Both the position numbers and the translations under genes were made by a program. The notes under the pieces were generated by a model. That model searched no databases, had not been told where the DNA came from, and saw nothing but the letters and a program-made list of their open reading frames with translations. A stretch of DNA of 64,000 nucleotides from an uncultured Bacteroidota bacterium (GTDB taxonomy: Bacteria > Bacteroidota > Bacteroidia > Bacteroidales > P3), in contig CACXXO010000008.1 in the NCBI GenBank assembly GCA_902771735.1, positions 39,795 through 103,794 on the forward strand, written 5' to 3'. Shown here piece after piece: positions 1 through 64,000 of this stretch. How positions within the stretch are numbered: the stretch's first letter is position 1; each line of letters opens with the position of its first letter.

Positions 1-15
1 CGTAAAAAAAATTGA
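1..15 (+). CDS. 3' tail of an upstream gene (partial)
   Basis: The first four codons read Arg-Lys-Lys-Asn and are followed by TGA at 13-15, three bases before the next ATG. A basic C-terminal tail with such close spacing fits the end of a co-transcribed upstream gene. Nothing more can be said from 15 bases. Confidence 0.3.
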   Translation, partial: RKKN

Positions 16-18
16 CCA

Positions 19-1404
19 ATGAGAATCAAGGAACTGATAAAAAACGACGCCGGATTCCTCTTTATCATCGACAGCCTCGACATCCAGTCGGCTGCCGGGC
101 GCCGCCACATGCTCAACACCGAGTTTTCCAACGACCCCACCGTCCTCGAAACCGAATGGAGCCGCTTGGCCGAGGCCATCCGCGCCACTAACGACATCGA
201 CAACCGGCGCTACTACATCGACCTGCGCCATTGCCTTATGTGCCTCCACGACCTCTCCGGCACCTTCACCTCCCTGGCCAACCGCACCCCGTTGAACGAG
301 GTGGAACTCTTCGAGATAAAAAACCTTTGCTATATGTCGAAGGCCGCCGCCACCGCCATCCAAGGACTCTCCCTCACCTCCACCCTGCCCCTACCCGACT
401 GCAGCGCTGTTTTCAACCTTCTCGACCCCGACCATACAGGCATCGCAAACTTCTATATCTACGATAGTTACGACATCCGACTCGCTCCCTTGCGCCGCGA
501 GCTCAACGCCCTCCAAACTTCGGGAGGCGACCCCATGCGCATCAGCAACCTGTTGGCTGAACAAAGCGAAATCCAGAACGAGGTTTGTCTGCGACTCACC
601 GACCAACTACACCCCTACGTCGACACCCTCGTAAACACCTTGAGCCAAATGGCTTATGCCGACGGACTGCTGGCACGCGCCAAGCAGGCCATCGAATGGG
701 AACTCGTTCGACCCGCCATCGGCGACGTTACACGTTACACCCATATCTTCAACCCCCGCCTCAAACAACGCAACCTTTCGCAAAAAATGCGCTACCAGCC
801 TGTCAGTATCGAGATTCGTCCCGGTGTCTGCCTCATCACCGGCGCCAACATGGCCGGAAAAACGGTGCTGCTCAAAAGCGTGGGCACAGCGCAAATGATG
901 GCCCAATGCGGCATGTATGTGCCCGCCGAAGAGGCCGTCATCCACCTCGTGGAAGGAGTAGCCACCTCCATCGGCGACGACCAGGACGAGATGAACGGAC
1001 TCTCCTCCTATGCTTCGGAAATCATCAAAATCAGCAACATACTTGCCGACTGCCGCCAGCGCGAGCTGCTGGTACTCATCGACGAACCCGCCCGCACCAC
1101 CAACCCCGTCGAGGGCAAAGCCTTGGTGCAGGCCATCATCAAGATTCTCGAACAGCACCCCTCCTTCACCCTCATCACCACCCACTACGACCAACTGGGC
1201 TCCAACTGCCGCCGTCTCAGAGTGAAAGGCTTTGTCGAGGACATGGAAAACATACCTCTCACGCCGCAGAGCATCAACCGCTTCATCGACTATTCCCTCA
1301 CCGAGGACCAAAGCGACAACGTGCCCCACGAAGCACTCCGAATCGCCTCCATCCTCCAATGCGACCCTGAAATGATAGCCCTGGCATCGGCACAAATACA
1401 ATAA
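19..1404 (+). CDS. MutS-family ATPase, possibly lysine 5,6-aminomutase reactivase KamC
   Basis: This 461-residue protein carries the ATPase domain of the MutS family in its C-terminal half. The P-loop GANMAGKT is at residues 275-282, a LSSYASEI segment near 330 corresponds to the MutS signature region, Walker B is LVLIDEP with Asp355-Glu356, and the switch histidine is in TTHYDQ (His389). The N-terminal mismatch-recognition and connector domains of true MutS are missing, so mismatch repair is unlikely. From memory, short MutS relatives of this kind occur beside lysine-fermentation genes and are named KamC, part of an ATP-dependent reactivase for lysine 5,6-aminomutase; the upstream genes that would confirm this lie outside the window. 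The start follows an upstream stop by three bases, suggesting an operon. Confidence 0.75.
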   Translation: MRIKELIKNDAGFLFIIDSLDIQSAAGRRHMLNTEFSNDPTVLETEWSRLAEAIRATNDIDNRRYYIDLRHCLMCLHDLSGTFTSLANRTPLNEVELFEIKNLCYMSKAAATAIQGLSLTSTLPLPDCSAVFNLLDPDHTGIANFYIYDSYDIRLAPLRRELNALQTSGGDPMRISNLLAEQSEIQNEVCLRLTDQLHPYVDTLVNTLSQMAYADGLLARAKQAIEWELVRPAIGDVTRYTHIFNPRLKQRNLSQKMRYQPVSIEIRPGVCLITGANMAGKTVLLKSVGTAQMMAQCGMYVPAEEAVIHLVEGVATSIGDDQDEMNGLSSYASEIIKISNILADCRQRELLVLIDEPARTTNPVEGKALVQAIIKILEQHPSFTLITTHYDQLGSNCRRLRVKGFVEDMENIPLTPQSINRFIDYSLTEDQSDNVPHEALRIASILQCDPEMIALASAQIQ

Positions 1405-1437
1405 GAAAAGGAGACCTTGACAGTCTCCTTTTCTTTC
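1404..1437 (+). terminator. Intrinsic terminator after the MutS-like gene
   Basis: A perfect 12-bp stem (AGAAAAGGAGAC at 1404-1415 with its complement at 1423-1434) encloses a 7-base loop and is followed by a short T run. It starts at the stop codon of the MutS-like gene. Because the left arm is A-rich on the other strand it may also stop transcription of the convergent tRNA gene. Confidence 0.7.
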
Positions 1438-1439
1438 AG

Positions 1440-1527
1440 CGGAAAGGAGGGGATTCGAACCCCTGAAGCGCTGTTAACGCTTACTCGCTTTCCAGGCGGG
1501 CCTCTTCAACCACTCGAGCACCTTTCC
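1440..1527 (-). tRNA. tRNA-Ser (anticodon GGA)
   Basis: On the minus strand the 88 bases fold as a class II tRNA: acceptor GGAAAGG/CCTTTCC, D stem CTC/GAG, anticodon loop CTGGAAA giving anticodon GGA, a long variable arm AAGCG/CGCTT, T stem AGGGG/CCCCT with loop TTCGAAT, and discriminator G as expected for serine. CCA is not encoded. The anticodon stem reads CCCGC/GCGAG, so pair 28-42 is a C-A mismatch. Confidence 0.95.
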
Positions 1528-1591
1528 GAATTGATAATTGAGAATCGAAAATTGAAAAACATTTTCGTTTTCCCGCTCTCAAAATCGGGTG

Positions 1592-1622
1592 CAAAAGTAC
1601 AACTTTTTTTTGATATGACAAA
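1592..1622 (-). promoter_or_regulatory. Promoter for tRNA-Ser
   Basis: Read on the minus strand, TTTG (1622-1619) and TACTTTTG (1599-1592) are separated by 19 bases, matching the Bacteroidetes housekeeping promoter. The tRNA begins about 65 bases downstream. The site overlaps the divergent promoter of the peptidase gene. Confidence 0.6.
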
Positions 1623-1637
1623 AAAAATGTATCTTTG
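1609..1637 (+). promoter_or_regulatory. Promoter for the M49-type peptidase gene
   Basis: TTTG at 1609-1612 and TATCTTTG at 1630-1637 are separated by 17 bases, within the accepted range for Bacteroidetes promoters. The expected transcription start leaves a leader of about 35-40 bases before the ATG at 1680. The -33 box lies inside the divergent tRNA-Ser promoter. Confidence 0.6.
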
Positions 1638-1679
1638 TAGTTTGAAACAACAAGCAAAAAACTTTTAAACATATTAATA

Positions 1680-3317
1680 ATGAAAAAATTAACTATTTTT
1701 GTTATGGCTATTTCCATGTTAGCCGCCGTCGGTTGCAAAGGCAAAAAAGCCGACCAACCGAAATCGGAAATCCAGCAAAAAGTGGATGAGTACGCCGAGT
1801 TCGAACTCAAATCAGACCTCATCCAGAACCTCTCCGCCAACGAGAAGGAGCTGGTCAAAATCTTCATCGAAATCGGCAAAGTGATGGACGACATCTACTG
1901 GGACCAGTATTTCGGCAATGAGAACCGCGCCAGCCTCGACACCCTCAGCGACCCCGCAATGCGCGCCTTCGCCAACATCCAGTATGGAGCCTGGGACCGC
2001 CTCGACAGCGAGCGCCCCTTCATCCCCGGCTACGGCGAGCGCCCCGCAGGCTGCAACTTCTACCCGAAAGACATGACCAAGGAAGAGTTTGACGCCCTCG
2101 AAGACCCGCTGAAAAACGACCAATACAGTGTCGTCCGCCGCGACGCCGAAGGCAAACTCTATGTCCTCCCCTACCACGAGGCCTACAAAGAACAACTCGC
2201 CAAGGTCGACGAACTCATGGCCAAAGCCATCGAACTCGCCGAGAACCCCGGCCTGAAGAAATACCTCGAGGCCCGCCGCGAGGCCTTCCGCACCGACGAC
2301 TACTTCGAGAGCGACATGGTGTGGATGGACATGAAAGACTCGAAGCTCGACTTCGTTGTCGGACCCATCGAGAACTATGACGACGGCGTCAACGGCCTGA
2401 AATGCAGCCACGAAGCCTTCGTCCTCGTGAAAGACGAGCAGTGGAGCAACGACCTCAGCAAGTTCGCCGCCCTCCTGCCCGAGATGCAGAAACTCCTCCC
2501 CTGCGACGAGAAATACAAGAAAGAGGTGCCCGGCACTGACTGCGACATCAACGTCTACGACGTGGTCTACTATGCCGGCGACTGCAACGCGGGCTCCAAA
2601 ACCATCGCCATCAACCTGCCCAACGACGAGCGCGTGCAGCTCAAGAAAGGCTCCCGCCGCCTCCAGCTCAAGAACGCCATGCAGGCCAAATTCGACAACA
2701 TCATGGTGCCCATCGCCAACCTCATGGTCTGCCCCGAGCAGGTCGACAGCGTGACCTTCAACGCCTTCTTCGGCAACACCTGCTACCACGAGGTGGCCCA
2801 CGGCCTCGGCATCAAGAACACCGTCACCGGCCGCGGCCCCTGCCGCCAGGCCCTCGGCGCCCAGTACAGCGCCTGGGAGGAAGCCAAGGCTGACGTCTGC
2901 GGCCTCTTCCTCACCGAACAGCTCATCGAGCGCGGCCTCATCACCAACACCACCGTCAACCAGAACTACATCACCTTCATCGCCGGCATCCTCCGCAGCG
3001 TCCGCTTCGGCGCCACCGAGGCCCACGGCGTGGCCAACATCATGTGCTACAACTTCTTCGAGCAGGCCGGTGCCTTCACCCGCAACGCCGACGGCAAATA
3101 CGTCATCAACGTCGAGAAAGCCCGCGAGGCCGCCCGCGCCTGGGCCGCCCTCATCATCGCCATGGAAGGCGAAGGCGACATGGCTGCCGCCAAAGCCTAC
3201 AGCGACAAGAACGGCAAAATTGGCGATGCCCTCCAGAAAGACCTCGACCAGATCCGCGACGCCAACATCCCCCGCGACATCATCTACCGCCAGGGTGCCG
3301 ACGTGCTGGGTCTCTAA
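1680..3317 (+). CDS. M49-family (dipeptidyl-peptidase III-like) lipoprotein with HEVAH zinc motif
   Basis: The 545-residue product starts with a lipoprotein signal ending in LAAVGC, so it is probably anchored to an envelope membrane through Cys19. Zinc-binding residues are visible as HEVAH (His370, Glu371, His374) and EEAKAD (residues 400-405), the two hallmark motifs of M49 metallopeptidases, which cut dipeptides from the N-terminus of oligopeptides. Most M49 enzymes have a hexapeptide HExxGH; here the motif is a pentapeptide HExxH, as reported for a few divergent bacterial and plant members. It has its own promoter and a strong terminator, so it is a single-gene unit. Peptide scavenging in an amino-acid-using anaerobe is a reasonable inference. 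Confidence 0.8.
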   Translation: MKKLTIFVMAISMLAAVGCKGKKADQPKSEIQQKVDEYAEFELKSDLIQNLSANEKELVKIFIEIGKVMDDIYWDQYFGNENRASLDTLSDPAMRAFANIQYGAWDRLDSERPFIPGYGERPAGCNFYPKDMTKEEFDALEDPLKNDQYSVVRRDAEGKLYVLPYHEAYKEQLAKVDELMAKAIELAENPGLKKYLEARREAFRTDDYFESDMVWMDMKDSKLDFVVGPIENYDDGVNGLKCSHEAFVLVKDEQWSNDLSKFAALLPEMQKLLPCDEKYKKEVPGTDCDINVYDVVYYAGDCNAGSKTIAINLPNDERVQLKKGSRRLQLKNAMQAKFDNIMVPIANLMVCPEQVDSVTFNAFFGNTCYHEVAHGLGIKNTVTGRGPCRQALGAQYSAWEEAKADVCGLFLTEQLIERGLITNTTVNQNYITFIAGILRSVRFGATEAHGVANIMCYNFFEQAGAFTRNADGKYVINVEKAREAARAWAALIIAMEGEGDMAAAKAYSDKNGKIGDALQKDLDQIRDANIPRDIIYRQGADVLGL

Positions 3318-3378
3318 ACCCACTTTCAAACCCCTTTTCGGCGGTTTGTAATATTATTTTAACATAATTTTAACAATT

Positions 3379-3418
3379 ACTGCGGGGAAGCCTCTGTTTT
3401 TCGAGGCTTCCCCGCAGT
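3379..3418 (+). terminator. Strong hairpin terminator after the M49 gene
   Basis: A 16-bp GC-rich perfect stem (3379-3394 with 3403-3418) closes an 8-base T-rich loop about 60 bases after the stop codon. There is no long T tract, so it may act as a terminator or as a 3'-end stabiliser. Confidence 0.65.
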
Positions 3419-3439
3419 GTATCATAAGGTTACACTACG

Positions 3440-3532
3440 TACCATCTACCTACCATCTCCTTACCAACTCCCTACCAACTCCTACCACGGTAGGTGTTGA
3501 CAGGGCGTTGGCAGGATGATTATGTTAAGTAG
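3440..3532. repeat. TACC/GGTA palindromic array, copy 1
   Basis: The left arm has 11-bp units starting TACCATC or TACCAAC, the centre is TACCACGGTA (3483-3492), and the right arm has diverged units beginning GGTA, GACA and GGCA. Pairing between the arms is poorer than in the other four copies. It lies between the peptidase terminator and the promoter of the polysaccharide operon. Confidence 0.8.
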
Positions 3533-3636
3533 AAGTTTGGTCGGTAGTAGTCGGGCCCAAGGCCTGGCTTCACGCTGCCGAGAGAAGATTTTTCGTATAT
3601 TTTCAATATATTCTTTAAAATATAAAAATAATTTAG

Positions 3637-3644
3637 TATATTTG
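3637..3644 (+). promoter_or_regulatory. Probable promoter (-7 box) of the polysaccharide operon
   Basis: TATATTTG matches the TAnnTTTG -7 element and is the only good match between the terminator at 3.4 kb and upxY. No convincing TTTG box is seen at -33. The implied leader to the upxY ATG is about 205 bases. Confidence 0.5.
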
Positions 3645-3650
3645 CAGAAG

Positions 3651-3865
3651 ACTTCCCAAACGCAAAAAAAATGTTAAGCACTGGGAATGATAGGGTTGCG
3701 GCAACACCCTTGGACAGGGGCGTCCGTGAATCGGAACCTGAAAAACCGATGAACCTGCCAGAAACTCCGGCACATGGGCCGGAGGAGAGGGAGAATTGCC
3801 CCGAAAGAAGGGACATGTCGCCAACCAACCGGGCAACTGGAAAACCAACAAAAGAAGATGTCTGA
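3651..3865 (+). other. Long leader of the polysaccharide operon with a possible leader ORF
   Basis: The transcript leader contains several potential hairpins, including AGGGT/ACCCT around 3691-3709 and a CCGG-rich inverted repeat near 3767-3784. An ORF of 64 codons (3671-3865), rich in Pro, Glu and Arg, starts about 27 bases after the -7 box and ends eight bases inside upxY. UpxY proteins act on the leader of their own operon in Bacteroides, so this is the likely antitermination target; whether the small ORF is translated is unknown. Confidence 0.4.
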
Positions 3866-4373
3866 CGAGAATCTGCACTGGTATGCACTGAAGGTGTTCT
3901 ACAACAAGGTGCAACCACTGATAGCAGCCTGCAAGGAGTCGGGGGTGGAGTTTTTCGCTCCTGTGGAGGTTATCCGTTCGCTGCTGTTCCTCCGCTGCAC
4001 GGAGAACGAGTTCGGACATTTCCTGATAGCCCATGGGCAGGGCATCTATGTCTACCGCCAGGCTGGCAGCCAGCAGCCGGCGGTGATTCGCGACCATGAG
4101 ATGGAGGTGTTCCGTTTCGTGGTGACGGCCGGCCAGCAGGGGCTCACGCTGCTCGGCGAAGACCGGCCGGAATACCATCAAGGCGACCGTGTGGTGGTGA
4201 CCGACGGTCCCTTCAAGGGAGCCGAAGGACACATCAAGCGCATCAAAAAGGATCGCCGCCTGGTGGTGACCATTCCCGGTGTGGTGGCCGTGGCAACAGC
4301 CTTCATCCACCCGTCGATGTTGAAGAAAAAAGAGGACGCCGAACCGAAGACCGGCACACACAACAAAGCATGA
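3858..4373 (+). CDS. upxY: UpxY-type transcription antiterminator (NusG-like)
   Basis: The 171-residue protein opens with WYALKVFYNKV, typical of the NusG N-terminal domain, and has a KOW-like segment near residues 105-135 (GDRVVVTDGPFKGAEGHI). In Bacteroides, UpxY proteins ride on RNA polymerase and prevent early termination in the leader of the capsule operon they head. First position in a 31-kb operon and the long leader fit that role. I chose ATG 3858 because the NGN domain starts immediately after it; the longer reading frame upstream is low-complexity and overlaps the leader. Its stop overlaps the next start (ATGA). Confidence 0.85.
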   Translation: MSDENLHWYALKVFYNKVQPLIAACKESGVEFFAPVEVIRSLLFLRCTENEFGHFLIAHGQGIYVYRQAGSQQPAVIRDHEMEVFRFVVTAGQQGLTLLGEDRPEYHQGDRVVVTDGPFKGAEGHIKRIKKDRRLVVTIPGVVAVATAFIHPSMLKKKEDAEPKTGTHNKA

Positions 4374-5539
4374 AAAAAGGACTGTTTCAGCTTCAATACG
4401 AGTTTGAAGGCGGAAACGCCTACTCCGAGCAAGGCACGGAGCAGGGAGCCAAGTTGTCGGTGGACACCATCGAGAACGAGGCGGTGCGCGACATCCTGCA
4501 GACCACTGCCAAACTGAGCCACAAAGAGCTCATCAAGTGGCTCAACGCCAACAAGGATCGCTATCCCGAGATGCTCATCGTGCCACTGACCACCTCGACC
4601 CCCGAGGCCCTGCGCTACCGCATCGGCGATCGCAAACCGAAGCTGCTCTACCTCACCCGCCCGCTCCACACGCAGAAAGGGCTCAACCGCTTTCTCTACA
4701 CTGCCAACGAGCTCCTCGACAATGGAGCCTACCTCTGCTGCCACTCGATGACGACCGCCCTCAAGCGCGAGATGCTCAAAAAGAAATATCCGTGGGGAAT
4801 ACGCGAGATTGTGATCGCGGCCGACTACCTGTGGAACCGCATGACTCCCAAACTGAAGCTCACCCACAAACTCTATTACAACCTCACCGGAGGCAAGAGC
4901 CGCACGTTCACACGAGTGGAGATTCTCGGCCGGCTCTACCGCGCCGGGTTCGAGGTCATCGACGAGCAGTTCCGCCACGGCGAGTTCTTCGTGGTGGCCT
5001 GCAAGACCAAGGCACCCGTGAACGACACCGCGCCGCTCGGCTCGCCCATCATCCACCTGCGCCGCACAGGGAAGAACGGCAAGGAGATAGTGGTGCACAA
5101 GTTCCGCACGATGTACAACTATTCGGAATACATCCAGCCCTACATCTATCAATACCAGCACCTCCAGAGCGGAGGCAAGTTCAAAGACGACTATCGTGTG
5201 AGCACGGTGGGACGCTTTCTGCGGAAGACATGGATGGACGAGTTGCCGATGCTGTGGAACATGCTGCGTGGCGACATGAAACTGGTGGGCGTGCGGCCGC
5301 TGAGCAAGCACTACTTCAGCCTCTACACCCCCGAGATGCAGGAGCTCCGCACCCGCACCAAACCCGGCATGCTGCCGCCGTTCTACTATGAGCGCAAGAC
5401 CCCCGACACCCTCGACGAGATACAGGCCAGCGAGCGCCGCTACCTGGAAGCCTACCTGAAACACCCCTTCCGCACCGACTGGAAATATTTCTGGGGCATT
5501 GTGGGCAACATTATTTTCCACAGAAAACATTCAGCATGA
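4370..5539 (+). CDS. Initiating sugar-phosphate transferase (bacterial sugar transferase family)
   Basis: The C-terminal half of this 389-residue protein is a polyprenyl-phosphate sugar-1-phosphate transferase: it has HKFRTM, the catalytic Asp-Glu in WMDELPMLWNMLRGDMKLVG, VRPLS and the KPGM loop. Such enzymes load the first sugar phosphate onto undecaprenyl phosphate at the inner membrane. The N-terminal 220 residues resemble the extra domain I recall from Bacteroidetes versions of this family, ending in a segment like the C-terminus of a methyltransferase fold. There is no obvious transmembrane hairpin. Place in the operon, right after upxY and before the ABC permease, fits an initiating role; the sugar is not predictable. 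Confidence 0.8.
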   Translation: MKKGLFQLQYEFEGGNAYSEQGTEQGAKLSVDTIENEAVRDILQTTAKLSHKELIKWLNANKDRYPEMLIVPLTTSTPEALRYRIGDRKPKLLYLTRPLHTQKGLNRFLYTANELLDNGAYLCCHSMTTALKREMLKKKYPWGIREIVIAADYLWNRMTPKLKLTHKLYYNLTGGKSRTFTRVEILGRLYRAGFEVIDEQFRHGEFFVVACKTKAPVNDTAPLGSPIIHLRRTGKNGKEIVVHKFRTMYNYSEYIQPYIYQYQHLQSGGKFKDDYRVSTVGRFLRKTWMDELPMLWNMLRGDMKLVGVRPLSKHYFSLYTPEMQELRTRTKPGMLPPFYYERKTPDTLDEIQASERRYLEAYLKHPFRTDWKYFWGIVGNIIFHRKHSA

Positions 5540-6396
5540 AAGAAGAAAACCAAGAATGGACGACTGTCATACAGCCTAAAGAAAAGCTGCTGCAGGTCAA
5601 CCTACGCGAAATTTGGGACTACCGCGATTTGTGCAGCCTCTTCGTCAAGCGCAACATCACCACACAATTCAAGCAGACCATCCTGGGGCCGCTGTGGTAC
5701 ATCATCCAGCCCACCATGACGGTCATCATGTATATGGTGGTATTCGGAGGCATCGCCAAGATATCCACCGACGGCCTGCCGCAGCCGCTGTTCTACCTGA
5801 GCGGCATCTGCCTGTGGCAGTATTTCAACGACTGTCTGACAAAGACCTCATCGACATTCACCGCCAACGCCGGCATCTTCGGCAAGGTCTACTTCCCACG
5901 GCTCATCGTGCCCATCTCCAACGTCATCAGCAACCTGCTGCGCTTCGCCATCCAGTTGGGACTCTTCCTGGCGGTCTATGCCGTCTATCAGATTTGGATT
6001 ATTCCCGGACAGATACACACCAACTGGTATGTCCTGCTGCTTCCGTTGCTGGTGGTGATGCTGGCGGGATTGGCATTGGGGTTCGGCATCCTCTTCTCGA
6101 GCATGACGACCAAATACCGCGACATGACGCTACTGCTCGACTACTTCGTGCGGCTGTGGATGTATGCCACGCCGGTCATCTACCCCCTGAGCACCATCAC
6201 CAACGAGAAACTGCGCCTGGTGATGAGCCTCAACCCGCTGACCGGCATCGTCGAGGCTTTCAAATACGGCATGCTCGGCGAAGGCCAGTTCAGCTGGACC
6301 ATGCTGGCCTACAGTTTCGCATTCATGATAGCACTGCTAACCGTGGGCATAGTGATATTCAATCGCGTGCAGAAAAATTTCATGGACACCGTCTAA
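5536..6396 (+). CDS. wzm: Polysaccharide ABC transporter permease (Wzm-like)
   Basis: The 286-residue protein is an ABC-2 type permease with about six hydrophobic segments. The N-terminal LWDYRDL-like stretch followed by VKRNITTQFKQTILGPLWYI and the C-terminal SLNPLTGIVEAFKYGMLG are typical of O-antigen/capsule exporters. It would pair with the ATPase at 7703-8977 to flip a lipid-linked glycan across the inner membrane. It overlaps the sugar transferase stop by four bases. Unusually, two other units separate it from its ATPase. Confidence 0.9.
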   Translation: MKEENQEWTTVIQPKEKLLQVNLREIWDYRDLCSLFVKRNITTQFKQTILGPLWYIIQPTMTVIMYMVVFGGIAKISTDGLPQPLFYLSGICLWQYFNDCLTKTSSTFTANAGIFGKVYFPRLIVPISNVISNLLRFAIQLGLFLAVYAVYQIWIIPGQIHTNWYVLLLPLLVVMLAGLALGFGILFSSMTTKYRDMTLLLDYFVRLWMYATPVIYPLSTITNEKLRLVMSLNPLTGIVEAFKYGMLGEGQFSWTMLAYSFAFMIALLTVGIVIFNRVQKNFMDTV

Positions 6397-6468
6397 TAAC
6401 ACAGGGATATCCAAAGCCCTATCTTGCATCAACGATTCGCCACGATATTCTGGCAATCCAATCACCTA

Positions 6469-7503
6469 ATGTATAACGAAATTGACATCGCATTTGCATT
6501 GCTGCGCGGAGCCTTGGACGGCACGGCGGTGGAAATGGAGCAGATAGAGGCCAACCGATGGTGGAGCCTCTTCCGCCTGCTGCAGCAGAACCACGTGTCG
6601 TCGCTTGCCAGCGAAGCCTTTGCCCACATGGAGCAGAAGCCGCCGCGCGAGGTATACATCCCGTGGCTCAGCGAACGGCAGAAAGCCGACAGCTGGTATC
6701 ATCACCAGAACGAGGTCCAGCAGGAGATAGTAAGTCTCATGCAACAAGGCGGCATCGAGACCCTCGTGCTCAAGGGAACCCGTCTGGCACAGCTCTATCC
6801 GCAACCCGGGTTGCGCGAATTCGGCGACCTGGACCTCTATTTCTATGACCGTCACGACGAAGCCGACGCCTTGGCGAAGAAACAGTTGCACGTCGCCATA
6901 GGCAACGAGGCGCATCACCACTCGAAATACAACTACCGCGGTGTCACCGTGGAGAGCCACTACGACTTCATCAACAGCCACACCCCTCGCAGCAACCGCC
7001 GTTACGAAGAGCGGCTCAAGGAGTTGGCTCCCACGGCGAATTTCGAGGTGCTCTTCCTGCTGCGCCACATGGCCTGCCATTTTGCCGCAAGCCGCATCAC
7101 GTTGCGCGACGTGGTGGATTGGCACCTGCTGACGGCTGCCCACAAAGAGCATGTGGACTGGGAGTTGGTGGCCAACGCCGCTGAAGAAGCCGGCATGGCG
7201 ACTTTCGTTGCCGTGCTCAATAGCATCGCCTCACGGCGGCTGGGAAGCCAGGTGCTCATGGAATGTTCCTCCGACCGAGCCTTGGCTTACCGTGTGGAAC
7301 ACGACATCGTCTATGGAGACAAATCGTTGCGAGGCGACAACGAAAACGACGGCTTCAGCCGGCTGGCTTGGAAAATCCGCCGCTACCGCGCCAACCGATG
7401 GAAACAGCCGCTGGTCTACTCCCACGACTCCCGCCTCTCGCTCCTCCTCTCCTCCATTTCCTCCCACGCCCTGAAACCCCAAAGCATACTGCATAAAATG
7501 TAA
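6469..7503 (+). CDS. Nucleotidyltransferase-fold protein (PF14907-like)
   Basis: This 344-residue protein contains VLKGTRLAQLYPQPGLREFGDLDLYF, which resembles the LKG...R...D.D core of a nucleotidyltransferase family often found in polysaccharide loci. Two metal-binding Asp residues (GDLDLY) are present. A histidine-rich stretch follows and the rest is helical. The biochemical role of the family is not known to me; transfer of a nucleotide or sugar phosphate is only inferred. ATG 6469 is preferred over 6424 because the extra residues look like read-through of the spacer. It lies between wzm and the gmd/fcl scar. Confidence 0.65.
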   Translation: MYNEIDIAFALLRGALDGTAVEMEQIEANRWWSLFRLLQQNHVSSLASEAFAHMEQKPPREVYIPWLSERQKADSWYHHQNEVQQEIVSLMQQGGIETLVLKGTRLAQLYPQPGLREFGDLDLYFYDRHDEADALAKKQLHVAIGNEAHHHSKYNYRGVTVESHYDFINSHTPRSNRRYEERLKELAPTANFEVLFLLRHMACHFAASRITLRDVVDWHLLTAAHKEHVDWELVANAAEEAGMATFVAVLNSIASRRLGSQVLMECSSDRALAYRVEHDIVYGDKSLRGDNENDGFSRLAWKIRRYRANRWKQPLVYSHDSRLSLLLSSISSHALKPQSILHKM

Positions 7504-7509
7504 CCTTTT

Positions 7510-7728
7510 ATGAAAAAAGCACTCATCACAGGCATCACTGGGCAAGACGGCAGCTACAAAGGCGCTATCCTATGGGATGCCTCGCGTCCAAACGGTACAC
7601 CGAGGAAACTGCTCGACGTGAGCAAGGCCACCCAGTTGGGATGGACCTACAAAACCAAGCTCAAAAAAGGCATCCAATTAGCTTACGAAGATTTCATAAA
7701 GAATGGCAACAGCAATAGAGTTCAATAA
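7510..7728 (+). pseudogene. In-frame fusion scar of gmd and fcl (GDP-fucose synthesis genes)
   Basis: The 72-codon frame begins with MKKALITGITGQDGSY, the characteristic N-terminus of GDP-mannose 4,6-dehydratase, and continues directly into KGAILWDASRPNGTPRKL and LDVSKATQLGW, the C-terminal end of GDP-L-fucose synthase. These genes are normally adjacent, about 1.1 kb and 0.9-1.0 kb long, so a deletion of roughly 2 kb joined the start of one to the end of the other, near 7552-7560. Neither remnant can be active: the nucleotide-binding and catalytic regions are gone. The frame stays open and its end overlaps the wzt start by 26 bases, so translation coupling may have been kept. Confidence 0.85.
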
Positions 7729-8977
7729 CATCAGCAAGATCTACCGCCTCGGCTTGGTGTCTACCGGCACACTGGCACACGACTTGAAGCGATGGTGGAC
7801 GATGAGCGTCCGGGGCGAAGAAGATCCCTACCTAACCATCGGCGAGACCAACGATCGCAGTACCAAGGGCGACAGCGAATATGTGTGGGCCTTGCGCAAC
7901 ATTGACTTCAAAGTGGAGCAGGGCGATGTCGTGGGCATCATCGGCAAGAACGGAGCCGGCAAGAGCACCCTGCTGAAAATTCTCTCCAAAGTCACCGCCC
8001 CCACCACCGGTACTATCCGCGCCCGTGGCCGTATTGGGAGTTTGCTGGAGGTCGGTACCGGCTTTCACCCCGAGATGACAGGGCGCGAAAATATATACAT
8101 GAACGGTGCCATCCTCGGCATGAACAAGCAAGAGATTACTCGCAAGCTTGATGAGATAGTGGACTTCAGCGGCTGCGAGCGTTATATCGACACCCCCGTG
8201 AAGCGTTATTCGAGCGGTATGATGGTGCGGTTGGGCTTTGCCGTCGCCGCCCACCTCGACCCCGAGATACTGGTCGTTGACGAAGTTCTCGCCGTCGGTG
8301 ATGCCGAATTCCAGAAAAAAGCTATCGGCAAAATGCGGGACGTCAGCAAAGGCGAAGGAAGGACGGTGTTGTTTGTGAGTCATAACATGGCGAGTATACG
8401 AGCTCTCTGTCACACTGGTATACTCCTAAATAATGGCCACATACAAACCATAGGCAAGATAAATGAAGTAGTAGAAACTTACATTGGGGGCAAGAAAGAC
8501 AGCAACAATTCTATTTACGAAGACATTGCCATTGCCCCAGGAAACGACAAGATCCGAATCCGCGAATTTTCCATAAGCCCCATACATGGAAATATAATTG
8601 ATGTAGAATCAGGCATTCGTATAAATCTTGTTTTCAAAAACAACACCCCAAACATCATACTGGACACAACATTTGAATTACGTACTGCTGATGATGTAAT
8701 TGTATTCCATACAGGGAAGGTGCTGAGTCCTGATGGTGATTCTCGAAAAGGGTTCTACCAAGTAACTTTTGACATCCCCGCCCACACCCTCAATACAGGG
8801 AACTACACAATACGAATATGGTTTGGACAGAATCAGAAATACATTCTTTGGGGAACCTATGAACATCACTTCCATATCGAGAACACCTACACCAATCAAG
8901 GGCGCAACCTCAATAATCTTCCTGGAATACTGAAACCACAATTCGACATAATCACGGATTATTCAGAAAGACTATGA
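7703..8977 (+). CDS. wzt: Polysaccharide ABC transporter ATPase with C-terminal glycan-binding domain (Wzt)
   Basis: Residues 1-230 form an ABC ATPase with Walker A GKNGAGKS (81-88), signature YSSGMMV (169-175), Walker B with Asp193-Glu194 and the H-loop SHNMAS. Residues from about 260 to 424 form a beta-rich domain of the Wzt C-terminal type, which in O-antigen exporters recognises the modified end of the glycan. It is the partner of Wzm. Base composition drops abruptly around 8380-8420, at the end of the ATPase domain, so the C-terminal half appears to have been exchanged together with the AT-rich genes that follow. The start overlaps the gmd/fcl scar. Confidence 0.9.
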   Translation: MATAIEFNNISKIYRLGLVSTGTLAHDLKRWWTMSVRGEEDPYLTIGETNDRSTKGDSEYVWALRNIDFKVEQGDVVGIIGKNGAGKSTLLKILSKVTAPTTGTIRARGRIGSLLEVGTGFHPEMTGRENIYMNGAILGMNKQEITRKLDEIVDFSGCERYIDTPVKRYSSGMMVRLGFAVAAHLDPEILVVDEVLAVGDAEFQKKAIGKMRDVSKGEGRTVLFVSHNMASIRALCHTGILLNNGHIQTIGKINEVVETYIGGKKDSNNSIYEDIAIAPGNDKIRIREFSISPIHGNIIDVESGIRINLVFKNNTPNIILDTTFELRTADDVIVFHTGKVLSPDGDSRKGFYQVTFDIPAHTLNTGNYTIRIWFGQNQKYILWGTYEHHFHIENTYTNQGRNLNNLPGILKPQFDIITDYSERL

Positions 8978-9366
8978 ACGCACGCATAATAGAACTACCA
9001 AAGATTCTAGACCAACGAGGTAATCTTACCTTTATTGAAGAAGAAAACCATATTCCCTTCAAAATAGAGCGTACATTCTGGATATATGATGTCCCAGGAG
9101 GGGAGAATCGCGGGGGACATGCTTACAGGGAAACGGAAGAATTTATTGTCGCACTCAGCGGCAGTTTTACAGTGCAGCTCGACAATGGGCATGAGCGACA
9201 GGAGTTTCACCTCAACCGCTCCTATTACGGACTATATGTCCCCCGAATGGTGTGGCGTGAAATGACAAACTTCTCGACCAATTCCCTTGCTCTTGTATTG
9301 GCATCCACCCCATATTCGACCGAAGATTATATTCGAGATTATTCCATTTTCAAAAACCTCGTTTGA
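8974..9366 (+). CDS. FdtA/QdtA-family cupin, first of a tandem pair (HAY variant)
   Basis: The 130-residue protein is a small cupin of the dTDP-4-keto-6-deoxyhexose 3,4-ketoisomerase family: ERTFWIYDVPGG, RGGHAYRETEEF and GSFTVQLDNG are visible, and the tail VWREMTNFS...DYIRDY is typical. These enzymes move the keto group from C4 to C3 before transamination. Here the usual HAH pair is His49-Ala-Tyr51, so one of the two conserved histidines is lost, and the activity may differ. It is followed by a second family member with the intact motif. AT-rich composition matches the neighbouring cassette. Confidence 0.7.
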   Translation: MNARIIELPKILDQRGNLTFIEEENHIPFKIERTFWIYDVPGGENRGGHAYRETEEFIVALSGSFTVQLDNGHERQEFHLNRSYYGLYVPRMVWREMTNFSTNSLALVLASTPYSTEDYIRDYSIFKNLV

Positions 9367-9776
9367 TGACAACCATTGATGACTGCAAAATAATATCCCT
9401 AGACCGTCACCACAGCGACCGACAAGGAGATTTGTCTGTGGTAGAAAACCATATTAATATTCCATTTGAGGTAAAGCGCGTTTATTATTTGTACGATATT
9501 CCCGGAGGTGCAGAACGTGGCGGACATGCCCATAAGAATCTGCAACAATTAATAATTGCAGCCAGCGGTAGTTTCACAGTGGTGTTGGACGATGGCAAGA
9601 CAAAACGTTCAGTCTCATTAAACAGGCCTTACCAAGGCCTACTCATAGTGCCGGGAATATGGCGTGAATTAGTTGATTTCTCATCTGGTGCAATATGCTT
9701 AGTACTAGCCTCGGAAAAATATGACGAAAGTGATTATATTAGGGAATATAATGATTTTCTAATGCTCAAAAAATGA
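9366..9776 (+). CDS. dTDP-4-keto-6-deoxyhexose 3,4-ketoisomerase (FdtA/QdtA family)
   Basis: The 136-residue cupin has ERGGHAHKN with both conserved histidines (His54, His56), GSFTVVLDDG, and the IWRELVDFS...DYIREY tail. The expected reaction converts dTDP-4-keto-6-deoxyglucose to a 3-keto isomer, the first step towards dTDP-3-amino-3,6-dideoxyhexoses. The acetyltransferase and aminotransferase needed next are immediately downstream. ATG 9366 overlaps the preceding TGA by one base; a TTG three bases earlier is less likely. Whether the product is the galacto (Fdt) or gluco (Qdt) form cannot be told. Confidence 0.75.
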   Translation: MTTIDDCKIISLDRHHSDRQGDLSVVENHINIPFEVKRVYYLYDIPGGAERGGHAHKNLQQLIIAASGSFTVVLDDGKTKRSVSLNRPYQGLLIVPGIWRELVDFSSGAICLVLASEKYDESDYIREYNDFLMLKK

Positions 9777-10558
9777 TGGATTTAGATATGTTTACCGGAA
9801 AAGGTGCAATAATCAGCCCCTCTGCCATTCTGGGGAAGAATGTTCGCATTGGCGACCGTACAATCATTTACGACAATGTAGAAATTGGCGACAACACCGT
9901 TATATGTAACGATTGTATCATCGGAGAGCCATTAACCGCATACTACAAGGACACTGACAATTACAATAACCCCAAAACCATCATAGGCGCCGACTCACTT
10001 GTACGCAGCCACACCATTATCTATGCAGGGAATACAATTGGCGATCACTTTCAGACAGGCCACCGCGTGACACTGCGGGAAAACACCATAATTGGATCAC
10101 ATTGCAGTTTAGGCACTTTGGATGACATTCAAGGCAACTCACGTTTTGGTGATTATTGTCGTTTGCACAGCAATGTCCATATTGGGATGCATTCTGTATT
10201 GGGAAATTTTGTGTTTGTATATCCATACGTGGTATTCACCAACGACCCCACCCCACCCTCCGATAATTTGATGGGGCCATCCGTAGGAGATTATACCCAG
10301 ATTGCCACCGGTAGTGTTTTGCTTCCGGGGATTAAGATAGGTAAACACTGTGTGATTGGTGCTTGCTCGCTGATAACCAAAGACGTCGACGACTACATGT
10401 TAGCCATGGGCAGCCCAGCCCAGCCCGTCAAGAACATAAGGGAGATAATAGACCGGTCTACCGGAAAGCCTCATTACCCATGGCCCTATTATTTTGACAG
10501 AGGTATGCCATGGAGTGGAGTAGGGTATGACAAGTGGAAAAACGAAACAGAAAAATGA
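9773..10558 (+). CDS. Hexapeptide-repeat sugar N-acetyltransferase (FdtC/QdtC-like)
   Basis: The 261-residue protein is built of left-handed beta-helix hexapeptide repeats ([37 protein letters not shown]). Its length and C-terminal extension with [10 protein letters not shown] match the acetyltransferases that acetylate the 3-amino group of dTDP-3-amino-3,6-dideoxyhexoses. The flanking ketoisomerases and aminotransferase make this the expected third enzyme of the cassette. Start ATG 9773 overlaps the previous stop (ATGATGG). Confidence 0.7.
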
Positions 10559-11655
10559 TTCCTTTTTTGCCATTAAAAGACATCACCTCAGCGTATCGCG
10601 ATGAAATATCCACAGCGATAAGCCGAGTGGTGAATAGCGGCTGGTATCTTCAAGGGGCGGAAAACACGTCCTTTGAACGCAACTATGCTGAATATATCGG
10701 CAGTCGCCATTGCATTAGTTGTGGCAACGGACTGGATGCGTTGACATTAATATTGCGAGCATATAAGGAGTTGGGGATTATGTGCGATGGGGATGAAATT
10801 ATTGTGCCGGCCAACACATATATTGCATCTATTCTCGCCATCACTGAAAACCACCTGATTCCTGTGCTGGTAGAGCCAAAACTTGAAACATTAGAGATTG
10901 ACGACAGCCAAATTGAAAAGCATATCACTCCTCGCACACGAGCAATAATGATAGTGCATCTCTATGGCCGTTGCGCCTATACTAACAACATCGGCAACCT
11001 ATGCCGGAAATATAATCTCAAACTGATCGAGGACAATGCACAAGCACATGGATGTCGTTTTAACACAAAACGTACTGGCTCACTCGGTGATGCTGCAGGG
11101 CATTCGTTCTATCCCGGGAAGAACCTTGGCGCTTTAGGCGATGCCGGGGCTGTTACGACAGACAACGAAGAATTAGCCACATGTGTCCGGGCCTTGGCCA
11201 ACTATGGGAGCTCCCAAAAATATGTATTTGACTATTGTGGCCGCAATAGTCGACTCGACGAGATTCAAGCTGCTGTCCTGGACGTAAAACTACGGCATCT
11301 GGATGCCGACAATCGAAAAAGACAGCAAGTGGCGGACTATTACTCCGAAAACATATCTAATCCATTAATCAAACTGCCGATACGGCTGCCCGACGAAAAC
11401 AATGTTTATCACCTCTTCCCCATCTTTTGTACAAGGCGCGACGAACTTCAACAATATCTTACCAATAATGGGGTACAAACTTTGATACATTATCCTATCC
11501 CCCCTCATAAGCAAAACTGTTATCGTAACTGGAGCAATACCGCTCTGCCGATTACCGAGAAAATACACGCAGAGGAATTATCTCTACCTATCAGCCCCGT
11601 CTTGAATATTGAGGATGCCAAACAAATCGTCAACCTGATTAATACCTTTGAGTAA
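10555..11655 (+). CDS. DegT/DnrJ/EryC1/StrS sugar aminotransferase (FdtB/QdtB-like)
   Basis: This 366-residue PLP enzyme has the family's typical N-terminus (FLPLKDI), SGWYLQG, the substrate segment [16 protein letters not shown], and the Schiff-base lysine Lys189 in [13 protein letters not shown]. It would transaminate the 3-keto sugar made by the FdtA-type enzyme, giving dTDP-3-amino-3,6-dideoxyhexose. RmlA and RmlB, needed to make the precursor, are not in the window. ATG 10555 overlaps the previous stop (ATGA); the GTG at 10534 is not needed. Confidence 0.8.
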
Positions 11656-11662
11656 GAATAAA

Positions 11663-12640
11663 ATGGCCAACCATCCTCTTGTCACTTTTCTGCTTTTAAC
11701 CTTTAATCAAGAGAATTATATATTAGATGCTCTTGAGGGGGCTGTTTGTCAAGACTATCCCAATTTAGAAATTATTATTTCCGACGACTGTTCTACAGAT
11801 AATACCAACGATATTATTAAGAAATTTCTGACTAGCTACCATGGCGATCACAAAATCATATACAACCGTAACGACTCAAATCTTGGGCTAATACCACATT
11901 TCAACAAGGCAATATCTTTATCACATGGAGATTACATCGTTCTGGCTGCTGGTGACGATATATCCTTACCAAACAGGACGTCTATTTCTGTCAATGCCAT
12001 CCAAGAAACAGGTGCCATGAGCCTGGCAACCAACTTTAAATATATTGACAGCAATGGTACACCATTAAATTCTTTGGGATTTCAAACACTTAAAGAGCCC
12101 ACCTTATACACAATAAACGACTATATATCACTAATATCCGCCCCACCATCTGGTCCTTCTCGCATTATTAATCGAATTATAATGGACACCTTTGGACCTT
12201 TCCTGGATGATTGTCCGACAGAAGACACAACTCTTACACTACGAGCTTTACTCCTGGGATGTGTAGCACATACAAATACCACATGTGTCTTATATAGGTG
12301 GCACGGGCAAAACATCTCCGCCCCAGAGAATCTGTACCATAAAATCAAACCCAGAAAAATATATAACCAATATTACCATGACATAAAGATTGCGAAATCC
12401 AAAAACCTAATTAACCAAAAAACCTTTCGTAATCTCAAAAAAACAATAAACGACTACCTCCAATATCAAATATTTATCCGTAAAATATATTCCGAGCACA
12501 ACAAATATATCAGACATCTCCATTGTATTCTTTATTTAATCAATCCACATATCCTTCCTGCACACAAAAAGAAATCTTATTTGAGGCAAAACTGCAAAGA
12601 CCTATTTATAATTTGGGATGCTTTACATGGAAAGAAATAA
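11663..12640 (+). CDS. Glycosyltransferase family 2
   Basis: The 325-residue protein starts with VTFLLLTFNQENYILDALEG and ISDDCSTDNT, the nucleotide-sugar binding part of GT2 inverting enzymes, and has the acceptor-side ED pair (CPTEDTTLTLRALL). It would act at the cytoplasmic face on a lipid-linked glycan. The gene is clearly AT-rich compared with the genes before 8.4 kb and after 15.4 kb. I use ATG 11663; the TTG at 11648 lies before the upstream stop. Confidence 0.8.
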   Translation: MANHPLVTFLLLTFNQENYILDALEGAVCQDYPNLEIIISDDCSTDNTNDIIKKFLTSYHGDHKIIYNRNDSNLGLIPHFNKAISLSHGDYIVLAAGDDISLPNRTSISVNAIQETGAMSLATNFKYIDSNGTPLNSLGFQTLKEPTLYTINDYISLISAPPSGPSRIINRIIMDTFGPFLDDCPTEDTTLTLRALLLGCVAHTNTTCVLYRWHGQNISAPENLYHKIKPRKIYNQYYHDIKIAKSKNLINQKTFRNLKKTINDYLQYQIFIRKIYSEHNKYIRHLHCILYLINPHILPAHKKKSYLRQNCKDLFIIWDALHGKK

Positions 12641-13628
12641 ATCATACTTCGACCCTCACGAACATATACATTCCAAAAACAATCGTAGATTTTCTCGATA
12701 TTACTTTAAGCTAGCGAAATTTTGGAATTCAAAGATTGCACATAGGAAAATTGTAATAATCAATGCTTTTGTCAGCATATCATGGGGAAAAATCGAACAC
12801 AATAATTGGGGTGACGACATAAATCTTCTTTTTCTCAGGCATATAACCAACGACTATCTACTTCCCTTAAGGTCAATGGCATATCCTTCTTCGGATATTT
12901 ATTATGTGAACAGCGATGAACGGCCGACAATTGTTTCAGCAATAGGGTCCACCATCCAAATGATAGACAGACCTAATGCTGTTATTTGGGGAAGTGGGTT
13001 AATACAAGACAATATCACTCCCAATCTTACTGCAGCAAAGGTTTGTGCTGTCAGAGGGCCACTTACAAGAGAAATACTAATCCGTAACGGAATACAATGC
13101 CCGGAAGTTTATGGAGATCCAGCATTATTATTACCATTATATTATACGCCCAGGCAATCAAAAAGGAAGAAATATAAGATAGGTATTATTCCTCACTATG
13201 TAGACTTTTTCAAAGAAGAGTTACAACAGTTCTCCAACATAGACAATGTTTTAATAATCAAAACATTTGGGTATAAAAAATGGACTGATTATATTGACCA
13301 GGTAAATTCATGTGAGTTTATAGTTTCATCATCCCTGCATGGGCTTATAATCGCCGAAGCGTACAATATTCCCAATCTATGGGCGGAATTCCAAGAACCG
13401 ATTATTGGAGACACCCATAGACGTTTTAAATTCCACGATTTTTTCCAATCGATACAACTTGATAGAGAATTGCCATATACTATAAATATTGGAACCTCTT
13501 TTTCTGACTTATATGAACAACGGAACTACTACAAAAAAGCTCCTGGTTTATCTCTAATGCCATTAATAAACGCTTGCCCATTCTCTCTAAAACTTTCTTC
13601 ATTAAACATCGAAGAAAAGACTACTTGA
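12618..13628 (+). CDS. Polysaccharide pyruvyl transferase family protein
   Basis: The 336-residue protein has NNWGDDINLLFLRHIT near the N-terminus, IWGSGLI, AVRGPLTREIL, YGDPALLLP, and VSSSLHGLIIAEAY, the ordered motifs of the CsaB/WcaK/ExoV pyruvyltransferase family. These enzymes add ketal-linked pyruvate from phosphoenolpyruvate to a sugar, giving the polymer a negative charge; some relatives have other roles. The start overlaps the preceding gene by 23 bases; ATG 12627 is an alternative. AT-rich like its neighbours. Confidence 0.8.
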   Translation: MLYMERNKSYFDPHEHIHSKNNRRFSRYYFKLAKFWNSKIAHRKIVIINAFVSISWGKIEHNNWGDDINLLFLRHITNDYLLPLRSMAYPSSDIYYVNSDERPTIVSAIGSTIQMIDRPNAVIWGSGLIQDNITPNLTAAKVCAVRGPLTREILIRNGIQCPEVYGDPALLLPLYYTPRQSKRKKYKIGIIPHYVDFFKEELQQFSNIDNVLIIKTFGYKKWTDYIDQVNSCEFIVSSSLHGLIIAEAYNIPNLWAEFQEPIIGDTHRRFKFHDFFQSIQLDRELPYTINIGTSFSDLYEQRNYYKKAPGLSLMPLINACPFSLKLSSLNIEEKTT

Positions 13629-13665
13629 GATAAAAACGCCATTAACAACATAATATAAATACACA

Positions 13666-14484
13666 ATGGAGAAAGAGCGAATAATAGTAACCCTGACGTC
13701 ATACAAGCCCCGCCTGACGAACTTGCACACTGTACTTGACACTATTTTCGCACAAACCTTGCCGCCGGATATCGTAGTTCTTAATCTAGCATTCGATGAA
13801 GTATTGCCCAGTGATGTCTCGGAATATCTTGAGACCCACAATGTAGATGTTTTCCGCGTTGCCGATACCAAAGTATACAAAAAACTAATACCCACACTCA
13901 AACGCTATCCGAACGATGTCATAATCACCATCGACGATGACTTTTTATACCCATGTGGTATGATTGAAGACTTCATGTCATTACATGCAAAGCACCCTAA
14001 TAATCCCATTTCGGGTAATCGGGAGGTGTTTTATCGAATGCAATGCCATTGTGGATGTGCCTCATTGACCAAGGCGAAGTTTCTGGGGGAGTATCTATAC
14101 CAAATAGATGACGATATTATTGAGAATTGCCCAAGTGACGACATGGTATATACTTTCTTCGCCACGAAAGCCGGATATCCTTATTTGCAGTCGAAAAATG
14201 AATATTTCCTGAATATGCCGGAATGCAATATAAAAGAAAGCCAAAGTTATTCTGGCAATATCAATGGTGACATTGGAGTGATAAATACCTACAAGTACCT
14301 TGTCAAACATTACGGCGAGGTAAAAGACATTACCGCCTCATATATCCATGATGAAGATATTGTAAAAGTAATAGATAATATCCATAAAAAAACTGAATGG
14401 AAAATCGAATGCGATATTCGTTCTTCTCATGCCTATCGTATTGGTAAAACCCTACTAAAGCCTTTTACATGGATAAAAAGATAG
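13666..14484 (+). CDS. Putative GT-A type glycosyltransferase
   Basis: The 272-residue protein begins IIVTLTSYKPRLTNLHTVL and has VIITIDDDFLYP, a DxD-like acidic cluster placed as in GT-A enzymes, followed by SDDMVYTFFATKAGY. This pattern resembles glycosyltransferases in Bacteroidales capsule loci, but no family number can be assigned with confidence. It is separated from the upstream gene by 37 bases without a recognisable promoter. AT-rich composition. Confidence 0.6.
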   Translation: MEKERIIVTLTSYKPRLTNLHTVLDTIFAQTLPPDIVVLNLAFDEVLPSDVSEYLETHNVDVFRVADTKVYKKLIPTLKRYPNDVIITIDDDFLYPCGMIEDFMSLHAKHPNNPISGNREVFYRMQCHCGCASLTKAKFLGEYLYQIDDDIIENCPSDDMVYTFFATKAGYPYLQSKNEYFLNMPECNIKESQSYSGNINGDIGVINTYKYLVKHYGEVKDITASYIHDEDIVKVIDNIHKKTEWKIECDIRSSHAYRIGKTLLKPFTWIKR

Positions 14485-14491
14485 GTGAATA

Positions 14492-15445
14492 ATGATTTCC
14501 GTCGCCCTCTGCACATACAATGGTGAACAATATATTCACGAACAGCTGGAGTCTGTTCTAAACCAGACTATGCCGGTGGATGAAATTGTGGTATGCGACG
14601 ACGGAAGTTCCGACAACACCTTGCAAATTATCGAGAGTCTCAACAAAAGTACACAAACCGACATCCGCATATACCGCAACGAAAAGAATCTCGGTCCCGC
14701 ACTCAATTTTCAAAAAGCAATAAACCTCTGCCTCGGAGACATTGTCTTTCTTTCTGACCAGGATGATATTTGGCATAAAAACAAGGTTAATGCTATGGTT
14801 GACTGGTTTAAAGATAATCCGACACAGTGTGTCGCTTTCTCTGATGCAGACTTGATTGATGATGCGAACAACCTGATTACGGAAAAGTCTTTGTGGGAGT
14901 GTGTCGGTTTCTCGGACAAGGCCATAAAAGCCTTTCACGCAGGATTGGGAGTAGAACTATTTTGCTATGAGAATCGTGCTACCGGCGCAACCATGGCAGT
15001 CCGTCGGGACTATGCAACAGCTTCACATTTTACGAGTATATGCAACAACATAATTCTTCATGATGGAGCAATTGCGATGTTGGCAGCAAAAGAAAATGTG
15101 ATTGGCTTTATCCCTGAAAAATTAACGCGATACCGTTGCCACCATGGGCAATCCGTTGGAATTGGCGCTACGCTATACCATCCGTTAAGCGATGATGCAA
15201 GAGACACAAGTCCCCTGTGTGAACAATGGTATTCTTTACCCCTTTCTTCGGATTTAAAAAAACACATTGCCTTTATTCGAACACGTCACCGCACGAAGCA
15301 TCAGCCACTAGGACCGTTCCGGATGATACGTTCAATACGTTCATACTGCAAATACTATCACAGACTTTGGCCCAGTTTCTTGATTTTCGACCTAACACAA
15401 TGGCTTACAAATATGTGGCACAGAATCTTCCGTTACAACAGTTAA
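14492..15445 (+). CDS. Glycosyltransferase family 2 (rhamnosyltransferase-like)
   Basis: The 317-residue protein has VALCTYNGEQYIHEQLESVL, VVCDDGSSDNT and FLSDQDDIWHKNKV, the order seen in GT2 enzymes often annotated as rhamnosyltransferases. LTRYRCHHGQS in the C-terminal part is also usual for the group. The acceptor and donor cannot be predicted. It closes the AT-rich block; composition rises after it. Confidence 0.8.
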   Translation: MISVALCTYNGEQYIHEQLESVLNQTMPVDEIVVCDDGSSDNTLQIIESLNKSTQTDIRIYRNEKNLGPALNFQKAINLCLGDIVFLSDQDDIWHKNKVNAMVDWFKDNPTQCVAFSDADLIDDANNLITEKSLWECVGFSDKAIKAFHAGLGVELFCYENRATGATMAVRRDYATASHFTSICNNIILHDGAIAMLAAKENVIGFIPEKLTRYRCHHGQSVGIGATLYHPLSDDARDTSPLCEQWYSLPLSSDLKKHIAFIRTRHRTKHQPLGPFRMIRSIRSYCKYYHRLWPSFLIFDLTQWLTNMWHRIFRYNS

Positions 15446-15456
15446 CAAAAGCAACC

Positions 15457-16356
15457 ATGCCCACCGTATCTGTCATAGTGCCCAACTACAACCATGCGCC
15501 GTACTTGAAGCAGCGCATCGACAGCATATTGGGTCAGACCTATCAGGACTTCGAACTGATTCTACTTGACGACTGCTCGTCCGACGGGAGCTGCGACCTC
15601 ATGGAAGGCTACCGCAGCAACCCACACGTGAGCCACATTGTCTACAACGAAGCAAACAGCGGCTCGGCATTCCGCCAATGGAACAAAGGAATCACTCTTG
15701 CCAAAGGCGAATGGATATGGGTGGCAGAGAGCGACGACTATGCCGAACCGACTTTCCTCGGACGATTGATGGACGAAGTCGCCAAGGAACCCGACAGTAC
15801 AATGGCCTATGCCGCTACCTGGTGGGTTGACATGCAAGGAAACAACCTATGGAACAACTCAAACGGCAATGCCATCCATATCCATGATGGGCACGACTAT
15901 ATCAGACACAGGCTGGCTGTCGCCAATTCCATCGCCAATGTCAGCGAATGTATATTCCGCCGCAACTGCTACCACCCCACCGAAGCCTGTCGCTACGAGC
16001 ACATGCGACTCTGCGGCGACTGGTTCTTTTATATACTTTTGGCCGAACAGGGCAATGTGATAGAACTAGAAGAGCCGCTGAACTACTACCGCCAGCACAG
16101 CAGCAATATCTCCAACGACGCCGAACATCGCGGACTCACCCTTATTGAAGGCGCCAATGTACTGGAATACATCATTAAACATTGCGGGGTAAAAACCAAA
16201 GACTACGCCCGCGGCTGGGGCAAACTTTGGGCTTGCTATGAGCGGAAATACAATTTCACATCCGACGTGAAACAACAAGTCCGCAAGCGCATGTCGTCAT
16301 TCCCAGCCATCATTTTTTGGCATACACTATACACCCTGAAACGATGGCCAAAGTAA
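15457..16356 (+). CDS. Glycosyltransferase family 2
   Basis: Starting at ATG 15457 the 299-residue protein reads VSVIVPNYNHAPYLKQRIDS, LLDDCSSDGS and WVAESDDYAEPTFL, a standard GT2 core with its DxD-like motif. CGDWFFYILLAEQG matches the acceptor-binding part. A longer frame from 15226 overlaps the preceding gene and lacks a domain in the extra part, so it is not used. GC content is back to that of the flanking chromosome. Confidence 0.8.
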   Translation: MPTVSVIVPNYNHAPYLKQRIDSILGQTYQDFELILLDDCSSDGSCDLMEGYRSNPHVSHIVYNEANSGSAFRQWNKGITLAKGEWIWVAESDDYAEPTFLGRLMDEVAKEPDSTMAYAATWWVDMQGNNLWNNSNGNAIHIHDGHDYIRHRLAVANSIANVSECIFRRNCYHPTEACRYEHMRLCGDWFFYILLAEQGNVIELEEPLNYYRQHSSNISNDAEHRGLTLIEGANVLEYIIKHCGVKTKDYARGWGKLWACYERKYNFTSDVKQQVRKRMSSFPAIIFWHTLYTLKRWPK

Positions 16357-17360
16357 CCGTTCTGATGCCGACCTACAATGTGGCTCCTTACGTCAAGGAA
16401 GCCATCGGGAGCGTGTTGCGACAGACCTACCGTGACTTCGACCTTCTGGTCATCGACGACTGTTCGACCGACGACACCGTCGCTGTGGTGCGCAGCATCG
16501 AAGACCCTCGCATCAGGATAGTGCAGAACGAGAAGAATGTTGGCCTTGCCGAAAACCTCAACCGCGGCCTAAGCCATATCACCACTGAGTACGCAGCGCG
16601 CATGGACGGCGACGATATTGCCGAGCCTTTCTGGCTGGAACGCGAAGTGGACGTCCTCGACAACAATCCCGACATTGGCATTTGCAGCGGAGGATTCGAG
16701 CGCTTCGGTACCATGAAGTCACTGGTACGTTTCCCTGAGCGACACGAGGACTGTATGGCCAACATGCTGTTCGAGTGCAGCGTCATTGTGCCCACGTTCC
16801 GCATGAGCCTCTACCGCGACCACGGTTTGCACTACAGCACAGAGGCTTTCCCCGCCGAAGATTACCGTTTCTGGGCAGAATGTCTTCGAGTGACCAAGAT
16901 TTACAACCTACAGGAGACACTCTTCCACTATCGCATGCATCCAACACAGATATGCACCGCCCGTCGCGAAGAACAGCAACGCAAGGTGGCCGAGGTAAGA
17001 CGCTATATGCTCGAATGGCTTAGCACCGACTTCACCGAGGAGGAGAAGCACTACTACATAGGTTCCTTCATGGCCCCACAGATAGCCACCAAGCAAGACC
17101 TGAACGAACGCAAAGCCTTTTGCCAAAAGATGGTAGAGCAGAACCGCAGCGTAGGCCATTTCAGTGAAGAAGCACTGCGCAGGAGGCTGGACAAACACCT
17201 GCGACTCACACTATACTGTACCATCGTGGAACGTTATTTTAGAAACAGATACACGCTGCTTGCATATATGCGCTACCTCTTCAGCGGCATGGCTCTCCGC
17301 TGCGGACGCAAATACGAAACAAAATTCATACTGAAAAGCCTGTTGTGCAAGAAAGCATGA
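16344..17360 (+). CDS. Glycosyltransferase family 2
   Basis: The 338-residue protein has VTVLMPTYNVAPYVKEAIGS, VIDDCSTDDT, NVGLAENLNRGL and ARMDGDDIAEP, a complete GT2 core. FPAEDYRFWAECL gives the acceptor-side acidic pair. Its start overlaps the preceding gene by 13 bases. The C-terminal 80 residues are basic and may touch the membrane surface. Confidence 0.8.
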   Translation: MAKVTVLMPTYNVAPYVKEAIGSVLRQTYRDFDLLVIDDCSTDDTVAVVRSIEDPRIRIVQNEKNVGLAENLNRGLSHITTEYAARMDGDDIAEPFWLEREVDVLDNNPDIGICSGGFERFGTMKSLVRFPERHEDCMANMLFECSVIVPTFRMSLYRDHGLHYSTEAFPAEDYRFWAECLRVTKIYNLQETLFHYRMHPTQICTARREEQQRKVAEVRRYMLEWLSTDFTEEEKHYYIGSFMAPQIATKQDLNERKAFCQKMVEQNRSVGHFSEEALRRRLDKHLRLTLYCTIVERYFRNRYTLLAYMRYLFSGMALRCGRKYETKFILKSLLCKKA

Positions 17361-18046
17361 TACAGCAACGGATAAAACGGAAACTATACAAACTCACCCA
17401 CCCTGTGGTGGGCGAGATATGGATGCTGCATCGCGTGGTGGAGCATGTGAGCAATGTGCCTGAGCAAAAGGAGCTGGAGGTGACTGTCGCCTGGCTTGAA
17501 CAAAAAATAAATGAATACCGAAGCAAAGGCTACACCTTTGTATCCATCGACAATCTGCCTGAACACGGCCGTTGGGTATGCCTCACCTTCGACGATGGCT
17601 ACCGCGACAACCACACCCTCGCCTACCCTATGCTGAAACGCCTCAGCGTGCCGTTCACAGTGTATGTTACCTCAGGATTCATTGATAACCAACTATCCAT
17701 GTGGTGGTATCCCAATCAGCAACTGGGTATGAGTTCAGACGAGCTGCAACTGATGGACGCAAACCCTCTATGCACCATCGGAGCCCACACCGTGAGCCAC
17801 CCTAAACTTGACACCCTCACGCGAGAGCAACAATACCGCGAAATAGCCGAATCAAAACAGACCCTGGAAGCGCTGTTGGGACACGAAATAAAGCACTTCT
17901 CCTTCCCCCATGGCGCCCACAACGACGACACACTGGCTATCTGCCGCGAGCTCGGCTTCAGGACCGTCGTCCAGTCATGGGGCGGTCCTCTGCGCCGTGG
18001 CGAGAATCCGTATCCCCTGCCCAGAATAAACATGACAACAAAATGA
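17357..18046 (+). CDS. Polysaccharide deacetylase family protein (NodB/CE4 fold)
   Basis: The 229-residue protein shows LTFDDGYRDN (catalytic and metal Asp pair), GAHTVSHPKL (metal histidines) and FSFPHGAHND, the first motifs of carbohydrate esterase 4. There is no signal peptide, so if active it would act in the cytoplasm, probably on a lipid-linked intermediate. It is short and stops soon after the last motif. It overlaps both neighbours by four bases. Confidence 0.75.
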   Translation: MIQQRIKRKLYKLTHPVVGEIWMLHRVVEHVSNVPEQKELEVTVAWLEQKINEYRSKGYTFVSIDNLPEHGRWVCLTFDDGYRDNHTLAYPMLKRLSVPFTVYVTSGFIDNQLSMWWYPNQQLGMSSDELQLMDANPLCTIGAHTVSHPKLDTLTREQQYREIAESKQTLEALLGHEIKHFSFPHGAHNDDTLAICRELGFRTVVQSWGGPLRRGENPYPLPRINMTTK

Positions 18047-18822
18047 CAGACCCCAAAAGGATTAAGATATACACCCGGTCGATGAACGATGTGCTATACC
18101 ACAAGTCAATGGCATTGTGTTCTTTGCCATACGAAAAGGTACAGCTGAAGAACACATCGGCCGAAGGTTACCTTTACCAAATTATCGCCGATACCGAAGC
18201 TGACTGGGTCGTGAATATCGACGAAGATGCCTTTGTCACCAATATTGGGGCGTTGGAACGACTGATTGACTACTGCATCGAGAACGGCTATGTCAACTGT
18301 GGCATGCCCGACGGAGGTGTGGTCCACTTGCGCGACGGCAACCCTTTGGTCACCAATCCTTACCTCAACATACTGAACACAAAAGCGCTGCGCGAACAAT
18401 TCAGCATCAACAAGCTCAACGAAAGTCCTGACAAAAACCGTTTTACTCAAACAGATTTGCTTGTGGGAGCACACGACTTTACGGCCACCGATATTGAGCC
18501 CTACTATCCTTTTTTCATCTGGTTGAGCAACCATTTCAAGACACTCTACCTCAAGGCGACCAATCATCCCGACGGTGAGTCGACAGTGCTCTACAACCAC
18601 CTGGGCGAGGAAGTGCTAATCCACACGTGGTACTCGCGCTACTACAACAACAACCGCTTCCACACCCACCGCATCGACAATGCCTTCAAGGAAGCCTGCC
18701 GGAAACAAGGAATCACTTACCAGAGTCCACTACACGATACATTGACATGCGCCGTCACAAGGACTCGCAGCATGCTGATGCACAGCCTTGTAGCGGCAAA
18801 ACATGCCATCATCAAACGATGA
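18043..18822 (+). CDS. Putative glycosyltransferase (unassigned GT-A-like)
   Basis: The 259-residue protein has WVVNIDEDAFVTNIGALERL, an acidic DxD-like motif set as in GT-A folds, and later EEVLIHTWYSRYY. I do not recognise a named family. Tight four-base overlaps with both neighbours and placement among glycosyltransferases support a role in glycan assembly; a non-catalytic or modifying role cannot be excluded. Confidence 0.5.
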   Translation: MTDPKRIKIYTRSMNDVLYHKSMALCSLPYEKVQLKNTSAEGYLYQIIADTEADWVVNIDEDAFVTNIGALERLIDYCIENGYVNCGMPDGGVVHLRDGNPLVTNPYLNILNTKALREQFSINKLNESPDKNRFTQTDLLVGAHDFTATDIEPYYPFFIWLSNHFKTLYLKATNHPDGESTVLYNHLGEEVLIHTWYSRYYNNNRFHTHRIDNAFKEACRKQGITYQSPLHDTLTCAVTRTRSMLMHSLVAAKHAIIKR

Positions 18823-19667
18823 AACAAGCCATCCTGATAACCGCTTACCGCGACATTCCAATGCTGGAAAAACTCGTCGACCGCTTCGACAACGATTTCG
18901 AGCTGTTCGTCCACGTAGACAAACGATGCCACGAAAGTCTTGCCAACATCGAAGGACGGAAGCAATTGCACCTATACCGCACCTATGCTGTGGAGTGGGG
19001 CGACTATAAACATCTGCTGGCGATTATTATGCTGATGCGAGAAGCATATAAGCACACCGACTTGCAGTATTTTCACCTCATTACGGGCAGCGACTACCCC
19101 ATTGTGCCGCTATCGCAGTTCAAGGCTTTTTGCGAAAAACACCGTGATGAGAACTATCTGGAGCACTTCCCATTGCCACATAGCGACTGGGGCAGCGAGG
19201 GCGGATTGAATCGCATACAATACTGGTGGTTGCGTCCAAACAGCACTCGCTCAAGCGGTGCATGGTTCACATGCAAGCTAATCAACCTGCAGCGGCGATT
19301 GGGGATAAAACGCAGGTTCTCCTACTTCGGAGGGAACCTCTATGGTGGTGGCACATACTGGAGTGTCTCCCGCAAGGCCGTAGGTGTTGCTCTCAACTAC
19401 CTTGAAAATAACAACAAGTATCTGCATCGGTTCCGTCACACCAGCATCGCCGAGGAGATATGCCTGCCAACCGTCTGGTGTAACAGCAGCTTGCCACTCA
19501 CCAACAACTACAAACGCTACATCGACTGGGGCCCAGACGGTGCCAATCCGCAGGTGCTCACCGAAGAAGACTACGACAACATTATCGCCTCCGGTGCACT
19601 CTTCGCACGTAAATTGGAGAGCGGCACTTCTGATAAACTGATAGAGTTCATTCAAAAATATGAATAA
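18819..19667 (+). CDS. Core-2/I-branching-type glycosyltransferase (GT14)
   Basis: The 282-residue protein reads ILITAYRDIPMLEKLV, FVHVDKR, YFHLITGSDYPI and GGTYWSVSRKA, the signature order of the Core-2/I-branching beta-1,6-N-acetylglucosaminyltransferase family. Bacterial members add xylose, GlcNAc or related residues in capsule and lipopolysaccharide synthesis. The longer frame from 18627 overlaps the upstream gene and is not used. It overlaps the next gene by eight bases. Confidence 0.8.
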   Translation: MKQAILITAYRDIPMLEKLVDRFDNDFELFVHVDKRCHESLANIEGRKQLHLYRTYAVEWGDYKHLLAIIMLMREAYKHTDLQYFHLITGSDYPIVPLSQFKAFCEKHRDENYLEHFPLPHSDWGSEGGLNRIQYWWLRPNSTRSSGAWFTCKLINLQRRLGIKRRFSYFGGNLYGGGTYWSVSRKAVGVALNYLENNNKYLHRFRHTSIAEEICLPTVWCNSSLPLTNNYKRYIDWGPDGANPQVLTEEDYDNIIASGALFARKLESGTSDKLIEFIQKYE

Positions 19668-20283
19668 AATTTCACTGTTGTCTTTTGTTTTCAGACATAC
19701 CCATAATAGTATTGTCAAACGTAAATGTATAAAAAAAATATGCCGATTAGAAGGAGGTGAAGCCTATTCAAAAACAGCCAGAATCCTCTTTAACGAGGCT
19801 TATGGGCTAAAAATCGGATATGGCACATATGGTGGGATATGGACTAATGGCGCTTTACACTGGCAAGATATCACTATTGGTAACTATTGCTCTTTTGCCA
19901 ACAATATTTCTATTTATACAGGTAACCACCCCACCAATGATTTCACTAGTCATCCCATTTTATATAACCCTTCATTCGGCGCACCCGAAACACTAAACAC
20001 AGGGCAGCCATTAACGATTGGTAATGATGTATGGGTTGGTCAGAACGTCATAATTCTTCCAGGGTGCCATTATATAGGCAATGGCGCAATTATTGGTGCC
20101 GGTGCAGTAGTAACAAGAGACATTGAACCTTACACCATTAATGTTGGCAACCCTGCAAAAACAATCCGAAAAAGATTTTCTGATAACGTGATACTGAAAC
20201 TCGAAGAATCTCATTGGTGGGATATGGAATTGGAAGAACTCAAAGGGAATATAAACAAGCTAAGAAGCCTCTGCAATAAGTAA
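19660..20283 (+). CDS. CatB-type O-acetyltransferase (hexapeptide repeat)
   Basis: The 207-residue protein has the xenobiotic/CatB acetyltransferase pattern: ITIGNYCSFANNISIYTGNH with the catalytic-type His, IGNDVWVGQNVIILPG, IGAGAVVTRDIEPYTINVG and NPAKTIRKRF. It would O-acetylate a sugar from acetyl-CoA. The gene is much richer in A+T than both neighbours, with many ATA and AGA codons, so it looks like a single-gene acquisition. Confidence 0.8.
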   Translation: MNKISLLSFVFRHTHNSIVKRKCIKKICRLEGGEAYSKTARILFNEAYGLKIGYGTYGGIWTNGALHWQDITIGNYCSFANNISIYTGNHPTNDFTSHPILYNPSFGAPETLNTGQPLTIGNDVWVGQNVIILPGCHYIGNGAIIGAGAVVTRDIEPYTINVGNPAKTIRKRFSDNVILKLEESHWWDMELEELKGNINKLRSLCNK

Positions 20284-20290
20284 TAAAGCG

Positions 20291-21205
20291 ATGAAATTCT
20301 CCATCATCGTACCGGTTTATAATGTCGAGGCATACCTCGATGATTGTCTCACGAGCCTACAATCGCAGGAGTATACTGACTTCGAGGTCATCTGCGTCAA
20401 CGACGGTTCCACTGACGGTAGCCGTGAAATTCTCTCTGAGTGGGAGAGCCGATTCCCACAGATGAAGGTAATCGACCGAGAGAACGGAGGATTGAGTGCA
20501 GCACGAAATACCGGCCTGGCGGCTGCCACGGGCGACTATGTGGTCTTCGTCGACAGCGACGACTGGGTGGAGTCCTCCATGCTGAGTCGACTGGCAGAAG
20601 AAACCAGAGACGAAGACATGCTATGCTACGCTTGCCGGAAGAGCAACAGCGGTACCACCGACACTCTCCTCCCAGAGCGCACCGACGGCTGGAGTTACTA
20701 CAACCGACACGCACTGGAGCACCGCGAGGTGGCCTTTGTCTGCGTGTGGCAACGCTGCTACCGCCGCCAGTTCCTGATTGACAACAGCCTCTACTTCCGC
20801 GAAGGTATACTACACGAAGACAACGAGTTCACCCCACGCGCATGCCTATACGCCAAAAGCATCAAGGTTATACCCAATGTACTCTACAACTACCGGGTGC
20901 GACCCGGCAGCATTATGACAACACGAGGGTTGCGGAGCAAAGAGAGCATGATAACCATAGGCAACGAACTGTCGGAATTATTCAGCAATGAGAACGGCAT
21001 TGACAAGACCATCGTCTATCAAGCACTTACCCAATGCTACCAAATGGCATTCGTCAACAATACCCATGAAGAAGACCAGTACCTATTGCCTCTGGTCAAC
21101 TGGCAATGCTACAGAAGGGTGAGCCGCACCAAAACCCGTCATCGCCTGCAATATCTTGCCCTGAGGATATCGCCCACCCTGTTCAGATTTATCAACCAAC
21201 GCTGA
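20291..21205 (+). CDS. Glycosyltransferase family 2
   Basis: The 304-residue protein has FSIIVPVYNVEAYLDDCLTS, CVNDGSTDGS, NGGLSAARNTGL and VFVDSDDWVE, a textbook GT2 core; the second half carries HEDNEFTPRACL. This set is common in enzymes that extend capsule and exopolysaccharide repeat units. Composition is back to the chromosomal average. Confidence 0.85.
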   Translation: MKFSIIVPVYNVEAYLDDCLTSLQSQEYTDFEVICVNDGSTDGSREILSEWESRFPQMKVIDRENGGLSAARNTGLAAATGDYVVFVDSDDWVESSMLSRLAEETRDEDMLCYACRKSNSGTTDTLLPERTDGWSYYNRHALEHREVAFVCVWQRCYRRQFLIDNSLYFREGILHEDNEFTPRACLYAKSIKVIPNVLYNYRVRPGSIMTTRGLRSKESMITIGNELSELFSNENGIDKTIVYQALTQCYQMAFVNNTHEEDQYLLPLVNWQCYRRVSRTKTRHRLQYLALRISPTLFRFINQR

Positions 21206-21211
21206 CTACTT

Positions 21212-22318
21212 ATGAAAAAGATAATGGTCGTTTTCGGCACCCGACCCGAGGCCATCAAGATGGCTCCGGTGGTAAAAGAGCTGCAACGGCGTAGCGAACA
21301 GTTCAAAGTCGTTGTCTGCGTCACCGGCCAGCACCGCGAGATGCTCGACCAGATGCTCGGCGTGTTTGACATACACCCCGATTACGACCTTGACATCATG
21401 CAACCCGGACAGGACCTCTACGACGTCTCATCACGCATACTGCTCGGCATGCGCGACGTGCTGACCCAGGAGAGTCCCGACCTTGTGCTGGTGCATGGCG
21501 ATACATCCACCTCGACCTTTGCCGCGTTGGCCGCTTTCTACCTGCAGATTCCCGTAGGGCATGTGGAAGCAGGCCTGAGGACCAACAACATCTACAGTCC
21601 TTGGCCCGAAGAGATGAACCGTCAGTTGAATGGACGCCTCTGCACCTGGCATTTCGCACCGACGGAGACGGCGCGGCAGAACCTTCTAAACGAGCATGTC
21701 GACGATGCACATATAGTCGTTACCGGCAACACAGTCATCGATGCGCTGCACTGGGTAGTGGCATCAGGCAAAGCAATGGCCCCTCAGTTCGGCCGCGACG
21801 AACACCGACGCATGGTACTCATCACCGGTCACCGCCGCGAGAACTTTGGCGACGGCATGAAACATATCTGCCAGGCCATCAACGCACTGGCCGAGCAATT
21901 CAAGGATGTGGACTTCGTCTACCCCATCCACCTCAACCCCAATATCCGCCGTCCGGTACAGAAAATCATCAACGGCAGCCGTAGCAACGTCTATCTGCTG
22001 GAGCCGCTATCGTATCTCGAGTTTGTGGCCATGATGCAGCAGAGCACCTTGATACTCACCGACAGCGGCGGCATACAGGAGGAGGCTCCCGCTTTCGGAA
22101 AGCCGGTGCTGGTGATGCGCGACACCACCGAGCGTCCCGAAGCCATCGAGGCCGGTACGGCCAAACTTGTGGGCACAGACAAAGACACCATCATAAATGC
22201 TGTAGCCGATCTCCTCACTGACTCCAACACCCACACTGCCATGGCCCATGCTGCAAACCCCTTCGGCGATGGTCATGCAGCCGAACACATTGCCGACTTC
22301 ATTGCGTCGCATGAATAA
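21212..22318 (+). CDS. wecB: UDP-N-acetylglucosamine 2-epimerase (non-hydrolysing)
   Basis: The 368-residue protein has FGTRPEAIKMAPVVKEL, VTGQHREML, VHGDTSTS, GHVEAGLRT, TGHRRENFG and DSGGIQEEAP, all hallmarks of the non-hydrolysing epimerase that interconverts UDP-GlcNAc and UDP-ManNAc in the cytoplasm. A dehydrogenase (WecC) to make UDP-ManNAcA is not in the window. A second, more distant paralogue is at 33762-34835. Confidence 0.9.
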   Translation: MKKIMVVFGTRPEAIKMAPVVKELQRRSEQFKVVVCVTGQHREMLDQMLGVFDIHPDYDLDIMQPGQDLYDVSSRILLGMRDVLTQESPDLVLVHGDTSTSTFAALAAFYLQIPVGHVEAGLRTNNIYSPWPEEMNRQLNGRLCTWHFAPTETARQNLLNEHVDDAHIVVTGNTVIDALHWVVASGKAMAPQFGRDEHRRMVLITGHRRENFGDGMKHICQAINALAEQFKDVDFVYPIHLNPNIRRPVQKIINGSRSNVYLLEPLSYLEFVAMMQQSTLILTDSGGIQEEAPAFGKPVLVMRDTTERPEAIEAGTAKLVGTDKDTIINAVADLLTDSNTHTAMAHAANPFGDGHAAEHIADFIASHE

Positions 22319-23387
22319 AAGCATTCACCTACCGGGGCTCAATGGACTGCGTGCTATCGCAGCGCTGTCGGTCATGTGGGGACATACGTTCCAAAAAGAC
22401 TTTGGCGACTGGGGTATCGAAGGCTTCAAGCTGCCTGTCGTGGCTGACGGCGTCACGCTCTTTTTCGTCATCAGCGGTTTCCTCATCACCTACCTGTTGC
22501 TGCACGAACAGGAGCAGAGCCGAACGGTGAGCATACCCAAATTCTATATGCGCCGCATTTTAAGAATATGGCCCATATATTACCTTTATCTGCTAATCGC
22601 AGTGTTCACCACATCCACTTGGCACGACCCGAACATCTGGTACTATTGCCTCTTCACCGCCAATATACCGTTCATCCTGACTGCCGGCATCTGGCCCATA
22701 GTCCATTATTGGAGCCTTGGTGTCGAGGAGCAGTTCTACCTCTTCTGGCCTTGGTTGGTGAAACTGACCCACGGCAGAATAAAGCGGCTGCTGACGATAG
22801 CCGTCATCGTTTGCGTGACCTGGCTCGCTTGTAAATGGGGCCTCTATCTGGCTTACGGCACAAATACAGCCTATCGGTTCTTCGCCGTCACGCGCTTCGA
22901 TTGCATGATGATTGGGGCCATTGGGGCCATATTATACTTCATGAAGTGCAAGCTATTCACCAACATTCTAATGAACCGCACACTGGGAGTTATCTGTTTT
23001 CTGCTCCTGCTATTCTCACTGCCATGGGTCAGTGTCATTCCCGCGCCCATAAGACCTCAGCTGATTGCCGTCCTCTCAATTGTATGCATCACGAGCCAGT
23101 TGAATAACCCCGTCATCAACCTTGAGAACCGCGTATGCGACTTCGTGGGCAAGATATCCTACGGCATCTATGTCATCCACCCGTTGCTGATATTCGGACT
23201 TTCAGCCCTTTACAGAAACACCGGCATACATCTCTCGACAACAACAGCCACAATACTGATATACTGCATAATCACCGCAGCCACGGTACTTGTCGCCTGG
23301 CTGTCCTACAAGTTCTTCGAAAGCCCATTCCTGCGGCTGAAGAATAGATTTGCCATCATCCAAAGCCAGAACTCTATGAAAGCCTGA
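22311..23387 (+). CDS. Acyltransferase 3 family membrane protein (O-acetyltransferase)
   Basis: The 358-residue protein has about ten hydrophobic segments, the conserved His of LSVMWGHTF near the N-terminus and MRRILRIWPIYYLYL, the RxxR-like motif of acyltransferase-3 proteins. Members add acetyl or other acyl groups to surface sugars across the inner membrane. The start overlaps the wecB stop by eight bases. Confidence 0.85.
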   Translation: MNKSIHLPGLNGLRAIAALSVMWGHTFQKDFGDWGIEGFKLPVVADGVTLFFVISGFLITYLLLHEQEQSRTVSIPKFYMRRILRIWPIYYLYLLIAVFTTSTWHDPNIWYYCLFTANIPFILTAGIWPIVHYWSLGVEEQFYLFWPWLVKLTHGRIKRLLTIAVIVCVTWLACKWGLYLAYGTNTAYRFFAVTRFDCMMIGAIGAILYFMKCKLFTNILMNRTLGVICFLLLLFSLPWVSVIPAPIRPQLIAVLSIVCITSQLNNPVINLENRVCDFVGKISYGIYVIHPLLIFGLSALYRNTGIHLSTTTATILIYCIITAATVLVAWLSYKFFESPFLRLKNRFAIIQSQNSMKA

Positions 23388-23394
23388 CACCACT

Positions 23395-24357
23395 ATGCCA
23401 CTATTCTCGGTCATCATACCACTCTACAACAAAGCGCCCTACGTCGGCAAGACTATAGAGAGTGTCCTTGGACAGACTCTCGGCAACTACGAGCTGATAA
23501 TCATCGACAACGGGTCGACCGACGGCAGCAGCGAGATTGTGGCAGGCTTCACTGACCCACGTATTCGTACTATTCGGTTAGATAAGAATGTCGGCGTCAG
23601 CAATGCCCGCAACAACGGAGTCGCGATAGCCACCGCTACCTACATCACCTTTCTCGATGCCGACGATTGGTGGGAACCTACTTTCCTTGAAGAGATGGCC
23701 GGACTCATAGAGCGCCACCCCGACGCAGGTATCTACGGCACAGGCTACTATATCGTCAAGAACAGTAAAAAACGGCTGGCTCCTGTCGGTGTAGGAGAAG
23801 AGTTTGTGGAGGGTGAGATAAACTACTGTTCAGTCTATGCCAGGACTCTCTGCATGCCACTGACGAGCATTACCATAGCCTTGCCAAAGGCGGTATTTGA
23901 GGAGAATGGCGGATTCAAGCCCCATCTGAAGCTGGGCGAAGACTTCGACCTATGGATCCGCATAGCCTTGAAGCACAAAGTAGTGTTCCTCAACAAGCCG
24001 CTGAGCAACTACAACCAAGATGTGGATGTCACCTATCGCGGCACTCACCACCTGTGCGGCCCCAAGGAGCACATGCTGTGGAACCTCGGCTACCTGGAGC
24101 CCGAAGAGAAAACCAACCCCGATTATAAGCAACTCATTGACAACCTGCGCACCTACAGTCTGCTACCCTACCTACTCACCAAACAATACCGCAGCGCCGC
24201 CCGCACCGAGCTGGCCAAGGTGGACTGGAGCCTCCAGCCCGCCAAAACCAGCAGACTGTACCAAAGGCCCGTCTGGATACTGAAAAAGAGGGCACAAATA
24301 CTAACCCTCGGATCATTCGTCAAACAACGACTCATTTCCCTTCGGAACAAAAAATGA
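23395..24357 (+). CDS. Glycosyltransferase family 2
   Basis: The 320-residue protein has FSVIIPLYNKAPYVGKTIES, IIDNGSTDGS, NVGVSNARNNGV and FLDADDWWEP. GEDFDLWIRIAL supplies the acceptor-side acidic pair. The C-terminus is basic. It is followed by a four-base ATGA overlap. Confidence 0.85.
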   Translation: MPLFSVIIPLYNKAPYVGKTIESVLGQTLGNYELIIIDNGSTDGSSEIVAGFTDPRIRTIRLDKNVGVSNARNNGVAIATATYITFLDADDWWEPTFLEEMAGLIERHPDAGIYGTGYYIVKNSKKRLAPVGVGEEFVEGEINYCSVYARTLCMPLTSITIALPKAVFEENGGFKPHLKLGEDFDLWIRIALKHKVVFLNKPLSNYNQDVDVTYRGTHHLCGPKEHMLWNLGYLEPEEKTNPDYKQLIDNLRTYSLLPYLLTKQYRSAARTELAKVDWSLQPAKTSRLYQRPVWILKKRAQILTLGSFVKQRLISLRNKK

Positions 24358-25361
24358 AAAGCAACATGGACTTCGACTACTCCATAGTTATCCGAACTCT
24401 CGGCACCACAGGCGAGAAATATCGAATAATGCTGGATGCAATTGAACATCAGACAGTCAAACCTCGCGAAATAGTGGTTGCCATCCCCGAAGGGTACGAA
24501 CTGGACCACATCCTCGGATACGAACGCGTGGTACGCTGTGCCAAAGGAATGGTGACGCAACGGGCCGTCGGCATGGACGAAGCAAAAGGCCAATACCTGC
24601 TGGTGCTGGACGACGACCTAGACTTCCCTCCCGACTTTGCAGAAAAGATGTACCAACACCTGGTGGAACACTCTCTGGACTGCACGTTGGCATTCCCCAC
24701 GTACCCCGTACAAACAACCGACAACACTTCGCCACGGCCTTCCCGAAAACAAAAAACACTGGCATTAATAAAAAAATTCAGGGGAGCTTTTACCGGGCAA
24801 GTTTTCTACAGTCAACGGAAAGCGGAGTGGTTCGATGTCATCACCTCGACAGCAGGGCACCGGACCTACGTGAACTGCGAGGACAAACTGTGCCAGGCCG
24901 GATGTTTCCAGTGTTTTTTTATCAAGGGCGACATGGCCAAAAAAGTTCGATTCACCGAGGAATCCTGGCTTGAACAGGGCAGACTGTCGGCGTATGCCGC
25001 ATACGACGACGCTGTCTTTTTCTACAAATTATACCTGCAAGGGGGACGAATTGCCTACGCCACAGAGACAGGCTACACCCATCTGGATGCCGGCGCCGGA
25101 CGTCCGGCCAAGACCAAGTTGGAGGCCAAACGCATACGGCTCTACACCATCGGGCGTAACCGAACCCTGTTTTGGCTGCTCCACATCTGGCCAAGCCGAC
25201 GCAGGCTGCGCACCCTGATTGGCGGATTGTACGCCCTGATCAACTATACAATTTATAACATAGCCATCAACCTCCATCCCAAATACTGGCCAGCCATCGC
25301 CTCCCTCTTCCGAGGCTACCGCGACGCCTTTCATTACCACAGCAACAGGAAAAAACAATGA
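24354..25361 (+). CDS. GT2-like glycosyltransferase
   Basis: The 335-residue protein starts YSIVIRTLGTTGEKYRIML and has YLLVLDDDLDFPPDFAEKM, a GT-A DxD cluster. Several cysteines (CEDKLCQAGCFQCFF) lie in the middle. The order of motifs is like GT2 but the first motif is atypical, so donor and acceptor are unclear. It overlaps both neighbours by four bases. Confidence 0.65.
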   Translation: MKSNMDFDYSIVIRTLGTTGEKYRIMLDAIEHQTVKPREIVVAIPEGYELDHILGYERVVRCAKGMVTQRAVGMDEAKGQYLLVLDDDLDFPPDFAEKMYQHLVEHSLDCTLAFPTYPVQTTDNTSPRPSRKQKTLALIKKFRGAFTGQVFYSQRKAEWFDVITSTAGHRTYVNCEDKLCQAGCFQCFFIKGDMAKKVRFTEESWLEQGRLSAYAAYDDAVFFYKLYLQGGRIAYATETGYTHLDAGAGRPAKTKLEAKRIRLYTIGRNRTLFWLLHIWPSRRRLRTLIGGLYALINYTIYNIAINLHPKYWPAIASLFRGYRDAFHYHSNRKKQ

Positions 25362-26077
25362 TACCCAAAACCATACACTACTGCTGGTTTGGCCGGGGCG
25401 AGATGCCGCAGCTGGCACAGGACTGCATAGCCTCGTGGCACAGACACATGCCCGACTGGGAATACAAACTGTGGAACGAAGACAACTTCGACGTAAACTG
25501 CACCCCCTATACATCCGAGGCATACAGCGCCAAGAAATACGCTTTCGTAACCGACTACGTCAGGTTGTACGCCCTGATGACCGAAGGCGGGGTATATATG
25601 GACACCGACGTAGAAGTGCTTAAACCCCTGGACAATCTGCTGGAGAACAGCGCCTTCACAGGATACGAGGGGACAAAAACGATGTATCCCGTCACCGGCA
25701 TCATGGCCACCGAAGCCGGCGGTGCATGGGCCTTCGAGCAACTGCACGCCTACGACGGGGTCCACTTCGTGAAGTCCGACGGCAGCCTCGACACGACAAC
25801 GAACTGCCAACGTATCTACAGGCTGATGCTCGACAACGGATTCATTCCCAACGGAGGGAAACTGCAGACCTATAAGGACCTGACCATATACCCTGTCGAC
25901 TACTTCTGCCCCAGACAGAGCACAGGGGAGTTTCTGCTGACCGAGAACACCTATTGCGACCATCATTTCATGGGCTCGTGGTCGGACAAAAAAGCGCATA
26001 TTGGCCGGCTGGCGAAGATTATCGGCCAGCAGAACATGACTCGACTAATTAAATTGAAGAGGAAACTGTTGGGATGA
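25358..26077 (+). CDS. GT32-type glycosyltransferase (OCH1/capsular polysaccharide synthesis)
   Basis: The 239-residue protein begins MIPKTIHYCWFGRGEMP and has YAFVTDYVRLYALMTEGG and VYMDTDVEVLKPL, the DxD sugar-binding motif of the GT32 family. Bacterial members transfer hexoses or other sugars in capsule and O-antigen synthesis. Length and motif spacing are normal for the family. Confidence 0.85.
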   Translation: MIPKTIHYCWFGRGEMPQLAQDCIASWHRHMPDWEYKLWNEDNFDVNCTPYTSEAYSAKKYAFVTDYVRLYALMTEGGVYMDTDVEVLKPLDNLLENSAFTGYEGTKTMYPVTGIMATEAGGAWAFEQLHAYDGVHFVKSDGSLDTTTNCQRIYRLMLDNGFIPNGGKLQTYKDLTIYPVDYFCPRQSTGEFLLTENTYCDHHFMGSWSDKKAHIGRLAKIIGQQNMTRLIKLKRKLLG

Positions 26078-26955
26078 GCAATATTGCATACAAGGCATTG
26101 AGATGGAGCGGCGTGGCATGGATGTGGCGCGAAGCAGTACAACGCAGGAAGGTGACATTTTTGCTCTTCCACGACATGGATGCCACCGATGCCGAACGTA
26201 ACTTCGGCTACCTGAAGCGACACTACAACATCATAGGGCTCAACGATTATCTCGACGCCGTGAAAGACGGGAAACGCTTGCCGAACAAGGCCGTCGTCAT
26301 CACCTTCGACGACGGGCACACCAGCAACTACACTTTGTTGCCAGTAATCAAGCAGATGCAAATCCCTGTCACCATCTTCCTCTGCTCCTCCATAGTGGGG
26401 ACACATCGCCATTTTTGGTTCCGACACAACACGGAAATAAAGCCACAGATAGAGGCCTTGAAAAAGATCGCCAACGGACGACGACTTGAAACGCTGAGAC
26501 AATACGATTTCTCACAAGAGCAGGAGTACGGCGACACTCAGGCGTTGAGCAAAGAGCAGATTGAAGAGATGATACCATGGGTGAACTTCCAGTCGCATAC
26601 CTGCTTCCACCCAATACTGCCACAGTGCAATGACACTGCAGCCGAGAAAGAGATAATAGGGTCGAAGCGGCAACTGGAAGAGGTCTTCGGACTGACCGTC
26701 AACGCCCTCTCCTACCCCAACGGCGACTATTCCACACGCGACATCAGCCTGACACAAGCGGCAGGATATGAATGCGGCATCACCGTAGATTCTGGCTACA
26801 ACAACCTAAAGAGCAACCTCTTCAGACTAAAGCGGTTCTCAGTGAACGACGCCAAAAACACGACAGAACTGATGGTTAAGGCCAGCGGTTGCTATGCCTT
26901 GCTGAAACACTGGTTACACAAACCATCCTACGGATTCAAAGCCTCCCACGAATGA
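26074..26955 (+). CDS. Polysaccharide deacetylase family protein
   Basis: The 293-residue protein has VVITFDDGHTSNY (catalytic Asp pair), FQSHTCFHPIL (metal histidines) and LSYPNGDYSTRD, the core of the NodB/CE4 fold. No signal peptide is visible. It is the second of three deacetylase-like proteins in the operon and precedes a formyltransferase; de-N-acetylation followed by N-formylation is an attractive but untested idea. Confidence 0.75.
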   Translation: MSNIAYKALRWSGVAWMWREAVQRRKVTFLLFHDMDATDAERNFGYLKRHYNIIGLNDYLDAVKDGKRLPNKAVVITFDDGHTSNYTLLPVIKQMQIPVTIFLCSSIVGTHRHFWFRHNTEIKPQIEALKKIANGRRLETLRQYDFSQEQEYGDTQALSKEQIEEMIPWVNFQSHTCFHPILPQCNDTAAEKEIIGSKRQLEEVFGLTVNALSYPNGDYSTRDISLTQAAGYECGITVDSGYNNLKSNLFRLKRFSVNDAKNTTELMVKASGCYALLKHWLHKPSYGFKASHE

Positions 26956-27698
26956 AAATAGCGATACTTTGCGGCATGGGTCTTGACTCCTTCCAACAGA
27001 AGGTGTTGCAACCCATAATGGACGACCCGACGATAGATATTGTCGGAGCTTTGGTGGACTGTCGCCCACGGCCTTCGCTAAAAAAACGTTTCCTGAAAAA
27101 TCTCAAGCGAGGCCGTGGCGGCTACATGATTGTCATGCTGTTCAAGAGCCACTTCGCAAAGAAACAGCCTTCGGTATCCTCCAGGGAATTCTTTTCCTCC
27201 CATGGCATCGATTACACTGAAACCCAACATCCTTATACAGAAGAGACCGCCCAAACGCTACACGCCCTGCAGCCAGAGGCAATGGTGATGCTTGGCGGTT
27301 TCGGCATTGTAAAAGAGCCGCTTCTATCGCTTGCCCCCAACGGCATCCTGTCCTACCACCACGGCGACATGAGAAAATACCGTGGTCAGCCTGTCGGTTT
27401 TTGGGAGCTCTACCACAACGAAAAAGCGATGGGCGTCACCGTGCAACGATTGTCCACAGGCATTGACAAGGGAGTCCCGATAGTAGAAATGACCATCCCC
27501 ATCAAGAAAGGGGACTGCGTATCTACCCTTCGCAACCGTGCTCTCGACAGTAGCACCGGCATGATGCACGAAGCGTTACAATCGATACAACGGCCCGACT
27601 TCAAGCCCGAAAAAATAGAGCAATACGGGCCCGTCTTTACAATACCCAACCTGAGGCAGTATATCACTCTGCAGATTAAACTTTTATTCAGAAAATGA
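26952..27698 (+). CDS. Formyltransferase-family protein
   Basis: The 248-residue protein has the N10-formyltetrahydrofolate-dependent formyltransferase fold: NGILSYHHGDMRKYRGQP holds the Asn and His of the catalytic triad and STGIDKGVPI the Asp. Outside purine synthesis and initiator-tRNA formylation, such proteins N-formylate amino sugars of surface glycans, which suits the cluster that makes a 3-amino sugar upstream. The substrate is not shown by the sequence. The start overlaps the deacetylase stop. Confidence 0.7.
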   Translation: MKIAILCGMGLDSFQQKVLQPIMDDPTIDIVGALVDCRPRPSLKKRFLKNLKRGRGGYMIVMLFKSHFAKKQPSVSSREFFSSHGIDYTETQHPYTEETAQTLHALQPEAMVMLGGFGIVKEPLLSLAPNGILSYHHGDMRKYRGQPVGFWELYHNEKAMGVTVQRLSTGIDKGVPIVEMTIPIKKGDCVSTLRNRALDSSTGMMHEALQSIQRPDFKPEKIEQYGPVFTIPNLRQYITLQIKLLFRK

Positions 27699-29098
27699 TA
27701 CCATTCTTTCCACATCAGATATCCACCAAAGCCATCTACATCTATCTCGGAGCCTTGGCGGCCGTTTCCCTCTTCTTTTTCAGTCATGCCATGTCCATTG
27801 GCTACATCATCATGGGCATCGCTTGGGTATCTGGGTTCTTCCTGCTAAGCAACTATTGCAGCGAGAAATGGAAAGACCTCCCACAAAAGAAACTGCTGTC
27901 CAATCTTTTGCTCGTAGCATTGGGATTGCGTGTCTTCTGGGTCTTTTTCTCATACATCTATTACACCATCAAGACAGGCATTCCCTTCGAATTTGCGGCA
28001 GGCGACGCATTGTGGTATTACGAAGAATCTGTCGGAAATATCAACACTCCATGGAAAGACATTTGGAACTACCTGTTTGTCGACACGGCCACCGTGTCCG
28101 ACTCAGGATATGTGTTCTATCTGACATTCTTGGCAAAAATCTTCGGCGAGAATGTCCTCTTCCCCCGACTTGTCAACTCCTGTTTCAGCGCAGTAACCGT
28201 ACTGCTAATCTATTTCCTTGCCAAACGCAACATTGGCGAGGATGGCGGACGGTTGGCGGCCATCTTTGCATGTTTTATGCCAAACCTCATCTTCTACTGC
28301 GGTTTGCATATGAAAGAGACCATAATGATTTTTCTGATGGTAGCCTATCTCGAACGTTCCGACTATCTGCTACGTAGCAAAAAATACAATATTCTCACCA
28401 TTGCCCTACCCGTTCTCTTGGCATTGATTCTCTTCACCTTCCGTACTGCTTTGGGAGGTGTCGCAGTATTCGCTCTCGTCACGGCCTTGGTGTTCACCAA
28501 CACCTCCGTCATTGGAAGAGGAAAACGCTACATGCTTATCGGCTGGGGTCTTTTGGCAGCACTCACCTTGACGGGAGGCACCATATTGAACGAAATTGAC
28601 GGCCTGATAGAGAATCGAGATGTCAACCAGTCCAACAAACGATTGATGCAGACAACCAAAGGTAACCTGTGGGCAAAATATGCCACAGGATCCGTGATGG
28701 CTCCCGTGATGTTTGTGCTGCCGTTCCCCACGATGGTGGATGTCGACCAGCAGTATACCCAGCAAATGCTCAGCGGTGGTAACTATGTAAGAAACTTCCT
28801 CGGTGGGTTCGTGCTCATCGCACTCTTCAGTGCATTGTTTATCACCAAGAACTGGCGCAATCTGTCACTCATTGGCTCCTTCATCATTGCCTACCTCGGT
28901 ATTGTCTCCATTAGCGGATTCGCCAACTCGGAACGCTTCCTGTTGCCAGGTCTGCCTGTACTGCTCATCATGGCGGCCTACGGCGTGACGCTGCTTGATG
29001 CCAAAAACTATAAGTTCATCAAGGTGTGGTACTGGGTTGTGCCCATCTTAATCTTTGGTTGGGCATTCTTCAAACTCGGCTCCCGCGGCCTATTTTAA
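27695..29098 (+). CDS. Multi-spanning membrane protein, GT39-like (GT-C) candidate
   Basis: The 467-residue protein has about eleven hydrophobic segments. A polar loop after the second or third segment has AAGDALWYYEES, and PRLVNSCFSAVTVLLIYFLA resembles the luminal-loop region of PMT/ArnT-type glycosyltransferases that use polyprenyl-phosphate sugars. It could instead be a polymerase. No Wzx-like or clear Wzy-like protein is seen elsewhere in the locus, so its identity matters for the assembly route. Confidence 0.5.
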   Translation: MIPFFPHQISTKAIYIYLGALAAVSLFFFSHAMSIGYIIMGIAWVSGFFLLSNYCSEKWKDLPQKKLLSNLLLVALGLRVFWVFFSYIYYTIKTGIPFEFAAGDALWYYEESVGNINTPWKDIWNYLFVDTATVSDSGYVFYLTFLAKIFGENVLFPRLVNSCFSAVTVLLIYFLAKRNIGEDGGRLAAIFACFMPNLIFYCGLHMKETIMIFLMVAYLERSDYLLRSKKYNILTIALPVLLALILFTFRTALGGVAVFALVTALVFTNTSVIGRGKRYMLIGWGLLAALTLTGGTILNEIDGLIENRDVNQSNKRLMQTTKGNLWAKYATGSVMAPVMFVLPFPTMVDVDQQYTQQMLSGGNYVRNFLGGFVLIALFSALFITKNWRNLSLIGSFIIAYLGIVSISGFANSERFLLPGLPVLLIMAAYGVTLLDAKNYKFIKVWYWVVPILIFGWAFFKLGSRGLF

Positions 29099-29100
29099 CC

Positions 29101-30108
29101 ATGAAAATTCTACTGATATGCAATTATAAGCCCGGGGTCGGGGGTATCTCGGGACAAGTGGAGCTCCTGCAGAAATACCTGCGTTCTGAAGGCCATGCCG
29201 CAGACATCTTTTCCACAAAGACTTCACTGTTGCGGCGCTTACTACTACCTTTGAAGCTTCTTCGTGTGGCTCGTGGGTATGACGTGCTGCATATCCACTG
29301 CTGCTCGGGGTGGGGTTTCCTACCTGCAGCAGTTGGTGTTTCTGTGGGGCGGCGTCTGAAGAAACGCGTGGTGCTAACCTACCACGGTGGCGGTGGTGAA
29401 CGTTTCTTCGATAAGAATACGTGTCTGGTGAAACCCTATCTGATGCGCACCGATGTCAACATCGTCCTCTCCGGTTTCCTCGCCAAGGTCTTCGACAAGC
29501 ACCATTTACCCCATACCATCATCCCCAATATCATTGAACTTGACGATAAACAATATCGCCTTCGCGAGACGCTCAAGCCAAATTTCATATGCACACGTGC
29601 ACACGAAGAACTATATAATATCCCTTGCATATTGAGAGCCTTCCAAAAAACACTAACTGAATTACCGGAAGCAACGTTGACGCTGGTCGGGGATGGATCC
29701 CAGCATACAACATTGATACAGATGGTCAAGGAAATGGGACTGAAAAATGTCACTTTCACCGGGAAAGTGGACAATCATGCAATCTACCATTATTTGGACC
29801 AGTCGGATATTTTCCTTTCCGCACCAACCATCGACAATATGCCGGTATCCATTCTCGAGGCCATGAATGCCGGCCTGCTGGTCATTTCAAGCCGTGTCGG
29901 CGGGGTACCTTATATGATAAAAAACGGGGCAACAGGAATACTCTTCGATAGCGACAAGCACGATGAGTTGGCGCAGAAGATGGTTTGGGCCATCACAAAT
30001 CAAACTGTTGCCAAAGCCATTATCCAACAGGCACATCGCACCGTCGCCGACTACCGTTGGGAGAATGTCAAAACCAAAATATACCAGACCTATGGGATAC
30101 CTTCATGA
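29101..30108 (+). CDS. Glycosyltransferase family 4
   Basis: The 335-residue protein has the GT-B layout: ICNYKPGVGGISGQVELL at the N-terminus, VVLTYHGGGGERFF, LTLVGDGSQ, and the donor site APTIDNMPVSILEAMNAGL followed by SSRVGGVPYMI. The usual retaining GT4 Glu is present in SILEAM. It would act on the lipid-linked glycan in the cytoplasm. The last 17 bases overlap the next gene. Confidence 0.85.
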   Translation: MKILLICNYKPGVGGISGQVELLQKYLRSEGHAADIFSTKTSLLRRLLLPLKLLRVARGYDVLHIHCCSGWGFLPAAVGVSVGRRLKKRVVLTYHGGGGERFFDKNTCLVKPYLMRTDVNIVLSGFLAKVFDKHHLPHTIIPNIIELDDKQYRLRETLKPNFICTRAHEELYNIPCILRAFQKTLTELPEATLTLVGDGSQHTTLIQMVKEMGLKNVTFTGKVDNHAIYHYLDQSDIFLSAPTIDNMPVSILEAMNAGLLVISSRVGGVPYMIKNGATGILFDSDKHDELAQKMVWAITNQTVAKAIIQQAHRTVADYRWENVKTKIYQTYGIPS

Positions 30109-31381
30109 ACAAATCATACTTCCGCTGAGCGACTTGCTTCGCGGCGAGCAGGTTCACAAATACCTGAAGTTAATGAAAAATGCCGAGGAATGGGCGCCGG
30201 AAGAGATGGTGGCTTTCCAAAAAGAGCGTCTGCGTAAACTCATCATCCATGCCGCCACCGAAGTCCCGTTCTATCACGACTGGTTCCACGACCATAACCT
30301 CGACCCGCAAACCGCCACGCTTGACCAACTGCCCATCGTCTCGAAAAGCATTATGCGACAAGAAGGTACCGAGCGCTTCACTGCCAAGAACTTCCCTACC
30401 GACAAACGCATCCCTTCGCGCTCCAGCGGTTCCACTGGCGAGCCTTTTTCCTTTTACGTCTCCAAAGAGGCCTATTCCCTCAACACAGCCGCCAAACTCC
30501 ACACCTGGTATCTGGCAGGCTACCGGCTCGGCGACCGCTACATGAAGATTGCCAATGGTGCCCGACACGGAAAACTCAAAAAGTTGCAGGACAAGATAAA
30601 CAACTGCCTCTATGTGCCGTTCTACTCCATGGGTGACGATACTCTTAAAGCCATCCTCGACAAGATAGAACGTTCGCGCCCCACCATCATCCGCTCCTAT
30701 CCCATCCCTCTCTACCTATTGGCTCAATACAGAAACAGTCATACTGGATATTCTTTTTCCCCACGTCATATCATGACCACCGGGTCCACCCTTCCGAAAG
30801 CCTATCGTATGGAAATAGAAAAAGCTTTCGGCTGCGATGTCATCGACTCCTATAGTTGCGAGGGCACCCCTAACACCTACGAGACCCTTGCCCACGATGG
30901 ATACCACCAAACCCCTTACTATGGCATCATCGAGGTTCTCAACGACAACAACCAACCCATCACCGACGGCATCGGCCGCGTCGTCAGCACCGACCTCTGG
31001 AACCTCGCCCATCCTTTTATCCGCTATGACACCCAAGACCTTGTAGAAGTGAATAGTGGTAAGATAACACGCATCATGGGACGCGAATGCGAAAGCCTGG
31101 TGATCTCCAACGGCCAACGCTATACCGTTCACAATTTCGTCGGTTTTTTTCAAGAAGACGACCGCCCAACTCGTCAGTCTGTCGTCGCCTATCAAGTGGT
31201 CAAACACAAAGACGGCAGCATCACCTTCCGGCTGGTAGTCAATGAACAGTACAACGCTAACATAGAACATTATATCATTGATTTCTGGCAAGAAAAACTC
31301 GGTGTACCCATCCAGGTGTCCATAGTCGATGAAATACCCTTGATGAAAAACAACAAACGTCTCACCATTGTAGAAGAATAA
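30092..31381 (+). CDS. CapK/PaaK-like adenylate-forming enzyme
   Basis: The 429-residue protein resembles phenylacetate-CoA ligase: RSSGSTGEPF is the AMP-binding loop, followed by IMTTGSTLPKAYRMEIEKAF, DSYSCEGTPN and FIRYDTQDLVE. CapK proteins of this kind occur in many capsule loci; the acid they activate is generally unknown. A hexapeptide acyltransferase follows two bases later, so activation and transfer of an acyl group to the glycan is a plausible pair. Confidence 0.75.
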   Translation: MGYLHEQIILPLSDLLRGEQVHKYLKLMKNAEEWAPEEMVAFQKERLRKLIIHAATEVPFYHDWFHDHNLDPQTATLDQLPIVSKSIMRQEGTERFTAKNFPTDKRIPSRSSGSTGEPFSFYVSKEAYSLNTAAKLHTWYLAGYRLGDRYMKIANGARHGKLKKLQDKINNCLYVPFYSMGDDTLKAILDKIERSRPTIIRSYPIPLYLLAQYRNSHTGYSFSPRHIMTTGSTLPKAYRMEIEKAFGCDVIDSYSCEGTPNTYETLAHDGYHQTPYYGIIEVLNDNNQPITDGIGRVVSTDLWNLAHPFIRYDTQDLVEVNSGKITRIMGRECESLVISNGQRYTVHNFVGFFQEDDRPTRQSVVAYQVVKHKDGSITFRLVVNEQYNANIEHYIIDFWQEKLGVPIQVSIVDEIPLMKNNKRLTIVEE

Positions 31382-31383
31382 CT

Positions 31384-31893
31384 ATGCCAAGCAAAGAAAT
31401 ACTTGAATACCACGGACTAAACAATCCATTGGGAAAGATAAAATATACCTTTATCCAACTTTGGCGCTTCAGCCTCTCCCGTCTTGCTTTCTTTGTCCCT
31501 TTCAAAGGGTGGCGAGCCAAAATGTACCGCTGGAGCGGCATCAACATCGGCAAGCGTGTCTACATTGGCCATGACATGATTTTCGACCGGGCCTTCCCAG
31601 AACAAATCACCATAGGCGACGATACCGCCATTGGCGACCGCTGCACCATCACCGCCCACGGTTGTATCCCGACACAGACTCCGCTGAAGGAAATCTACCC
31701 TCTCACCGTCAAACCCGTCAACATTGGCAGTCGAGTGTGGATAATGCCCAATGTGACAATCATCTACGGCGTCACCATAGGGGACGAGGCCGTGGTAGCC
31801 ACCGGGGCTGTTGTGACACGCAACGTACCTCCCCACACCCTGGTGGGTGGAATTCCGGCCAAAATCATCAAGCATCTTGATAATAATCAGTAG
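31384..31893 (+). CDS. Hexapeptide-repeat acyltransferase (WcaF-like)
   Basis: The 169-residue protein has hexapeptide repeats (INIGKRVYIGHDMIF, ITIGDDTAIGDRCTIT, VNIGSRVWIMPNVTI, IGDEAVVATGAVV) and the usual end VGGIPAKIIKHL. The histidine ITAHGC is placed like the catalytic residue. It would acylate a sugar, using acetyl-CoA or the product of the adjacent CapK-like enzyme. It is the last gene before a palindromic array. Confidence 0.75.
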   Translation: MPSKEILEYHGLNNPLGKIKYTFIQLWRFSLSRLAFFVPFKGWRAKMYRWSGINIGKRVYIGHDMIFDRAFPEQITIGDDTAIGDRCTITAHGCIPTQTPLKEIYPLTVKPVNIGSRVWIMPNVTIIYGVTIGDEAVVATGAVVTRNVPPHTLVGGIPAKIIKHLDNNQ

Positions 31894-31905
31894 CATAGAT
31901 ACACT

Positions 31906-31986
31906 TACCAACTACCTACCAACGCCCTACCAACTTCTACCGTGGTAGGAGTTGGTAGGGCGTTGGTAGGGCGATAATAGGTAGTT
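31906..31986. repeat. TACC/GGTA palindromic array, copy 2 (inside the polysaccharide operon)
   Basis: The centre TACCGTGGTA lies at 31938-31947. On each side the TACC or GGTA boxes recur at 10 and then 11 bp, and the arms pair over 25 bases with one G-T pair. The right end AATAGGTAGTT is shared with copy 3. It fills the only sizeable gap in this stretch of the operon and stops seven bases before the DUF354 start. Confidence 0.85.
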
Positions 31987-31992
31987 CATACC

Positions 31993-33027
31993 ATGAAAGT
32001 ACTTTTCCAACTGGGCCACCCCGCCCACTTCCATCTGTTCCGCAACACCATCGCCGACTTGCAGCGTGACGGACACCAAATCTTTATCCTTATCCGCAAA
32101 AAAGACATTCTCGAAGATTTGCTCAAGCAATCGGGATTGCCTTATGTCAACATTCTACCCAGTGGCAAAAAAACGTCATTCACGCTGATGCTCAGACTTT
32201 GGCGCGTTTTTAAATTCGCTCTCTGCCATCGGGTCGACGTGCTCGTGGGCTCCACACCCGAGGTGGCACAGGTGGCATGGCTGCTCCGACGACGCTCGGT
32301 GGTCATGGCAGAAGACGATGCCACAATAGTGCCGCAGTTCATCAAAGCGGTCAAACCATTTGTAGACAACTACTTGTCTCCTGTTTCCTGCAACAATGGA
32401 GAACTGGAGCCCGCCACCACCCACTACGAAGGCTTCCACAAACTTGCCTACCTCCATCCCAACCGCTTCACCCCCGACCCTGACGTGGTAGACAAATATT
32501 TTCCACACAACGAGACCTTTTTCCTGTTACGTTTCGCACAGCTGAACGCATATCACGACGTAAGCGCCAAAGCACACGGAATCAACAACAACATAGCACT
32601 TGAACTCATCCATATCCTGTCGCCTCACGGAAAGATTTACATCACTTCTGAACGAGAGCTGATTCCTGAATTGGAGAAGCACAAACTCAAAATCAATCCC
32701 CTTGACATCCACCATATTATGGCCTTTGCAACGCTCTATATAGGCGACAGCCAGAGTATGGCGGTCGAGGCGGCCATGCTTGGGACTCCCTCCATCCGTT
32801 TCAACGATTTTGCAGGGAAAATTGGCGTGCTTGAGGAATTGGAGAAAAAATACCAGCTAACCATCGGGATACCCTCAAGCGATCCTGAAAGAATGTACCA
32901 AACAATTAAGAATTTGGTATCTACAGACAACCTTCGGGAAATATATCAGACTCGCAGACAGAGAATGTTGGAGGACAAAATCGATGTTGCCACATTCTTC
33001 TCCCAATTCATTGAAAAATTGAAATAA
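31993..33027 (+). CDS. DUF354 family protein (GT-B-like glycosyltransferase fold)
   Basis: The 344-residue protein begins KVLFQLGHPAHFHLFRNTI and has STPEVAQVAWLLRRRSVVMAED-type and IGDSQSMAVEAAMLGTPSIRF segments, which match DUF354. The fold resembles UDP-GlcNAc epimerases and GT-B glycosyltransferases. In other loci DUF354 proteins sit beside WecB and deacetylase genes, as here. The reaction is not established; a glycosyltransferase role is inferred. Confidence 0.7.
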   Translation: MKVLFQLGHPAHFHLFRNTIADLQRDGHQIFILIRKKDILEDLLKQSGLPYVNILPSGKKTSFTLMLRLWRVFKFALCHRVDVLVGSTPEVAQVAWLLRRRSVVMAEDDATIVPQFIKAVKPFVDNYLSPVSCNNGELEPATTHYEGFHKLAYLHPNRFTPDPDVVDKYFPHNETFFLLRFAQLNAYHDVSAKAHGINNNIALELIHILSPHGKIYITSERELIPELEKHKLKINPLDIHHIMAFATLYIGDSQSMAVEAAMLGTPSIRFNDFAGKIGVLEELEKKYQLTIGIPSSDPERMYQTIKNLVSTDNLREIYQTRRQRMLEDKIDVATFFSQFIEKLK

Positions 33028-33761
33028 TGGACTTCACAATTGAAAAATATCGCGAGTTGCTGGTGGCATTGAAGAGCCACAACAACTTTAGAATCAGGCA
33101 TGATGTAGACCTCAAGCCAGCATTCTCGCTACGGATTGCACAAGTGGAAGCAGAGTTGGGCCTGCATGGAACCTATTATTTCCGGACCGTACCCGAAAGC
33201 TACGACGAAGCTATCATCCAACAAATTGTTTCCTTGGGACATACGGCCGGCTACCACTACGAATGCATGACCACTTGCGATGGCAATATCGAGGCGGCCT
33301 ATGAGGATTTCTGCCGCAATCTCGAGAAACTTCGTGGCATAGCGCCCATCTCCACCGCTTGCGCACACGGCAGCCCGAAATCAAAATGGAACAGCCAAGA
33401 CATTTGGAATCAATATGATATACACACCGCAGGTATTGATTACGAACCAATGTTGGACACCGATTTCAGCACCACGCTTTACCTGACCGACACCGGTCGC
33501 CGCTGGGATGGCTACAAGGTGAGTGTGCGCGACAAGGTGCCCGGTCACCAAGAGCGCTGGGAGAAAGAAGGTCTTGTCTTTCACAAAACCGACGATATAA
33601 TACATGCTATCAATGATATAAACCACCCGATACATCGCTATAGCCTGCTCATCAACACCCATCCTCAACGTTGGATGCCATTCGGAGCTGGTTGGATGAA
33701 GGAAATGCTCCTGCAGAACGCCAAGAACATTGTCAAAAGAATCATAGTATCAACCAAATAG
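33027..33761 (+). CDS. Polysaccharide deacetylase-like protein
   Basis: The 244-residue protein has RIRHDVDLKPAFSL, HGTYYFRT, LGHTAGYHYECM and CAHGSPKSKWN. The HDVD and HxxxxH-type placements are as in divergent NodB-fold proteins, although the classical FDDG motif is absent. It overlaps the DUF354 stop by one base (TAATG) and is followed directly by an epimerase gene, so the three form a compact unit. It may de-N-acetylate a sugar intermediate. Confidence 0.6.
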   Translation: MDFTIEKYRELLVALKSHNNFRIRHDVDLKPAFSLRIAQVEAELGLHGTYYFRTVPESYDEAIIQQIVSLGHTAGYHYECMTTCDGNIEAAYEDFCRNLEKLRGIAPISTACAHGSPKSKWNSQDIWNQYDIHTAGIDYEPMLDTDFSTTLYLTDTGRRWDGYKVSVRDKVPGHQERWEKEGLVFHKTDDIIHAINDINHPIHRYSLLINTHPQRWMPFGAGWMKEMLLQNAKNIVKRIIVSTK

Positions 33762-34835
33762 ATGAAACAAATCCTCACTATCGTCGGAGCACGGCCCCAA
33801 TTCATCAAGGCCGCCGCCATCTCTCACACTATCAGCGAGAAATATTCCAAAGTCATCAGCGAAGATATCCTCCACACCGGACAGCACTACGACGATGCCA
33901 TGTCGGGTCGGTTCTTCACCGAGTTGGGCATACCCCTGCCAAAATACAACCTGAACGTCGGTTCCGGCAGCCATGGCAGCCAAACCGCAGCCATGCTCAA
34001 AGGTATCGAAGAAATCTTGTTATCAAACCATTACGATGGCGTTTTGGTATACGGAGACACCAATTCAACCCTGGCAGGAGCCTTGGCGGCATCGAAGCTT
34101 CACATCCCGGTCTACCATGTGGAAGCTGGTCTCCGTTCGTTCAACCGCGACATGCCGGAAGAGATTAACCGCATACTGACCGACCATGTCTCCAAACTCC
34201 TCTTCGCACCCACACAGACAGCCGTTAAAAACCTGAGAAACGAAGGGTTTAAGGAAGAGGAAATAGTTTTCTGCGGAGACGTGATGTACGACAATGTGCT
34301 CCACTATACTCCCATCGCACTACAAAAAGCGACAGAAAGAATCCCCAGCTCACCATTTATCCTCGCAACCCTTCATCGAGACTTCAATACCGACAATCCA
34401 GAGAGGCTAAAAAACATACTATCAGCGTTGAACACCATTGCCGACACACTCAACACAACAATCCTGTTTCCACTACACCCCAGAACAAGAAAAATCATTG
34501 ATTCCAAGGACATTATAGTATTCTCAGACCATATTTGCCTTACCGAACCCCTCTCCTATCTCGAGACTTTGGCTGCGTTGCAAAAATCGTGCCTTGTGCT
34601 GACCGACAGCGGGGGATTACAGAAAGAGGCCAATTTCAGTGGAAAATGTTGCGTGGTGATGCGGCCTGAAACCGAATGGGTGGAACTTGTAGAGGACGGC
34701 GCCGCCATTCTTGCCGATGCCGACAAAAAGCGCATCGTATCCGCCGCAGAAAAACTTATCAATCACATCCCTCCACACACAAATCACTTTGGCAACGGCG
34801 ACGCATCAGATAAGATAATAAGCCAAATTATATAA
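33762..34835 (+). CDS. UDP-N-acetylglucosamine 2-epimerase family (WecB/WbpI-like)
   Basis: The 357-residue protein has VGARPQFIKAAAIS, HTGQHYDDAMS, VYGDTNSTLAGALAA, YHVEAGLRSFNRDMPEE, LHRD and DSGGLQKEA. The GARPQFIKA start is typical of the WbpI-like branch that also acts on diacetamido sugars. It would supply a ManNAc-type nucleotide sugar. It is the last gene of the long operon; no terminator hairpin is obvious before the next promoter. Confidence 0.8.
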   Translation: MKQILTIVGARPQFIKAAAISHTISEKYSKVISEDILHTGQHYDDAMSGRFFTELGIPLPKYNLNVGSGSHGSQTAAMLKGIEEILLSNHYDGVLVYGDTNSTLAGALAASKLHIPVYHVEAGLRSFNRDMPEEINRILTDHVSKLLFAPTQTAVKNLRNEGFKEEEIVFCGDVMYDNVLHYTPIALQKATERIPSSPFILATLHRDFNTDNPERLKNILSALNTIADTLNTTILFPLHPRTRKIIDSKDIIVFSDHICLTEPLSYLETLAALQKSCLVLTDSGGLQKEANFSGKCCVVMRPETEWVELVEDGAAILADADKKRIVSAAEKLINHIPPHTNHFGNGDASDKIISQII

Positions 34836-34840
34836 TATAT

Positions 34841-34871
34841 TTTGCCAATTAACGAAAAAAGTGTATCTTTG
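34841..34871 (+). promoter_or_regulatory. Promoter of the wza-wzc operon
   Basis: TTTG at 34841-34844 and TATCTTTG at 34864-34871 are exactly 19 bases apart, a full match to the Bacteroidetes consensus. The leader to the wza ATG is about 70 bases. This gives export and chain-length genes a transcription unit independent of upxY. Confidence 0.75.
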
Positions 34872-34947
34872 CTGCTTAAACCGATAGTTGCAAAACCCTG
34901 CAACGTATTAGTTTATAGTATAGTACACAGAGACAAAGTATCTTTAT

Positions 34948-35724
34948 ATGATAAAAAAATATAATTTAATAGCATTTGTGAGCCTCATGATAGCCCTTTT
35001 TTCGGTATCTTGCGTCACTCCTCGCCGAGTAAACTATCTGCAAGACATGACACAGGGCAGCCAGATCCAGATTGAGAACAGATTCGAGGCCGCAATTGCA
35101 CCTTATGACGAACTGAGCATTATTGTTTCCACCTCCAGCAGCAAAAAAGAACTCGCCACACCTTTCAACCTCGGCAACTCCACCAACACTTCATCCAACA
35201 ACTCGAGATATCTGGTGGATGTCAATGGCGACATCCAGATGCCCATCATCGGCAACCTTCATGTGGCCGGCCTGACCCGCCTGAGGCTTCAGGACACCCT
35301 GGCCGCCATGCTCAAAAACGGCGGATACATCGACGAACCTTTCGTCATGGTACGTTTCAACAACTTCAAAGTTTTCTTCCTCGGCGGCGGCAAAGGCAAA
35401 GTGCTGAACATCGCCAACGAGCGCTGCACCTTCCTTGAAGCCCTGGCCATGCTTGGAAGCGATTTCGACCTCCACACCCGCCGCGACCATATCGCCGTCA
35501 TGCGTGAAATCAACGGCCGCATGGTGATGCGCTACCTCGACCCCCGCTCCTCCGACGTCTTCAACGACCCTTTTTTCATGCTCCAACAAAACGATTTCAT
35601 CATCACCGACACCTACAACAACGGCGTCATAAGAAGTGAGCTCAACTACTGGGTGGGGCTCGCATCACTTTTAATGTCGGCAGCCTCAGTGCTACTGTCT
35701 ATCGCCGTACTTAAGAAAAGCTAA
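34948..35724 (+). CDS. wza: Polysaccharide export lipoprotein (Wza/OPX family)
   Basis: The 258-residue protein has a lipoprotein signal ending in FSVSC, then the polysaccharide-export domain: YDELSIIVSTSS, YLVDVNGDIQMPIIGNLHVAG and a SLBB-like segment (FKVFFLGGGKGKVLNIAN). A C-terminal hydrophobic stretch (WVGLASLLMSAASVLLSIAVL) could span the outer membrane. OPX proteins form the periplasm-to-surface channel with the co-polymerase encoded next. Confidence 0.85.
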   Translation: MIKKYNLIAFVSLMIALFSVSCVTPRRVNYLQDMTQGSQIQIENRFEAAIAPYDELSIIVSTSSSKKELATPFNLGNSTNTSSNNSRYLVDVNGDIQMPIIGNLHVAGLTRLRLQDTLAAMLKNGGYIDEPFVMVRFNNFKVFFLGGGKGKVLNIANERCTFLEALAMLGSDFDLHTRRDHIAVMREINGRMVMRYLDPRSSDVFNDPFFMLQQNDFIITDTYNNGVIRSELNYWVGLASLLMSAASVLLSIAVLKKS

Positions 35725-35729
35725 TCCCC

Positions 35730-38216
35730 ATGGCAGACGAAAAGAAGAACACCGAGACCTCGTTCCTTGAGGAAAAGAAAACCCAGAAAATCCACATCAA
35801 GGATATCCTCTTCACCTTGCTGAGGAATATCCATTGGCTGGCTCTGTGCGGTCTGCTGGGTGCCGTCATCGCCGGATATTATGTCCGCCACCAGAACAGA
35901 GTCTATGAGAGCAACGCCCGCATACTGATCAAAGGGTCCTCCACCGGCAACAACGAGAACTCCCTCCGCGAGGCCTCCATCAAGAACATGTTCTCCACCA
36001 AGTCGCTCTACAACAGCTCCATCAACAACGAGATGATGATGCTCACCTCCAAGTCGGCCTTGACCGAGGTGGCTCGCAACCTGAAACTCAACATTGTCTA
36101 TACCGCCAAGACCCGCCTGGTCAACCGCACCAAAGACCTCTACGGCGAATCGCCCTTCACCATAGACTTCATTGACAATGACGAAGAAGACTATGTCTCC
36201 TTCACCGCCACCGTTGCCGATGAGAATTCCTTCACCCTCACTATGCCCGACTATGAGCCGCTGAAGGTTACCTTCGATGACACCGTGGCCACTCCCTTCG
36301 GCCGCATCGTGGCCCACAAAACGTGGTTCTTCAACACAAGCTTCCGCGAAACCCCCATCAATGTCGTCCACTACAGCCTGAACGCCGCTGCCGAGCGCTA
36401 CCGTGCAGCCCTGCAGGTGGCACGCAACGACGACATGAACACCATCATCAACATCGCCCTCCGCGATGCTTCGCCCATTCGTGCCCAGGAAGTCATCAAC
36501 GAAGTCATCAACGTTTACAACAACGACGCCGTCAAAGACAAGCAGCGCATCATTGCCGAGACCTACGACTACATCAATACCCGTCTGGCAATGCTCCACT
36601 CCGACCTCGGCACACAGGAAAACGCCCTCGCCAACTTCAAACGTGAGAACCAACTACTTGACATCTCCTCCTACGGACAGAGCTATCTCCAATCGAGCAT
36701 CCAGTCGTCGGAAGAGATTGAACGTTTGAAAAAACAGCTCTCACAGGCACGCTATCTGACGCAAATCAACCAGTCGGCCGACGCCGTCCACATCATCCCT
36801 CCCACCATCGGCCTTGACGATGCCAACATCATGAACCTCATCGAACGCCACAACGCCCTGGTGCTCGAACTGGAAAAATACCAAAGTCCCAACGCCCCTG
36901 TGGTGAAAGCCAAGATGGAGGAACTCCGCACCCTGCGCCACAACATGAACCGTCTCCTCGACGGCTACATCGGAATGATACAGGAGCGCATCGCCGAGAC
37001 TCAGATCGAAGCCTCCAACGCCTCGTCAAAGATGAGCCAGGTTCCCCAGCAGCAGCTCTATCTCGAAAACCTTGAGCGCCTGCAGAAAATCAAAGAGGAG
37101 CTCTATCTCCACCTGCTGAGCCGACGCGAAGAGCTGATGATCAGCCGTCCTTCCATCGAACCCAACGGCAAAATCCTCGACCCGGCTCGCATCAACCGCA
37201 CCCCGGTAGCACCCAACGAGACCAAAACCACCCTGATGGGTCTCTTCATAGGTTTGGCCATCCCCGTAGGCATCTTCTTCCTGCGCCGTCTGCTCGACAC
37301 CAAGGTGAAGTACCACAGCGACATCATGGGCGTCACCAACGTGCCATTCCTCTGCGAAATCCCCGCCCGCGAGAAGAACGACGACCGCGAGGTGGTGGTC
37401 ACCAACCACGACCACGATGCCATGTCGGAATCCTTCCGACTGCTGCGCACCAAGATTGACTTCCTCGGCACCCGCAACGAAAACAGCAGCTGCAAGGTGC
37501 TCATGGTCACTTCCCTGCTCCCCGGCATGGGTAAGACTTTCATATCCACCAACATTGCATCGAGCCTCGGCATCGCAGGCAAGAAAACCATCATCCTCGA
37601 CCTCGACCTGCGCAAAGGCTCGCTGACTCGCAGATTCTATTCGCGCAAACACGCCGGCCTCTCCAACCTGCTGGCAGGCAAGGTCGACGATTGGCACTCG
37701 ATTATCAAATCCGACCTCATCAACACGGGAATCGACAGCATCTTCACCGGCCCCATCCCGCCCAACCCCACCGAGTTGCTCAGCAACGGCCGCTTCGAGA
37801 AACTCATCGCCCAACTGCGCGAAAACTATGACTACATCATTCTCGACACTGCTCCCACGGGCTTGGTGGTCGACACCGACATCATCAAGAATCTGGCCGA
37901 CAACACCCTGTTTGTCATCCGATACAACAAATTCGACAAGCGTCTCCTCAACACCCTCGACGAGATGTACAAAGGCCAATCCTACCCCAACCTCTCCCTC
38001 GTGCTCAACGACGTCCACTACAAGAAGTTGATGCCCTACGAGAAGAAATATGGCTACGGCTATGGTTACGGGTATGGCTATGGTTACGGCTACGGATACG
38101 GTTATGGCTATGGCTACGGCTATGGCTACGGCGAAGCCGAACGCAAGGAAGATGCCGAAATCGAAGAAAAGGAAAATAATAGGAACCATAATAATAAAGA
38201 GGAAAAGGAAAAATGA
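35730..38216 (+). CDS. wzc: Wzc-type tyrosine autokinase and polysaccharide co-polymerase with Tyr-Gly repeat tail
   Basis: The 828-residue protein has a Wzz-type N-terminal domain with a membrane segment (WLALCGLLGAVIAGYYV), a long coiled periplasmic part, a second segment near residue 495, and a cytoplasmic BY-kinase: Walker A GMGKT (599-603), Walker A' ILDLDL with Asp624 and Asp626, and Walker B with Asp706. BY-kinases phosphorylate a C-terminal tyrosine cluster to control chain length and export. Here that cluster is 14 consecutive Tyr-Gly units (774-801), followed by an acidic/basic low-complexity tail. The stop overlaps the next gene by four bases. Confidence 0.9.
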   Translation: MADEKKNTETSFLEEKKTQKIHIKDILFTLLRNIHWLALCGLLGAVIAGYYVRHQNRVYESNARILIKGSSTGNNENSLREASIKNMFSTKSLYNSSINNEMMMLTSKSALTEVARNLKLNIVYTAKTRLVNRTKDLYGESPFTIDFIDNDEEDYVSFTATVADENSFTLTMPDYEPLKVTFDDTVATPFGRIVAHKTWFFNTSFRETPINVVHYSLNAAAERYRAALQVARNDDMNTIINIALRDASPIRAQEVINEVINVYNNDAVKDKQRIIAETYDYINTRLAMLHSDLGTQENALANFKRENQLLDISSYGQSYLQSSIQSSEEIERLKKQLSQARYLTQINQSADAVHIIPPTIGLDDANIMNLIERHNALVLELEKYQSPNAPVVKAKMEELRTLRHNMNRLLDGYIGMIQERIAETQIEASNASSKMSQVPQQQLYLENLERLQKIKEELYLHLLSRREELMISRPSIEPNGKILDPARINRTPVAPNETKTTLMGLFIGLAIPVGIFFLRRLLDTKVKYHSDIMGVTNVPFLCEIPAREKNDDREVVVTNHDHDAMSESFRLLRTKIDFLGTRNENSSCKVLMVTSLLPGMGKTFISTNIASSLGIAGKKTIILDLDLRKGSLTRRFYSRKHAGLSNLLAGKVDDWHSIIKSDLINTGIDSIFTGPIPPNPTELLSNGRFEKLIAQLRENYDYIILDTAPTGLVVDTDIIKNLADNTLFVIRYNKFDKRLLNTLDEMYKGQSYPNLSLVLNDVHYKKLMPYEKKYGYGYGYGYGYGYGYGYGYGYGYGYGYGEAERKEDAEIEEKENNRNHNNKEEKEK
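38049..38132 (+). repeat. Tyr-Gly codon repeat in wzc (14 units)
   Basis: TAT/TAC alternating with GGN forms 14 six-base units without interruption. Third-position changes break it into short identical runs such as GGCTATGGTTACGG, so it is imperfect but still prone to slippage. A gain or loss of a unit keeps the reading frame and changes the number of phosphorylatable tyrosines. Confidence 0.9.
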
Positions 38217-39700
38217 GAAAATCTTTACTCGTCCTAACACTGCTTATCGCAAGCTCAGGTTACTCCTTCGCTCAAGGTTGGAGAGGATTCTCGCTCGGAG
38301 CGGACCGCGACACATTGATGTATATCATTGCCTCGCCATTCGACAACTGGTACATCAATGCCTCTGCCGGTATCCAAACTTTCATAGGCAATGCCCCCGA
38401 CAGCAAAGCCGCGTGGAACAAACTCGACTTCGGCTTTCGCGCCGAATTAGGCAAATGGGTCATCCCCGACATTGCCGTCTCGCTGCGTCTCGGTTTCTCC
38501 ACAGCGCACAGCCAGTCGCGCCACGGAGGCAACAACCCCCTCACGGACATCAACAACCCCATCAACTACGACGGTGCGGAATATGGTCCATACTACCCCA
38601 TCAGCGCTTCCCTATTCTCGTTGATGGGCATCGTAACTATCGACTGGACCAATTTCTTCCTCGGATATGAAGCCGGCAAGCGCAAACGCTTCCATTTCCA
38701 TACTCCCGTCGGTCTGGGACTTACAGCAATGGTAGGCAAAGTCATCAACCAAAACTACGTCAACAAACCCGATGTGGATGCTGAGATTGGCGACTTGAGC
38801 CGCAACTTCGAGCTGGCATTCACCGGAGGTGTAACGGCCGAATACTATGCCACAGAGCATCTCGCCCTCAACGCCACCCTCGAACTTATGTGGGCCCGAG
38901 GCAGTCTCGACGACTACAACTACAACCTCGATGCCGACATCCGCCGCACCGACCTGATTCCTTCCCTCTACCTCGGTGCCAAATTCAACCTCCTGAAAAC
39001 CATCACCAAACGTGACCCCTACACCTACCAGAGCTCCAAGTCGAAAGTCAACCACGAATTCCTCTCCTACGGCACCCGATACACCATCGAGAACCTCAAC
39101 GGAAAAATCGAGCGCCTCTACCACGAACGCGACTCCATACAGGATCTCGCCGGCATACGTGCCAACGACGATGCCGCCCGTATAGCCGACATCGACCACC
39201 AGCTCGACAGCCTGCAGAACGAACTCGATAAACTCGGCAACGATAATCCTCGCTGGGGCAACGGCCCGAGAAACATCTTCGACGAACTGCTTGCCGCCAA
39301 CGAGATTCTCAACCTGCCCGCCGCCATCGTCTACTACCAGCTCGACAAATACGACCTCGACTACAACGCCTGCAAACGCCTTGAAGAGTTTTCCCGCGAG
39401 GCACGCCACCTCGACGACACCATCGAGTACTATATCATCGGTGCCGCCGACTCGCTCACCGGCTCCATCCGTCACAACCAATGGCTCTCCGAACGCCGTG
39501 CCGACGCAGCCTACAACATGCTTGTCGACAACTATGGCATGAGCGGCAACCAGTTCATCAAGGTCTTCGCCGGCGGTATCAACGTCTACGACCCGCAGGA
39601 AAACAACCGTATGGCCATGGTCATCCAGCGCACCCCCGTCACCGAGGAGATTGTCGAACGCTGGGAGCGCCTGAGTCGTGAACGGCTGAAGAAGAAATAG
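38213..39700 (+). CDS. Outer-membrane beta-barrel/OmpA-like protein of the wza-wzc operon
   Basis: The 495-residue protein has a signal peptide ending SSGYSFAQ, an N-terminal portion with alternating aromatic beta-strand patterns up to about residue 260, a coiled-coil-like linker around residues 285-345, and an OmpA-type C-terminal domain with YYIIGAADSLTG and NQWLSERRADAAYNML. The OmpA part would bind peptidoglycan. Being co-translated with Wzc suggests that it helps position or stabilise the export channel; this is inferred. A strong terminator follows. Confidence 0.75.
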   Translation: MRKSLLVLTLLIASSGYSFAQGWRGFSLGADRDTLMYIIASPFDNWYINASAGIQTFIGNAPDSKAAWNKLDFGFRAELGKWVIPDIAVSLRLGFSTAHSQSRHGGNNPLTDINNPINYDGAEYGPYYPISASLFSLMGIVTIDWTNFFLGYEAGKRKRFHFHTPVGLGLTAMVGKVINQNYVNKPDVDAEIGDLSRNFELAFTGGVTAEYYATEHLALNATLELMWARGSLDDYNYNLDADIRRTDLIPSLYLGAKFNLLKTITKRDPYTYQSSKSKVNHEFLSYGTRYTIENLNGKIERLYHERDSIQDLAGIRANDDAARIADIDHQLDSLQNELDKLGNDNPRWGNGPRNIFDELLAANEILNLPAAIVYYQLDKYDLDYNACKRLEEFSREARHLDDTIEYYIIGAADSLTGSIRHNQWLSERRADAAYNMLVDNYGMSGNQFIKVFAGGINVYDPQENNRMAMVIQRTPVTEEIVERWERLSRERLKKK

Positions 39701-39722
39701 CAACACCTTCACATCCCACTTT

Positions 39723-39762
39723 AAAGGCCGGAATTCCATCCAAGGAATTCCGGCCTTTTTTT
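39723..39762 (+). terminator. Intrinsic terminator of the wza-wzc operon
   Basis: A perfect 15-bp stem (39723-39737 with 39744-39758), 6-base loop and T run follow the stop by 22 bases. This is a classical rho-independent terminator. Confidence 0.85.
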
Positions 39763-39775
39763 GTTCCCCTTCCCT

Positions 39776-39893
39776 TACCACAAACCTCGCCCCACTACCC
39801 TGCCAAGCCCCTGCCAAGCCCCTGTCAACACCCTACCAACTCCTACCGTGGTAGGAGTTGGTAGGGTGTTGATAGGGCGTTAATAGGTAGTTA
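39776..39893. repeat. TACC/GGTA palindromic array, copy 3
   Basis: The centre TACCGTGGTA is at 39844-39853. The left arm runs through units TACCAACTCC, TGTCAACACCC and two identical TGCCAAGCCCC units; the right arm mirrors the inner two units as GGAGTTGGTA and GGGTGTTGATA. This is the longest copy and lies between two convergent terminators. Confidence 0.85.
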
Positions 39894-39921
39894 TCAGCCA
39901 CTTGGTATTAAGCATAAAAAA

Positions 39922-39960
39922 AAGAGCCACGGAACGGTTTTTTACCATTCCGTGGCTCTT
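39922..39960 (-). terminator. Terminator of the bamA-ompH block
   Basis: AAGAGCCACGGAA (39922-39934) pairs with TTCCGTGGCTCTT (39948-39960), with an A run on the left and a T run on the right, so it can stop transcription from either side. It lies 22 bases after the second ompH gene on the minus strand. Confidence 0.8.
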
Positions 39961-39982
39961 TTTTCAGTTAATTTAACAAGCC

Positions 39983-40495
39983 TTATTTGAGGCCGAGTTT
40001 CTTTTTGACGAGAGGCATGATGTCGTCGCTGTCCTGCGAATAGAGGACCCCGGCGGAACCCGAATCGAGGATGTAGGTGTAGCCACCTTCGGCAGCCACA
40101 TCCGAGATGGCCTTCTTGGCCCGGTCGATGATGGGTTTGAGAAGATCCTGCTCACGCTGCTGTAGCTGCTTCTGGGCGTTCTCCTGAAACTCCTGGATGC
40201 GGGTGCCCATATCCTGCAGTTCGCGCTGCTTGGTGTTGCGGATAAGTTCGGTCCAACCCGACTGTTTCTCCATGTACTCGTTGTAGCGTTTCTCCATCTC
40301 GGACTGCATCGACTTGAGCTGTTCCTCGAGGCCGGCCACTTCCTGCTGGAGGATAGTCTGGGCCGAGTCACGGCCGGGCATAATCTGCATCAGATCGTTG
40401 GAATTGATGTGGCCAAGTTTGACGTTCTTCTGGGCCATGGCGTTGCCACCGCAAAGGAAAAGGCAGGCAACAATTGCAATTAAGGTCTTTTTCAT
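39983..40495 (-). CDS. OmpH/Skp-family periplasmic chaperone (second copy)
   Basis: The 170-residue protein has a signal peptide (IAIVACLFLCGGNAMAQ), then KLGHINSNDLMQIMPGRDSA, a long charged coiled coil, and the end YTYILDSGSAGVLYSQDSDD. This is the Skp/OmpH trimeric chaperone that holds unfolded outer-membrane proteins on the way to BamA. It lies 17 bases after another ompH and two genes after bamA, an arrangement usual in Bacteroidetes. Confidence 0.9.
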   Translation of the reverse strand: MKKTLIAIVACLFLCGGNAMAQKNVKLGHINSNDLMQIMPGRDSAQTILQQEVAGLEEQLKSMQSEMEKRYNEYMEKQSGWTELIRNTKQRELQDMGTRIQEFQENAQKQLQQREQDLLKPIIDRAKKAISDVAAEGGYTYILDSGSAGVLYSQDSDDIMPLVKKKLGLK

Positions 40496-40512
40496 TTGTC
40501 GTATTGATTTTT

Positions 40513-41166
40513 TTAATTTCTTTTCGGTTTCAAATTGGCAGGCTCGCGCACCGGACGGCTGCGTCCGTCGGCGTCGCGCGAACGCATTTCGGGATTGGAG
40601 GGTTTCTTTTTCTGCTCGTCGGCTTCGGGTGGTGCGTTCTGGGCACCGGGCTTATAGCCAAGCGACTCGAGGACATCGTCGCTGATGTCGAATTTCTTGT
40701 TGGCGAAAAGTACGGCGGGGCTGCCGGCCTTGTCGAAAACAAAGCCATAGTTCTTCTCCTGTGCGATGCGCTCAATCGCTGCATAGACACGGTCCTGGAC
40801 GGGTTTGAGCAACTCGGCCCTCTTCTTGTCGAGGTCGCCTCCCGGACCAAAGCGCTGCTGCTGCAGATCGCGCAGCTCCTGCTCCTTGGACTTGATTTCA
40901 TCCTGACGGCGCTTTTTCAGATTGTCGGGGAGAAGATAGCTCTCTTGCTCGTATTCGGCACGGAGGGTCTCTATCTCCGATTGCTTTTCGGACAGTTCCT
41001 TAGTCCAATCCTCGACATATTTGTCGAGACGTTTCTGTGCGTTGGCATAGTCGGGGACATTGCGAAGCACATAGTCGGTGTTGACGCATGCAAACTTCTG
41101 CTGGGCCGCAGCGGGAAAGGCTGAGACCAGAAGCAGCGAGAGCATTATCAATATCCTGGTTTTCAT
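40513..41166 (-). CDS. OmpH/Skp-family periplasmic chaperone (first copy)
   Basis: The 217-residue protein has a signal peptide ending AFPAAAQ, KFACVNTDYVLRNVPDYANA, a coiled-coil hairpin and YGFVFDKAGSPAVLFANKKFD. Beyond the Skp domain is a hydrophilic tail of about 40 residues rich in Pro, Lys and Arg that the second copy lacks. It starts three bases after the bamA stop, so the two are surely co-transcribed. Confidence 0.9.
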   Translation of the reverse strand: MKTRILIMLSLLLVSAFPAAAQQKFACVNTDYVLRNVPDYANAQKRLDKYVEDWTKELSEKQSEIETLRAEYEQESYLLPDNLKKRRQDEIKSKEQELRDLQQQRFGPGGDLDKKRAELLKPVQDRVYAAIERIAQEKNYGFVFDKAGSPAVLFANKKFDISDDVLESLGYKPGAQNAPPEADEQKKKPSNPEMRSRDADGRSRPVREPANLKPKRN

Positions 41167-41169
41167 TGT

Positions 41170-43704
41170 TTAATCGAGGCTTTGACCAATAGAGAAGTGG
41201 AACTGGCTGCCGCCGGTGTTGCCATCGAATCCGTAGCCCCAGTCGACACCGATAAGTCCCAGCATGGGGAGATAGAGTCGGACACCAAGACCGGCAGAGT
41301 TATACATCTTGAAAGGCTGGAACTGCGAGAGGTCGCTCCAGCAGTTGCCACCTTCGAGGAATCCAAGGACCCAGATGGTGGCGCTGCCGCTTTCCACGAT
41401 GGGTTGGCGAAGTTCGATGGTAAAGCGGTCGAAGACCGAACCGCCGTTGTCGGGGGTCAGCGAGTTGTTTTCATAGCCACGCAGGGGGATGACCTCGCGA
41501 CCGTCGAGCACCCACGACGAGAGACCGTCGCCACCAAGGAAATAGCGTCCGAAGGGGGCCAGACCGATGTCTTTGTTGTAATAGCTCATCCATCCGAAGC
41601 GGAAGCGGGTGCTGAGCACCACGTCGCCAACGAGGTTGAGGAACCATGCGCCACGGAGGTTGACCTTATAGTATTCCACCCATTTGAATTTTTCTTCGGG
41701 AGAGGCTGTAGCATAGTCCTTGCTGGAGAAGAGGGAGAAGGGGGGCGTGAAGTAGGCGCTGAGCGATATTTCGGAACCGCTGCGGGTGTAGAAAGGCGAG
41801 TCGAAAGAGTTGCGTGCGATGGTGAAAGCATAGGAGATATCATTGGCGCTGCCGTCGGTGAAGAGGCCTGCGGCAAGGCTGCTGTAGTTGTTGAGGATGT
41901 AGTGCTTATAGGTGAGGCCGTGAGAGATGATGAAGTAGTCGTCGGGCCATTTGAGGCGCTTGGAGAAGCTCACGCCGGCACCGGTAATCTGCAGGCTGTA
42001 GAAATTCTCGTCGTTTTTGCGCACCCAGAGCCCGTTGCTCAAGTAGTTGTGGTAAACCTGTCCAGAGAGCGACTGGGCCCGGTGGCCACCGAGCCAAGGT
42101 TCTGTGAACGAAGCGCTGAAGGAATAGTAGGAACTACCGTTGGAGGTGGCGTTGAAGGCAAGTTTCTGGCCATCGCCGGCAGGCAGCGGCACCCAGGCAT
42201 CCTTGTTGAATACATTACGGAGACTGAAGTTGTTGAGCTGGATACCCACTTGGAAGATGAACATGCCCGAGCCGTAGCCACCCTGAAGATTGAGCTGGCT
42301 GGTGGAACCTTCCTTGACATGATAGACGATGTCCACGGTGCCATTCTTGGGGTCGGGACGCGGTTCCGGCCTCACCGACTGCTCTTCGAAGAACTTGAGG
42401 GTCAACAGTTCACGATAGCTGCGCATCATGGCCTCACGGCTGAAAAGGTCGCCCGGACGGGTGTGCAACTCGCGCATGATGACCTTGTCGTTGGTGATGG
42501 TGTTGCCTTCGATAGAGACATTGCGGATGCGGGCCTGCTTGTCCTCGACGATACGAACCTCTATATCGATACTGTCGTTTTCCACAGCCACCTCGACGGG
42601 AGTGGCACGGAAGAAGAGGTAGCCGTTGTCCATGTAGAGCGAAGTGAGGTCGGTGCCCGAAGGATTGTAGCTGAGGTTCTCCTCGAGGACTTTCTTGTTG
42701 TACGGATCACCCTTGGAGATGCGCAGCGAGCGACGCAGCACATCGTCGCTATAGACGGTGTTGCCCGAGAAAGTGATGTTGCGGAAATAGAACTTTTTAC
42801 CTTCGTGGAGGACAACCTTTATCTTCAAGCGGTCCTGGTCCTTGTTCTTCAACTCCGACTGCGGGGTCTCCCATACGGTGTCCATCACGATGCGTGCATC
42901 GCGATAGCCTTGCTCGTTGTAGTAGGCAATGATGTTGTCGAGGTCCTCGCGAAAGTCATTTTCCATGTAGATAGACTTCTTCCAAAACACTTTCTTCCAG
43001 AAACGCAGACTCTTGCGGAAATGGACATCGCGGGTCTTCTGCATCTTGCCTTTCAGTGTGGAGGTGGAGATTTCCTGGTTGCCGACAAAAATGAGGGAAT
43101 CGATTTTCACCTTTTTGCCACGGTTGACGTTGAAGGTAACGATAAGGCGGCCCGAGGTGTCGGATTCGGTGGTGGGTGTCACTTCGACACGAGTGAAACC
43201 TTTGCCGATGAAATAACTCTTGATTTTGTTAGACGAGGTGCGGAGCATGTTCTCCGTCACCACGTCGCCAGATTTGATTTGTATCTCTTCGCGCAGTTTC
43301 TTGTCTTCGCCCTTCTTCACTCCCTTGAAAGCAAACTTGAGCATGCGGGGGCGCTCGTGCAGCACAATGGTAAGGAAAGCAATGTTACCCTGGATGCGGG
43401 AAACGCGAATCTGGACGTCGTCGAACATACCCTGTTTCCAGAGGTTCTCGATGGCACCAGAGATTTTGTCGCCGGGGATTTTCACCTTGTCGCCCACCTG
43501 CAGGCCGGCCACAAGCTGAACAACACGGGTATCGAAATTCTCGGCACCCACGAAAGAGATGCCTCCGATTTCGTAGGTCTTGGGAGTCAGATAGTCAAAA
43601 TCATATTCCTCACCACTACCCACAACCACCTGTGAATGAGCCATTATGGGCAGCATGGCCAACAGGAGGGCAAGCAGTAGCGTTTTCGTTTTCTGTTTCA
43701 TCAA
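41170..43704 (-). CDS. bamA: Outer-membrane protein assembly factor BamA
   Basis: The 844-residue protein has a signal peptide, five POTRA domains (the first starts at about residue 40 with YEIGGISFVGAENFD, later ones with SLIFVGNQEIS, FRNITFSGNTVY and RIRNVSIEGNTI) and a C-terminal 16-strand barrel with the conserved YFLGGDGLSSW and GVRLYLPMLGLIGVDWGYGF segments. BamA folds and inserts barrel proteins into the outer membrane. The uppS-bamA-ompH-ompH order supports the call. Confidence 0.95.
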   Translation of the reverse strand: MMKQKTKTLLLALLLAMLPIMAHSQVVVGSGEEYDFDYLTPKTYEIGGISFVGAENFDTRVVQLVAGLQVGDKVKIPGDKISGAIENLWKQGMFDDVQIRVSRIQGNIAFLTIVLHERPRMLKFAFKGVKKGEDKKLREEIQIKSGDVVTENMLRTSSNKIKSYFIGKGFTRVEVTPTTESDTSGRLIVTFNVNRGKKVKIDSLIFVGNQEISTSTLKGKMQKTRDVHFRKSLRFWKKVFWKKSIYMENDFREDLDNIIAYYNEQGYRDARIVMDTVWETPQSELKNKDQDRLKIKVVLHEGKKFYFRNITFSGNTVYSDDVLRRSLRISKGDPYNKKVLEENLSYNPSGTDLTSLYMDNGYLFFRATPVEVAVENDSIDIEVRIVEDKQARIRNVSIEGNTITNDKVIMRELHTRPGDLFSREAMMRSYRELLTLKFFEEQSVRPEPRPDPKNGTVDIVYHVKEGSTSQLNLQGGYGSGMFIFQVGIQLNNFSLRNVFNKDAWVPLPAGDGQKLAFNATSNGSSYYSFSASFTEPWLGGHRAQSLSGQVYHNYLSNGLWVRKNDENFYSLQITGAGVSFSKRLKWPDDYFIISHGLTYKHYILNNYSSLAAGLFTDGSANDISYAFTIARNSFDSPFYTRSGSEISLSAYFTPPFSLFSSKDYATASPEEKFKWVEYYKVNLRGAWFLNLVGDVVLSTRFRFGWMSYYNKDIGLAPFGRYFLGGDGLSSWVLDGREVIPLRGYENNSLTPDNGGSVFDRFTIELRQPIVESGSATIWVLGFLEGGNCWSDLSQFQPFKMYNSAGLGVRLYLPMLGLIGVDWGYGFDGNTGGSQFHFSIGQSLD

Positions 43705-43789
43705 TATTTACACTTAATCTATATAATAACTCACTTCCGCATGAATTATTATATATTAGTATAAAAAAAGTGTAAAAAATTGCATTTTT

Positions 43790-44527
43790 TCATTTCGAAG
43801 ACTCCACCTGAGCACCGGTTTTACCAAATCGGCGTTGACGACTTTGGTATTCCGCCACAGCCTCATAGAGGTTTTCCTCGCGGAAATCGGGCCATAGCAA
43901 CTCGGTGAAATAGAATTCGGTATAAGCCATCTGCCAGAGCAGGAAGTTGCTCACGCGAAGTTCTCCTCCGGTACGAATCAACAAGTCGGGGTCCGGATAG
44001 TCCTTGGTGGTCAGATAGTCACGGAGCGTGTCCTCGTCGATGGTGGCGGGGTCGCGATGTTCGGTGCACAGCGCTTTCAAGGCCCGTGCTATCTCCCAGC
44101 GCGAACTGTAACTCAAAGCCAGGATGAGGGTCATGGCGGTATTGCCCGACGTCTCCTCAATGCATTGTTCCAGCATGGTACGCGAGCGCTCGGGCAGACG
44201 CTGCAGATCGCCAATCATGGCCAGCCGAACATTGTTCTTCATCAGGGTTTCCGTCTCTTCCCGGACAGCCTTGATGAGCAGTTCCATCAGCCCGTCGACT
44301 TCGGCCTGGGGCCGATTCCAATTCTCGGTGCTGAATGTGTAGAGGGTCATATATTTGACACCCAGCTTCACGCCACCTTCTACAGTCTGACGCACTGCAG
44401 TGAAGGCATTTTGATGGCCAAAAAGGCGCTCGTGCTTCTGTTTCATCGCCCAACGGCCGTTACCGTCCATAATGATGGCCACATGCTGTGGCACCCTTGT
44501 TTTGTCAATCTGGTCTATCGTCATCAT
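43790..44527 (-). CDS. uppS: Isoprenyl transferase (undecaprenyl diphosphate synthase)
   Basis: The 245-residue protein has HVAIIMDGNGRWA with the catalytic Asp, LYTFSTENWNRP, and DLLIRTGGELRVSNFLLWQ, the signatures of cis-prenyltransferases. It makes undecaprenyl diphosphate, the carrier for peptidoglycan and for the glycans assembled by the large operon. Upstream of bamA on the same strand with an 85-base AT-rich gap in which I see no clear promoter. Confidence 0.95.
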   Translation of the reverse strand: MMTIDQIDKTRVPQHVAIIMDGNGRWAMKQKHERLFGHQNAFTAVRQTVEGGVKLGVKYMTLYTFSTENWNRPQAEVDGLMELLIKAVREETETLMKNNVRLAMIGDLQRLPERSRTMLEQCIEETSGNTAMTLILALSYSSRWEIARALKALCTEHRDPATIDEDTLRDYLTTKDYPDPDLLIRTGGELRVSNFLLWQMAYTEFYFTELLWPDFREENLYEAVAEYQSRQRRFGKTGAQVESSK

Positions 44528-44538
44528 TGCTCTGTGTT

Positions 44539-45441
44539 TTATTTTCTACAACGTTTGGAACGCATCCACCCCAGAAGCACGTCGAAACTAACGCCCAGCG
44601 AAACATGAAGGTATGCATACCAGTCGTTGAGTGAGTCGTCGCCTCGCTTGATGCCCACAGCGTTGACATACCCGGGTTCCACCTCTCCGCTACGGTCGGC
44701 CAACTGTGCCGCCAAGGCACCGTCGACAGAATTGGCAAGGAGAAAATCTCGCCCTACGTAAGTTTTGCTGACATCGTCAAGATAGTCGGTCCACGTCAAA
44801 CGGAACCCATATTCTGCTGCCAACGAGAATACTTTCCCCATCCGCACCTTGATGCCCACGCCAAAAGGAATACTAATCTGCGTCAAAGGATATACTTGTC
44901 GGTCCGGATACTCGCCGGTGCCCTGACCTTCGGTGCATAGCGGTTGCAACTCGGCCCAATGTTCCTCATTCAAACCCGCAATATAGCGTGCCATAGGATT
45001 GAAGTGGAACACCGCCAAGCCTCCAAAGAGATAGGGGGTCCACAACCGTTCGGTGGCACCGGGGCCAAAGGGGGCGAAATTGAATTCTGCCAAGGCCGCA
45101 AGCTCAAAAATATCCGACTTGAAACTAAGATTACGGAGTTTGTTGTAGTCCTCCTCGCAAGCCACCGAGCCGTAGCTCAACTCACCTCTGAGGGCCCAGC
45201 GGTTGTCGAGGCGATAGCGTATACCTCCGCCAAAAGCAGGCCGCGGCAGAGTGAGGGCGCTCTGGTTGTTCAGGTCGCCGATATAGTTCATGCCTCCTCC
45301 CATCAGCAACAACTCGCTGCGGCCAAGAAAGTCTTCCCGCTGGGCATGAAGCGTGTGGGAACCGGAAAGAGGAAAAAGGAAAACCATGCTGACACATGCC
45401 AGCACAATCATCCGCATCATCTTCCCGCCTTCCACCTTCAT
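44539..45441 (-). CDS. DUF6089-family outer-membrane beta-barrel protein
   Basis: The 300-residue protein has a signal peptide and a barrel-like sequence: LLMGGGMNYIGDLNNQ, GGGIRYRLDNRWALRGELSYG, LFGGLAVFHFNP and IPFGVGIKVRMGKVFSLAAEYGFR. It corresponds to the DUF6089 gene commonly found before uppS and bamA in Bacteroidetes. The function is unknown; the neighbourhood suggests envelope biogenesis. ATG codons at residues 8, 9 and 11 are alternative starts. Confidence 0.8.
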   Translation of the reverse strand: MKVEGGKMMRMIVLACVSMVFLFPLSGSHTLHAQREDFLGRSELLLMGGGMNYIGDLNNQSALTLPRPAFGGGIRYRLDNRWALRGELSYGSVACEEDYNKLRNLSFKSDIFELAALAEFNFAPFGPGATERLWTPYLFGGLAVFHFNPMARYIAGLNEEHWAELQPLCTEGQGTGEYPDRQVYPLTQISIPFGVGIKVRMGKVFSLAAEYGFRLTWTDYLDDVSKTYVGRDFLLANSVDGALAAQLADRSGEVEPGYVNAVGIKRGDDSLNDWYAYLHVSLGVSFDVLLGWMRSKRCRK

Positions 45442-45448
45442 CTTTCCT

Positions 45449-46447
45449 TTATTTTATCCACTTAAGAGAATTGCAGATACCCTCCACTTGCATCAGGTAG
45501 TCGCGCTTGTTGAAACGTGGGGCGTAGACAAAGCCGATGAGGTCGACGACATCTTTCCCGTCGGGCGAAAGCATGGAATAGCTCACAAAGGGGCCGCCCA
45601 TGCGGTCAGTGGTCTCTATCAGTCGCCACAGGCCGTGGGTCTCGATGCAATAGTCGGTGCCTTCATAGTCCACCTTGCGGGTATCGAAGTCCACACGGCG
45701 TTCGGTGCCCATGTATCCGTCCATCGAGGGAGAGGGAATATGGCGCCGCATGATGGTGTCGAGGCGATTGTAAATTTTCTCCGGCATGAGCATTTCTTGA
45801 CTACTATAAGGCGTCACATTGATAAGAACCCCAAGGCTGATATCCTTTGTCTCTTTGCGAATCCAGGCAAAGCCGCCATCGTCCTCGGCCCACATAAAGT
45901 CCTCACTGAAGGTGAGTTCAAAGCCGAAGGTATCCTTCACGCGATTCATCAACTCCACATTGCGATTGTTGTAGAAAGCCTTGATCATACGTTTGTGCTC
46001 AGCTTCATAGATAGCCTTGACGATGTTAGGCTCATATTTGCGTAGCAAGTCGCGCAGCGAGGCCTCGCTCGAGGCGGCAATGTCGACCACAACCTGCGGC
46101 GCAGCCCATTTGTCGCGGTCGATATACACTTTATCAGGATTGCCGTTCTTGACTTCCAGTATAATAATATTGCGATGCATCTGGAACATATGGGTGTTGC
46201 GCAACGACGACACCGGCACATTCACCACATCGAACCGGGGCTCGGGTTGTGGCAGGCATCCCTGCGGCTGCAGGAATACCGAGTCAATCAACTCACGCGT
46301 CATCTTCATCATCTTACCCTTGTCGGCTGCAACCAGCACTTCGAGGGTCTTGCCTGAGGAACTTTTTTGCATAATAGCCTCGTTTTGACGGCTGTGGCAG
46401 GCTGCCAGCAGCACCACTGCCGACAGCAATAGAATCATCTTTTTCAT
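45449..46447 (-). CDS. DUF4837-family lipoprotein
   Basis: The 332-residue protein begins MKKMILLLSAVVLLAAC, a lipoprotein signal, and continues with KTLEVLVAADKG and PRFDVVNVPVSSLRNTHMFQMHRN, a pattern I know from DUF4837 proteins in this gene neighbourhood. The role is unknown. I start at 46447 rather than 46474 because the signal peptide begins there and the upstream gene stops one base before it. Confidence 0.8.
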   Translation of the reverse strand: MKKMILLLSAVVLLAACHSRQNEAIMQKSSSGKTLEVLVAADKGKMMKMTRELIDSVFLQPQGCLPQPEPRFDVVNVPVSSLRNTHMFQMHRNIIILEVKNGNPDKVYIDRDKWAAPQVVVDIAASSEASLRDLLRKYEPNIVKAIYEAEHKRMIKAFYNNRNVELMNRVKDTFGFELTFSEDFMWAEDDGGFAWIRKETKDISLGVLINVTPYSSQEMLMPEKIYNRLDTIMRRHIPSPSMDGYMGTERRVDFDTRKVDYEGTDYCIETHGLWRLIETTDRMGGPFVSYSMLSPDGKDVVDLIGFVYAPRFNKRDYLMQVEGICNSLKWIK

Positions 46448-46448
46448 A

Positions 46449-47405
46449 TCATTGATTGTTTTTTCTCCATTCATAAAATTCCTTGATTGCCACTTCTATA
46501 GGGGTTTGTGGCATTCCCAATTCTTCGGTCGCACGGCGGCTGTCGTAAGATTCACTCACCAGCAACTGACGGATATTGTTCGTCGACACTTGGGTCTTCA
46601 CTCCCATCCACCGTAGCGCATCTCCCACCCTTCCGGCCGCCAAGAGCAAGCCGTTAGGGGCCGGAAGCACTTTCTGCCGGTAGCCGCACACCTTGGCCTG
46701 CATCTCATACAGTTCCCTGAAGCTCAAGCAGGCATGAGTATTGACAGCGATATAGCGGCTGCCGTTCGAGCCATGTGTCAGGGCGTTGACGATTACTTGT
46801 GCCACATCGCCCACATACACAAACGCCTTGCCGCCCCGCGGGGCGAACATCAACGGTTTCCTATAGGCTGCAAGCAGCATGCGTCCCGACGATGGTTTCA
46901 CGTCCCACGGCCCCAGCATGAATCCCGGATTGACCACCACCACATGGCGACCTTCGCATGCGGCAGCAAGAACCGTCTGTTCTCCTTCTTGCTTGCTGTC
47001 GGCATAGAAGCTGCCTTTGAACGGCGGTTGCATCTCAGCATCTTCATCGCCAAAACCTATGGTATTCACTGTTGAAGTGTGCACCAGCGTCTTAATTCCC
47101 CGCTCGTTCATCAAATGCACAATTTGTCGGCACAATTCGCGATTCGCCGGCAGGAAATCCTCATATCGTCGCAGCGACATGTCGGTGCACCCGGCACAGT
47201 TGACGATGGCGTCACACCCTTCTGAGGCTTTCACGAGCACCTCGTAGTCAAGTGGCGACCCCTCCGCCGTCTCCCATCCGCCTTGCGGCAGTTTTATGCC
47301 GTCGGCACGACGCACCACGGCCACCACCCGATGACCCTCGGCCATAAGCCGCAGCAGCACATTGTGCCCAAGCAGCCCTGTCGCTCCAAGCAGCAATACT
47401 TTCAT
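46449..47405 (-). CDS. NAD-dependent epimerase/dehydratase family protein (extended SDR)
   Basis: The 318-residue protein has an N-terminal Rossmann motif LLLGATGLLGHNVLLRL, VHTSTVNTIG, and YADSKQEGE as the Tyr-x-x-x-Lys pair. It resembles dihydroflavonol-4-reductase-like SDRs; the substrate is unknown. It ends one base before the DUF4837 start. A 115-base gap separates it from the gene upstream, with a weak TAnnTTTG-like sequence only. Confidence 0.8.
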   Translation of the reverse strand: MKVLLLGATGLLGHNVLLRLMAEGHRVVAVVRRADGIKLPQGGWETAEGSPLDYEVLVKASEGCDAIVNCAGCTDMSLRRYEDFLPANRELCRQIVHLMNERGIKTLVHTSTVNTIGFGDEDAEMQPPFKGSFYADSKQEGEQTVLAAACEGRHVVVVNPGFMLGPWDVKPSSGRMLLAAYRKPLMFAPRGGKAFVYVGDVAQVIVNALTHGSNGSRYIAVNTHACLSFRELYEMQAKVCGYRQKVLPAPNGLLLAAGRVGDALRWMGVKTQVSTNNIRQLLVSESYDSRRATEELGMPQTPIEVAIKEFYEWRKNNQ

Positions 47406-47520
47406 AACCTTAATAACGCCACAAGCCCAATTTTATTGTATCCTTAAAACGAAAAAAAGCCCTTCTCTCTACCGCCATCACACCAGGCGCTGTATCTTTC
47501 CCATCCTTAGCCGGACACCA

Positions 47521-49401
47521 TCAGAATTTGCAGCGGAGTTGGAAATGCCAAGTTTGGCGGATGGGGCCAGGCGTGGCAGCATTGTCGGAGCCTATGTGGT
47601 CTTCGCCAGGACGGAAGATGAGAGCATACTTGAAGCCGAGATTGAGCCAGCGAGTGAGGTCGCAGCGCAGCACTGCCGATGCGCGCAAACCACGTCCTTG
47701 CAAGGCGGGCAGACTATAGGCATACTGAATATAGCTTTCGCTGAGATAAATGCGGGCGTAATAGCCATCGATATCGTGCCATGCGGCTTGTACGGCCGTT
47801 TGCCAGCGGCCACGGCTGTAGCGCACCTCTTGCGAGGCTGCCCAGCCCCGTTGGTTGCCCGACTCCTCGGTATTGAACCACGAGAGGATGACCCTCGTGG
47901 TGAAACGCCACGGCCCATTGGTGAAGCGATACTGTCCCTGCAGTTGCTGTCGAAGGGTGTTCTCGATGACCTTGCCGCTGGTGCCGGGGACGTTACGTTG
48001 CTGATGGCGCAGGCTATAGCGCACCATGGCCTCGCCCCGATGGCCAACAGCGCGCCCCAGCTGCAACTGCCATTTTGAGCCCGTCGACGGAGCATAGCAG
48101 CCATACTTCAACTTGGGGAAACGGTGGACATCAGCGCTGAACAACGCGGTGATCCTTAATGGCAGATGGAAGCGGCCGTCGAGGCTCACGCCCTGCTCGT
48201 TGGCCGTGCGGCTGCCGATGCTGTAGGCCGCAGTATGGAGGTTGTGATAGCGAGAGTCGTAATGGCGCGCCGAAAGGCCGATACTGTTGTCACCGCGCAG
48301 CGATAGCCTCACACCGCCAATGGCAGCCGGATGACCCTCGGCGTCGGTGGCCGCTTCGCCGAAAAGCAACAGACGTCCCGCCTGCCACAACACGTCGACA
48401 CCTACGGTCCCGGCACGGTCGCCACGGAAATAGTCCTGGTTGTAGACATAGTCTCTCAGCTGCACGCTGTCATCGAGCATCGAGGCCGACGCCGTGAGAC
48501 CCAGCACGAGGTTGCCATGGCGGAACTCCATATGCCCGCCACCCATCCATTCGTCGCCAACCCTCGACCCGAAGGCCGACACACTGACATTGCGGCCAAG
48601 GCCGACAGTGGTGGCGACACCCTCCTGCCACCCTTCCTCATTGAATGGGCTGACAGCCTTAATGCCACCGGCGTAACGCACCGGCGAACTGCCTGTCAGT
48701 GAAAAAGGCTCGAAGCCCGTCCACAAAGATACTCCCTGCCCGAATTGAACATTGAAACGGCCCACCACGAGCCTCTCAATATGCACAGCCGTCCCCAGAT
48801 GCAAATCGTCAATCAACAAACTATATGACAGGTGATTATCTTTACCCCAGGCTTCCGTGGGGTCTTTGTCGCCTGCAAGTTGCAAGGATACCTGATTGCC
48901 ATAGTCGAAACGGTAGCAGAACAGCCCACGCAGGTTGTCACCTTCATACTTGCCGTTTTCGTAACCCTTGGCCTGCTCGACAGTGCCTCCAATCCCAGTC
49001 ACCAGCGTGTGGTGTCCCCACCGAAGCATCTCGGCAATGCCGGGAAATCCCTGCCTCTCGTAGGGTTCGGCTTTCACCAGGGGCTCGATGAGCGACACAG
49101 TGACACTGTCAAAACCCGGCACCATGCGCAATTCTCCCACACTGAGCAATTGCCCGTAAAGCATGATGTAGTTGCGCAAGGACTTGATTTGAAACGGCGA
49201 AAGGAACGGCAACGAGGCCACGGCGACCGTGTCGTTGATGTTTACCGGATTGTCGCTCAACTGTAGCAGGACATCTGTCAGCTCGGAAACATTGGCATCG
49301 GAACCATGCTCCTCGACCCACTGCTCGATAGCATCGTCGATCTGTGCCACCGCCGAAAAAGGCAGGGCAAACAGCAACAACAATATCAGCCTGCGAATCA
49401 T
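47521..49401 (-). CDS. Helix-hairpin-helix protein with predicted outer-membrane barrel
   Basis: The 626-residue protein has a signal peptide (LLLLLFALPFSAVAQ), two helix-hairpin-helix-like segments near residues 40-115 (ASLPFLSPFQIKSLRNYI and ELRMVPGFDSVTVSLIEPLV) resembling ComEA, and then about 500 residues of amphipathic beta-strands ending in QLRCKF, an aromatic terminus fit for Bam recognition. This architecture is shared by Bacteroidetes proteins usually called ComEA-family; a role in DNA binding at the surface is inferred only. It overlaps the rnc stop (ATGA). Confidence 0.7.
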   Translation of the reverse strand: MIRRLILLLLFALPFSAVAQIDDAIEQWVEEHGSDANVSELTDVLLQLSDNPVNINDTVAVASLPFLSPFQIKSLRNYIMLYGQLLSVGELRMVPGFDSVTVSLIEPLVKAEPYERQGFPGIAEMLRWGHHTLVTGIGGTVEQAKGYENGKYEGDNLRGLFCYRFDYGNQVSLQLAGDKDPTEAWGKDNHLSYSLLIDDLHLGTAVHIERLVVGRFNVQFGQGVSLWTGFEPFSLTGSSPVRYAGGIKAVSPFNEEGWQEGVATTVGLGRNVSVSAFGSRVGDEWMGGGHMEFRHGNLVLGLTASASMLDDSVQLRDYVYNQDYFRGDRAGTVGVDVLWQAGRLLLFGEAATDAEGHPAAIGGVRLSLRGDNSIGLSARHYDSRYHNLHTAAYSIGSRTANEQGVSLDGRFHLPLRITALFSADVHRFPKLKYGCYAPSTGSKWQLQLGRAVGHRGEAMVRYSLRHQQRNVPGTSGKVIENTLRQQLQGQYRFTNGPWRFTTRVILSWFNTEESGNQRGWAASQEVRYSRGRWQTAVQAAWHDIDGYYARIYLSESYIQYAYSLPALQGRGLRASAVLRCDLTRWLNLGFKYALIFRPGEDHIGSDNAATPGPIRQTWHFQLRCKF

Positions 49402-50126
49402 TTTGCGATGATTCCCTTGGCCACGAGATCTTTGTAGGTTTTTTCGGCGGCGAGTTGTTCGGAAGCCTTGATGGAGAAGTCGATGGCCGATTGTTGAGCC
49501 TCTCCGTCGATGCTAACGCGACTTTCATACTGTCGACGGCTGGAGTTTCCCTGTGCGATGGTGCGCACCACCTCAAAGGTGATTTTCTTTCGGTTTTTCT
49601 GGCCCCAGTCGATGAGTTTGCTCTTGAAATTCCAATCCATGGAGGCCATCGAGTCGACATCGAGATGAACACGCAGGATACGGTCGATAAGCACTCGACG
49701 GACAAACATGTAGCCCTTGTCGATATACATCGCTCCCACCAGCGCCTCGAAGGCGTCACCGCCGATAGACTTGAATCCGCCCGACGAGTCGTGCTGATAC
49801 TCGATGAGGTCGAACAGGCCGATTCTCTTCGACAGCTGGTTGAGGCTGACGCGACTCACAATCTTCGAGCGCAGCTCGGTGAGGAAACCCTCGCCCTGGT
49901 AGGGATATTTCTTGTAGAGGAATTCCGCCACAACAGCGCCAAGCACAGCGTCGCCAAGATACTCCAGACGCTCGTTGTTGATACGGTGGCCGTTGTGGAC
50001 CGACGAAAGCGAGCGGTGGGTCAGCGCAACATGATATAGCCCCGTGTGACGCGGAACATAACCAAGAATGTTTTTGAAGAATCTGTTGAATTCCTTACTT
50101 TCGTTATTCTTCCGGAGGAACAACAT
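49398..50126 (-). CDS. rnc: Ribonuclease III
   Basis: The 242-residue protein has the RNase III signature NNERLEYLGDAVLGAVVAEF, the second acidic site GDAFEALVGAMYIDKG, and a C-terminal double-stranded-RNA-binding domain beginning about residue 170. It cuts rRNA precursors and structured mRNAs. I begin at ATG 50126, five bases after the fabF stop codon; the longer frame overlaps fabF by 53 bases and adds unrelated residues. Confidence 0.9.
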   Translation of the reverse strand: MLFLRKNNESKEFNRFFKNILGYVPRHTGLYHVALTHRSLSSVHNGHRINNERLEYLGDAVLGAVVAEFLYKKYPYQGEGFLTELRSKIVSRVSLNQLSKRIGLFDLIEYQHDSSGGFKSIGGDAFEALVGAMYIDKGYMFVRRVLIDRILRVHLDVDSMASMDWNFKSKLIDWGQKNRKKITFEVVRTIAQGNSSRRQYESRVSIDGEAQQSAIDFSIKASEQLAAEKTYKDLVAKGIIAK

Positions 50127-50130
50127 GGGC

Positions 50131-51375
50131 TCAATACTTTCTGAAGGCAAGGCAGACATTGTGGCCGCCAAAGCCGAAAGCATTGCTGATGGCGAAGTTC
50201 ACCTCGCGTTTCTGTGCCTTGTTGAAAGTGAAATCGAGGGCCGGAATCTGCGGATCGTCTGTGAAATGGTTGATAGTCGGCGGGACGATGCCGTTTTTGA
50301 TCGTAAGGATGGTGGCGATAGCCTCGACGGCGCCGGCGGCACCCAGCAGGTGACCCGTCATCGACTTGGTAGAGTTGATGGCAATCTTGTAGGAATAGTC
50401 GCCAAAGAGGCCAATGATGGCCTTGGGCTCAGAGATGTCGCCGATGGGCGTGGAGGTGCCATGGGTGTTGATGTGGTCGACATCGGTGAGCTTCATGCCC
50501 GACTCCTCGACGGCCTGCTTCATCACACTGATAATGCCGCGGCCTTCGGGGTGCGAGGCGGTGATGTGGTAGGCATCGGCCGAAAGGCCCGTGCCGGTGA
50601 TTTCGGCATAAATCTTGGCACCGCGCGCCTTGGCATGCTCCAATTCCTCGAGGACGAGGGTTCCCGAGCCTTCGCCAAGGACAAAGCCGTCGCGATCCTT
50701 GTCGAAAGGCCGCGAGGCGGTCTGTGGGTCGTCGTTGCGGGTGGAGAGAGCCCGCATATTACCGAAACCGCCGATGCCCGCTTCGGTGACTGCAGCCTCG
50801 GAGCCTCCCGCCACCATGGCATCGACCTTGCCCAAACGGATAAGGTTGAACGCATCGCTGATAGCGATGGCCGAGGTGGCGCAGGCTGCCACAGTGCTAT
50901 AGTTGGGTCCGCGCAGATTGTAGCGGATAGCCAACTGGCCGGCGCAGATATCGGTGATAACCTTGGGAATCCAATAGGGGCTGAAACGCGGCGTGCCGTC
51001 GCCCTTGGCGAACTCCATCAGCTCGTCCTGCAGGCTTTTCACTCCGCCCATGCCGGAGCCCCATATCACTCCCATGCGATCCTTGTCGACATTGCTGTCG
51101 TCGAGTCCCGCATCGCGCAAAGCCTCGTCGACAGTAATCATGCCATACATCGTATAGCCGTCAAGGAGACGCATCTCCTTTTTTTCAAAGAAGTTGAAAG
51201 GGTCAAAGCCTTTCAGTTCAGATGCTATGCGGCACTTGAACTTCGAGGCATCGAAATGTGTTATTGGTCCGGCTCCGCTCACTCCTCTCACCAACCCGTC
51301 CCACAATTCGGGAACGGTATTGCCAATAGGGGTGAGCGCGCCGAGACCTGTAACAACAACTCTTTTCAACTCCAT
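50131..51375 (-). CDS. fabF: 3-oxoacyl-ACP synthase II
   Basis: The 414-residue protein has VVVTGLGALTPIG, the active-site Cys165 in VAACATSAIA, and the two histidines in THGTSTPIGD and KSMTGHLLGAAGA, the Cys-His-His triad of KAS II. It extends fatty acids carried by ACP. It lies 31 bases after acpP, in the usual acpP-fabF-rnc order. Confidence 0.95.
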   Translation of the reverse strand: MELKRVVVTGLGALTPIGNTVPELWDGLVRGVSGAGPITHFDASKFKCRIASELKGFDPFNFFEKKEMRLLDGYTMYGMITVDEALRDAGLDDSNVDKDRMGVIWGSGMGGVKSLQDELMEFAKGDGTPRFSPYWIPKVITDICAGQLAIRYNLRGPNYSTVAACATSAIAISDAFNLIRLGKVDAMVAGGSEAAVTEAGIGGFGNMRALSTRNDDPQTASRPFDKDRDGFVLGEGSGTLVLEELEHAKARGAKIYAEITGTGLSADAYHITASHPEGRGIISVMKQAVEESGMKLTDVDHINTHGTSTPIGDISEPKAIIGLFGDYSYKIAINSTKSMTGHLLGAAGAVEAIATILTIKNGIVPPTINHFTDDPQIPALDFTFNKAQKREVNFAISNAFGFGGHNVCLAFRKY

Positions 51376-51406
51376 AAAGCGGAAAGAGTAGACTTAAAAT
51401 TTAAAG

Positions 51407-51643
51407 TTACTTCTTCGCGTTTTCGATGAAAGCGATAGCGTCACCAACGGTGACAATCTTCTCAGCTTCCTCATCGGGAATCGAAAGGTCGAATTCTTTC
51501 TCGAGCTCCATAATCAGCTCGACGGTGTCCAAAGAGTCTGCACCAAGGTCGTTGGTGAAGCTGGCTTCGGGGGTGACCTGACTTTCTTCAACACCAAGTT
51601 TGTCGGTGATGATGCTTGTTACTCTAGTTGCAATTTCTGACAT
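51407..51643 (-). CDS. acpP: Acyl carrier protein
   Basis: The 78-residue acidic protein has [19 protein letters not shown], with Ser37 as the phosphopantetheine attachment site. It carries acyl chains for FabF and phospholipid/lipid A synthesis. The start is preceded by an A/T-rich stretch without a Shine-Dalgarno site. Confidence 0.97.
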
Positions 51644-51675
51644 TTTCTTATGATTTTAATTGATAAAACTGGATG

Positions 51676-51683
51676 CAAAGAAA
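51676..51683 (-). promoter_or_regulatory. Possible -7 box of acpP
   Basis: Read on the minus strand the sequence is TTTCTTTG, one change from TAnnTTTG, 32 bases before the acpP ATG. No good -33 TTTG is seen. The rest of the gap (51684-51920) is A/T-rich and shows no gene or RNA structure. Confidence 0.3.
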
Positions 51684-51920
51684 CAAAATTTTTCTGACAT
51701 ATAAACAATTTTTAACATTTCAAACCGCCCTCCAAACAACTAATCATCTGACTCCAAGAAATATAATCTCCCCAAAAAAATCATTTTTTTCGCTTTTCAG
51801 CACCTTTTTTTTCATCGCAATTCAACCACTTTTTAATAAAAATTTGCAAAATTGCACTCTTTCCATTCAACTCTTACCCTCCTATATCCAACCTGCCACC
51901 CCATAGCCAGCAACCTCGTC

Positions 51921-51998
51921 CCATCACCCTACCATCACCCTGCCATCACCCTACCAAGTCCTACCATGGTAGGAGATGATAGGGGGTTGGTAGGGTTT
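51921..51998. repeat. TACC/GGTA palindromic array, copy 4
   Basis: The centre TACCATGGTA is at 51962-51971. Left units read TACCAAGTCC, TGCCATCACCC and TACCATCACCC; right units read GGAGATGATA and GGGGGTTGGTA. Pairing of the arms is imperfect. This copy lies between the divergent acpP and purN promoters. Weakly similar C-rich sequence continues to about 51880. Confidence 0.8.
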
Positions 51999-52116
51999 TC
52001 ATTCGTATTTGACACGGACTTGACGCTAATTATCAGGCAGTTAAGCGCAAACACCTGCCGATTGGCATTGACAACCAATATCTTACGTCAATTTACAATC
52101 ATTTTAGGCAACTTTT

Positions 52117-52148
52117 TTTCATAGTTTCAACTTTTATTCTTATCTTTG
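52117..52148 (+). promoter_or_regulatory. Promoter of purN
   Basis: TATCTTTG at 52141-52148 matches the -7 element; TTTC at 52117-52120, 20 bases upstream, is a near match to -33 TTTG. The ATG is 29 bases downstream. Confidence 0.55.
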
Positions 52149-52177
52149 CATTTTATTTTGAATACATATATATAGAT

Positions 52178-52750
52178 ATGACTCGACTTGCCATACTGGG
52201 TTCCGGCAACGGAACCAATGCACAACAGATAACGGAATATTTCGCCGGACGCACCGACGTCGAGGTGGCTTGCATCATCTACAACGTCCGCGACGCCTAT
52301 ATCGCCCAGCGTGCAAAGAACCTCGGCATCGAAGCCCGCTATTTTGGCCGCAAGGACTTCTACGAGAGCACCGCCGTGCTCGACTACCTGCGCGAGAAAC
52401 AGACCGACTGGGTGATACTTGCCGGTTTCCTCTGGTTGGTACCGGAGAACATGCTGGCGGCCTACCCCAACCGCATCATCAACATCCACCCCGCCCTGCT
52501 GCCAGCCTACGGCGGCAAAGGAATGTACGGCCACCACGTGCACGAGGCCGTCGTGGCCAACCACGAGCGCGAAAGCGGCATCACCATCCACATTGTGGAC
52601 AATCACTACGACCGCGGCACCACCCTCTTTCAGGCACGCTGCTCCGTCACACCCGAGGACACCCCCGATACCCTGGCAGCAAAAATCCACCTGCTCGAGA
52701 AGGAGCACTTCCCCCGCGTAATCGACGAAACCATCAAGGCCCGCCAGTGA
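52178..52750 (+). CDS. purN: Phosphoribosylglycinamide formyltransferase
   Basis: The 190-residue protein has LAILGSGNGTNAQQI (phosphate-binding), IINIHPALLPAYGGKGMYG with the catalytic Asn and His, and HIVDNHYDRG with the Asp. It transfers a formyl group from 10-formyl-THF to GAR in purine synthesis. The stop overlaps the next ATG (TGATG), so the downstream glycosyltransferase is co-translated. Confidence 0.95.
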   Translation: MTRLAILGSGNGTNAQQITEYFAGRTDVEVACIIYNVRDAYIAQRAKNLGIEARYFGRKDFYESTAVLDYLREKQTDWVILAGFLWLVPENMLAAYPNRIINIHPALLPAYGGKGMYGHHVHEAVVANHERESGITIHIVDNHYDRGTTLFQARCSVTPEDTPDTLAAKIHLLEKEHFPRVIDETIKARQ

Positions 52751-53877
52751 TGCGCATCGCTATCAACACACGCCTGCTGCTGAAAGGAAGGATGGACGGC
52801 ATCGGATGGTTCACCGCCGAGACGGCACGTCGCATGGTGACGCAACACCCCGAACACCAGTTCTTCTTCCTCTTCGACCGGAAACCCGACCCAGAGTTTA
52901 TCTATGGGCCCAATGTGACGCCCGTGGTACTCTGCCCGCAGGCGAGACATCCGGTGCTGTGGTATCTCTACTTTGAATGGGCCACGCCGTGGGCGCTGAA
53001 GAAACACAAGATAGACCTCTACCTCACTCCCGATGGCATGATGCCGTTGCACCCCAAGGTGCCGACACTCACCGTCATCCACGACCTGAACTTCGAGCAT
53101 GCCACAGGCAACCTCATCGCCTCCCACCAGCGCTACATGAGCCACTACTTCCCTCTTTTTGCCCGAAACGCCACCCGTGTGGCCACCGTCTCGACCTACT
53201 CGAAAGAGGATATCTCACGCACCTACAACGTTGATTCCATGAAAATTGACGTGGTATACGATGGAGCCCACAACAACTACCGCCCGCATACCGAAGAGGA
53301 GAAAGCTTCTGTTCGGCAACAATTCACCAACGGGTGTCCTTATATAATATTTATAAGTACAATATTAAAAAGGAAGAATCTGGCCAATCTGTTGAAGGCC
53401 TTCGACAAAGTCAAAGAACAAGGAAACAGTGATTTGAAACTTGTGGTGGTAGGTAGCCGTGTGTGGTGGCAGGACGAACTGGCCGAAGCATACGACAATA
53501 TGAAGCATCAGCAAGATGTCATCATGCCAGGCCATGTCGACCCCGAAGACCTCGCCGCACTGCTCTCTGCCTCCGAGATGCTGGTCTATCCCTCATACTT
53601 TGAAGGCTTTGGAATACCAATACTGGAAGCCATGTATGCCGAGACAGCCGTTGTGGCTTCGAAAACCACCTCGATGCCCGAGGTAGGTGGCGATGCCGCA
53701 CTCTATATTGACCCCAACGACCCCGACGACATTGCGCAAGCCATACAACAGTTGGGGAACAGACAGTTGCGCAACGAGCTCATCGAAAAAGGCCGTCGGC
53801 AGCGCACCCTTTTCAGCTGGGACCGCACAGCGAGCTTGCTGTGGGACAGCCTGATGAAAACCCTGGAAGAAAAATGA
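52750..53877 (+). CDS. Glycosyltransferase family 4
   Basis: The 375-residue protein has INTRLLLKGRMDGIGWFTAE at the N-terminus, LTVIHDLNFEHATG, VATVSTYSKEDI, and the donor site SYFEGFGIPILEAMYAETAVV with the GT4 Glu, then SMPEVGGDAALYIDP. A retaining transferase acting on a lipid- or cell-wall-linked acceptor is expected. The longer frame beginning at 52270 lies inside purN and is discarded. Confidence 0.9.
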   Translation: MRIAINTRLLLKGRMDGIGWFTAETARRMVTQHPEHQFFFLFDRKPDPEFIYGPNVTPVVLCPQARHPVLWYLYFEWATPWALKKHKIDLYLTPDGMMPLHPKVPTLTVIHDLNFEHATGNLIASHQRYMSHYFPLFARNATRVATVSTYSKEDISRTYNVDSMKIDVVYDGAHNNYRPHTEEEKASVRQQFTNGCPYIIFISTILKRKNLANLLKAFDKVKEQGNSDLKLVVVGSRVWWQDELAEAYDNMKHQQDVIMPGHVDPEDLAALLSASEMLVYPSYFEGFGIPILEAMYAETAVVASKTTSMPEVGGDAALYIDPNDPDDIAQAIQQLGNRQLRNELIEKGRRQRTLFSWDRTASLLWDSLMKTLEEK

Positions 53878-55013
53878 AGAAACGCTGGATCAGCATTGCC
53901 TGTTTCATGGCGCTCATGGCAGCCATCCCCCTGCGGTCGCAAACTGCTGGTAACATGGTGTATAATCCCTCTTTCGAGGAATACCGGCGCTGCCCGATGA
54001 AGATCGACGCCTTGGGAGTGATGCGCGATGCCGACGCCTGGTGGCAACCCACACAGGGCAGCAGCGACTACTTCAACGCCTGTGGCAGCCGCGAATGCAA
54101 TGTGCCTCGAAACAAAATGGGCTTCCAGGAAGCCCACAGCGGCGAGGCCTACTGCGGAATCTACTGTTCGCAGGAACGCTACCGCGAATACCTTCAGACC
54201 GAGCTCATTACACCCATGGTCAAAGGCAAACGCTACCGTGTGAGTTTCTGGGTGAGTCTGGCAGACAAATCGCCTCAAGCCATAGCAACAATAGGTGCCG
54301 CCTTGACAACACGACGTCTCGAAGACACCACCCGTGGCATTCTGATGCAACGCGAAATATCGGAAATTGACGGGTACAACTCGCAATCAATCCTTCTACC
54401 AATTGAACCGCAAATAATTAACTCGCCAGAAAACATCCTCGACAACACCAAGGAGTGGGTCGAAGTGAGCGGTGAAATTACTGCACAGGGAGGCGAACGG
54501 TTCCTGACAATAGGCAATTTCCAACCCTTCAACAAATCGAACATCATCCTCACCATGGGCACTAACACCCCCTTGTCGGGTGCCTACTACTACATCGACG
54601 ACGTGTCAGTTGTATGTCTCGACACTGCCGAAGTGCCCGTTGTCGAGCCGCTGAAAGCTGCCAAGGAAGGCGAAATCGTAACGCTGCATAATCTCTTTTT
54701 CGCCACGGGCGAAAGCGAAGTGCTGCAACAATCCTACAACGAGCTGGTGAAACTCAAGAACTTGTTGTTGAAGAATCCCGAAATGAGGATTGAACTACGC
54801 GGACACACCGACAACCAAGGCTCTATCGACTACAACCAGAAACTGTCGGAAGCCCGTGCCAAGGCCGTGGTCGACTATCTTGTAGGCAAAGGCATAGACC
54901 GTCGGCGCCTGTCGTGGATAGGCTTTGGCAAGAGCCAACCCGTATCCGACAACAACACGGCAGAAGGCCGCCACAAGAACCGCCGCGTTGAATATCGCAT
55001 TCTTGCACAATAG
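53874..55013 (+). CDS. OmpA-family protein with N-terminal jelly-roll-like domain
   Basis: The 379-residue protein has a signal peptide (MALMAAIPLRSQ), then NMVYNPSFEEYRRCP, a start often seen in carbohydrate-binding-like jelly-roll domains, and a beta-rich region to about residue 245. The C-terminal third is an OmpA domain: LFFATGESEVLQQS, ELRGHTDNQGSIDYNQKLSEARA and GFGKSQPVSDN. It would anchor to peptidoglycan. ATG 53874 overlaps the preceding stop. Confidence 0.8.
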   Translation: MKKRWISIACFMALMAAIPLRSQTAGNMVYNPSFEEYRRCPMKIDALGVMRDADAWWQPTQGSSDYFNACGSRECNVPRNKMGFQEAHSGEAYCGIYCSQERYREYLQTELITPMVKGKRYRVSFWVSLADKSPQAIATIGAALTTRRLEDTTRGILMQREISEIDGYNSQSILLPIEPQIINSPENILDNTKEWVEVSGEITAQGGERFLTIGNFQPFNKSNIILTMGTNTPLSGAYYYIDDVSVVCLDTAEVPVVEPLKAAKEGEIVTLHNLFFATGESEVLQQSYNELVKLKNLLLKNPEMRIELRGHTDNQGSIDYNQKLSEARAKAVVDYLVGKGIDRRRLSWIGFGKSQPVSDNNTAEGRHKNRRVEYRILAQ

Positions 55014-55049
55014 CGCCACCCTCCATTCCCTCTTGAGCGAAAACAAAAT

Positions 55050-55080
55050 AAAGCGGGACCTCCATTGGAAGTCCCGCTTT
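55050..55080. terminator. Bidirectional terminator between convergent OmpA-family genes
   Basis: AAAGCGGGAC (55050-55059) pairs with GTCCCGCTTT (55071-55080) around an 11-base loop that itself can form TCC/GGA. It lies 36 bases after the + strand gene and 25 bases after the end of the minus-strand gene. Confidence 0.75.
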
Positions 55081-55105
55081 GAATAAACCAACTTATTTCT
55101 CAAAA

Positions 55106-56371
55106 CTATTCAATCACACGGTAGAAGCTGACGCGACGGTTGAGGGCGAACTGGATGTCACCGAAGGCAACACTCTTACCCTTGTACTCGGTCTGGATGC
55201 GATCCTCGGCAATACCATATTTCTTGACAAGGAGACGCTTGACCTCTTTGGCGCGCTTCTCGGAGAGCTTCATGTTGTAGCTGTCGCTGCCGGTGTAGTC
55301 GGCGAAACCAACGACGAGCACTTTAACATCGGGGTTGTCTTTGAGGACGCGGGCAACGGCTTTGACTTTGGCATCCTCATCCTCGGAAACCTGCCACTCA
55401 TCAACACCGTACAGGACGGAGAAGGGCATGGCGTAGAAGTTCAGCTGGTCGGCCTTGATCTGATCGATAACGGCCTGGAGGCTGTCGGCAGCAGCGCTGT
55501 TGCCAGCGCCACCCTTGCCACCCTGGGCGAGGGCCTGGGCAAGCTGATCCTCGAGCTCGGCGATACGATTCTCAAGTTTCTTCTCGTTGTTGCGGGAGTT
55601 GGCAACCTGACGCTCGAGGTTGTTCACCTGGCTGTTGAGGGCGCCGAAGTTCTCCTGAGTCAGCATGGCTTTCTGAGCGGCAACGGCCTTGTCGGTAGCG
55701 GTGACACCGAAGCAGTAGTAGTAACCAAGACGGAAGATACGGTTGGTGTGGTGAAGGGCGTTCGAGAAGAAGGTGCTGGGCGAGGGAGCATCACCATTGA
55801 TGTCGTAGCCATACTCGGCGAAGATGTTGTGGCTCTCACCGAAGCGATAGCTGGCGCCAAGACCACCGTCAAGAACGATACCCACGGTACCATAGTCCTG
55901 TTTGTTGATAGAGGTCTCTTCTTCCTTGTTGCCGCTGAGGGCGAGACCACCACCGGCATAGAGGTAGATGCTGAAGCGACGATCAGGGTTGTAGCCCAGA
56001 AGCGAGTTGTTGATGGACCACAGAATGTCGAGAGTGAGGGTCATGTGACGGTCATTGTAGTAGCCGTTCCAACCCTGCATGGGCTCCCAGAAGCTGGGGA
56101 AGCCAAAACGGATACGCCAGTCGAAGGCGTGGTTGAGCTTCTGCTGGGCGAAAATGTCCATACCAGCGTTGGTGGCGCGACGCCAACCAGCATCAAAGCT
56201 CTCGCCATTCATAACGGCTTGGTTGTTCAGGTCGAAGGAGAAACCAATCGACCAATTGCTCCAGAAACCATACTGAGGATACTCAGGCTTGCCAGTGTTC
56301 TGGGCAGAGGCGTTCATAGCAGTCACCATCAGGGACATGATAACGCCAACCTTGATTAATTTTTTCAGCAT
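55106..56371 (-). CDS. Major OmpA-family outer-membrane protein
   Basis: The 421-residue protein has a signal peptide (MVTAMNASAQ), an N-terminal barrel of about 230 residues (FSFDLNNQAVMNGESF, LTLDILWSINNSLLGY, FSIYLYAGGGLALSG), a coiled-coil linker (residues about 245-295) and a C-terminal OmpA domain with LVVGFADYTGSDSYNMKLSEKRA. The architecture is like the abundant Pgm6/7-type OmpA proteins of Porphyromonas. Codon use is biased and unlike the polysaccharide genes, as expected for high expression. Confidence 0.85.
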   Translation of the reverse strand: MLKKLIKVGVIMSLMVTAMNASAQNTGKPEYPQYGFWSNWSIGFSFDLNNQAVMNGESFDAGWRRATNAGMDIFAQQKLNHAFDWRIRFGFPSFWEPMQGWNGYYNDRHMTLTLDILWSINNSLLGYNPDRRFSIYLYAGGGLALSGNKEEETSINKQDYGTVGIVLDGGLGASYRFGESHNIFAEYGYDINGDAPSPSTFFSNALHHTNRIFRLGYYYCFGVTATDKAVAAQKAMLTQENFGALNSQVNNLERQVANSRNNEKKLENRIAELEDQLAQALAQGGKGGAGNSAAADSLQAVIDQIKADQLNFYAMPFSVLYGVDEWQVSEDEDAKVKAVARVLKDNPDVKVLVVGFADYTGSDSYNMKLSEKRAKEVKRLLVKKYGIAEDRIQTEYKGKSVAFGDIQFALNRRVSFYRVIE

Positions 56372-56440
56372 ATCAAATGTTTTTTTTAATTATTATATTA
56401 TTCTTTTTTAATAAGCGTACTTTTCCTATTGAAAGTTTTG

Positions 56441-56448
56441 CAAAAGTA
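56441..56448 (-). promoter_or_regulatory. Probable -7 box of the OmpA-family gene
   Basis: On the minus strand the sequence is TACTTTTG, a full match to TAnnTTTG, about 70 bases upstream of the ATG. A clear -33 TTTG is not found. The 56372-56595 gap is otherwise A/T-rich; no promoter for pgi could be picked out with confidence. Confidence 0.45.
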
Positions 56449-56595
56449 CATATTTTTTTTCAATCGTGGAAAATATTTTTTTCTTTCTTGCGTTAATTCG
56501 AAGAAAATATTGAAGTTACGAGCAAAAAAATTTTTTTCAGAAAGCATTTTAGTGTCTAAAAAATAGTATTTTAACCCTCAAATAAACGAAAAAAA

Positions 56596-57903
56596 ATGGA
56601 GAATTTGAGCATCAAATTGGCAGAAGCTACAGGAAAAGAGCACCAACAATCTATTAATCAGATTGCTGCAGAGGTCAAAGCTGCCCGCGAACACCTTTTG
56701 AAAGGCGATGCCGCCGGCAACGATTTCCTCGGATGGGTCAATCTTCCCGAAGAATATGACAAAGAAGAATATGCCCGGATGAAATCCGATGTGGCACGCC
56801 TGGGTGCAAAGAGCAAACTCTTCGTGGTCATCGGCATCGGCGGGTCGTACCTCGGCGCCCGCATGGTCATTGAGGCCCTGCAATCGGAGTTTGCCTCGCT
56901 GGTCCGCGGAGAGAAACCCTATGTCGTCTATGCCGGCCACACCCTTGGTGAGGACTACTACGGTCAGCTGCTAAAACTCTTGGACCATGAGGATTACAGC
57001 GTGGCCGTCATCTCCAAATCGGGCACCACGACAGAGCCTGCAGTGGCCTTCCGCATCGTCAAGGCACACCTCGAAAAGAAATACGGCAAGACCGAGGCTT
57101 CGCAGCGCATCGTGGCCATCACCGACGCCCGCAAAGGGGCCTTGCACGACATTGCCGTCAAGGAAGGATATCCCATGTATGTCATCCCCGACAACGTTGG
57201 CGGCCGCTTCTCGGTGCTCACACCTGTCGGACTGCTCCCCATCGCCATGGCCGGCTACGACACCGACCGCCTGATGCAGGGGGCACGAGACATGCGCCGC
57301 ATCTGCATCGAGAAGGACACCCTTGAAGAGAACCCCGCCATGATGTACGCCGCCATCCGCAACGTGCTCTACCGCAACGGTATAAAGGTCGAGATGCTGG
57401 TGAGCAGCCTGCCCAACCTGCGCTATCTGGCCGAGTGGTGGAAACAGCTCTACGGCGAAAGCGAGGGCAAGGAACACAAAGGCTTGCTGCCCCACAGCCT
57501 GAGCATCACCACCGACCTCCACTCGATGGGCCAGTATGTCCAGGACGGCGAACGCCTGATGATGGAGACCATGGTGCGCGTCAAAGAGCCCGCCACCCAT
57601 GTTCCCGTGCCCACCGACGAGCAGAATCTCGACGGCATCAACTACCTTGTCAACAAGAGCCTTACCGAAATCAACAACTGCGCCACCGAGGGCACCATCG
57701 AAGCCCACCTCTCCGGCGGTGTGCCCGTGATGGAAATCGGCGTGGAGCGTATCGACGAATACACCCTCGGCCAACTCATCTATTTCTTCGAGTTTGCTTG
57801 CGGCGTCAGCGGCTACACCCTGGGCGTCAACCCCTTCAACCAGCCCGGCGTCGAAGCCTACAAGAAGAATATGTTCCGCCTCTTAGGCAAACCCGGCTTT
57901 TGA
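56596..57903 (+). CDS. pgi: Glucose-6-phosphate isomerase
   Basis: The 435-residue protein has VIGIGGSYLGARMVIEAL, ISKSGTTTEPA, VGGRFSVLTPVGLLPIA, and the C-terminal QPGVEAYKKNMF with the conserved Lys, all typical of the shorter bacterial Pgi. It interconverts glucose-6- and fructose-6-phosphate, feeding hexosamine and nucleotide-sugar synthesis. Confidence 0.95.
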   Translation: MENLSIKLAEATGKEHQQSINQIAAEVKAAREHLLKGDAAGNDFLGWVNLPEEYDKEEYARMKSDVARLGAKSKLFVVIGIGGSYLGARMVIEALQSEFASLVRGEKPYVVYAGHTLGEDYYGQLLKLLDHEDYSVAVISKSGTTTEPAVAFRIVKAHLEKKYGKTEASQRIVAITDARKGALHDIAVKEGYPMYVIPDNVGGRFSVLTPVGLLPIAMAGYDTDRLMQGARDMRRICIEKDTLEENPAMMYAAIRNVLYRNGIKVEMLVSSLPNLRYLAEWWKQLYGESEGKEHKGLLPHSLSITTDLHSMGQYVQDGERLMMETMVRVKEPATHVPVPTDEQNLDGINYLVNKSLTEINNCATEGTIEAHLSGGVPVMEIGVERIDEYTLGQLIYFFEFACGVSGYTLGVNPFNQPGVEAYKKNMFRLLGKPGF

Positions 57904-57930
57904 TATCGGAGAAAAAAAACGTCCGAAGAG

Positions 57931-57964
57931 CAGGGAGAATCAACAAAGATTCTCCCTGTTTTTA
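57931..57964 (+). terminator. Intrinsic terminator of pgi
   Basis: CAGGGAGAATC (57931-57941) pairs with GATTCTCCCTG (57948-57958) around a 6-base loop and is followed by a T run. It is 28 bases after the pgi stop. Confidence 0.85.
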
Positions 57965-58033
57965 TAGGAAAAATCCCGGCAGCAATCTCTCCCAACCTCA
58001 AAGTGGGCGGAAGCCTCCATCTTCGCCACAACC

Positions 58034-58128
58034 CCCTACCAAACACCAACGAAGTCCCTATCAACTCCTACCGCGGTAGGAGTTGATAGGGACTTGATAA
58101 GGCATCGGCAAGTGCTTGATGCCTACTT
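58034..58128. repeat. TACC/GGTA palindromic array, copy 5
   Basis: The centre TACCGCGGTA is at 58069-58078. Inner arms TATCAACTCC/GGAGTTGATA and AAGTCCC/GGGACTT pair perfectly although both differ from the other copies. The right arm ends in a small separate palindrome (GGCATC...GATGCC, 58101-58123). It lies between the convergent pgi and ssb genes. Confidence 0.85.
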
Positions 58129-58141
58129 AACAGCCTGTGTA

Positions 58142-58573
58142 TCAAAACGGGAGATCGCCCAGAGGCTCGGTATCGCCGTTGAGGATGTCCATCAGGGGAT
58201 TGTTGACGTGCTGAGGGTCATCGTTGCGCTGGCGGTTGGAAAGCAGCAGCAGGTTGTCGGCCACCACTTCGGTGACATGGCGCTTGTTGCCCTCCTTGTC
58301 TTCCCAGGAGCGGCTCTGCAAACGGCCTTCGACATAGATTTGGGCACCTTTGTGGAGGATGCGCTCGGCGATGTCGGCCAAGCCGCGCCAGCACACAACA
58401 TTGTGCCATTCAGTGATTTCTACTCTCTCGTTGTCGCGGTTGCGACGGTATTCTGTGGTGGCGAGGGGGAAGGAGGCTTTCTTCACGGGCGCGGACCCCT
58501 CGGAAGGGAATGTTACTACATCAGGATTTTTTCCAACGTTACCTACAAGGATTACTTTATTAACTCCAATCAT
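58142..58573 (-). CDS. ssb: Single-stranded DNA-binding protein
   Basis: The 143-residue protein has the OB-fold start NKVILVGNVGKNPDV, ITEWHNVVCW, ILHKGAQIYVEGRLQSRSW and the acidic C-terminus ending DLPF, which binds partner repair and replication proteins. It lies 79 bases downstream of mutY on the same strand, so the two repair genes may be co-transcribed. Confidence 0.95.
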   Translation of the reverse strand: MIGVNKVILVGNVGKNPDVVTFPSEGSAPVKKASFPLATTEYRRNRDNERVEITEWHNVVCWRGLADIAERILHKGAQIYVEGRLQSRSWEDKEGNKRHVTEVVADNLLLLSNRQRNDDPQHVNNPLMDILNGDTEPLGDLPF

Positions 58574-58652
58574 GCTTACTTTTTAGTTTTTTGTTAGTCG
58601 AAATACGGATGCGAAATTACGATTTTTTTCCGAATCGGCGAAATAAAGATAT

Positions 58653-59711
58653 TCACAAAGTCTGCAAATATCTATCAATCAATCGCGATACGGGGATATT
58701 TTTTATTTCTGAAGAGGGGATTGCACGGTATTTTTCCGTCGCGGGAGCGGTTCCCGACGGAAGTTCGGCCTCAAGAAAGAGGGCGTGAATCGTGCGGTGA
58801 GTGAGTTGGTGGCGGAAGGGCGGGGAAAGAAGGAAACGGAAAGATGACAGATGGAACTCTTCCTTGGCAAAACGGGCCGCTTCCACCGGCAGCTGCTTGT
58901 CTGTCAACTCCTTGTCTGTCTCCATAAGGGGGAATTGGTAGAGCCCGCGCCAAATGTCCTTGCCCTGACGCTGTTCCACAAGGGTATGCTCAACGCCGTT
59001 GACCGTCCAACGGAGGTGGAAATAGTAGAACCAGCGCTCCTTGGGCTTGGCCTTGGCGGCCTTGACGGGAAGGAGAGCAACGCGTCCGGTTTTGAGTGCG
59101 ATACACTCGTCGGCGAAAGGACACTGCGAGCAGTCGGGCACCGGCTTGCACTGCAGCGAGCCGAAGTCCATCAGAGCAGCATTGAAACGGTCGGGTCGAA
59201 GACGATCTATCTTCTTAAGCAACAAAGACTCAAACTCGCTATAGGCGGCATCTGTAGCGATGGGAGTGACGATGCCATAAAGGCGGCTGATGAAGCGGTA
59301 GACATTGCCGTCGATGACCGGATACGGCAGGCGGAAAGCAAACGAGACAATGGCCGCAGCGGTGTAGCGGCCCACGCCTTTAAGCTTTAGGACACCTTGA
59401 TAATCAGAAGGAAACACACCACCACATTCATTCATTATATATTGCGCAGCCACGTGCAGATTGCGCGCGCGCGAGTAGTAGCCGAGACCCTGCCATAGGC
59501 GCAGCACCTGATCCTCGGACGCGGCAGCCAAATCGGCCACCGTAGGAAAAGCCTCGACGAAACGATGGTAGTAATCGCGCCCCTGCTCGATGCGTGTCTG
59601 CTGAAGGATTATCTCCGAGAGCCAGATGCGATACGGATCACTGATACCCCTCCAGGGAAGGGTGCGTCCATAGTCGGTATACCAGGTGTCCAATTTCTGC
59701 GAAAGAGACAT
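58653..59711 (-). CDS. mutY: A/G-specific adenine glycosylase
   Basis: The 352-residue protein has SEIILQQTR, the helix-hairpin-helix LKGVGRYTAAAI, VIDGNVYRF with the catalytic Asp, and the iron-sulphur cluster set C-x6-C-x2-C-x5-C (CKPVPDCSQCPFADEC). A C-terminal NUDIX-like domain (from about residue 225) recognises 8-oxoguanine. It removes adenine mispaired with 8-oxoG. Confidence 0.95.
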   Translation of the reverse strand: MSLSQKLDTWYTDYGRTLPWRGISDPYRIWLSEIILQQTRIEQGRDYYHRFVEAFPTVADLAAASEDQVLRLWQGLGYYSRARNLHVAAQYIMNECGGVFPSDYQGVLKLKGVGRYTAAAIVSFAFRLPYPVIDGNVYRFISRLYGIVTPIATDAAYSEFESLLLKKIDRLRPDRFNAALMDFGSLQCKPVPDCSQCPFADECIALKTGRVALLPVKAAKAKPKERWFYYFHLRWTVNGVEHTLVEQRQGKDIWRGLYQFPLMETDKELTDKQLPVEAARFAKEEFHLSSFRFLLSPPFRHQLTHRTIHALFLEAELPSGTAPATEKYRAIPSSEIKNIPVSRLIDRYLQTL

Positions 59712-59869
59712 TGCAGACGGTCGTTTTTGTTCAAAAAAAGTTGCTAAGTGACTGAAAAAATAATGTTAAAACTCATTTCACACTTTTTAGCAACACACTA
59801 TTTACCAATTATTTATAATTATCAAAATGTTAAAAATATTTAAAATGCCGTTTTTGAGAGCCGAAAGGT

Positions 59870-59900
59870 TTTGTCAGTTCGGAAAAAGGTGGTACTTTTG
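59870..59900 (+). promoter_or_regulatory. Promoter of the rpmB-rpsU unit
   Basis: TTTG at 59870-59873 and TACTTTTG at 59893-59900 are 19 bases apart, an excellent match to the Bacteroidetes consensus. The leader before rpmB is about 60 bases. Confidence 0.75.
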
Positions 59901-59965
59901 CACCCGTTTTCGTCTCAGAAAAGGCGATAATATTAACGTAAAAACAAAATAAAAATTATACAACA

Positions 59966-60205
59966 ATGTCAAAGATTTGTGAAATTACCGGAAAGAAAGT
60001 GATTGTGGGCAACAACGTGTCGCACTCCCGCATCCACACCAAACGTACCTTCAGCCCCAACCTGCAGACCAAGAAATTCTACATTCCCGAGGAGGACATG
60101 TGGATTACCTTGAAAGTCTCCGCCAAAGGCATGCGCATCATCAACAAGAAAGGCATCATCGCCGCTCTCAACGATGCCGCCGCCCAGGGTCATCTGATGT
60201 TCTAA
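59966..60205 (+). CDS. rpmB: Ribosomal protein bL28
   Basis: The 79-residue basic protein begins SKICEITGKKVIVGNNVSHS and continues with RIHTKRTFSPNLQTKKF, the conserved bL28 sequence. A structural protein of the large subunit. It is followed 62 bases later by rpsU rather than by rpmG, which often follows it in this phylum. Confidence 0.95.
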   Translation: MSKICEITGKKVIVGNNVSHSRIHTKRTFSPNLQTKKFYIPEEDMWITLKVSAKGMRIINKKGIIAALNDAAAQGHLMF

Positions 60206-60267
60206 GAAGACAACGAGTCTTAAATAACAATTAATTATTAACCCTTAACAAGAAAGAGGTATTAACA

Positions 60268-60465
60268 ATGATCGTAGTTCCTATTAAAGAAGGTGACAAC
60301 CTCGAACGCGCCCTCAAGAAACTGAAACGCAAATTCGAGAAAACCGGCGTGGTGAAAGAGATGCGCCGTCGTCAGCAGTTCACCAAGCCCAGTGTCATCA
60401 ACCGCGAGAAGCACCTGAAGGCCATCTACGTCCAGCACCTGCGCCAGCAGGAGCTCGACAAATAA
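60268..60465 (+). CDS. rpsU: Ribosomal protein bS21
   Basis: The 65-residue protein starts MIVVPIKEGDNLERALKKLK and has the highly basic VVKEMRRRQQFTKPSV middle, typical of Bacteroidetes bS21. In this phylum bS21 is thought to help hide the anti-Shine-Dalgarno of 16S rRNA, in line with the lack of SD sites in this window. Confidence 0.95.
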   Translation: MIVVPIKEGDNLERALKKLKRKFEKTGVVKEMRRRQQFTKPSVINREKHLKAIYVQHLRQQELDK

Positions 60466-60510
60466 AGAGCCCTCACTCCGCTTCGCGTTTGGACAACGCG
60501 CATTGGAAAA

Positions 60511-60548
60511 AAGAAAGGTCCCGAAGCACATGTTTTGGGACCTTCTTT
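60511..60548 (+). terminator. Terminator of rpmB-rpsU
   Basis: AAGAAAGGTCCC (60511-60522) pairs with GGGACCTTCTTT (60537-60548), about 45 bases after the rpsU stop. The A-rich left side lets it work for the convergent transporter gene as well. Confidence 0.75.
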
Positions 60549-60621
60549 GTTTGTCAGGCCAAAAAGAATCGGGGGCGTCGAGAAAGGTCGCCCCCGAAAA
60601 GGATCTAACATGAAATCTTCC

Positions 60622-62211
60622 TTACTGCTGCTGTGCGGTAATGCGTTCGAGCCACTTCAGCATGCCAAGCATGATGCCCATGGCGATGAGGCAGATAACC
60701 ATGAAGACAGCCCAGCACATCCAAATGCTTGGCATCTTCTCATACAGCTGACCACCAAGGAGAATCAGTGCATTGCCGATACCGGTGGCACCCAGCCAGA
60801 GACCCTGGCAAATACCCTGGATATGTTTCGGAGCAATCTTAGAGACAAAGCTAATACCCAGCGGGCTGATGAAGAGTTCGGCCACCGTGAGGCAGAAATA
60901 GGTAACCACAAGCACCATCGGGCCAGCCTTCATTTCAGCCTGCTGATCAATGGGCAGAGCAAGGTAATCCTGCGATCCGGGATAGCCCATCACAATCGAG
61001 AACACCATCAAGAACACATAGGCGAGGGCAGTGATACCCATACCCATAGCAATCTTGCTGGGGGTGGAGAACTTGCGTCCCCACTTGGTGCCAAAAATCC
61101 ACATGATGGGGAAGGTCAGCACAACCACGAAGAAGGGGTTGATGCACTGGAAAATTTCGGGTGGGATGGTGTTATGGACAAAGTCGCGGGCGAAGAGCGA
61201 CAGCGACACACCATTTTGATGGAAAGACATCCAGAAGAAAACGCAGACACCCAGCACGGCATAGAGGCCGGCCATGCGCTGTTTGACATCCTTGATGGCA
61301 GCAGCCTTCTGCTCAGCAGTGAGTTCCTCTTTCTTCTCCTCGACGGCAGCGACAACCTTCTTCACGGGATTGGGCATACCCTTCTTGGTGCAAAGGAAGA
61401 TGGTGAGGGAGATAAGCATGGCAGCGATAGAGGCGATGAAACTGTAGTGGACACCCGTGTTGAACACCTCGAGGTAGTTGCTGCAGGCAGCGCCCATGTC
61501 GGTGAGGTCAAGACCGCCCTGGTTCACCTGGTTCATCAGGGTGTTGAGGTTATTCATCTGGTCGGTCGTCATTTCGGCGGGAGTGTTGAGATACATATGG
61601 CAGAGTTTCGGCAGGGTTGACTCATAGCCCATACCCTTCATGCCAAGCCACCAGCTGCGGAGCAACGGGGCCACGAAGGGGGCAATCAAACCACCCACAT
61701 TGATGAACATGTAGAAAATCTGGAATCCAGGATCGCGTTTGCTCTTGGCTTTCTCAAGAGCCTCGGGGCCTTTTTTGGCAGCCTCATCCTCGAAGTTGTC
61801 GTACATCTGACCCACGATGGCCTGCAGATTGCCCTTGAACAAGCCGTTACCGAAGGCGATGATAAGCAGGGCAATACAGGTGAGCACCAGCACGGTGGTC
61901 ATCGAAATATCCATGGCACCGTAACCGGCAGGAATGGAGAGGATGATATAACCCAACACCATCGTGAGCAAGCCGGCGATAATCGTGCCCTTGAAGTTCT
62001 GCAAACGGTCGGCAATGATACCACCGGGCAAAGCCATGATGTAAATGCCGAAATAGAAACACGAATAGATAATCGTGGCTGTGCTGTCGCTCAATCCAAA
62101 CTTCGAGCAAATGAACAAAGTCAACACTGCATTCATAATATAGTAGCCAAAACGCTCACCCATATTACTCAGTGCAGCTGCGACAAGTCCCTTGGGATGA
62201 CTTTTAAACAT
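60622..62211 (-). CDS. POT/PTR2-family peptide transporter
   Basis: The 529-residue protein has about fourteen hydrophobic segments, the NMGERFGYYIMNAVL start, FYFGIYIMALPGGIIADRL, and MGYPGSQDYLALP-type loops, matching proton-coupled di/tripeptide transporters. The ExxER motif of the family reads N16-x-x-E19-R20, so the first Glu is replaced. A charged loop (residues about 285-325) divides the two halves. It would import peptides, in keeping with the M49 peptidase at 1.7 kb. Confidence 0.85.
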   Translation of the reverse strand: MFKSHPKGLVAAALSNMGERFGYYIMNAVLTLFICSKFGLSDSTATIIYSCFYFGIYIMALPGGIIADRLQNFKGTIIAGLLTMVLGYIILSIPAGYGAMDISMTTVLVLTCIALLIIAFGNGLFKGNLQAIVGQMYDNFEDEAAKKGPEALEKAKSKRDPGFQIFYMFINVGGLIAPFVAPLLRSWWLGMKGMGYESTLPKLCHMYLNTPAEMTTDQMNNLNTLMNQVNQGGLDLTDMGAACSNYLEVFNTGVHYSFIASIAAMLISLTIFLCTKKGMPNPVKKVVAAVEEKKEELTAEQKAAAIKDVKQRMAGLYAVLGVCVFFWMSFHQNGVSLSLFARDFVHNTIPPEIFQCINPFFVVVLTFPIMWIFGTKWGRKFSTPSKIAMGMGITALAYVFLMVFSIVMGYPGSQDYLALPIDQQAEMKAGPMVLVVTYFCLTVAELFISPLGISFVSKIAPKHIQGICQGLWLGATGIGNALILLGGQLYEKMPSIWMCWAVFMVICLIAMGIMLGMLKWLERITAQQQ

Positions 62212-62280
62212 AGTTGTAAGTTTTTGGTTTATAATTTATTGAATTGAATTATTTGCATTTTTTAACAATATAACAATATG

Positions 62281-62312
62281 CAAAAGTACAAAATATTTTT
62301 CATCCATGCAAG
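62281..62312 (-). promoter_or_regulatory. Promoter of the peptide transporter
   Basis: On the minus strand TACTTTTG (62288-62281) matches the -7 box; CTTG (62312-62309) is a fair -33 box 20 bases upstream. The leader before the ATG is about 65 bases. Confidence 0.5.
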
Positions 62313-62332
62313 CAGGGATGCTATTTTTTTCG

Positions 62333-62340
62333 TACTTTTG
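62333..62340 (+). promoter_or_regulatory. -7 box immediately before the Sua5-family gene
   Basis: TACTTTTG ends only four bases before the ATG at 62345 and ten before the ATG at 62351. If it is the true promoter the transcript would have almost no leader. Confidence 0.45.
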
Positions 62341-62344
62341 CAAC

Positions 62345-62914
62345 ATGAACATGGAAGAAGTCATTCGGCAAACTGTTGAGGCTCTGCAACAAGGAAAGAC
62401 CATCCTCTACCCCACCGACACCATCTGGGGCGTTGGATGCGATGCATGCAACCGCGACGCCGTGGAGAGACTCTACACCCTCAAAGAGCGCGACCACAGC
62501 AAGAGCATGTTGGTGCTCTGCACGGCGGACATGGCACGTCATGTCCCTACAAACGCCGCGTCCACACCCGACCGGCCGACAACCTACATCCTGCCGGAGG
62601 AGATGTGGCGCCCCTTGTTGGGCAATGCCATCGCCGACAACCTCTGCGCCGCCGACGGCTCGCTGGGCATCCGCATCCCGCGGCATGCCTTCTGCCAAGA
62701 GGTGATACGCCTACTCGGCGCCCCGATAGTAAGCACCTCGGCCAACCTCTCGGGCCGGCCGTCGCCAAAGAATTATAAAGAGATAGAAGAAAAACTGCGC
62801 CTCCGAGTCGACTTCTGCGTACCTCCGCTCCCTGAGCTTCTCACCGAAGAAACCCGCGGCAGCCGCATTGTCAAAATCCACTCCGACGGTACCCAGACGG
62901 TCATCCGCCCATAG
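62345..62914 (+). CDS. Threonylcarbamoyl-AMP synthase family protein (Sua5/YciO/YrdC)
   Basis: The 189-residue protein has GKTILYPTDTIWGVGCDA, LKERDHSKSMLVL and STSANLSGRPSP, the YrdC-domain motifs binding ATP and threonine for the first step of t6A tRNA modification. It lacks the extra C-terminal Sua5 domain, so YciO/YrdC type is the better label. ATG 62345 or 62351 is preferred to 62306, since the upstream residues precede the likely promoter. The last 14 bases overlap the convergent gene. Confidence 0.85.
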   Translation: MNMEEVIRQTVEALQQGKTILYPTDTIWGVGCDACNRDAVERLYTLKERDHSKSMLVLCTADMARHVPTNAASTPDRPTTYILPEEMWRPLLGNAIADNLCAADGSLGIRIPRHAFCQEVIRLLGAPIVSTSANLSGRPSPKNYKEIEEKLRLRVDFCVPPLPELLTEETRGSRIVKIHSDGTQTVIRP

Positions 62915-63407
62915 CCAACGAGGCTACAACATCGGGCAGGTGCGTATCCAAATCCTTGATTGTACAGTCGCTCGCCGCGAGGGCGTCGACCATGCTTCCG
63001 AAACCTTGGATGCCGGTGCCGCGCATCTTGAGGACAGCCTCCTTGCGTGTCCACAACTGCAGGAAAGCCATCGTCGGATCCTCCGCAGCCCGCACCGCTT
63101 CCAACTCCTCCCCGGTGCAGACACGCTCCATCAGTCCGTCGCCGATTCTCCGGCGGCACTCCACGTCGACACCCACCCTGCCCTCAGTACTCACCGCCAC
63201 AGCTACCGCCGTACGGCAATGGCTGATGCTCACCGATAGCCCGGGATAGTCGGGCAGGTACGGCGCTCCCTTGCCGTCGTGCTCCAAACGGGGAGACTCC
63301 CCGTCGAGCAAACGGCGCAGAACATCATACGCCAGTGCCCGTTCGCGCTCGCGCTGACTGCCTTCGCCTTCAGGCAAAGGCTCTATCTGCCAACGGGTGT
63401 AGGTCAC
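62901..63407 (-). CDS. 4'-phosphopantetheinyl transferase superfamily protein
   Basis: The 168-residue protein has VSISHCRTAVAVAV, VGVDVECRRR (metal Asp and Glu), and LWTRKEAVLKMRGTGI, the three Sfp-type motifs. It would attach the phosphopantetheine arm to carrier proteins such as the ACP at 51.4 kb; a dedicated partner is also possible. It starts two bases after the DUF3467 stop. Confidence 0.85.
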   Translation of the reverse strand: MTYTRWQIEPLPEGEGSQRERERALAYDVLRRLLDGESPRLEHDGKGAPYLPDYPGLSVSISHCRTAVAVAVSTEGRVGVDVECRRRIGDGLMERVCTGEELEAVRAAEDPTMAFLQLWTRKEAVLKMRGTGIQGFGSMVDALAASDCTIKDLDTHLPDVVASLAMGG

Positions 63408-63409
63408 AC

Positions 63410-63718
63410 TCAGGCTTTTCCTAAAATGTCGTAAGGCACGGTGCCGTCGGCCGAAGGCTCGACGATGCTACCGAACTGCTGCTCGTACTTCTTCAAGTTG
63501 TCGTTCAACGCAGCCAACAGACGCTTGGCGTGGATGGGATTCATGATGACGCGCTCGCGCACCGTGGCGCCTTCGAGGCCGGGAAGCATCTGCGCGAAGT
63601 CGAGAATTATCTCGGTGGGGTTGTGGCTGACCACGACAAGGTTACTATAGGTTCCCTTGGCCACGTCGGGGTGAATGTTGAGCTTGAGATTGTTTTGTTG
63701 TTCTTTCTGGTTTGCCAT
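63410..63718 (-). CDS. DUF3467 family protein
   Basis: The 102-residue protein has YSNLVVVSHNPTEIILDFAQMLPG and VRERVIMNPIHAKRLLAALNDNLKKYE, the conserved DUF3467 core. Small proteins of this family are widespread in Bacteroidetes; the function is not known to me. It is followed directly by a phosphopantetheinyl transferase gene. Confidence 0.85.
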   Translation of the reverse strand: MANQKEQQNNLKLNIHPDVAKGTYSNLVVVSHNPTEIILDFAQMLPGLEGATVRERVIMNPIHAKRLLAALNDNLKKYEQQFGSIVEPSADGTVPYDILGKA

Positions 63719-64000
63719 GATTGTGTATTTTTTTCATTGATAACGTAATCATCCCTGCAAATATTGTGCCAACCGGAAAGAACTTCTTCCGGCTGCAGTG
63801 CCCCGATATATGTCGTTGCGCTCGCATTCCCCTCATTGTCAACGGCGAAGCCGTAGAGATGCACCTCCTTCCCCTGCCACCTCTCGGGCAGCGCCAGCTG
63901 TACGCTCTTCATCCGCCGCCACGCCGGCGCCGACAGGACGCCCTCCTCCAGCTCGGGACAGTAGGCGTAGACATACACCTCGTCATCCCCACTGCCACCG
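63607..64000 (-). CDS. DUF6266-like protein, C-terminal part (runs off the window)
   Basis: The frame is open from the window edge. It contains VQLALPERWQGKEVHLYGF and ATTYIGAL, which resemble the C-terminal repeat of DUF6266 proteins. Family members end soon after this point (about 63795), whereas the frame continues to a stop at 63607, overlapping DUF3467 by 112 bases in another frame. The tail is probably non-homologous extension or follows a lost stop. Function unknown. Confidence 0.5.
   Translation of the reverse strand, partial: GGSGDDEVYVYAYCPELEEGVLSAPAWRRMKSVQLALPERWQGKEVHLYGFAVDNEGNASATTYIGALQPEEVLSGWHNICRDDYVINEKNTQSWQTRKNNKTISSSTFTPTWPREPIVTLSWSATTPPR
63756..63772 (-). promoter_or_regulatory. 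Sigma-54-type -24/-12 match upstream of DUF3467
   Basis: The minus strand reads TTGGCAC, five bases, TTGCA, which has the exact GG and GC spacing of sigma-54 promoters. The start site would be about 27 bases before the ATG. AATATTTG in the same place is a one-off match to the housekeeping -7 box, so the identity is open. Confidence 0.4.

Follow-up and report, generated by a model that had tools for sequence, protein, structure and literature searches.

What are the long palindromic arrays that recur between the genes of this DNA, and what could read them? The window, meaning the whole stretch of 64,000 nucleotides analysed, holds five copies, which the sequence-only reading described as TACC-type boxes at 11-bp steps with a 10-bp step beside the centre and a mirrored right side.

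Arrays in the window and across the genome

All five copies are present where they had been placed, the plan is seen in them, and the core CTACC-NN-GGTAG is exact in 5/5. No strand is assigned to any copy. Array 1 (3440..3532; dyad 3487/3488, core start 3482, centre AC) lies in a co-directional gap and has five TACC boxes in its left arm and a degenerate right arm. Array 2 (31906..31986; dyad 31942/31943, core start 31937, centre GT) occupies another co-directional gap, with each flanking gene about 50 bp from the dyad. Array 3 (39776..39893; dyad 39848/39849, core start 39843, centre GT) is in a convergent gap, and the matching loci in L028 and L048 also have an array. The same holds in L032 for array 4 (51921..51998; dyad 51966/51967, core start 51961, centre AT), which lies in a divergent gap. 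In array 5 (58034..58128; dyad 58073/58074, core start 58068, centre GC), found in a convergent gap, the inner 20 bp of each arm are perfectly complementary and the outer units are poor. Our own simple gene caller returned the same gap types as first described. The boxes are indeed of the TACC type but degenerate (TACC/TATC/TGCC/TGTC), and they are poor in the right arm of array 1 and the outer units of array 5. At up to one mismatch, the core matches the window seven times against 0.82 expected, a number reached in 0/100 shuffles; five matches are the exact cores of the arrays, and the two others lie at 28891 and 29379.

The five copies, though real, are only the window's part of a genome-wide family. 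In the own genome (2.29 Mb, 37 contigs, 96% complete), the 12-base core CCTACCNNGGTAGG gave 121 matches at up to one mismatch versus 7 for the reversed pattern, and 85 copies without mismatch versus 0 for the reversed control. A handful of copies, loss of phasing outside the window or a match to a known repeat had been named beforehand as grounds for dropping the family; instead, there are these 121 matches, the phasing is held in the other copies, and no known repeat was matched. A profile search of 820,683 bases of the own genome, window included, retained 61 arrays of 63 matches, C1:136405 (in a gene) and C1:38800 (weak) being discarded before the counts of 61. Extrapolation from these 61 arrays in 820 kb suggests a genome total of about 170.

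Aligned on their dyads, the 61 arrays read outward as YGGTAGGAG followed by repeats of TTGGTAGGGAG. Across six units outward, information drops from 14.2 to 1.6 bits (floor ~1); self-match at 11 bp, counted from the common dyad, is down to the local background by ~65 bp. The mean signal spans five to six units (~64–75 bp) on either side of the dyad, so some window copies overrun the limits first given, whose positions are right. In 57/61 arrays, a purine-pyrimidine step forms the centre (GT 27, AC 15, AT 8, GC 7). Typed intergenic gaps hold 58/61 arrays; one is in a predicted gene and two are without a right-hand neighbour in their stretch. By our own crude gene caller, arrays occur at 29/484 co-directional, 9/85 convergent and 20/83 divergent gene pairs, and in gaps of at least 60 bp after subtraction of the array length, the fractions are 28/183, 9/36 and 20/72. 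Among the 58 typed arrays there is no preference for convergent gaps, and divergent gaps are in slight excess over them (20 vs 9, P 0.04).

The first interpretation stands in its description of a dispersed, intergenic, helically phased and dyad-symmetric family, the cooperative binding of a protein being its putative part, but it missed three features: even spacing, conserved loci and the other 11-mers of relatives. The 56 within-contig spacings of the own genome have a mean of 12.2 kb, a minimum of 3.2 kb and a CV of 0.45. Random intergenic gaps, drawn uniformly or weighted by length, give CVs of 0.88–0.92, and 0/3000 draws were as low under each of four nulls. The same evenness is seen in seven genus members whose units differ from these, picked for a clear lag-11 signal and represented by matches scoring at least 32 (36 spacings, CV 0.42 vs 0.73–0.78 at random; 0/4000 under each of two nulls).

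Near relatives carry the arrays at the same loci. A stricter 22-base core is found in at least 86 stretches of species genomes, and the 80 listed among them are all Bacteroidales or Bacteroidetes records, some of these MAGs carrying rumen or reticulum in their names. The external set comprised 99 loci with 103 arrays; 21 of these arrays could be aligned to the own contigs on both flanks, and 20 of the 21 meet an own array (16 distinct own loci; 2 of the 20 depend on loose gaps of 3–4 kb), versus an occupancy of ~28% among own gaps of at least 100 bp (about 58/208). The single empty site shows no clean insertion. In L031, the array differs in length from its own counterpart by 22 bp, that is, two units. 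In zones 0–9, 10–31, 32–64 and 65–110 from the dyad, orthologous arrays are alike at 0.92, 0.81, 0.54 and 0.40, and unrelated arrays at 0.91, 0.76, 0.45 and 0.27. Since orthologous cores are barely more alike than unrelated ones, locus and consensus appear to be held while the details turn over. Neighbouring arrays may resemble each other to some degree (P 0.0015 overall, 0.064 within contigs). At greater depth, the gap upstream of a PorX-like gene has a lag-11 array in 9/30 genomes, which, given the occupancy of own gaps, is no evidence for positional conservation across the genus. A synteny comparison, with numbers too small to carry weight, found an array in the other species for 2/5 array-bearing own gaps versus 3/111 array-free ones.

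Relatives with other 11-mers

The exact own core occurs in 13/118 genomes, namely 10/71 in the genus (85, 80, 72, 15, 13, 5, 2, 2, 1 and 1 copies) and three in other families, each with a single match and no array around it. We compared stretches of 50–100 kb from 11 other genus members by a sequence-blind test, the self-match at lag 11. This revealed intergenic arrays of other 11-mers, including TTCTTCAGTAG (G022), TTCTTCGATTG (G028), GTCCGCTTGTT (G069), TTCTTCAGTCG (G015), ACCGTACATGC (G048) and more. Pooled over the 11 members, there are 65 intergenic clusters at lag 11 and 56 at lag 22, versus 46, 44, 42, 27 and 37 at lags 7, 8, 9, 10 and 14. Tandem repeats of other kinds in G022, G049 and G002 account for much of the count at these last five lags. 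In the cleanest four genomes (G015, G028, G048 and G119), selected after the lag results had been seen, lag 11 gives 31 clusters, lags 8, 10, 13, 14, 16 and 17 give 0–2 each, and there are 10 at lag 9 and 13 at lag 12. The own genome has 77 clusters at lag 11 versus 6–39 at lags 7, 8, 10, 13, 14, 16 and 17.

Many of these arrays are also dyad-symmetric. Inverted repeats beyond those of six shuffles were found for most or all hits in G015 (9/9), G028 (8/8), G022 (7/8), G119 (5/6), G069 (4/4) and G002 (4/5), and the shares are lower in G048 (4/8), G047 (2/6), G049 (2/6), G009 (1/3) and G014 (0/2). As the low counts in G014, G009 and G048 show, some species have direct arrays. Among ten further, mostly more distant members (40 kb each), clear arrays were seen by eye in five (G118, G056, G063, G040 and G125); pooled, these ten give 18 clusters at lag 11, 19 at lag 7 and 1–15 at the remaining lags. 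Outside the family, 315 kb drawn from 19 others yielded 11 clusters at lag 11 and 2–12 at other lags, mainly AT-rich. Two or more unit families occur together in G015, G028 and G069, and in G022, G015, G028 and G063 nested layers, with an inner unit family inside an outer one, were seen by eye; read in the same way, these layers and the outward fall of conservation in the own genome suggest renewal from the dyad. That relatives use other 11-mers favours a protein that reads helical phase, or an architectural one that evolves fast, over one fixed sequence-specific repressor.

A reader that senses bending would be expected to find GC-rich positions at one phase to the dyad regardless of the letters. 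In the own arrays, this GC phase is 5.69 of 11 (R 0.92, n = 61). The eight unit families with a clear dyad (inverted-repeat score at least 23 of 30, loop at most 10) have a mean phase of 5.52 (R 0.85, Rayleigh P 0.0008). The agreement weakens to P 0.02 with scores of at least 21 (13 families), P 0.03 with loops of at most 6 (16 families) and P 0.08 with every dyad call (22 families). The test took in all 44 dyad calls, those of the ten further members coming from hand-chosen regions, and the P values are optimistic, since the unit families may share remote ancestry.

Known families and rival explanations

The sequence-only reading knew of no named family with this plan, and our searches agree with it. 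Rfam at gathering scores found one tRNA and no array match in the whole window, one array had no match in plasmid and phage collections, the exact 22-base core had none in viral contigs, and no description appears among the open-licence papers listed for it. The arrays are not CRISPR, as first stated, their 11-mers being contiguous with no unique spacers between repeats. A plasmid centromere (parC) was rejected as well, the 121 chromosomal core matches standing against one locus beside par genes. ParR centromeres resemble the arrays in having 11-bp repeats on one face of the DNA; they consist, however, of direct repeats at one locus per replicon beside their own par genes, unlike the estimated ~170 chromosomal copies with mirrored arms.

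REP/BIME sequences are lineage-specific, as are those of the arrays. The arrays also share with REP/BIME elements, which go with TnpA-REP, the nature of dispersed intergenic palindromes in more than 100 copies. E. coli REPs are mostly 10–30 nt and without clustering or periodicity (PMC12306157), whereas the arrays are long, stepped by 11 bp and evenly spaced. The Y1 transposase domain (PF01797, TnpA-REP), present in 9/12 tested genomes, is absent from the array-bearing G000, G028 and G015 (the own genome being 96% complete), which bears out the earlier statement that these are not ordinary REPs. MITE or transposon ends were rejected on the shared loci, on the sole empty site, one case without a clean insertion or target duplication, and on the plasmid, phage and viral-contig searches that gave no match for one array or for the exact core. 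BrickBuilt, a MITE of Porphyromonas gingivalis, is likewise an interspersed Bacteroidales element with internal tandem repeats, but it has 23-nt direct repeats, IS-type terminal inverted repeats, target duplications and 19 copies (PMC4596501). SegB sites of the Sulfolobales are palindromic, scattered over the chromosome and tied to its organisation; unlike the arrays, they comprise a 13-bp motif at 46 sites, 83.7% intragenic, with no phased arms (PMC12284271).

The arrays might still be repeats of selfish or mutational origin that do nothing for the host, with units that propagate through copying or conversion and are put up with between genes. REP- and MITE-like families are common, the copy number in the genus is patchy, and both the two-unit length difference in L031 and the likeness of neighbouring arrays would suit such spreading. 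We nevertheless consider this unlikely, in view of the even spacing in the own and seven other genomes, the loci common to 20/21, the three array-bearing genomes without Y1 transposase and the unclean empty site. Even spacing and shared loci together separate the arrays from interspersed repeats that are commonly deemed selfish.

RNA-level hairpins, acting as terminators, mRNA stabilisers or RNase III sites, are improbable. All five window copies fold far above shuffles (z −4.3 to −9.5), but good folding is expected of any inverted repeat. Some copies form perfect stems of 20–30 bp, near-perfect stems occur in other species, and at two positions of the arms, 5 and 10, matching exceeds chance (z 3.7 and 4.3). 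Over 35 positions, however, arms of the same copy match 1581 times against 1566 (sd 15) for arms of different copies, and at positions 9–30 of 28 exact-core arrays the arm match reaches P 0.07. This lack of overall covariation argues against strong selection on paired RNA or a cruciform in the own genome, and arms that vary nearly independently fit protein sites better than paired RNA. The frequency in divergent gaps and the absence of an Rfam match in the window also stand against hairpins. An early impression of linker covariation, from the first 15 loci, failed in swapped-arm tests. Signals for DNA uptake or recombination with lineage dialects are highly improbable. Uptake sequences do show an even spread and dialects, but they are short words that also occur in coding DNA, and the arrays are long, phased and intergenic.

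A possible role in chromosome architecture

It is an old open question what gives the supercoiled domains of bacteria their size of ~10 kb, and whether that size is encoded in the DNA. We see an even chance that the arrays are chromosome-architecture sites, at which a protein would wrap ~130–150 bp of helically phased DNA. In favour are the 11-bp self-match around a common dyad, the even spacing in the own and seven other genomes, the loci shared with near species at which consensus persists and details turn over, arms that do not covary overall, and the GC phase common to the eight families with clear dyads. From the plan and its variation, we infer a bound protein, wrapping, a topological role and growth from the centre. 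Assembly would start at the dyad and wrap or line ~60–75 bp on each side, with the boxes that recur each helical turn facing the bound protein, and one site per ~10–12 kb might anchor supercoiled domains or divide them from each other. Besides letters, the reader probably responds to helical phase and to how easily the DNA bends; such a reader would leave lineages free to renew their 11-mer units while phase, symmetry and spacing persist, renewal apparently running from the dyad outward. Several observations count against these sites being architectural: clear arrays in just 5/10 distant members, where lag 11 does not exceed lag 7; a within-species consensus stricter than a pure phase reader requires; a phase agreement that fades from P 0.0008 to 0.08 as less certain dyads join; and direct, unmirrored arrays in some species.

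A stronger version, which we regard as unlikely, is a self-renewing architecture element: dyad-symmetric DNA-wrapping sites every ~10 kb, selected for phase, symmetry and spacing over letters, where new 11-mers would enter at the dyad and the older ones would decay further out. This turnover would give each species its own sequence for one architecture, comparable in a prokaryote to DNA that positions nucleosomes or bounds domains. More generally, the genus appears to mark its chromosome near the ~10-kb domain scale, with a step and often a symmetry that outlast changes of letters. Should gyrase or a nucleoid protein bind these sites, one could predict domain boundaries from the sequence and put them to the test.

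Architecture sites could take two forms, whose likelihoods are shares of that reading and not additional to it. The arrays might be built-in strong DNA gyrase sites, with gyrase at the dyad and the phased arms on the GyrA C-terminal pinwheels, by analogy with the Mu strong gyrase site and BIME-2. The object on record that comes nearest is the gyrase motif of E. coli, which spans 130 bp, has its symmetry axis at the cleavage site and carries 47-bp flanks (PMC6379681); its GC period is 10.75 bp and its readout indirect (PMC6379681; PMC12393610). Gyrase sites (this motif, the Mu strong gyrase site and BIME-2) share with the arrays ~130 bp, dyad symmetry, flanks near the helical turn and looseness of sequence, and BIME-2 sites are also dispersed intergenic palindromes (PMC6379681; PMC12393610). 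The size, dyad and step of the arrays agree with the E. coli motif, the self-match of the symmetric, phased flanks reaching ~65 bp on each side, and the phase tends to be retained though the letters differ. In 8/8 genomes tested, GyrA has its six pinwheel repeats within a single frame. This form is nevertheless doubtful. The gyrase motif is degenerate and, in E. coli, linked to transcription, unlike the strict lineage consensus, mirrored 11-mers and even spacing of the arrays. In addition, the inner-arm GC power is broad (10–11 bp) and gone past 64 bp, and convergent gaps show no excess but rather fewer arrays than divergent ones. Such a GyrA is also found in most bacteria (12/14 controls), and we know of no comparable arrays in the many bacteria with a six-pinwheel GyrA.

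The other form, which we put forward tentatively, is a candidate dedicated nucleoid or segregation protein, sequence-specific and fast-evolving, that would nucleate at the palindrome, spread over the boxes and change together with its sites in each lineage. The near-invariant core with its purine-pyrimidine centre, cores 0.91 alike even at unrelated loci of different species, and 11-bp boxes on one face all favour it. The unit families that coexist in single genomes would, however, require several readers or a loose one. A dedicated protein thus accounts better for the consensus than gyrase does, and worse for the coexisting unit families.

Possible gain, loss and exchange of arrays

A segment of the source genome that includes an array (C3:5760-7156) is 96% identical across 1.4 kb to L031, a locus of another species (G014). 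Within this segment, the two arrays differ by 22 bp, corresponding to two units. Since the PorX-like proteins of the two species share 82% identity whereas the 1.4-kb segment matches at 96%, the sequence comparison suggests a recent transfer of the segment, array included, between species. At the external locus L092, the array near position 7584 lies in a relative, and the corresponding region of the source genome, C8:87212-87315 (window 47418-47521), carries no array. Neither a clean insertion nor a target duplication was found in the comparison of these two sites.

Apparent local subfamilies and orientation

Adjacent arrays in C1:49-152 kb and C7:16-133 kb of the source genome resemble local subfamilies (GGTCGG/TACGG types; GGGAAAGAG types). 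The likeness of neighboring arrays gave P = 0.0015 overall and P = 0.064 within contigs. A shared terminal motif, such as GGTACTAAGTATCAGGCAGTTA, often closes the long arms of arrays in C1:49-152 kb and C7:16-75 kb, and it does so on one side only; these arrays are therefore oriented.

11-bp arrays in other genomes

Very regular direct 11-bp arrays, CTCTCTACCCC and then CTCTCTGGGTC, occupy a single gap upstream of a PorX-like gene at L177 (G061). In G099, which belongs to another Bacteroidales family, the letter-blind self-match test at an 11-bp offset yielded one match (L243, 19340-19487) that is not AT-rich (33 of 55). According to this match, the array architecture may extend outside the genus.

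Other features of the window

A tandem 6- to 18-bp repeat at window 38049-38138 lies within a predicted gene and encodes Tyr-Gly runs. A TGCAAAAGTACA-type element that includes a T-run occurs four times, at window 1590, 56439, 58610, and 62279, and is perhaps promoter-proximal. The long co-directional gene run at window 15.5-23.5 kb looks like a polysaccharide cluster. Several of its ORFs have in common a stretch resembling DD(C/G)S, a motif of family-2 glycosyltransferases.
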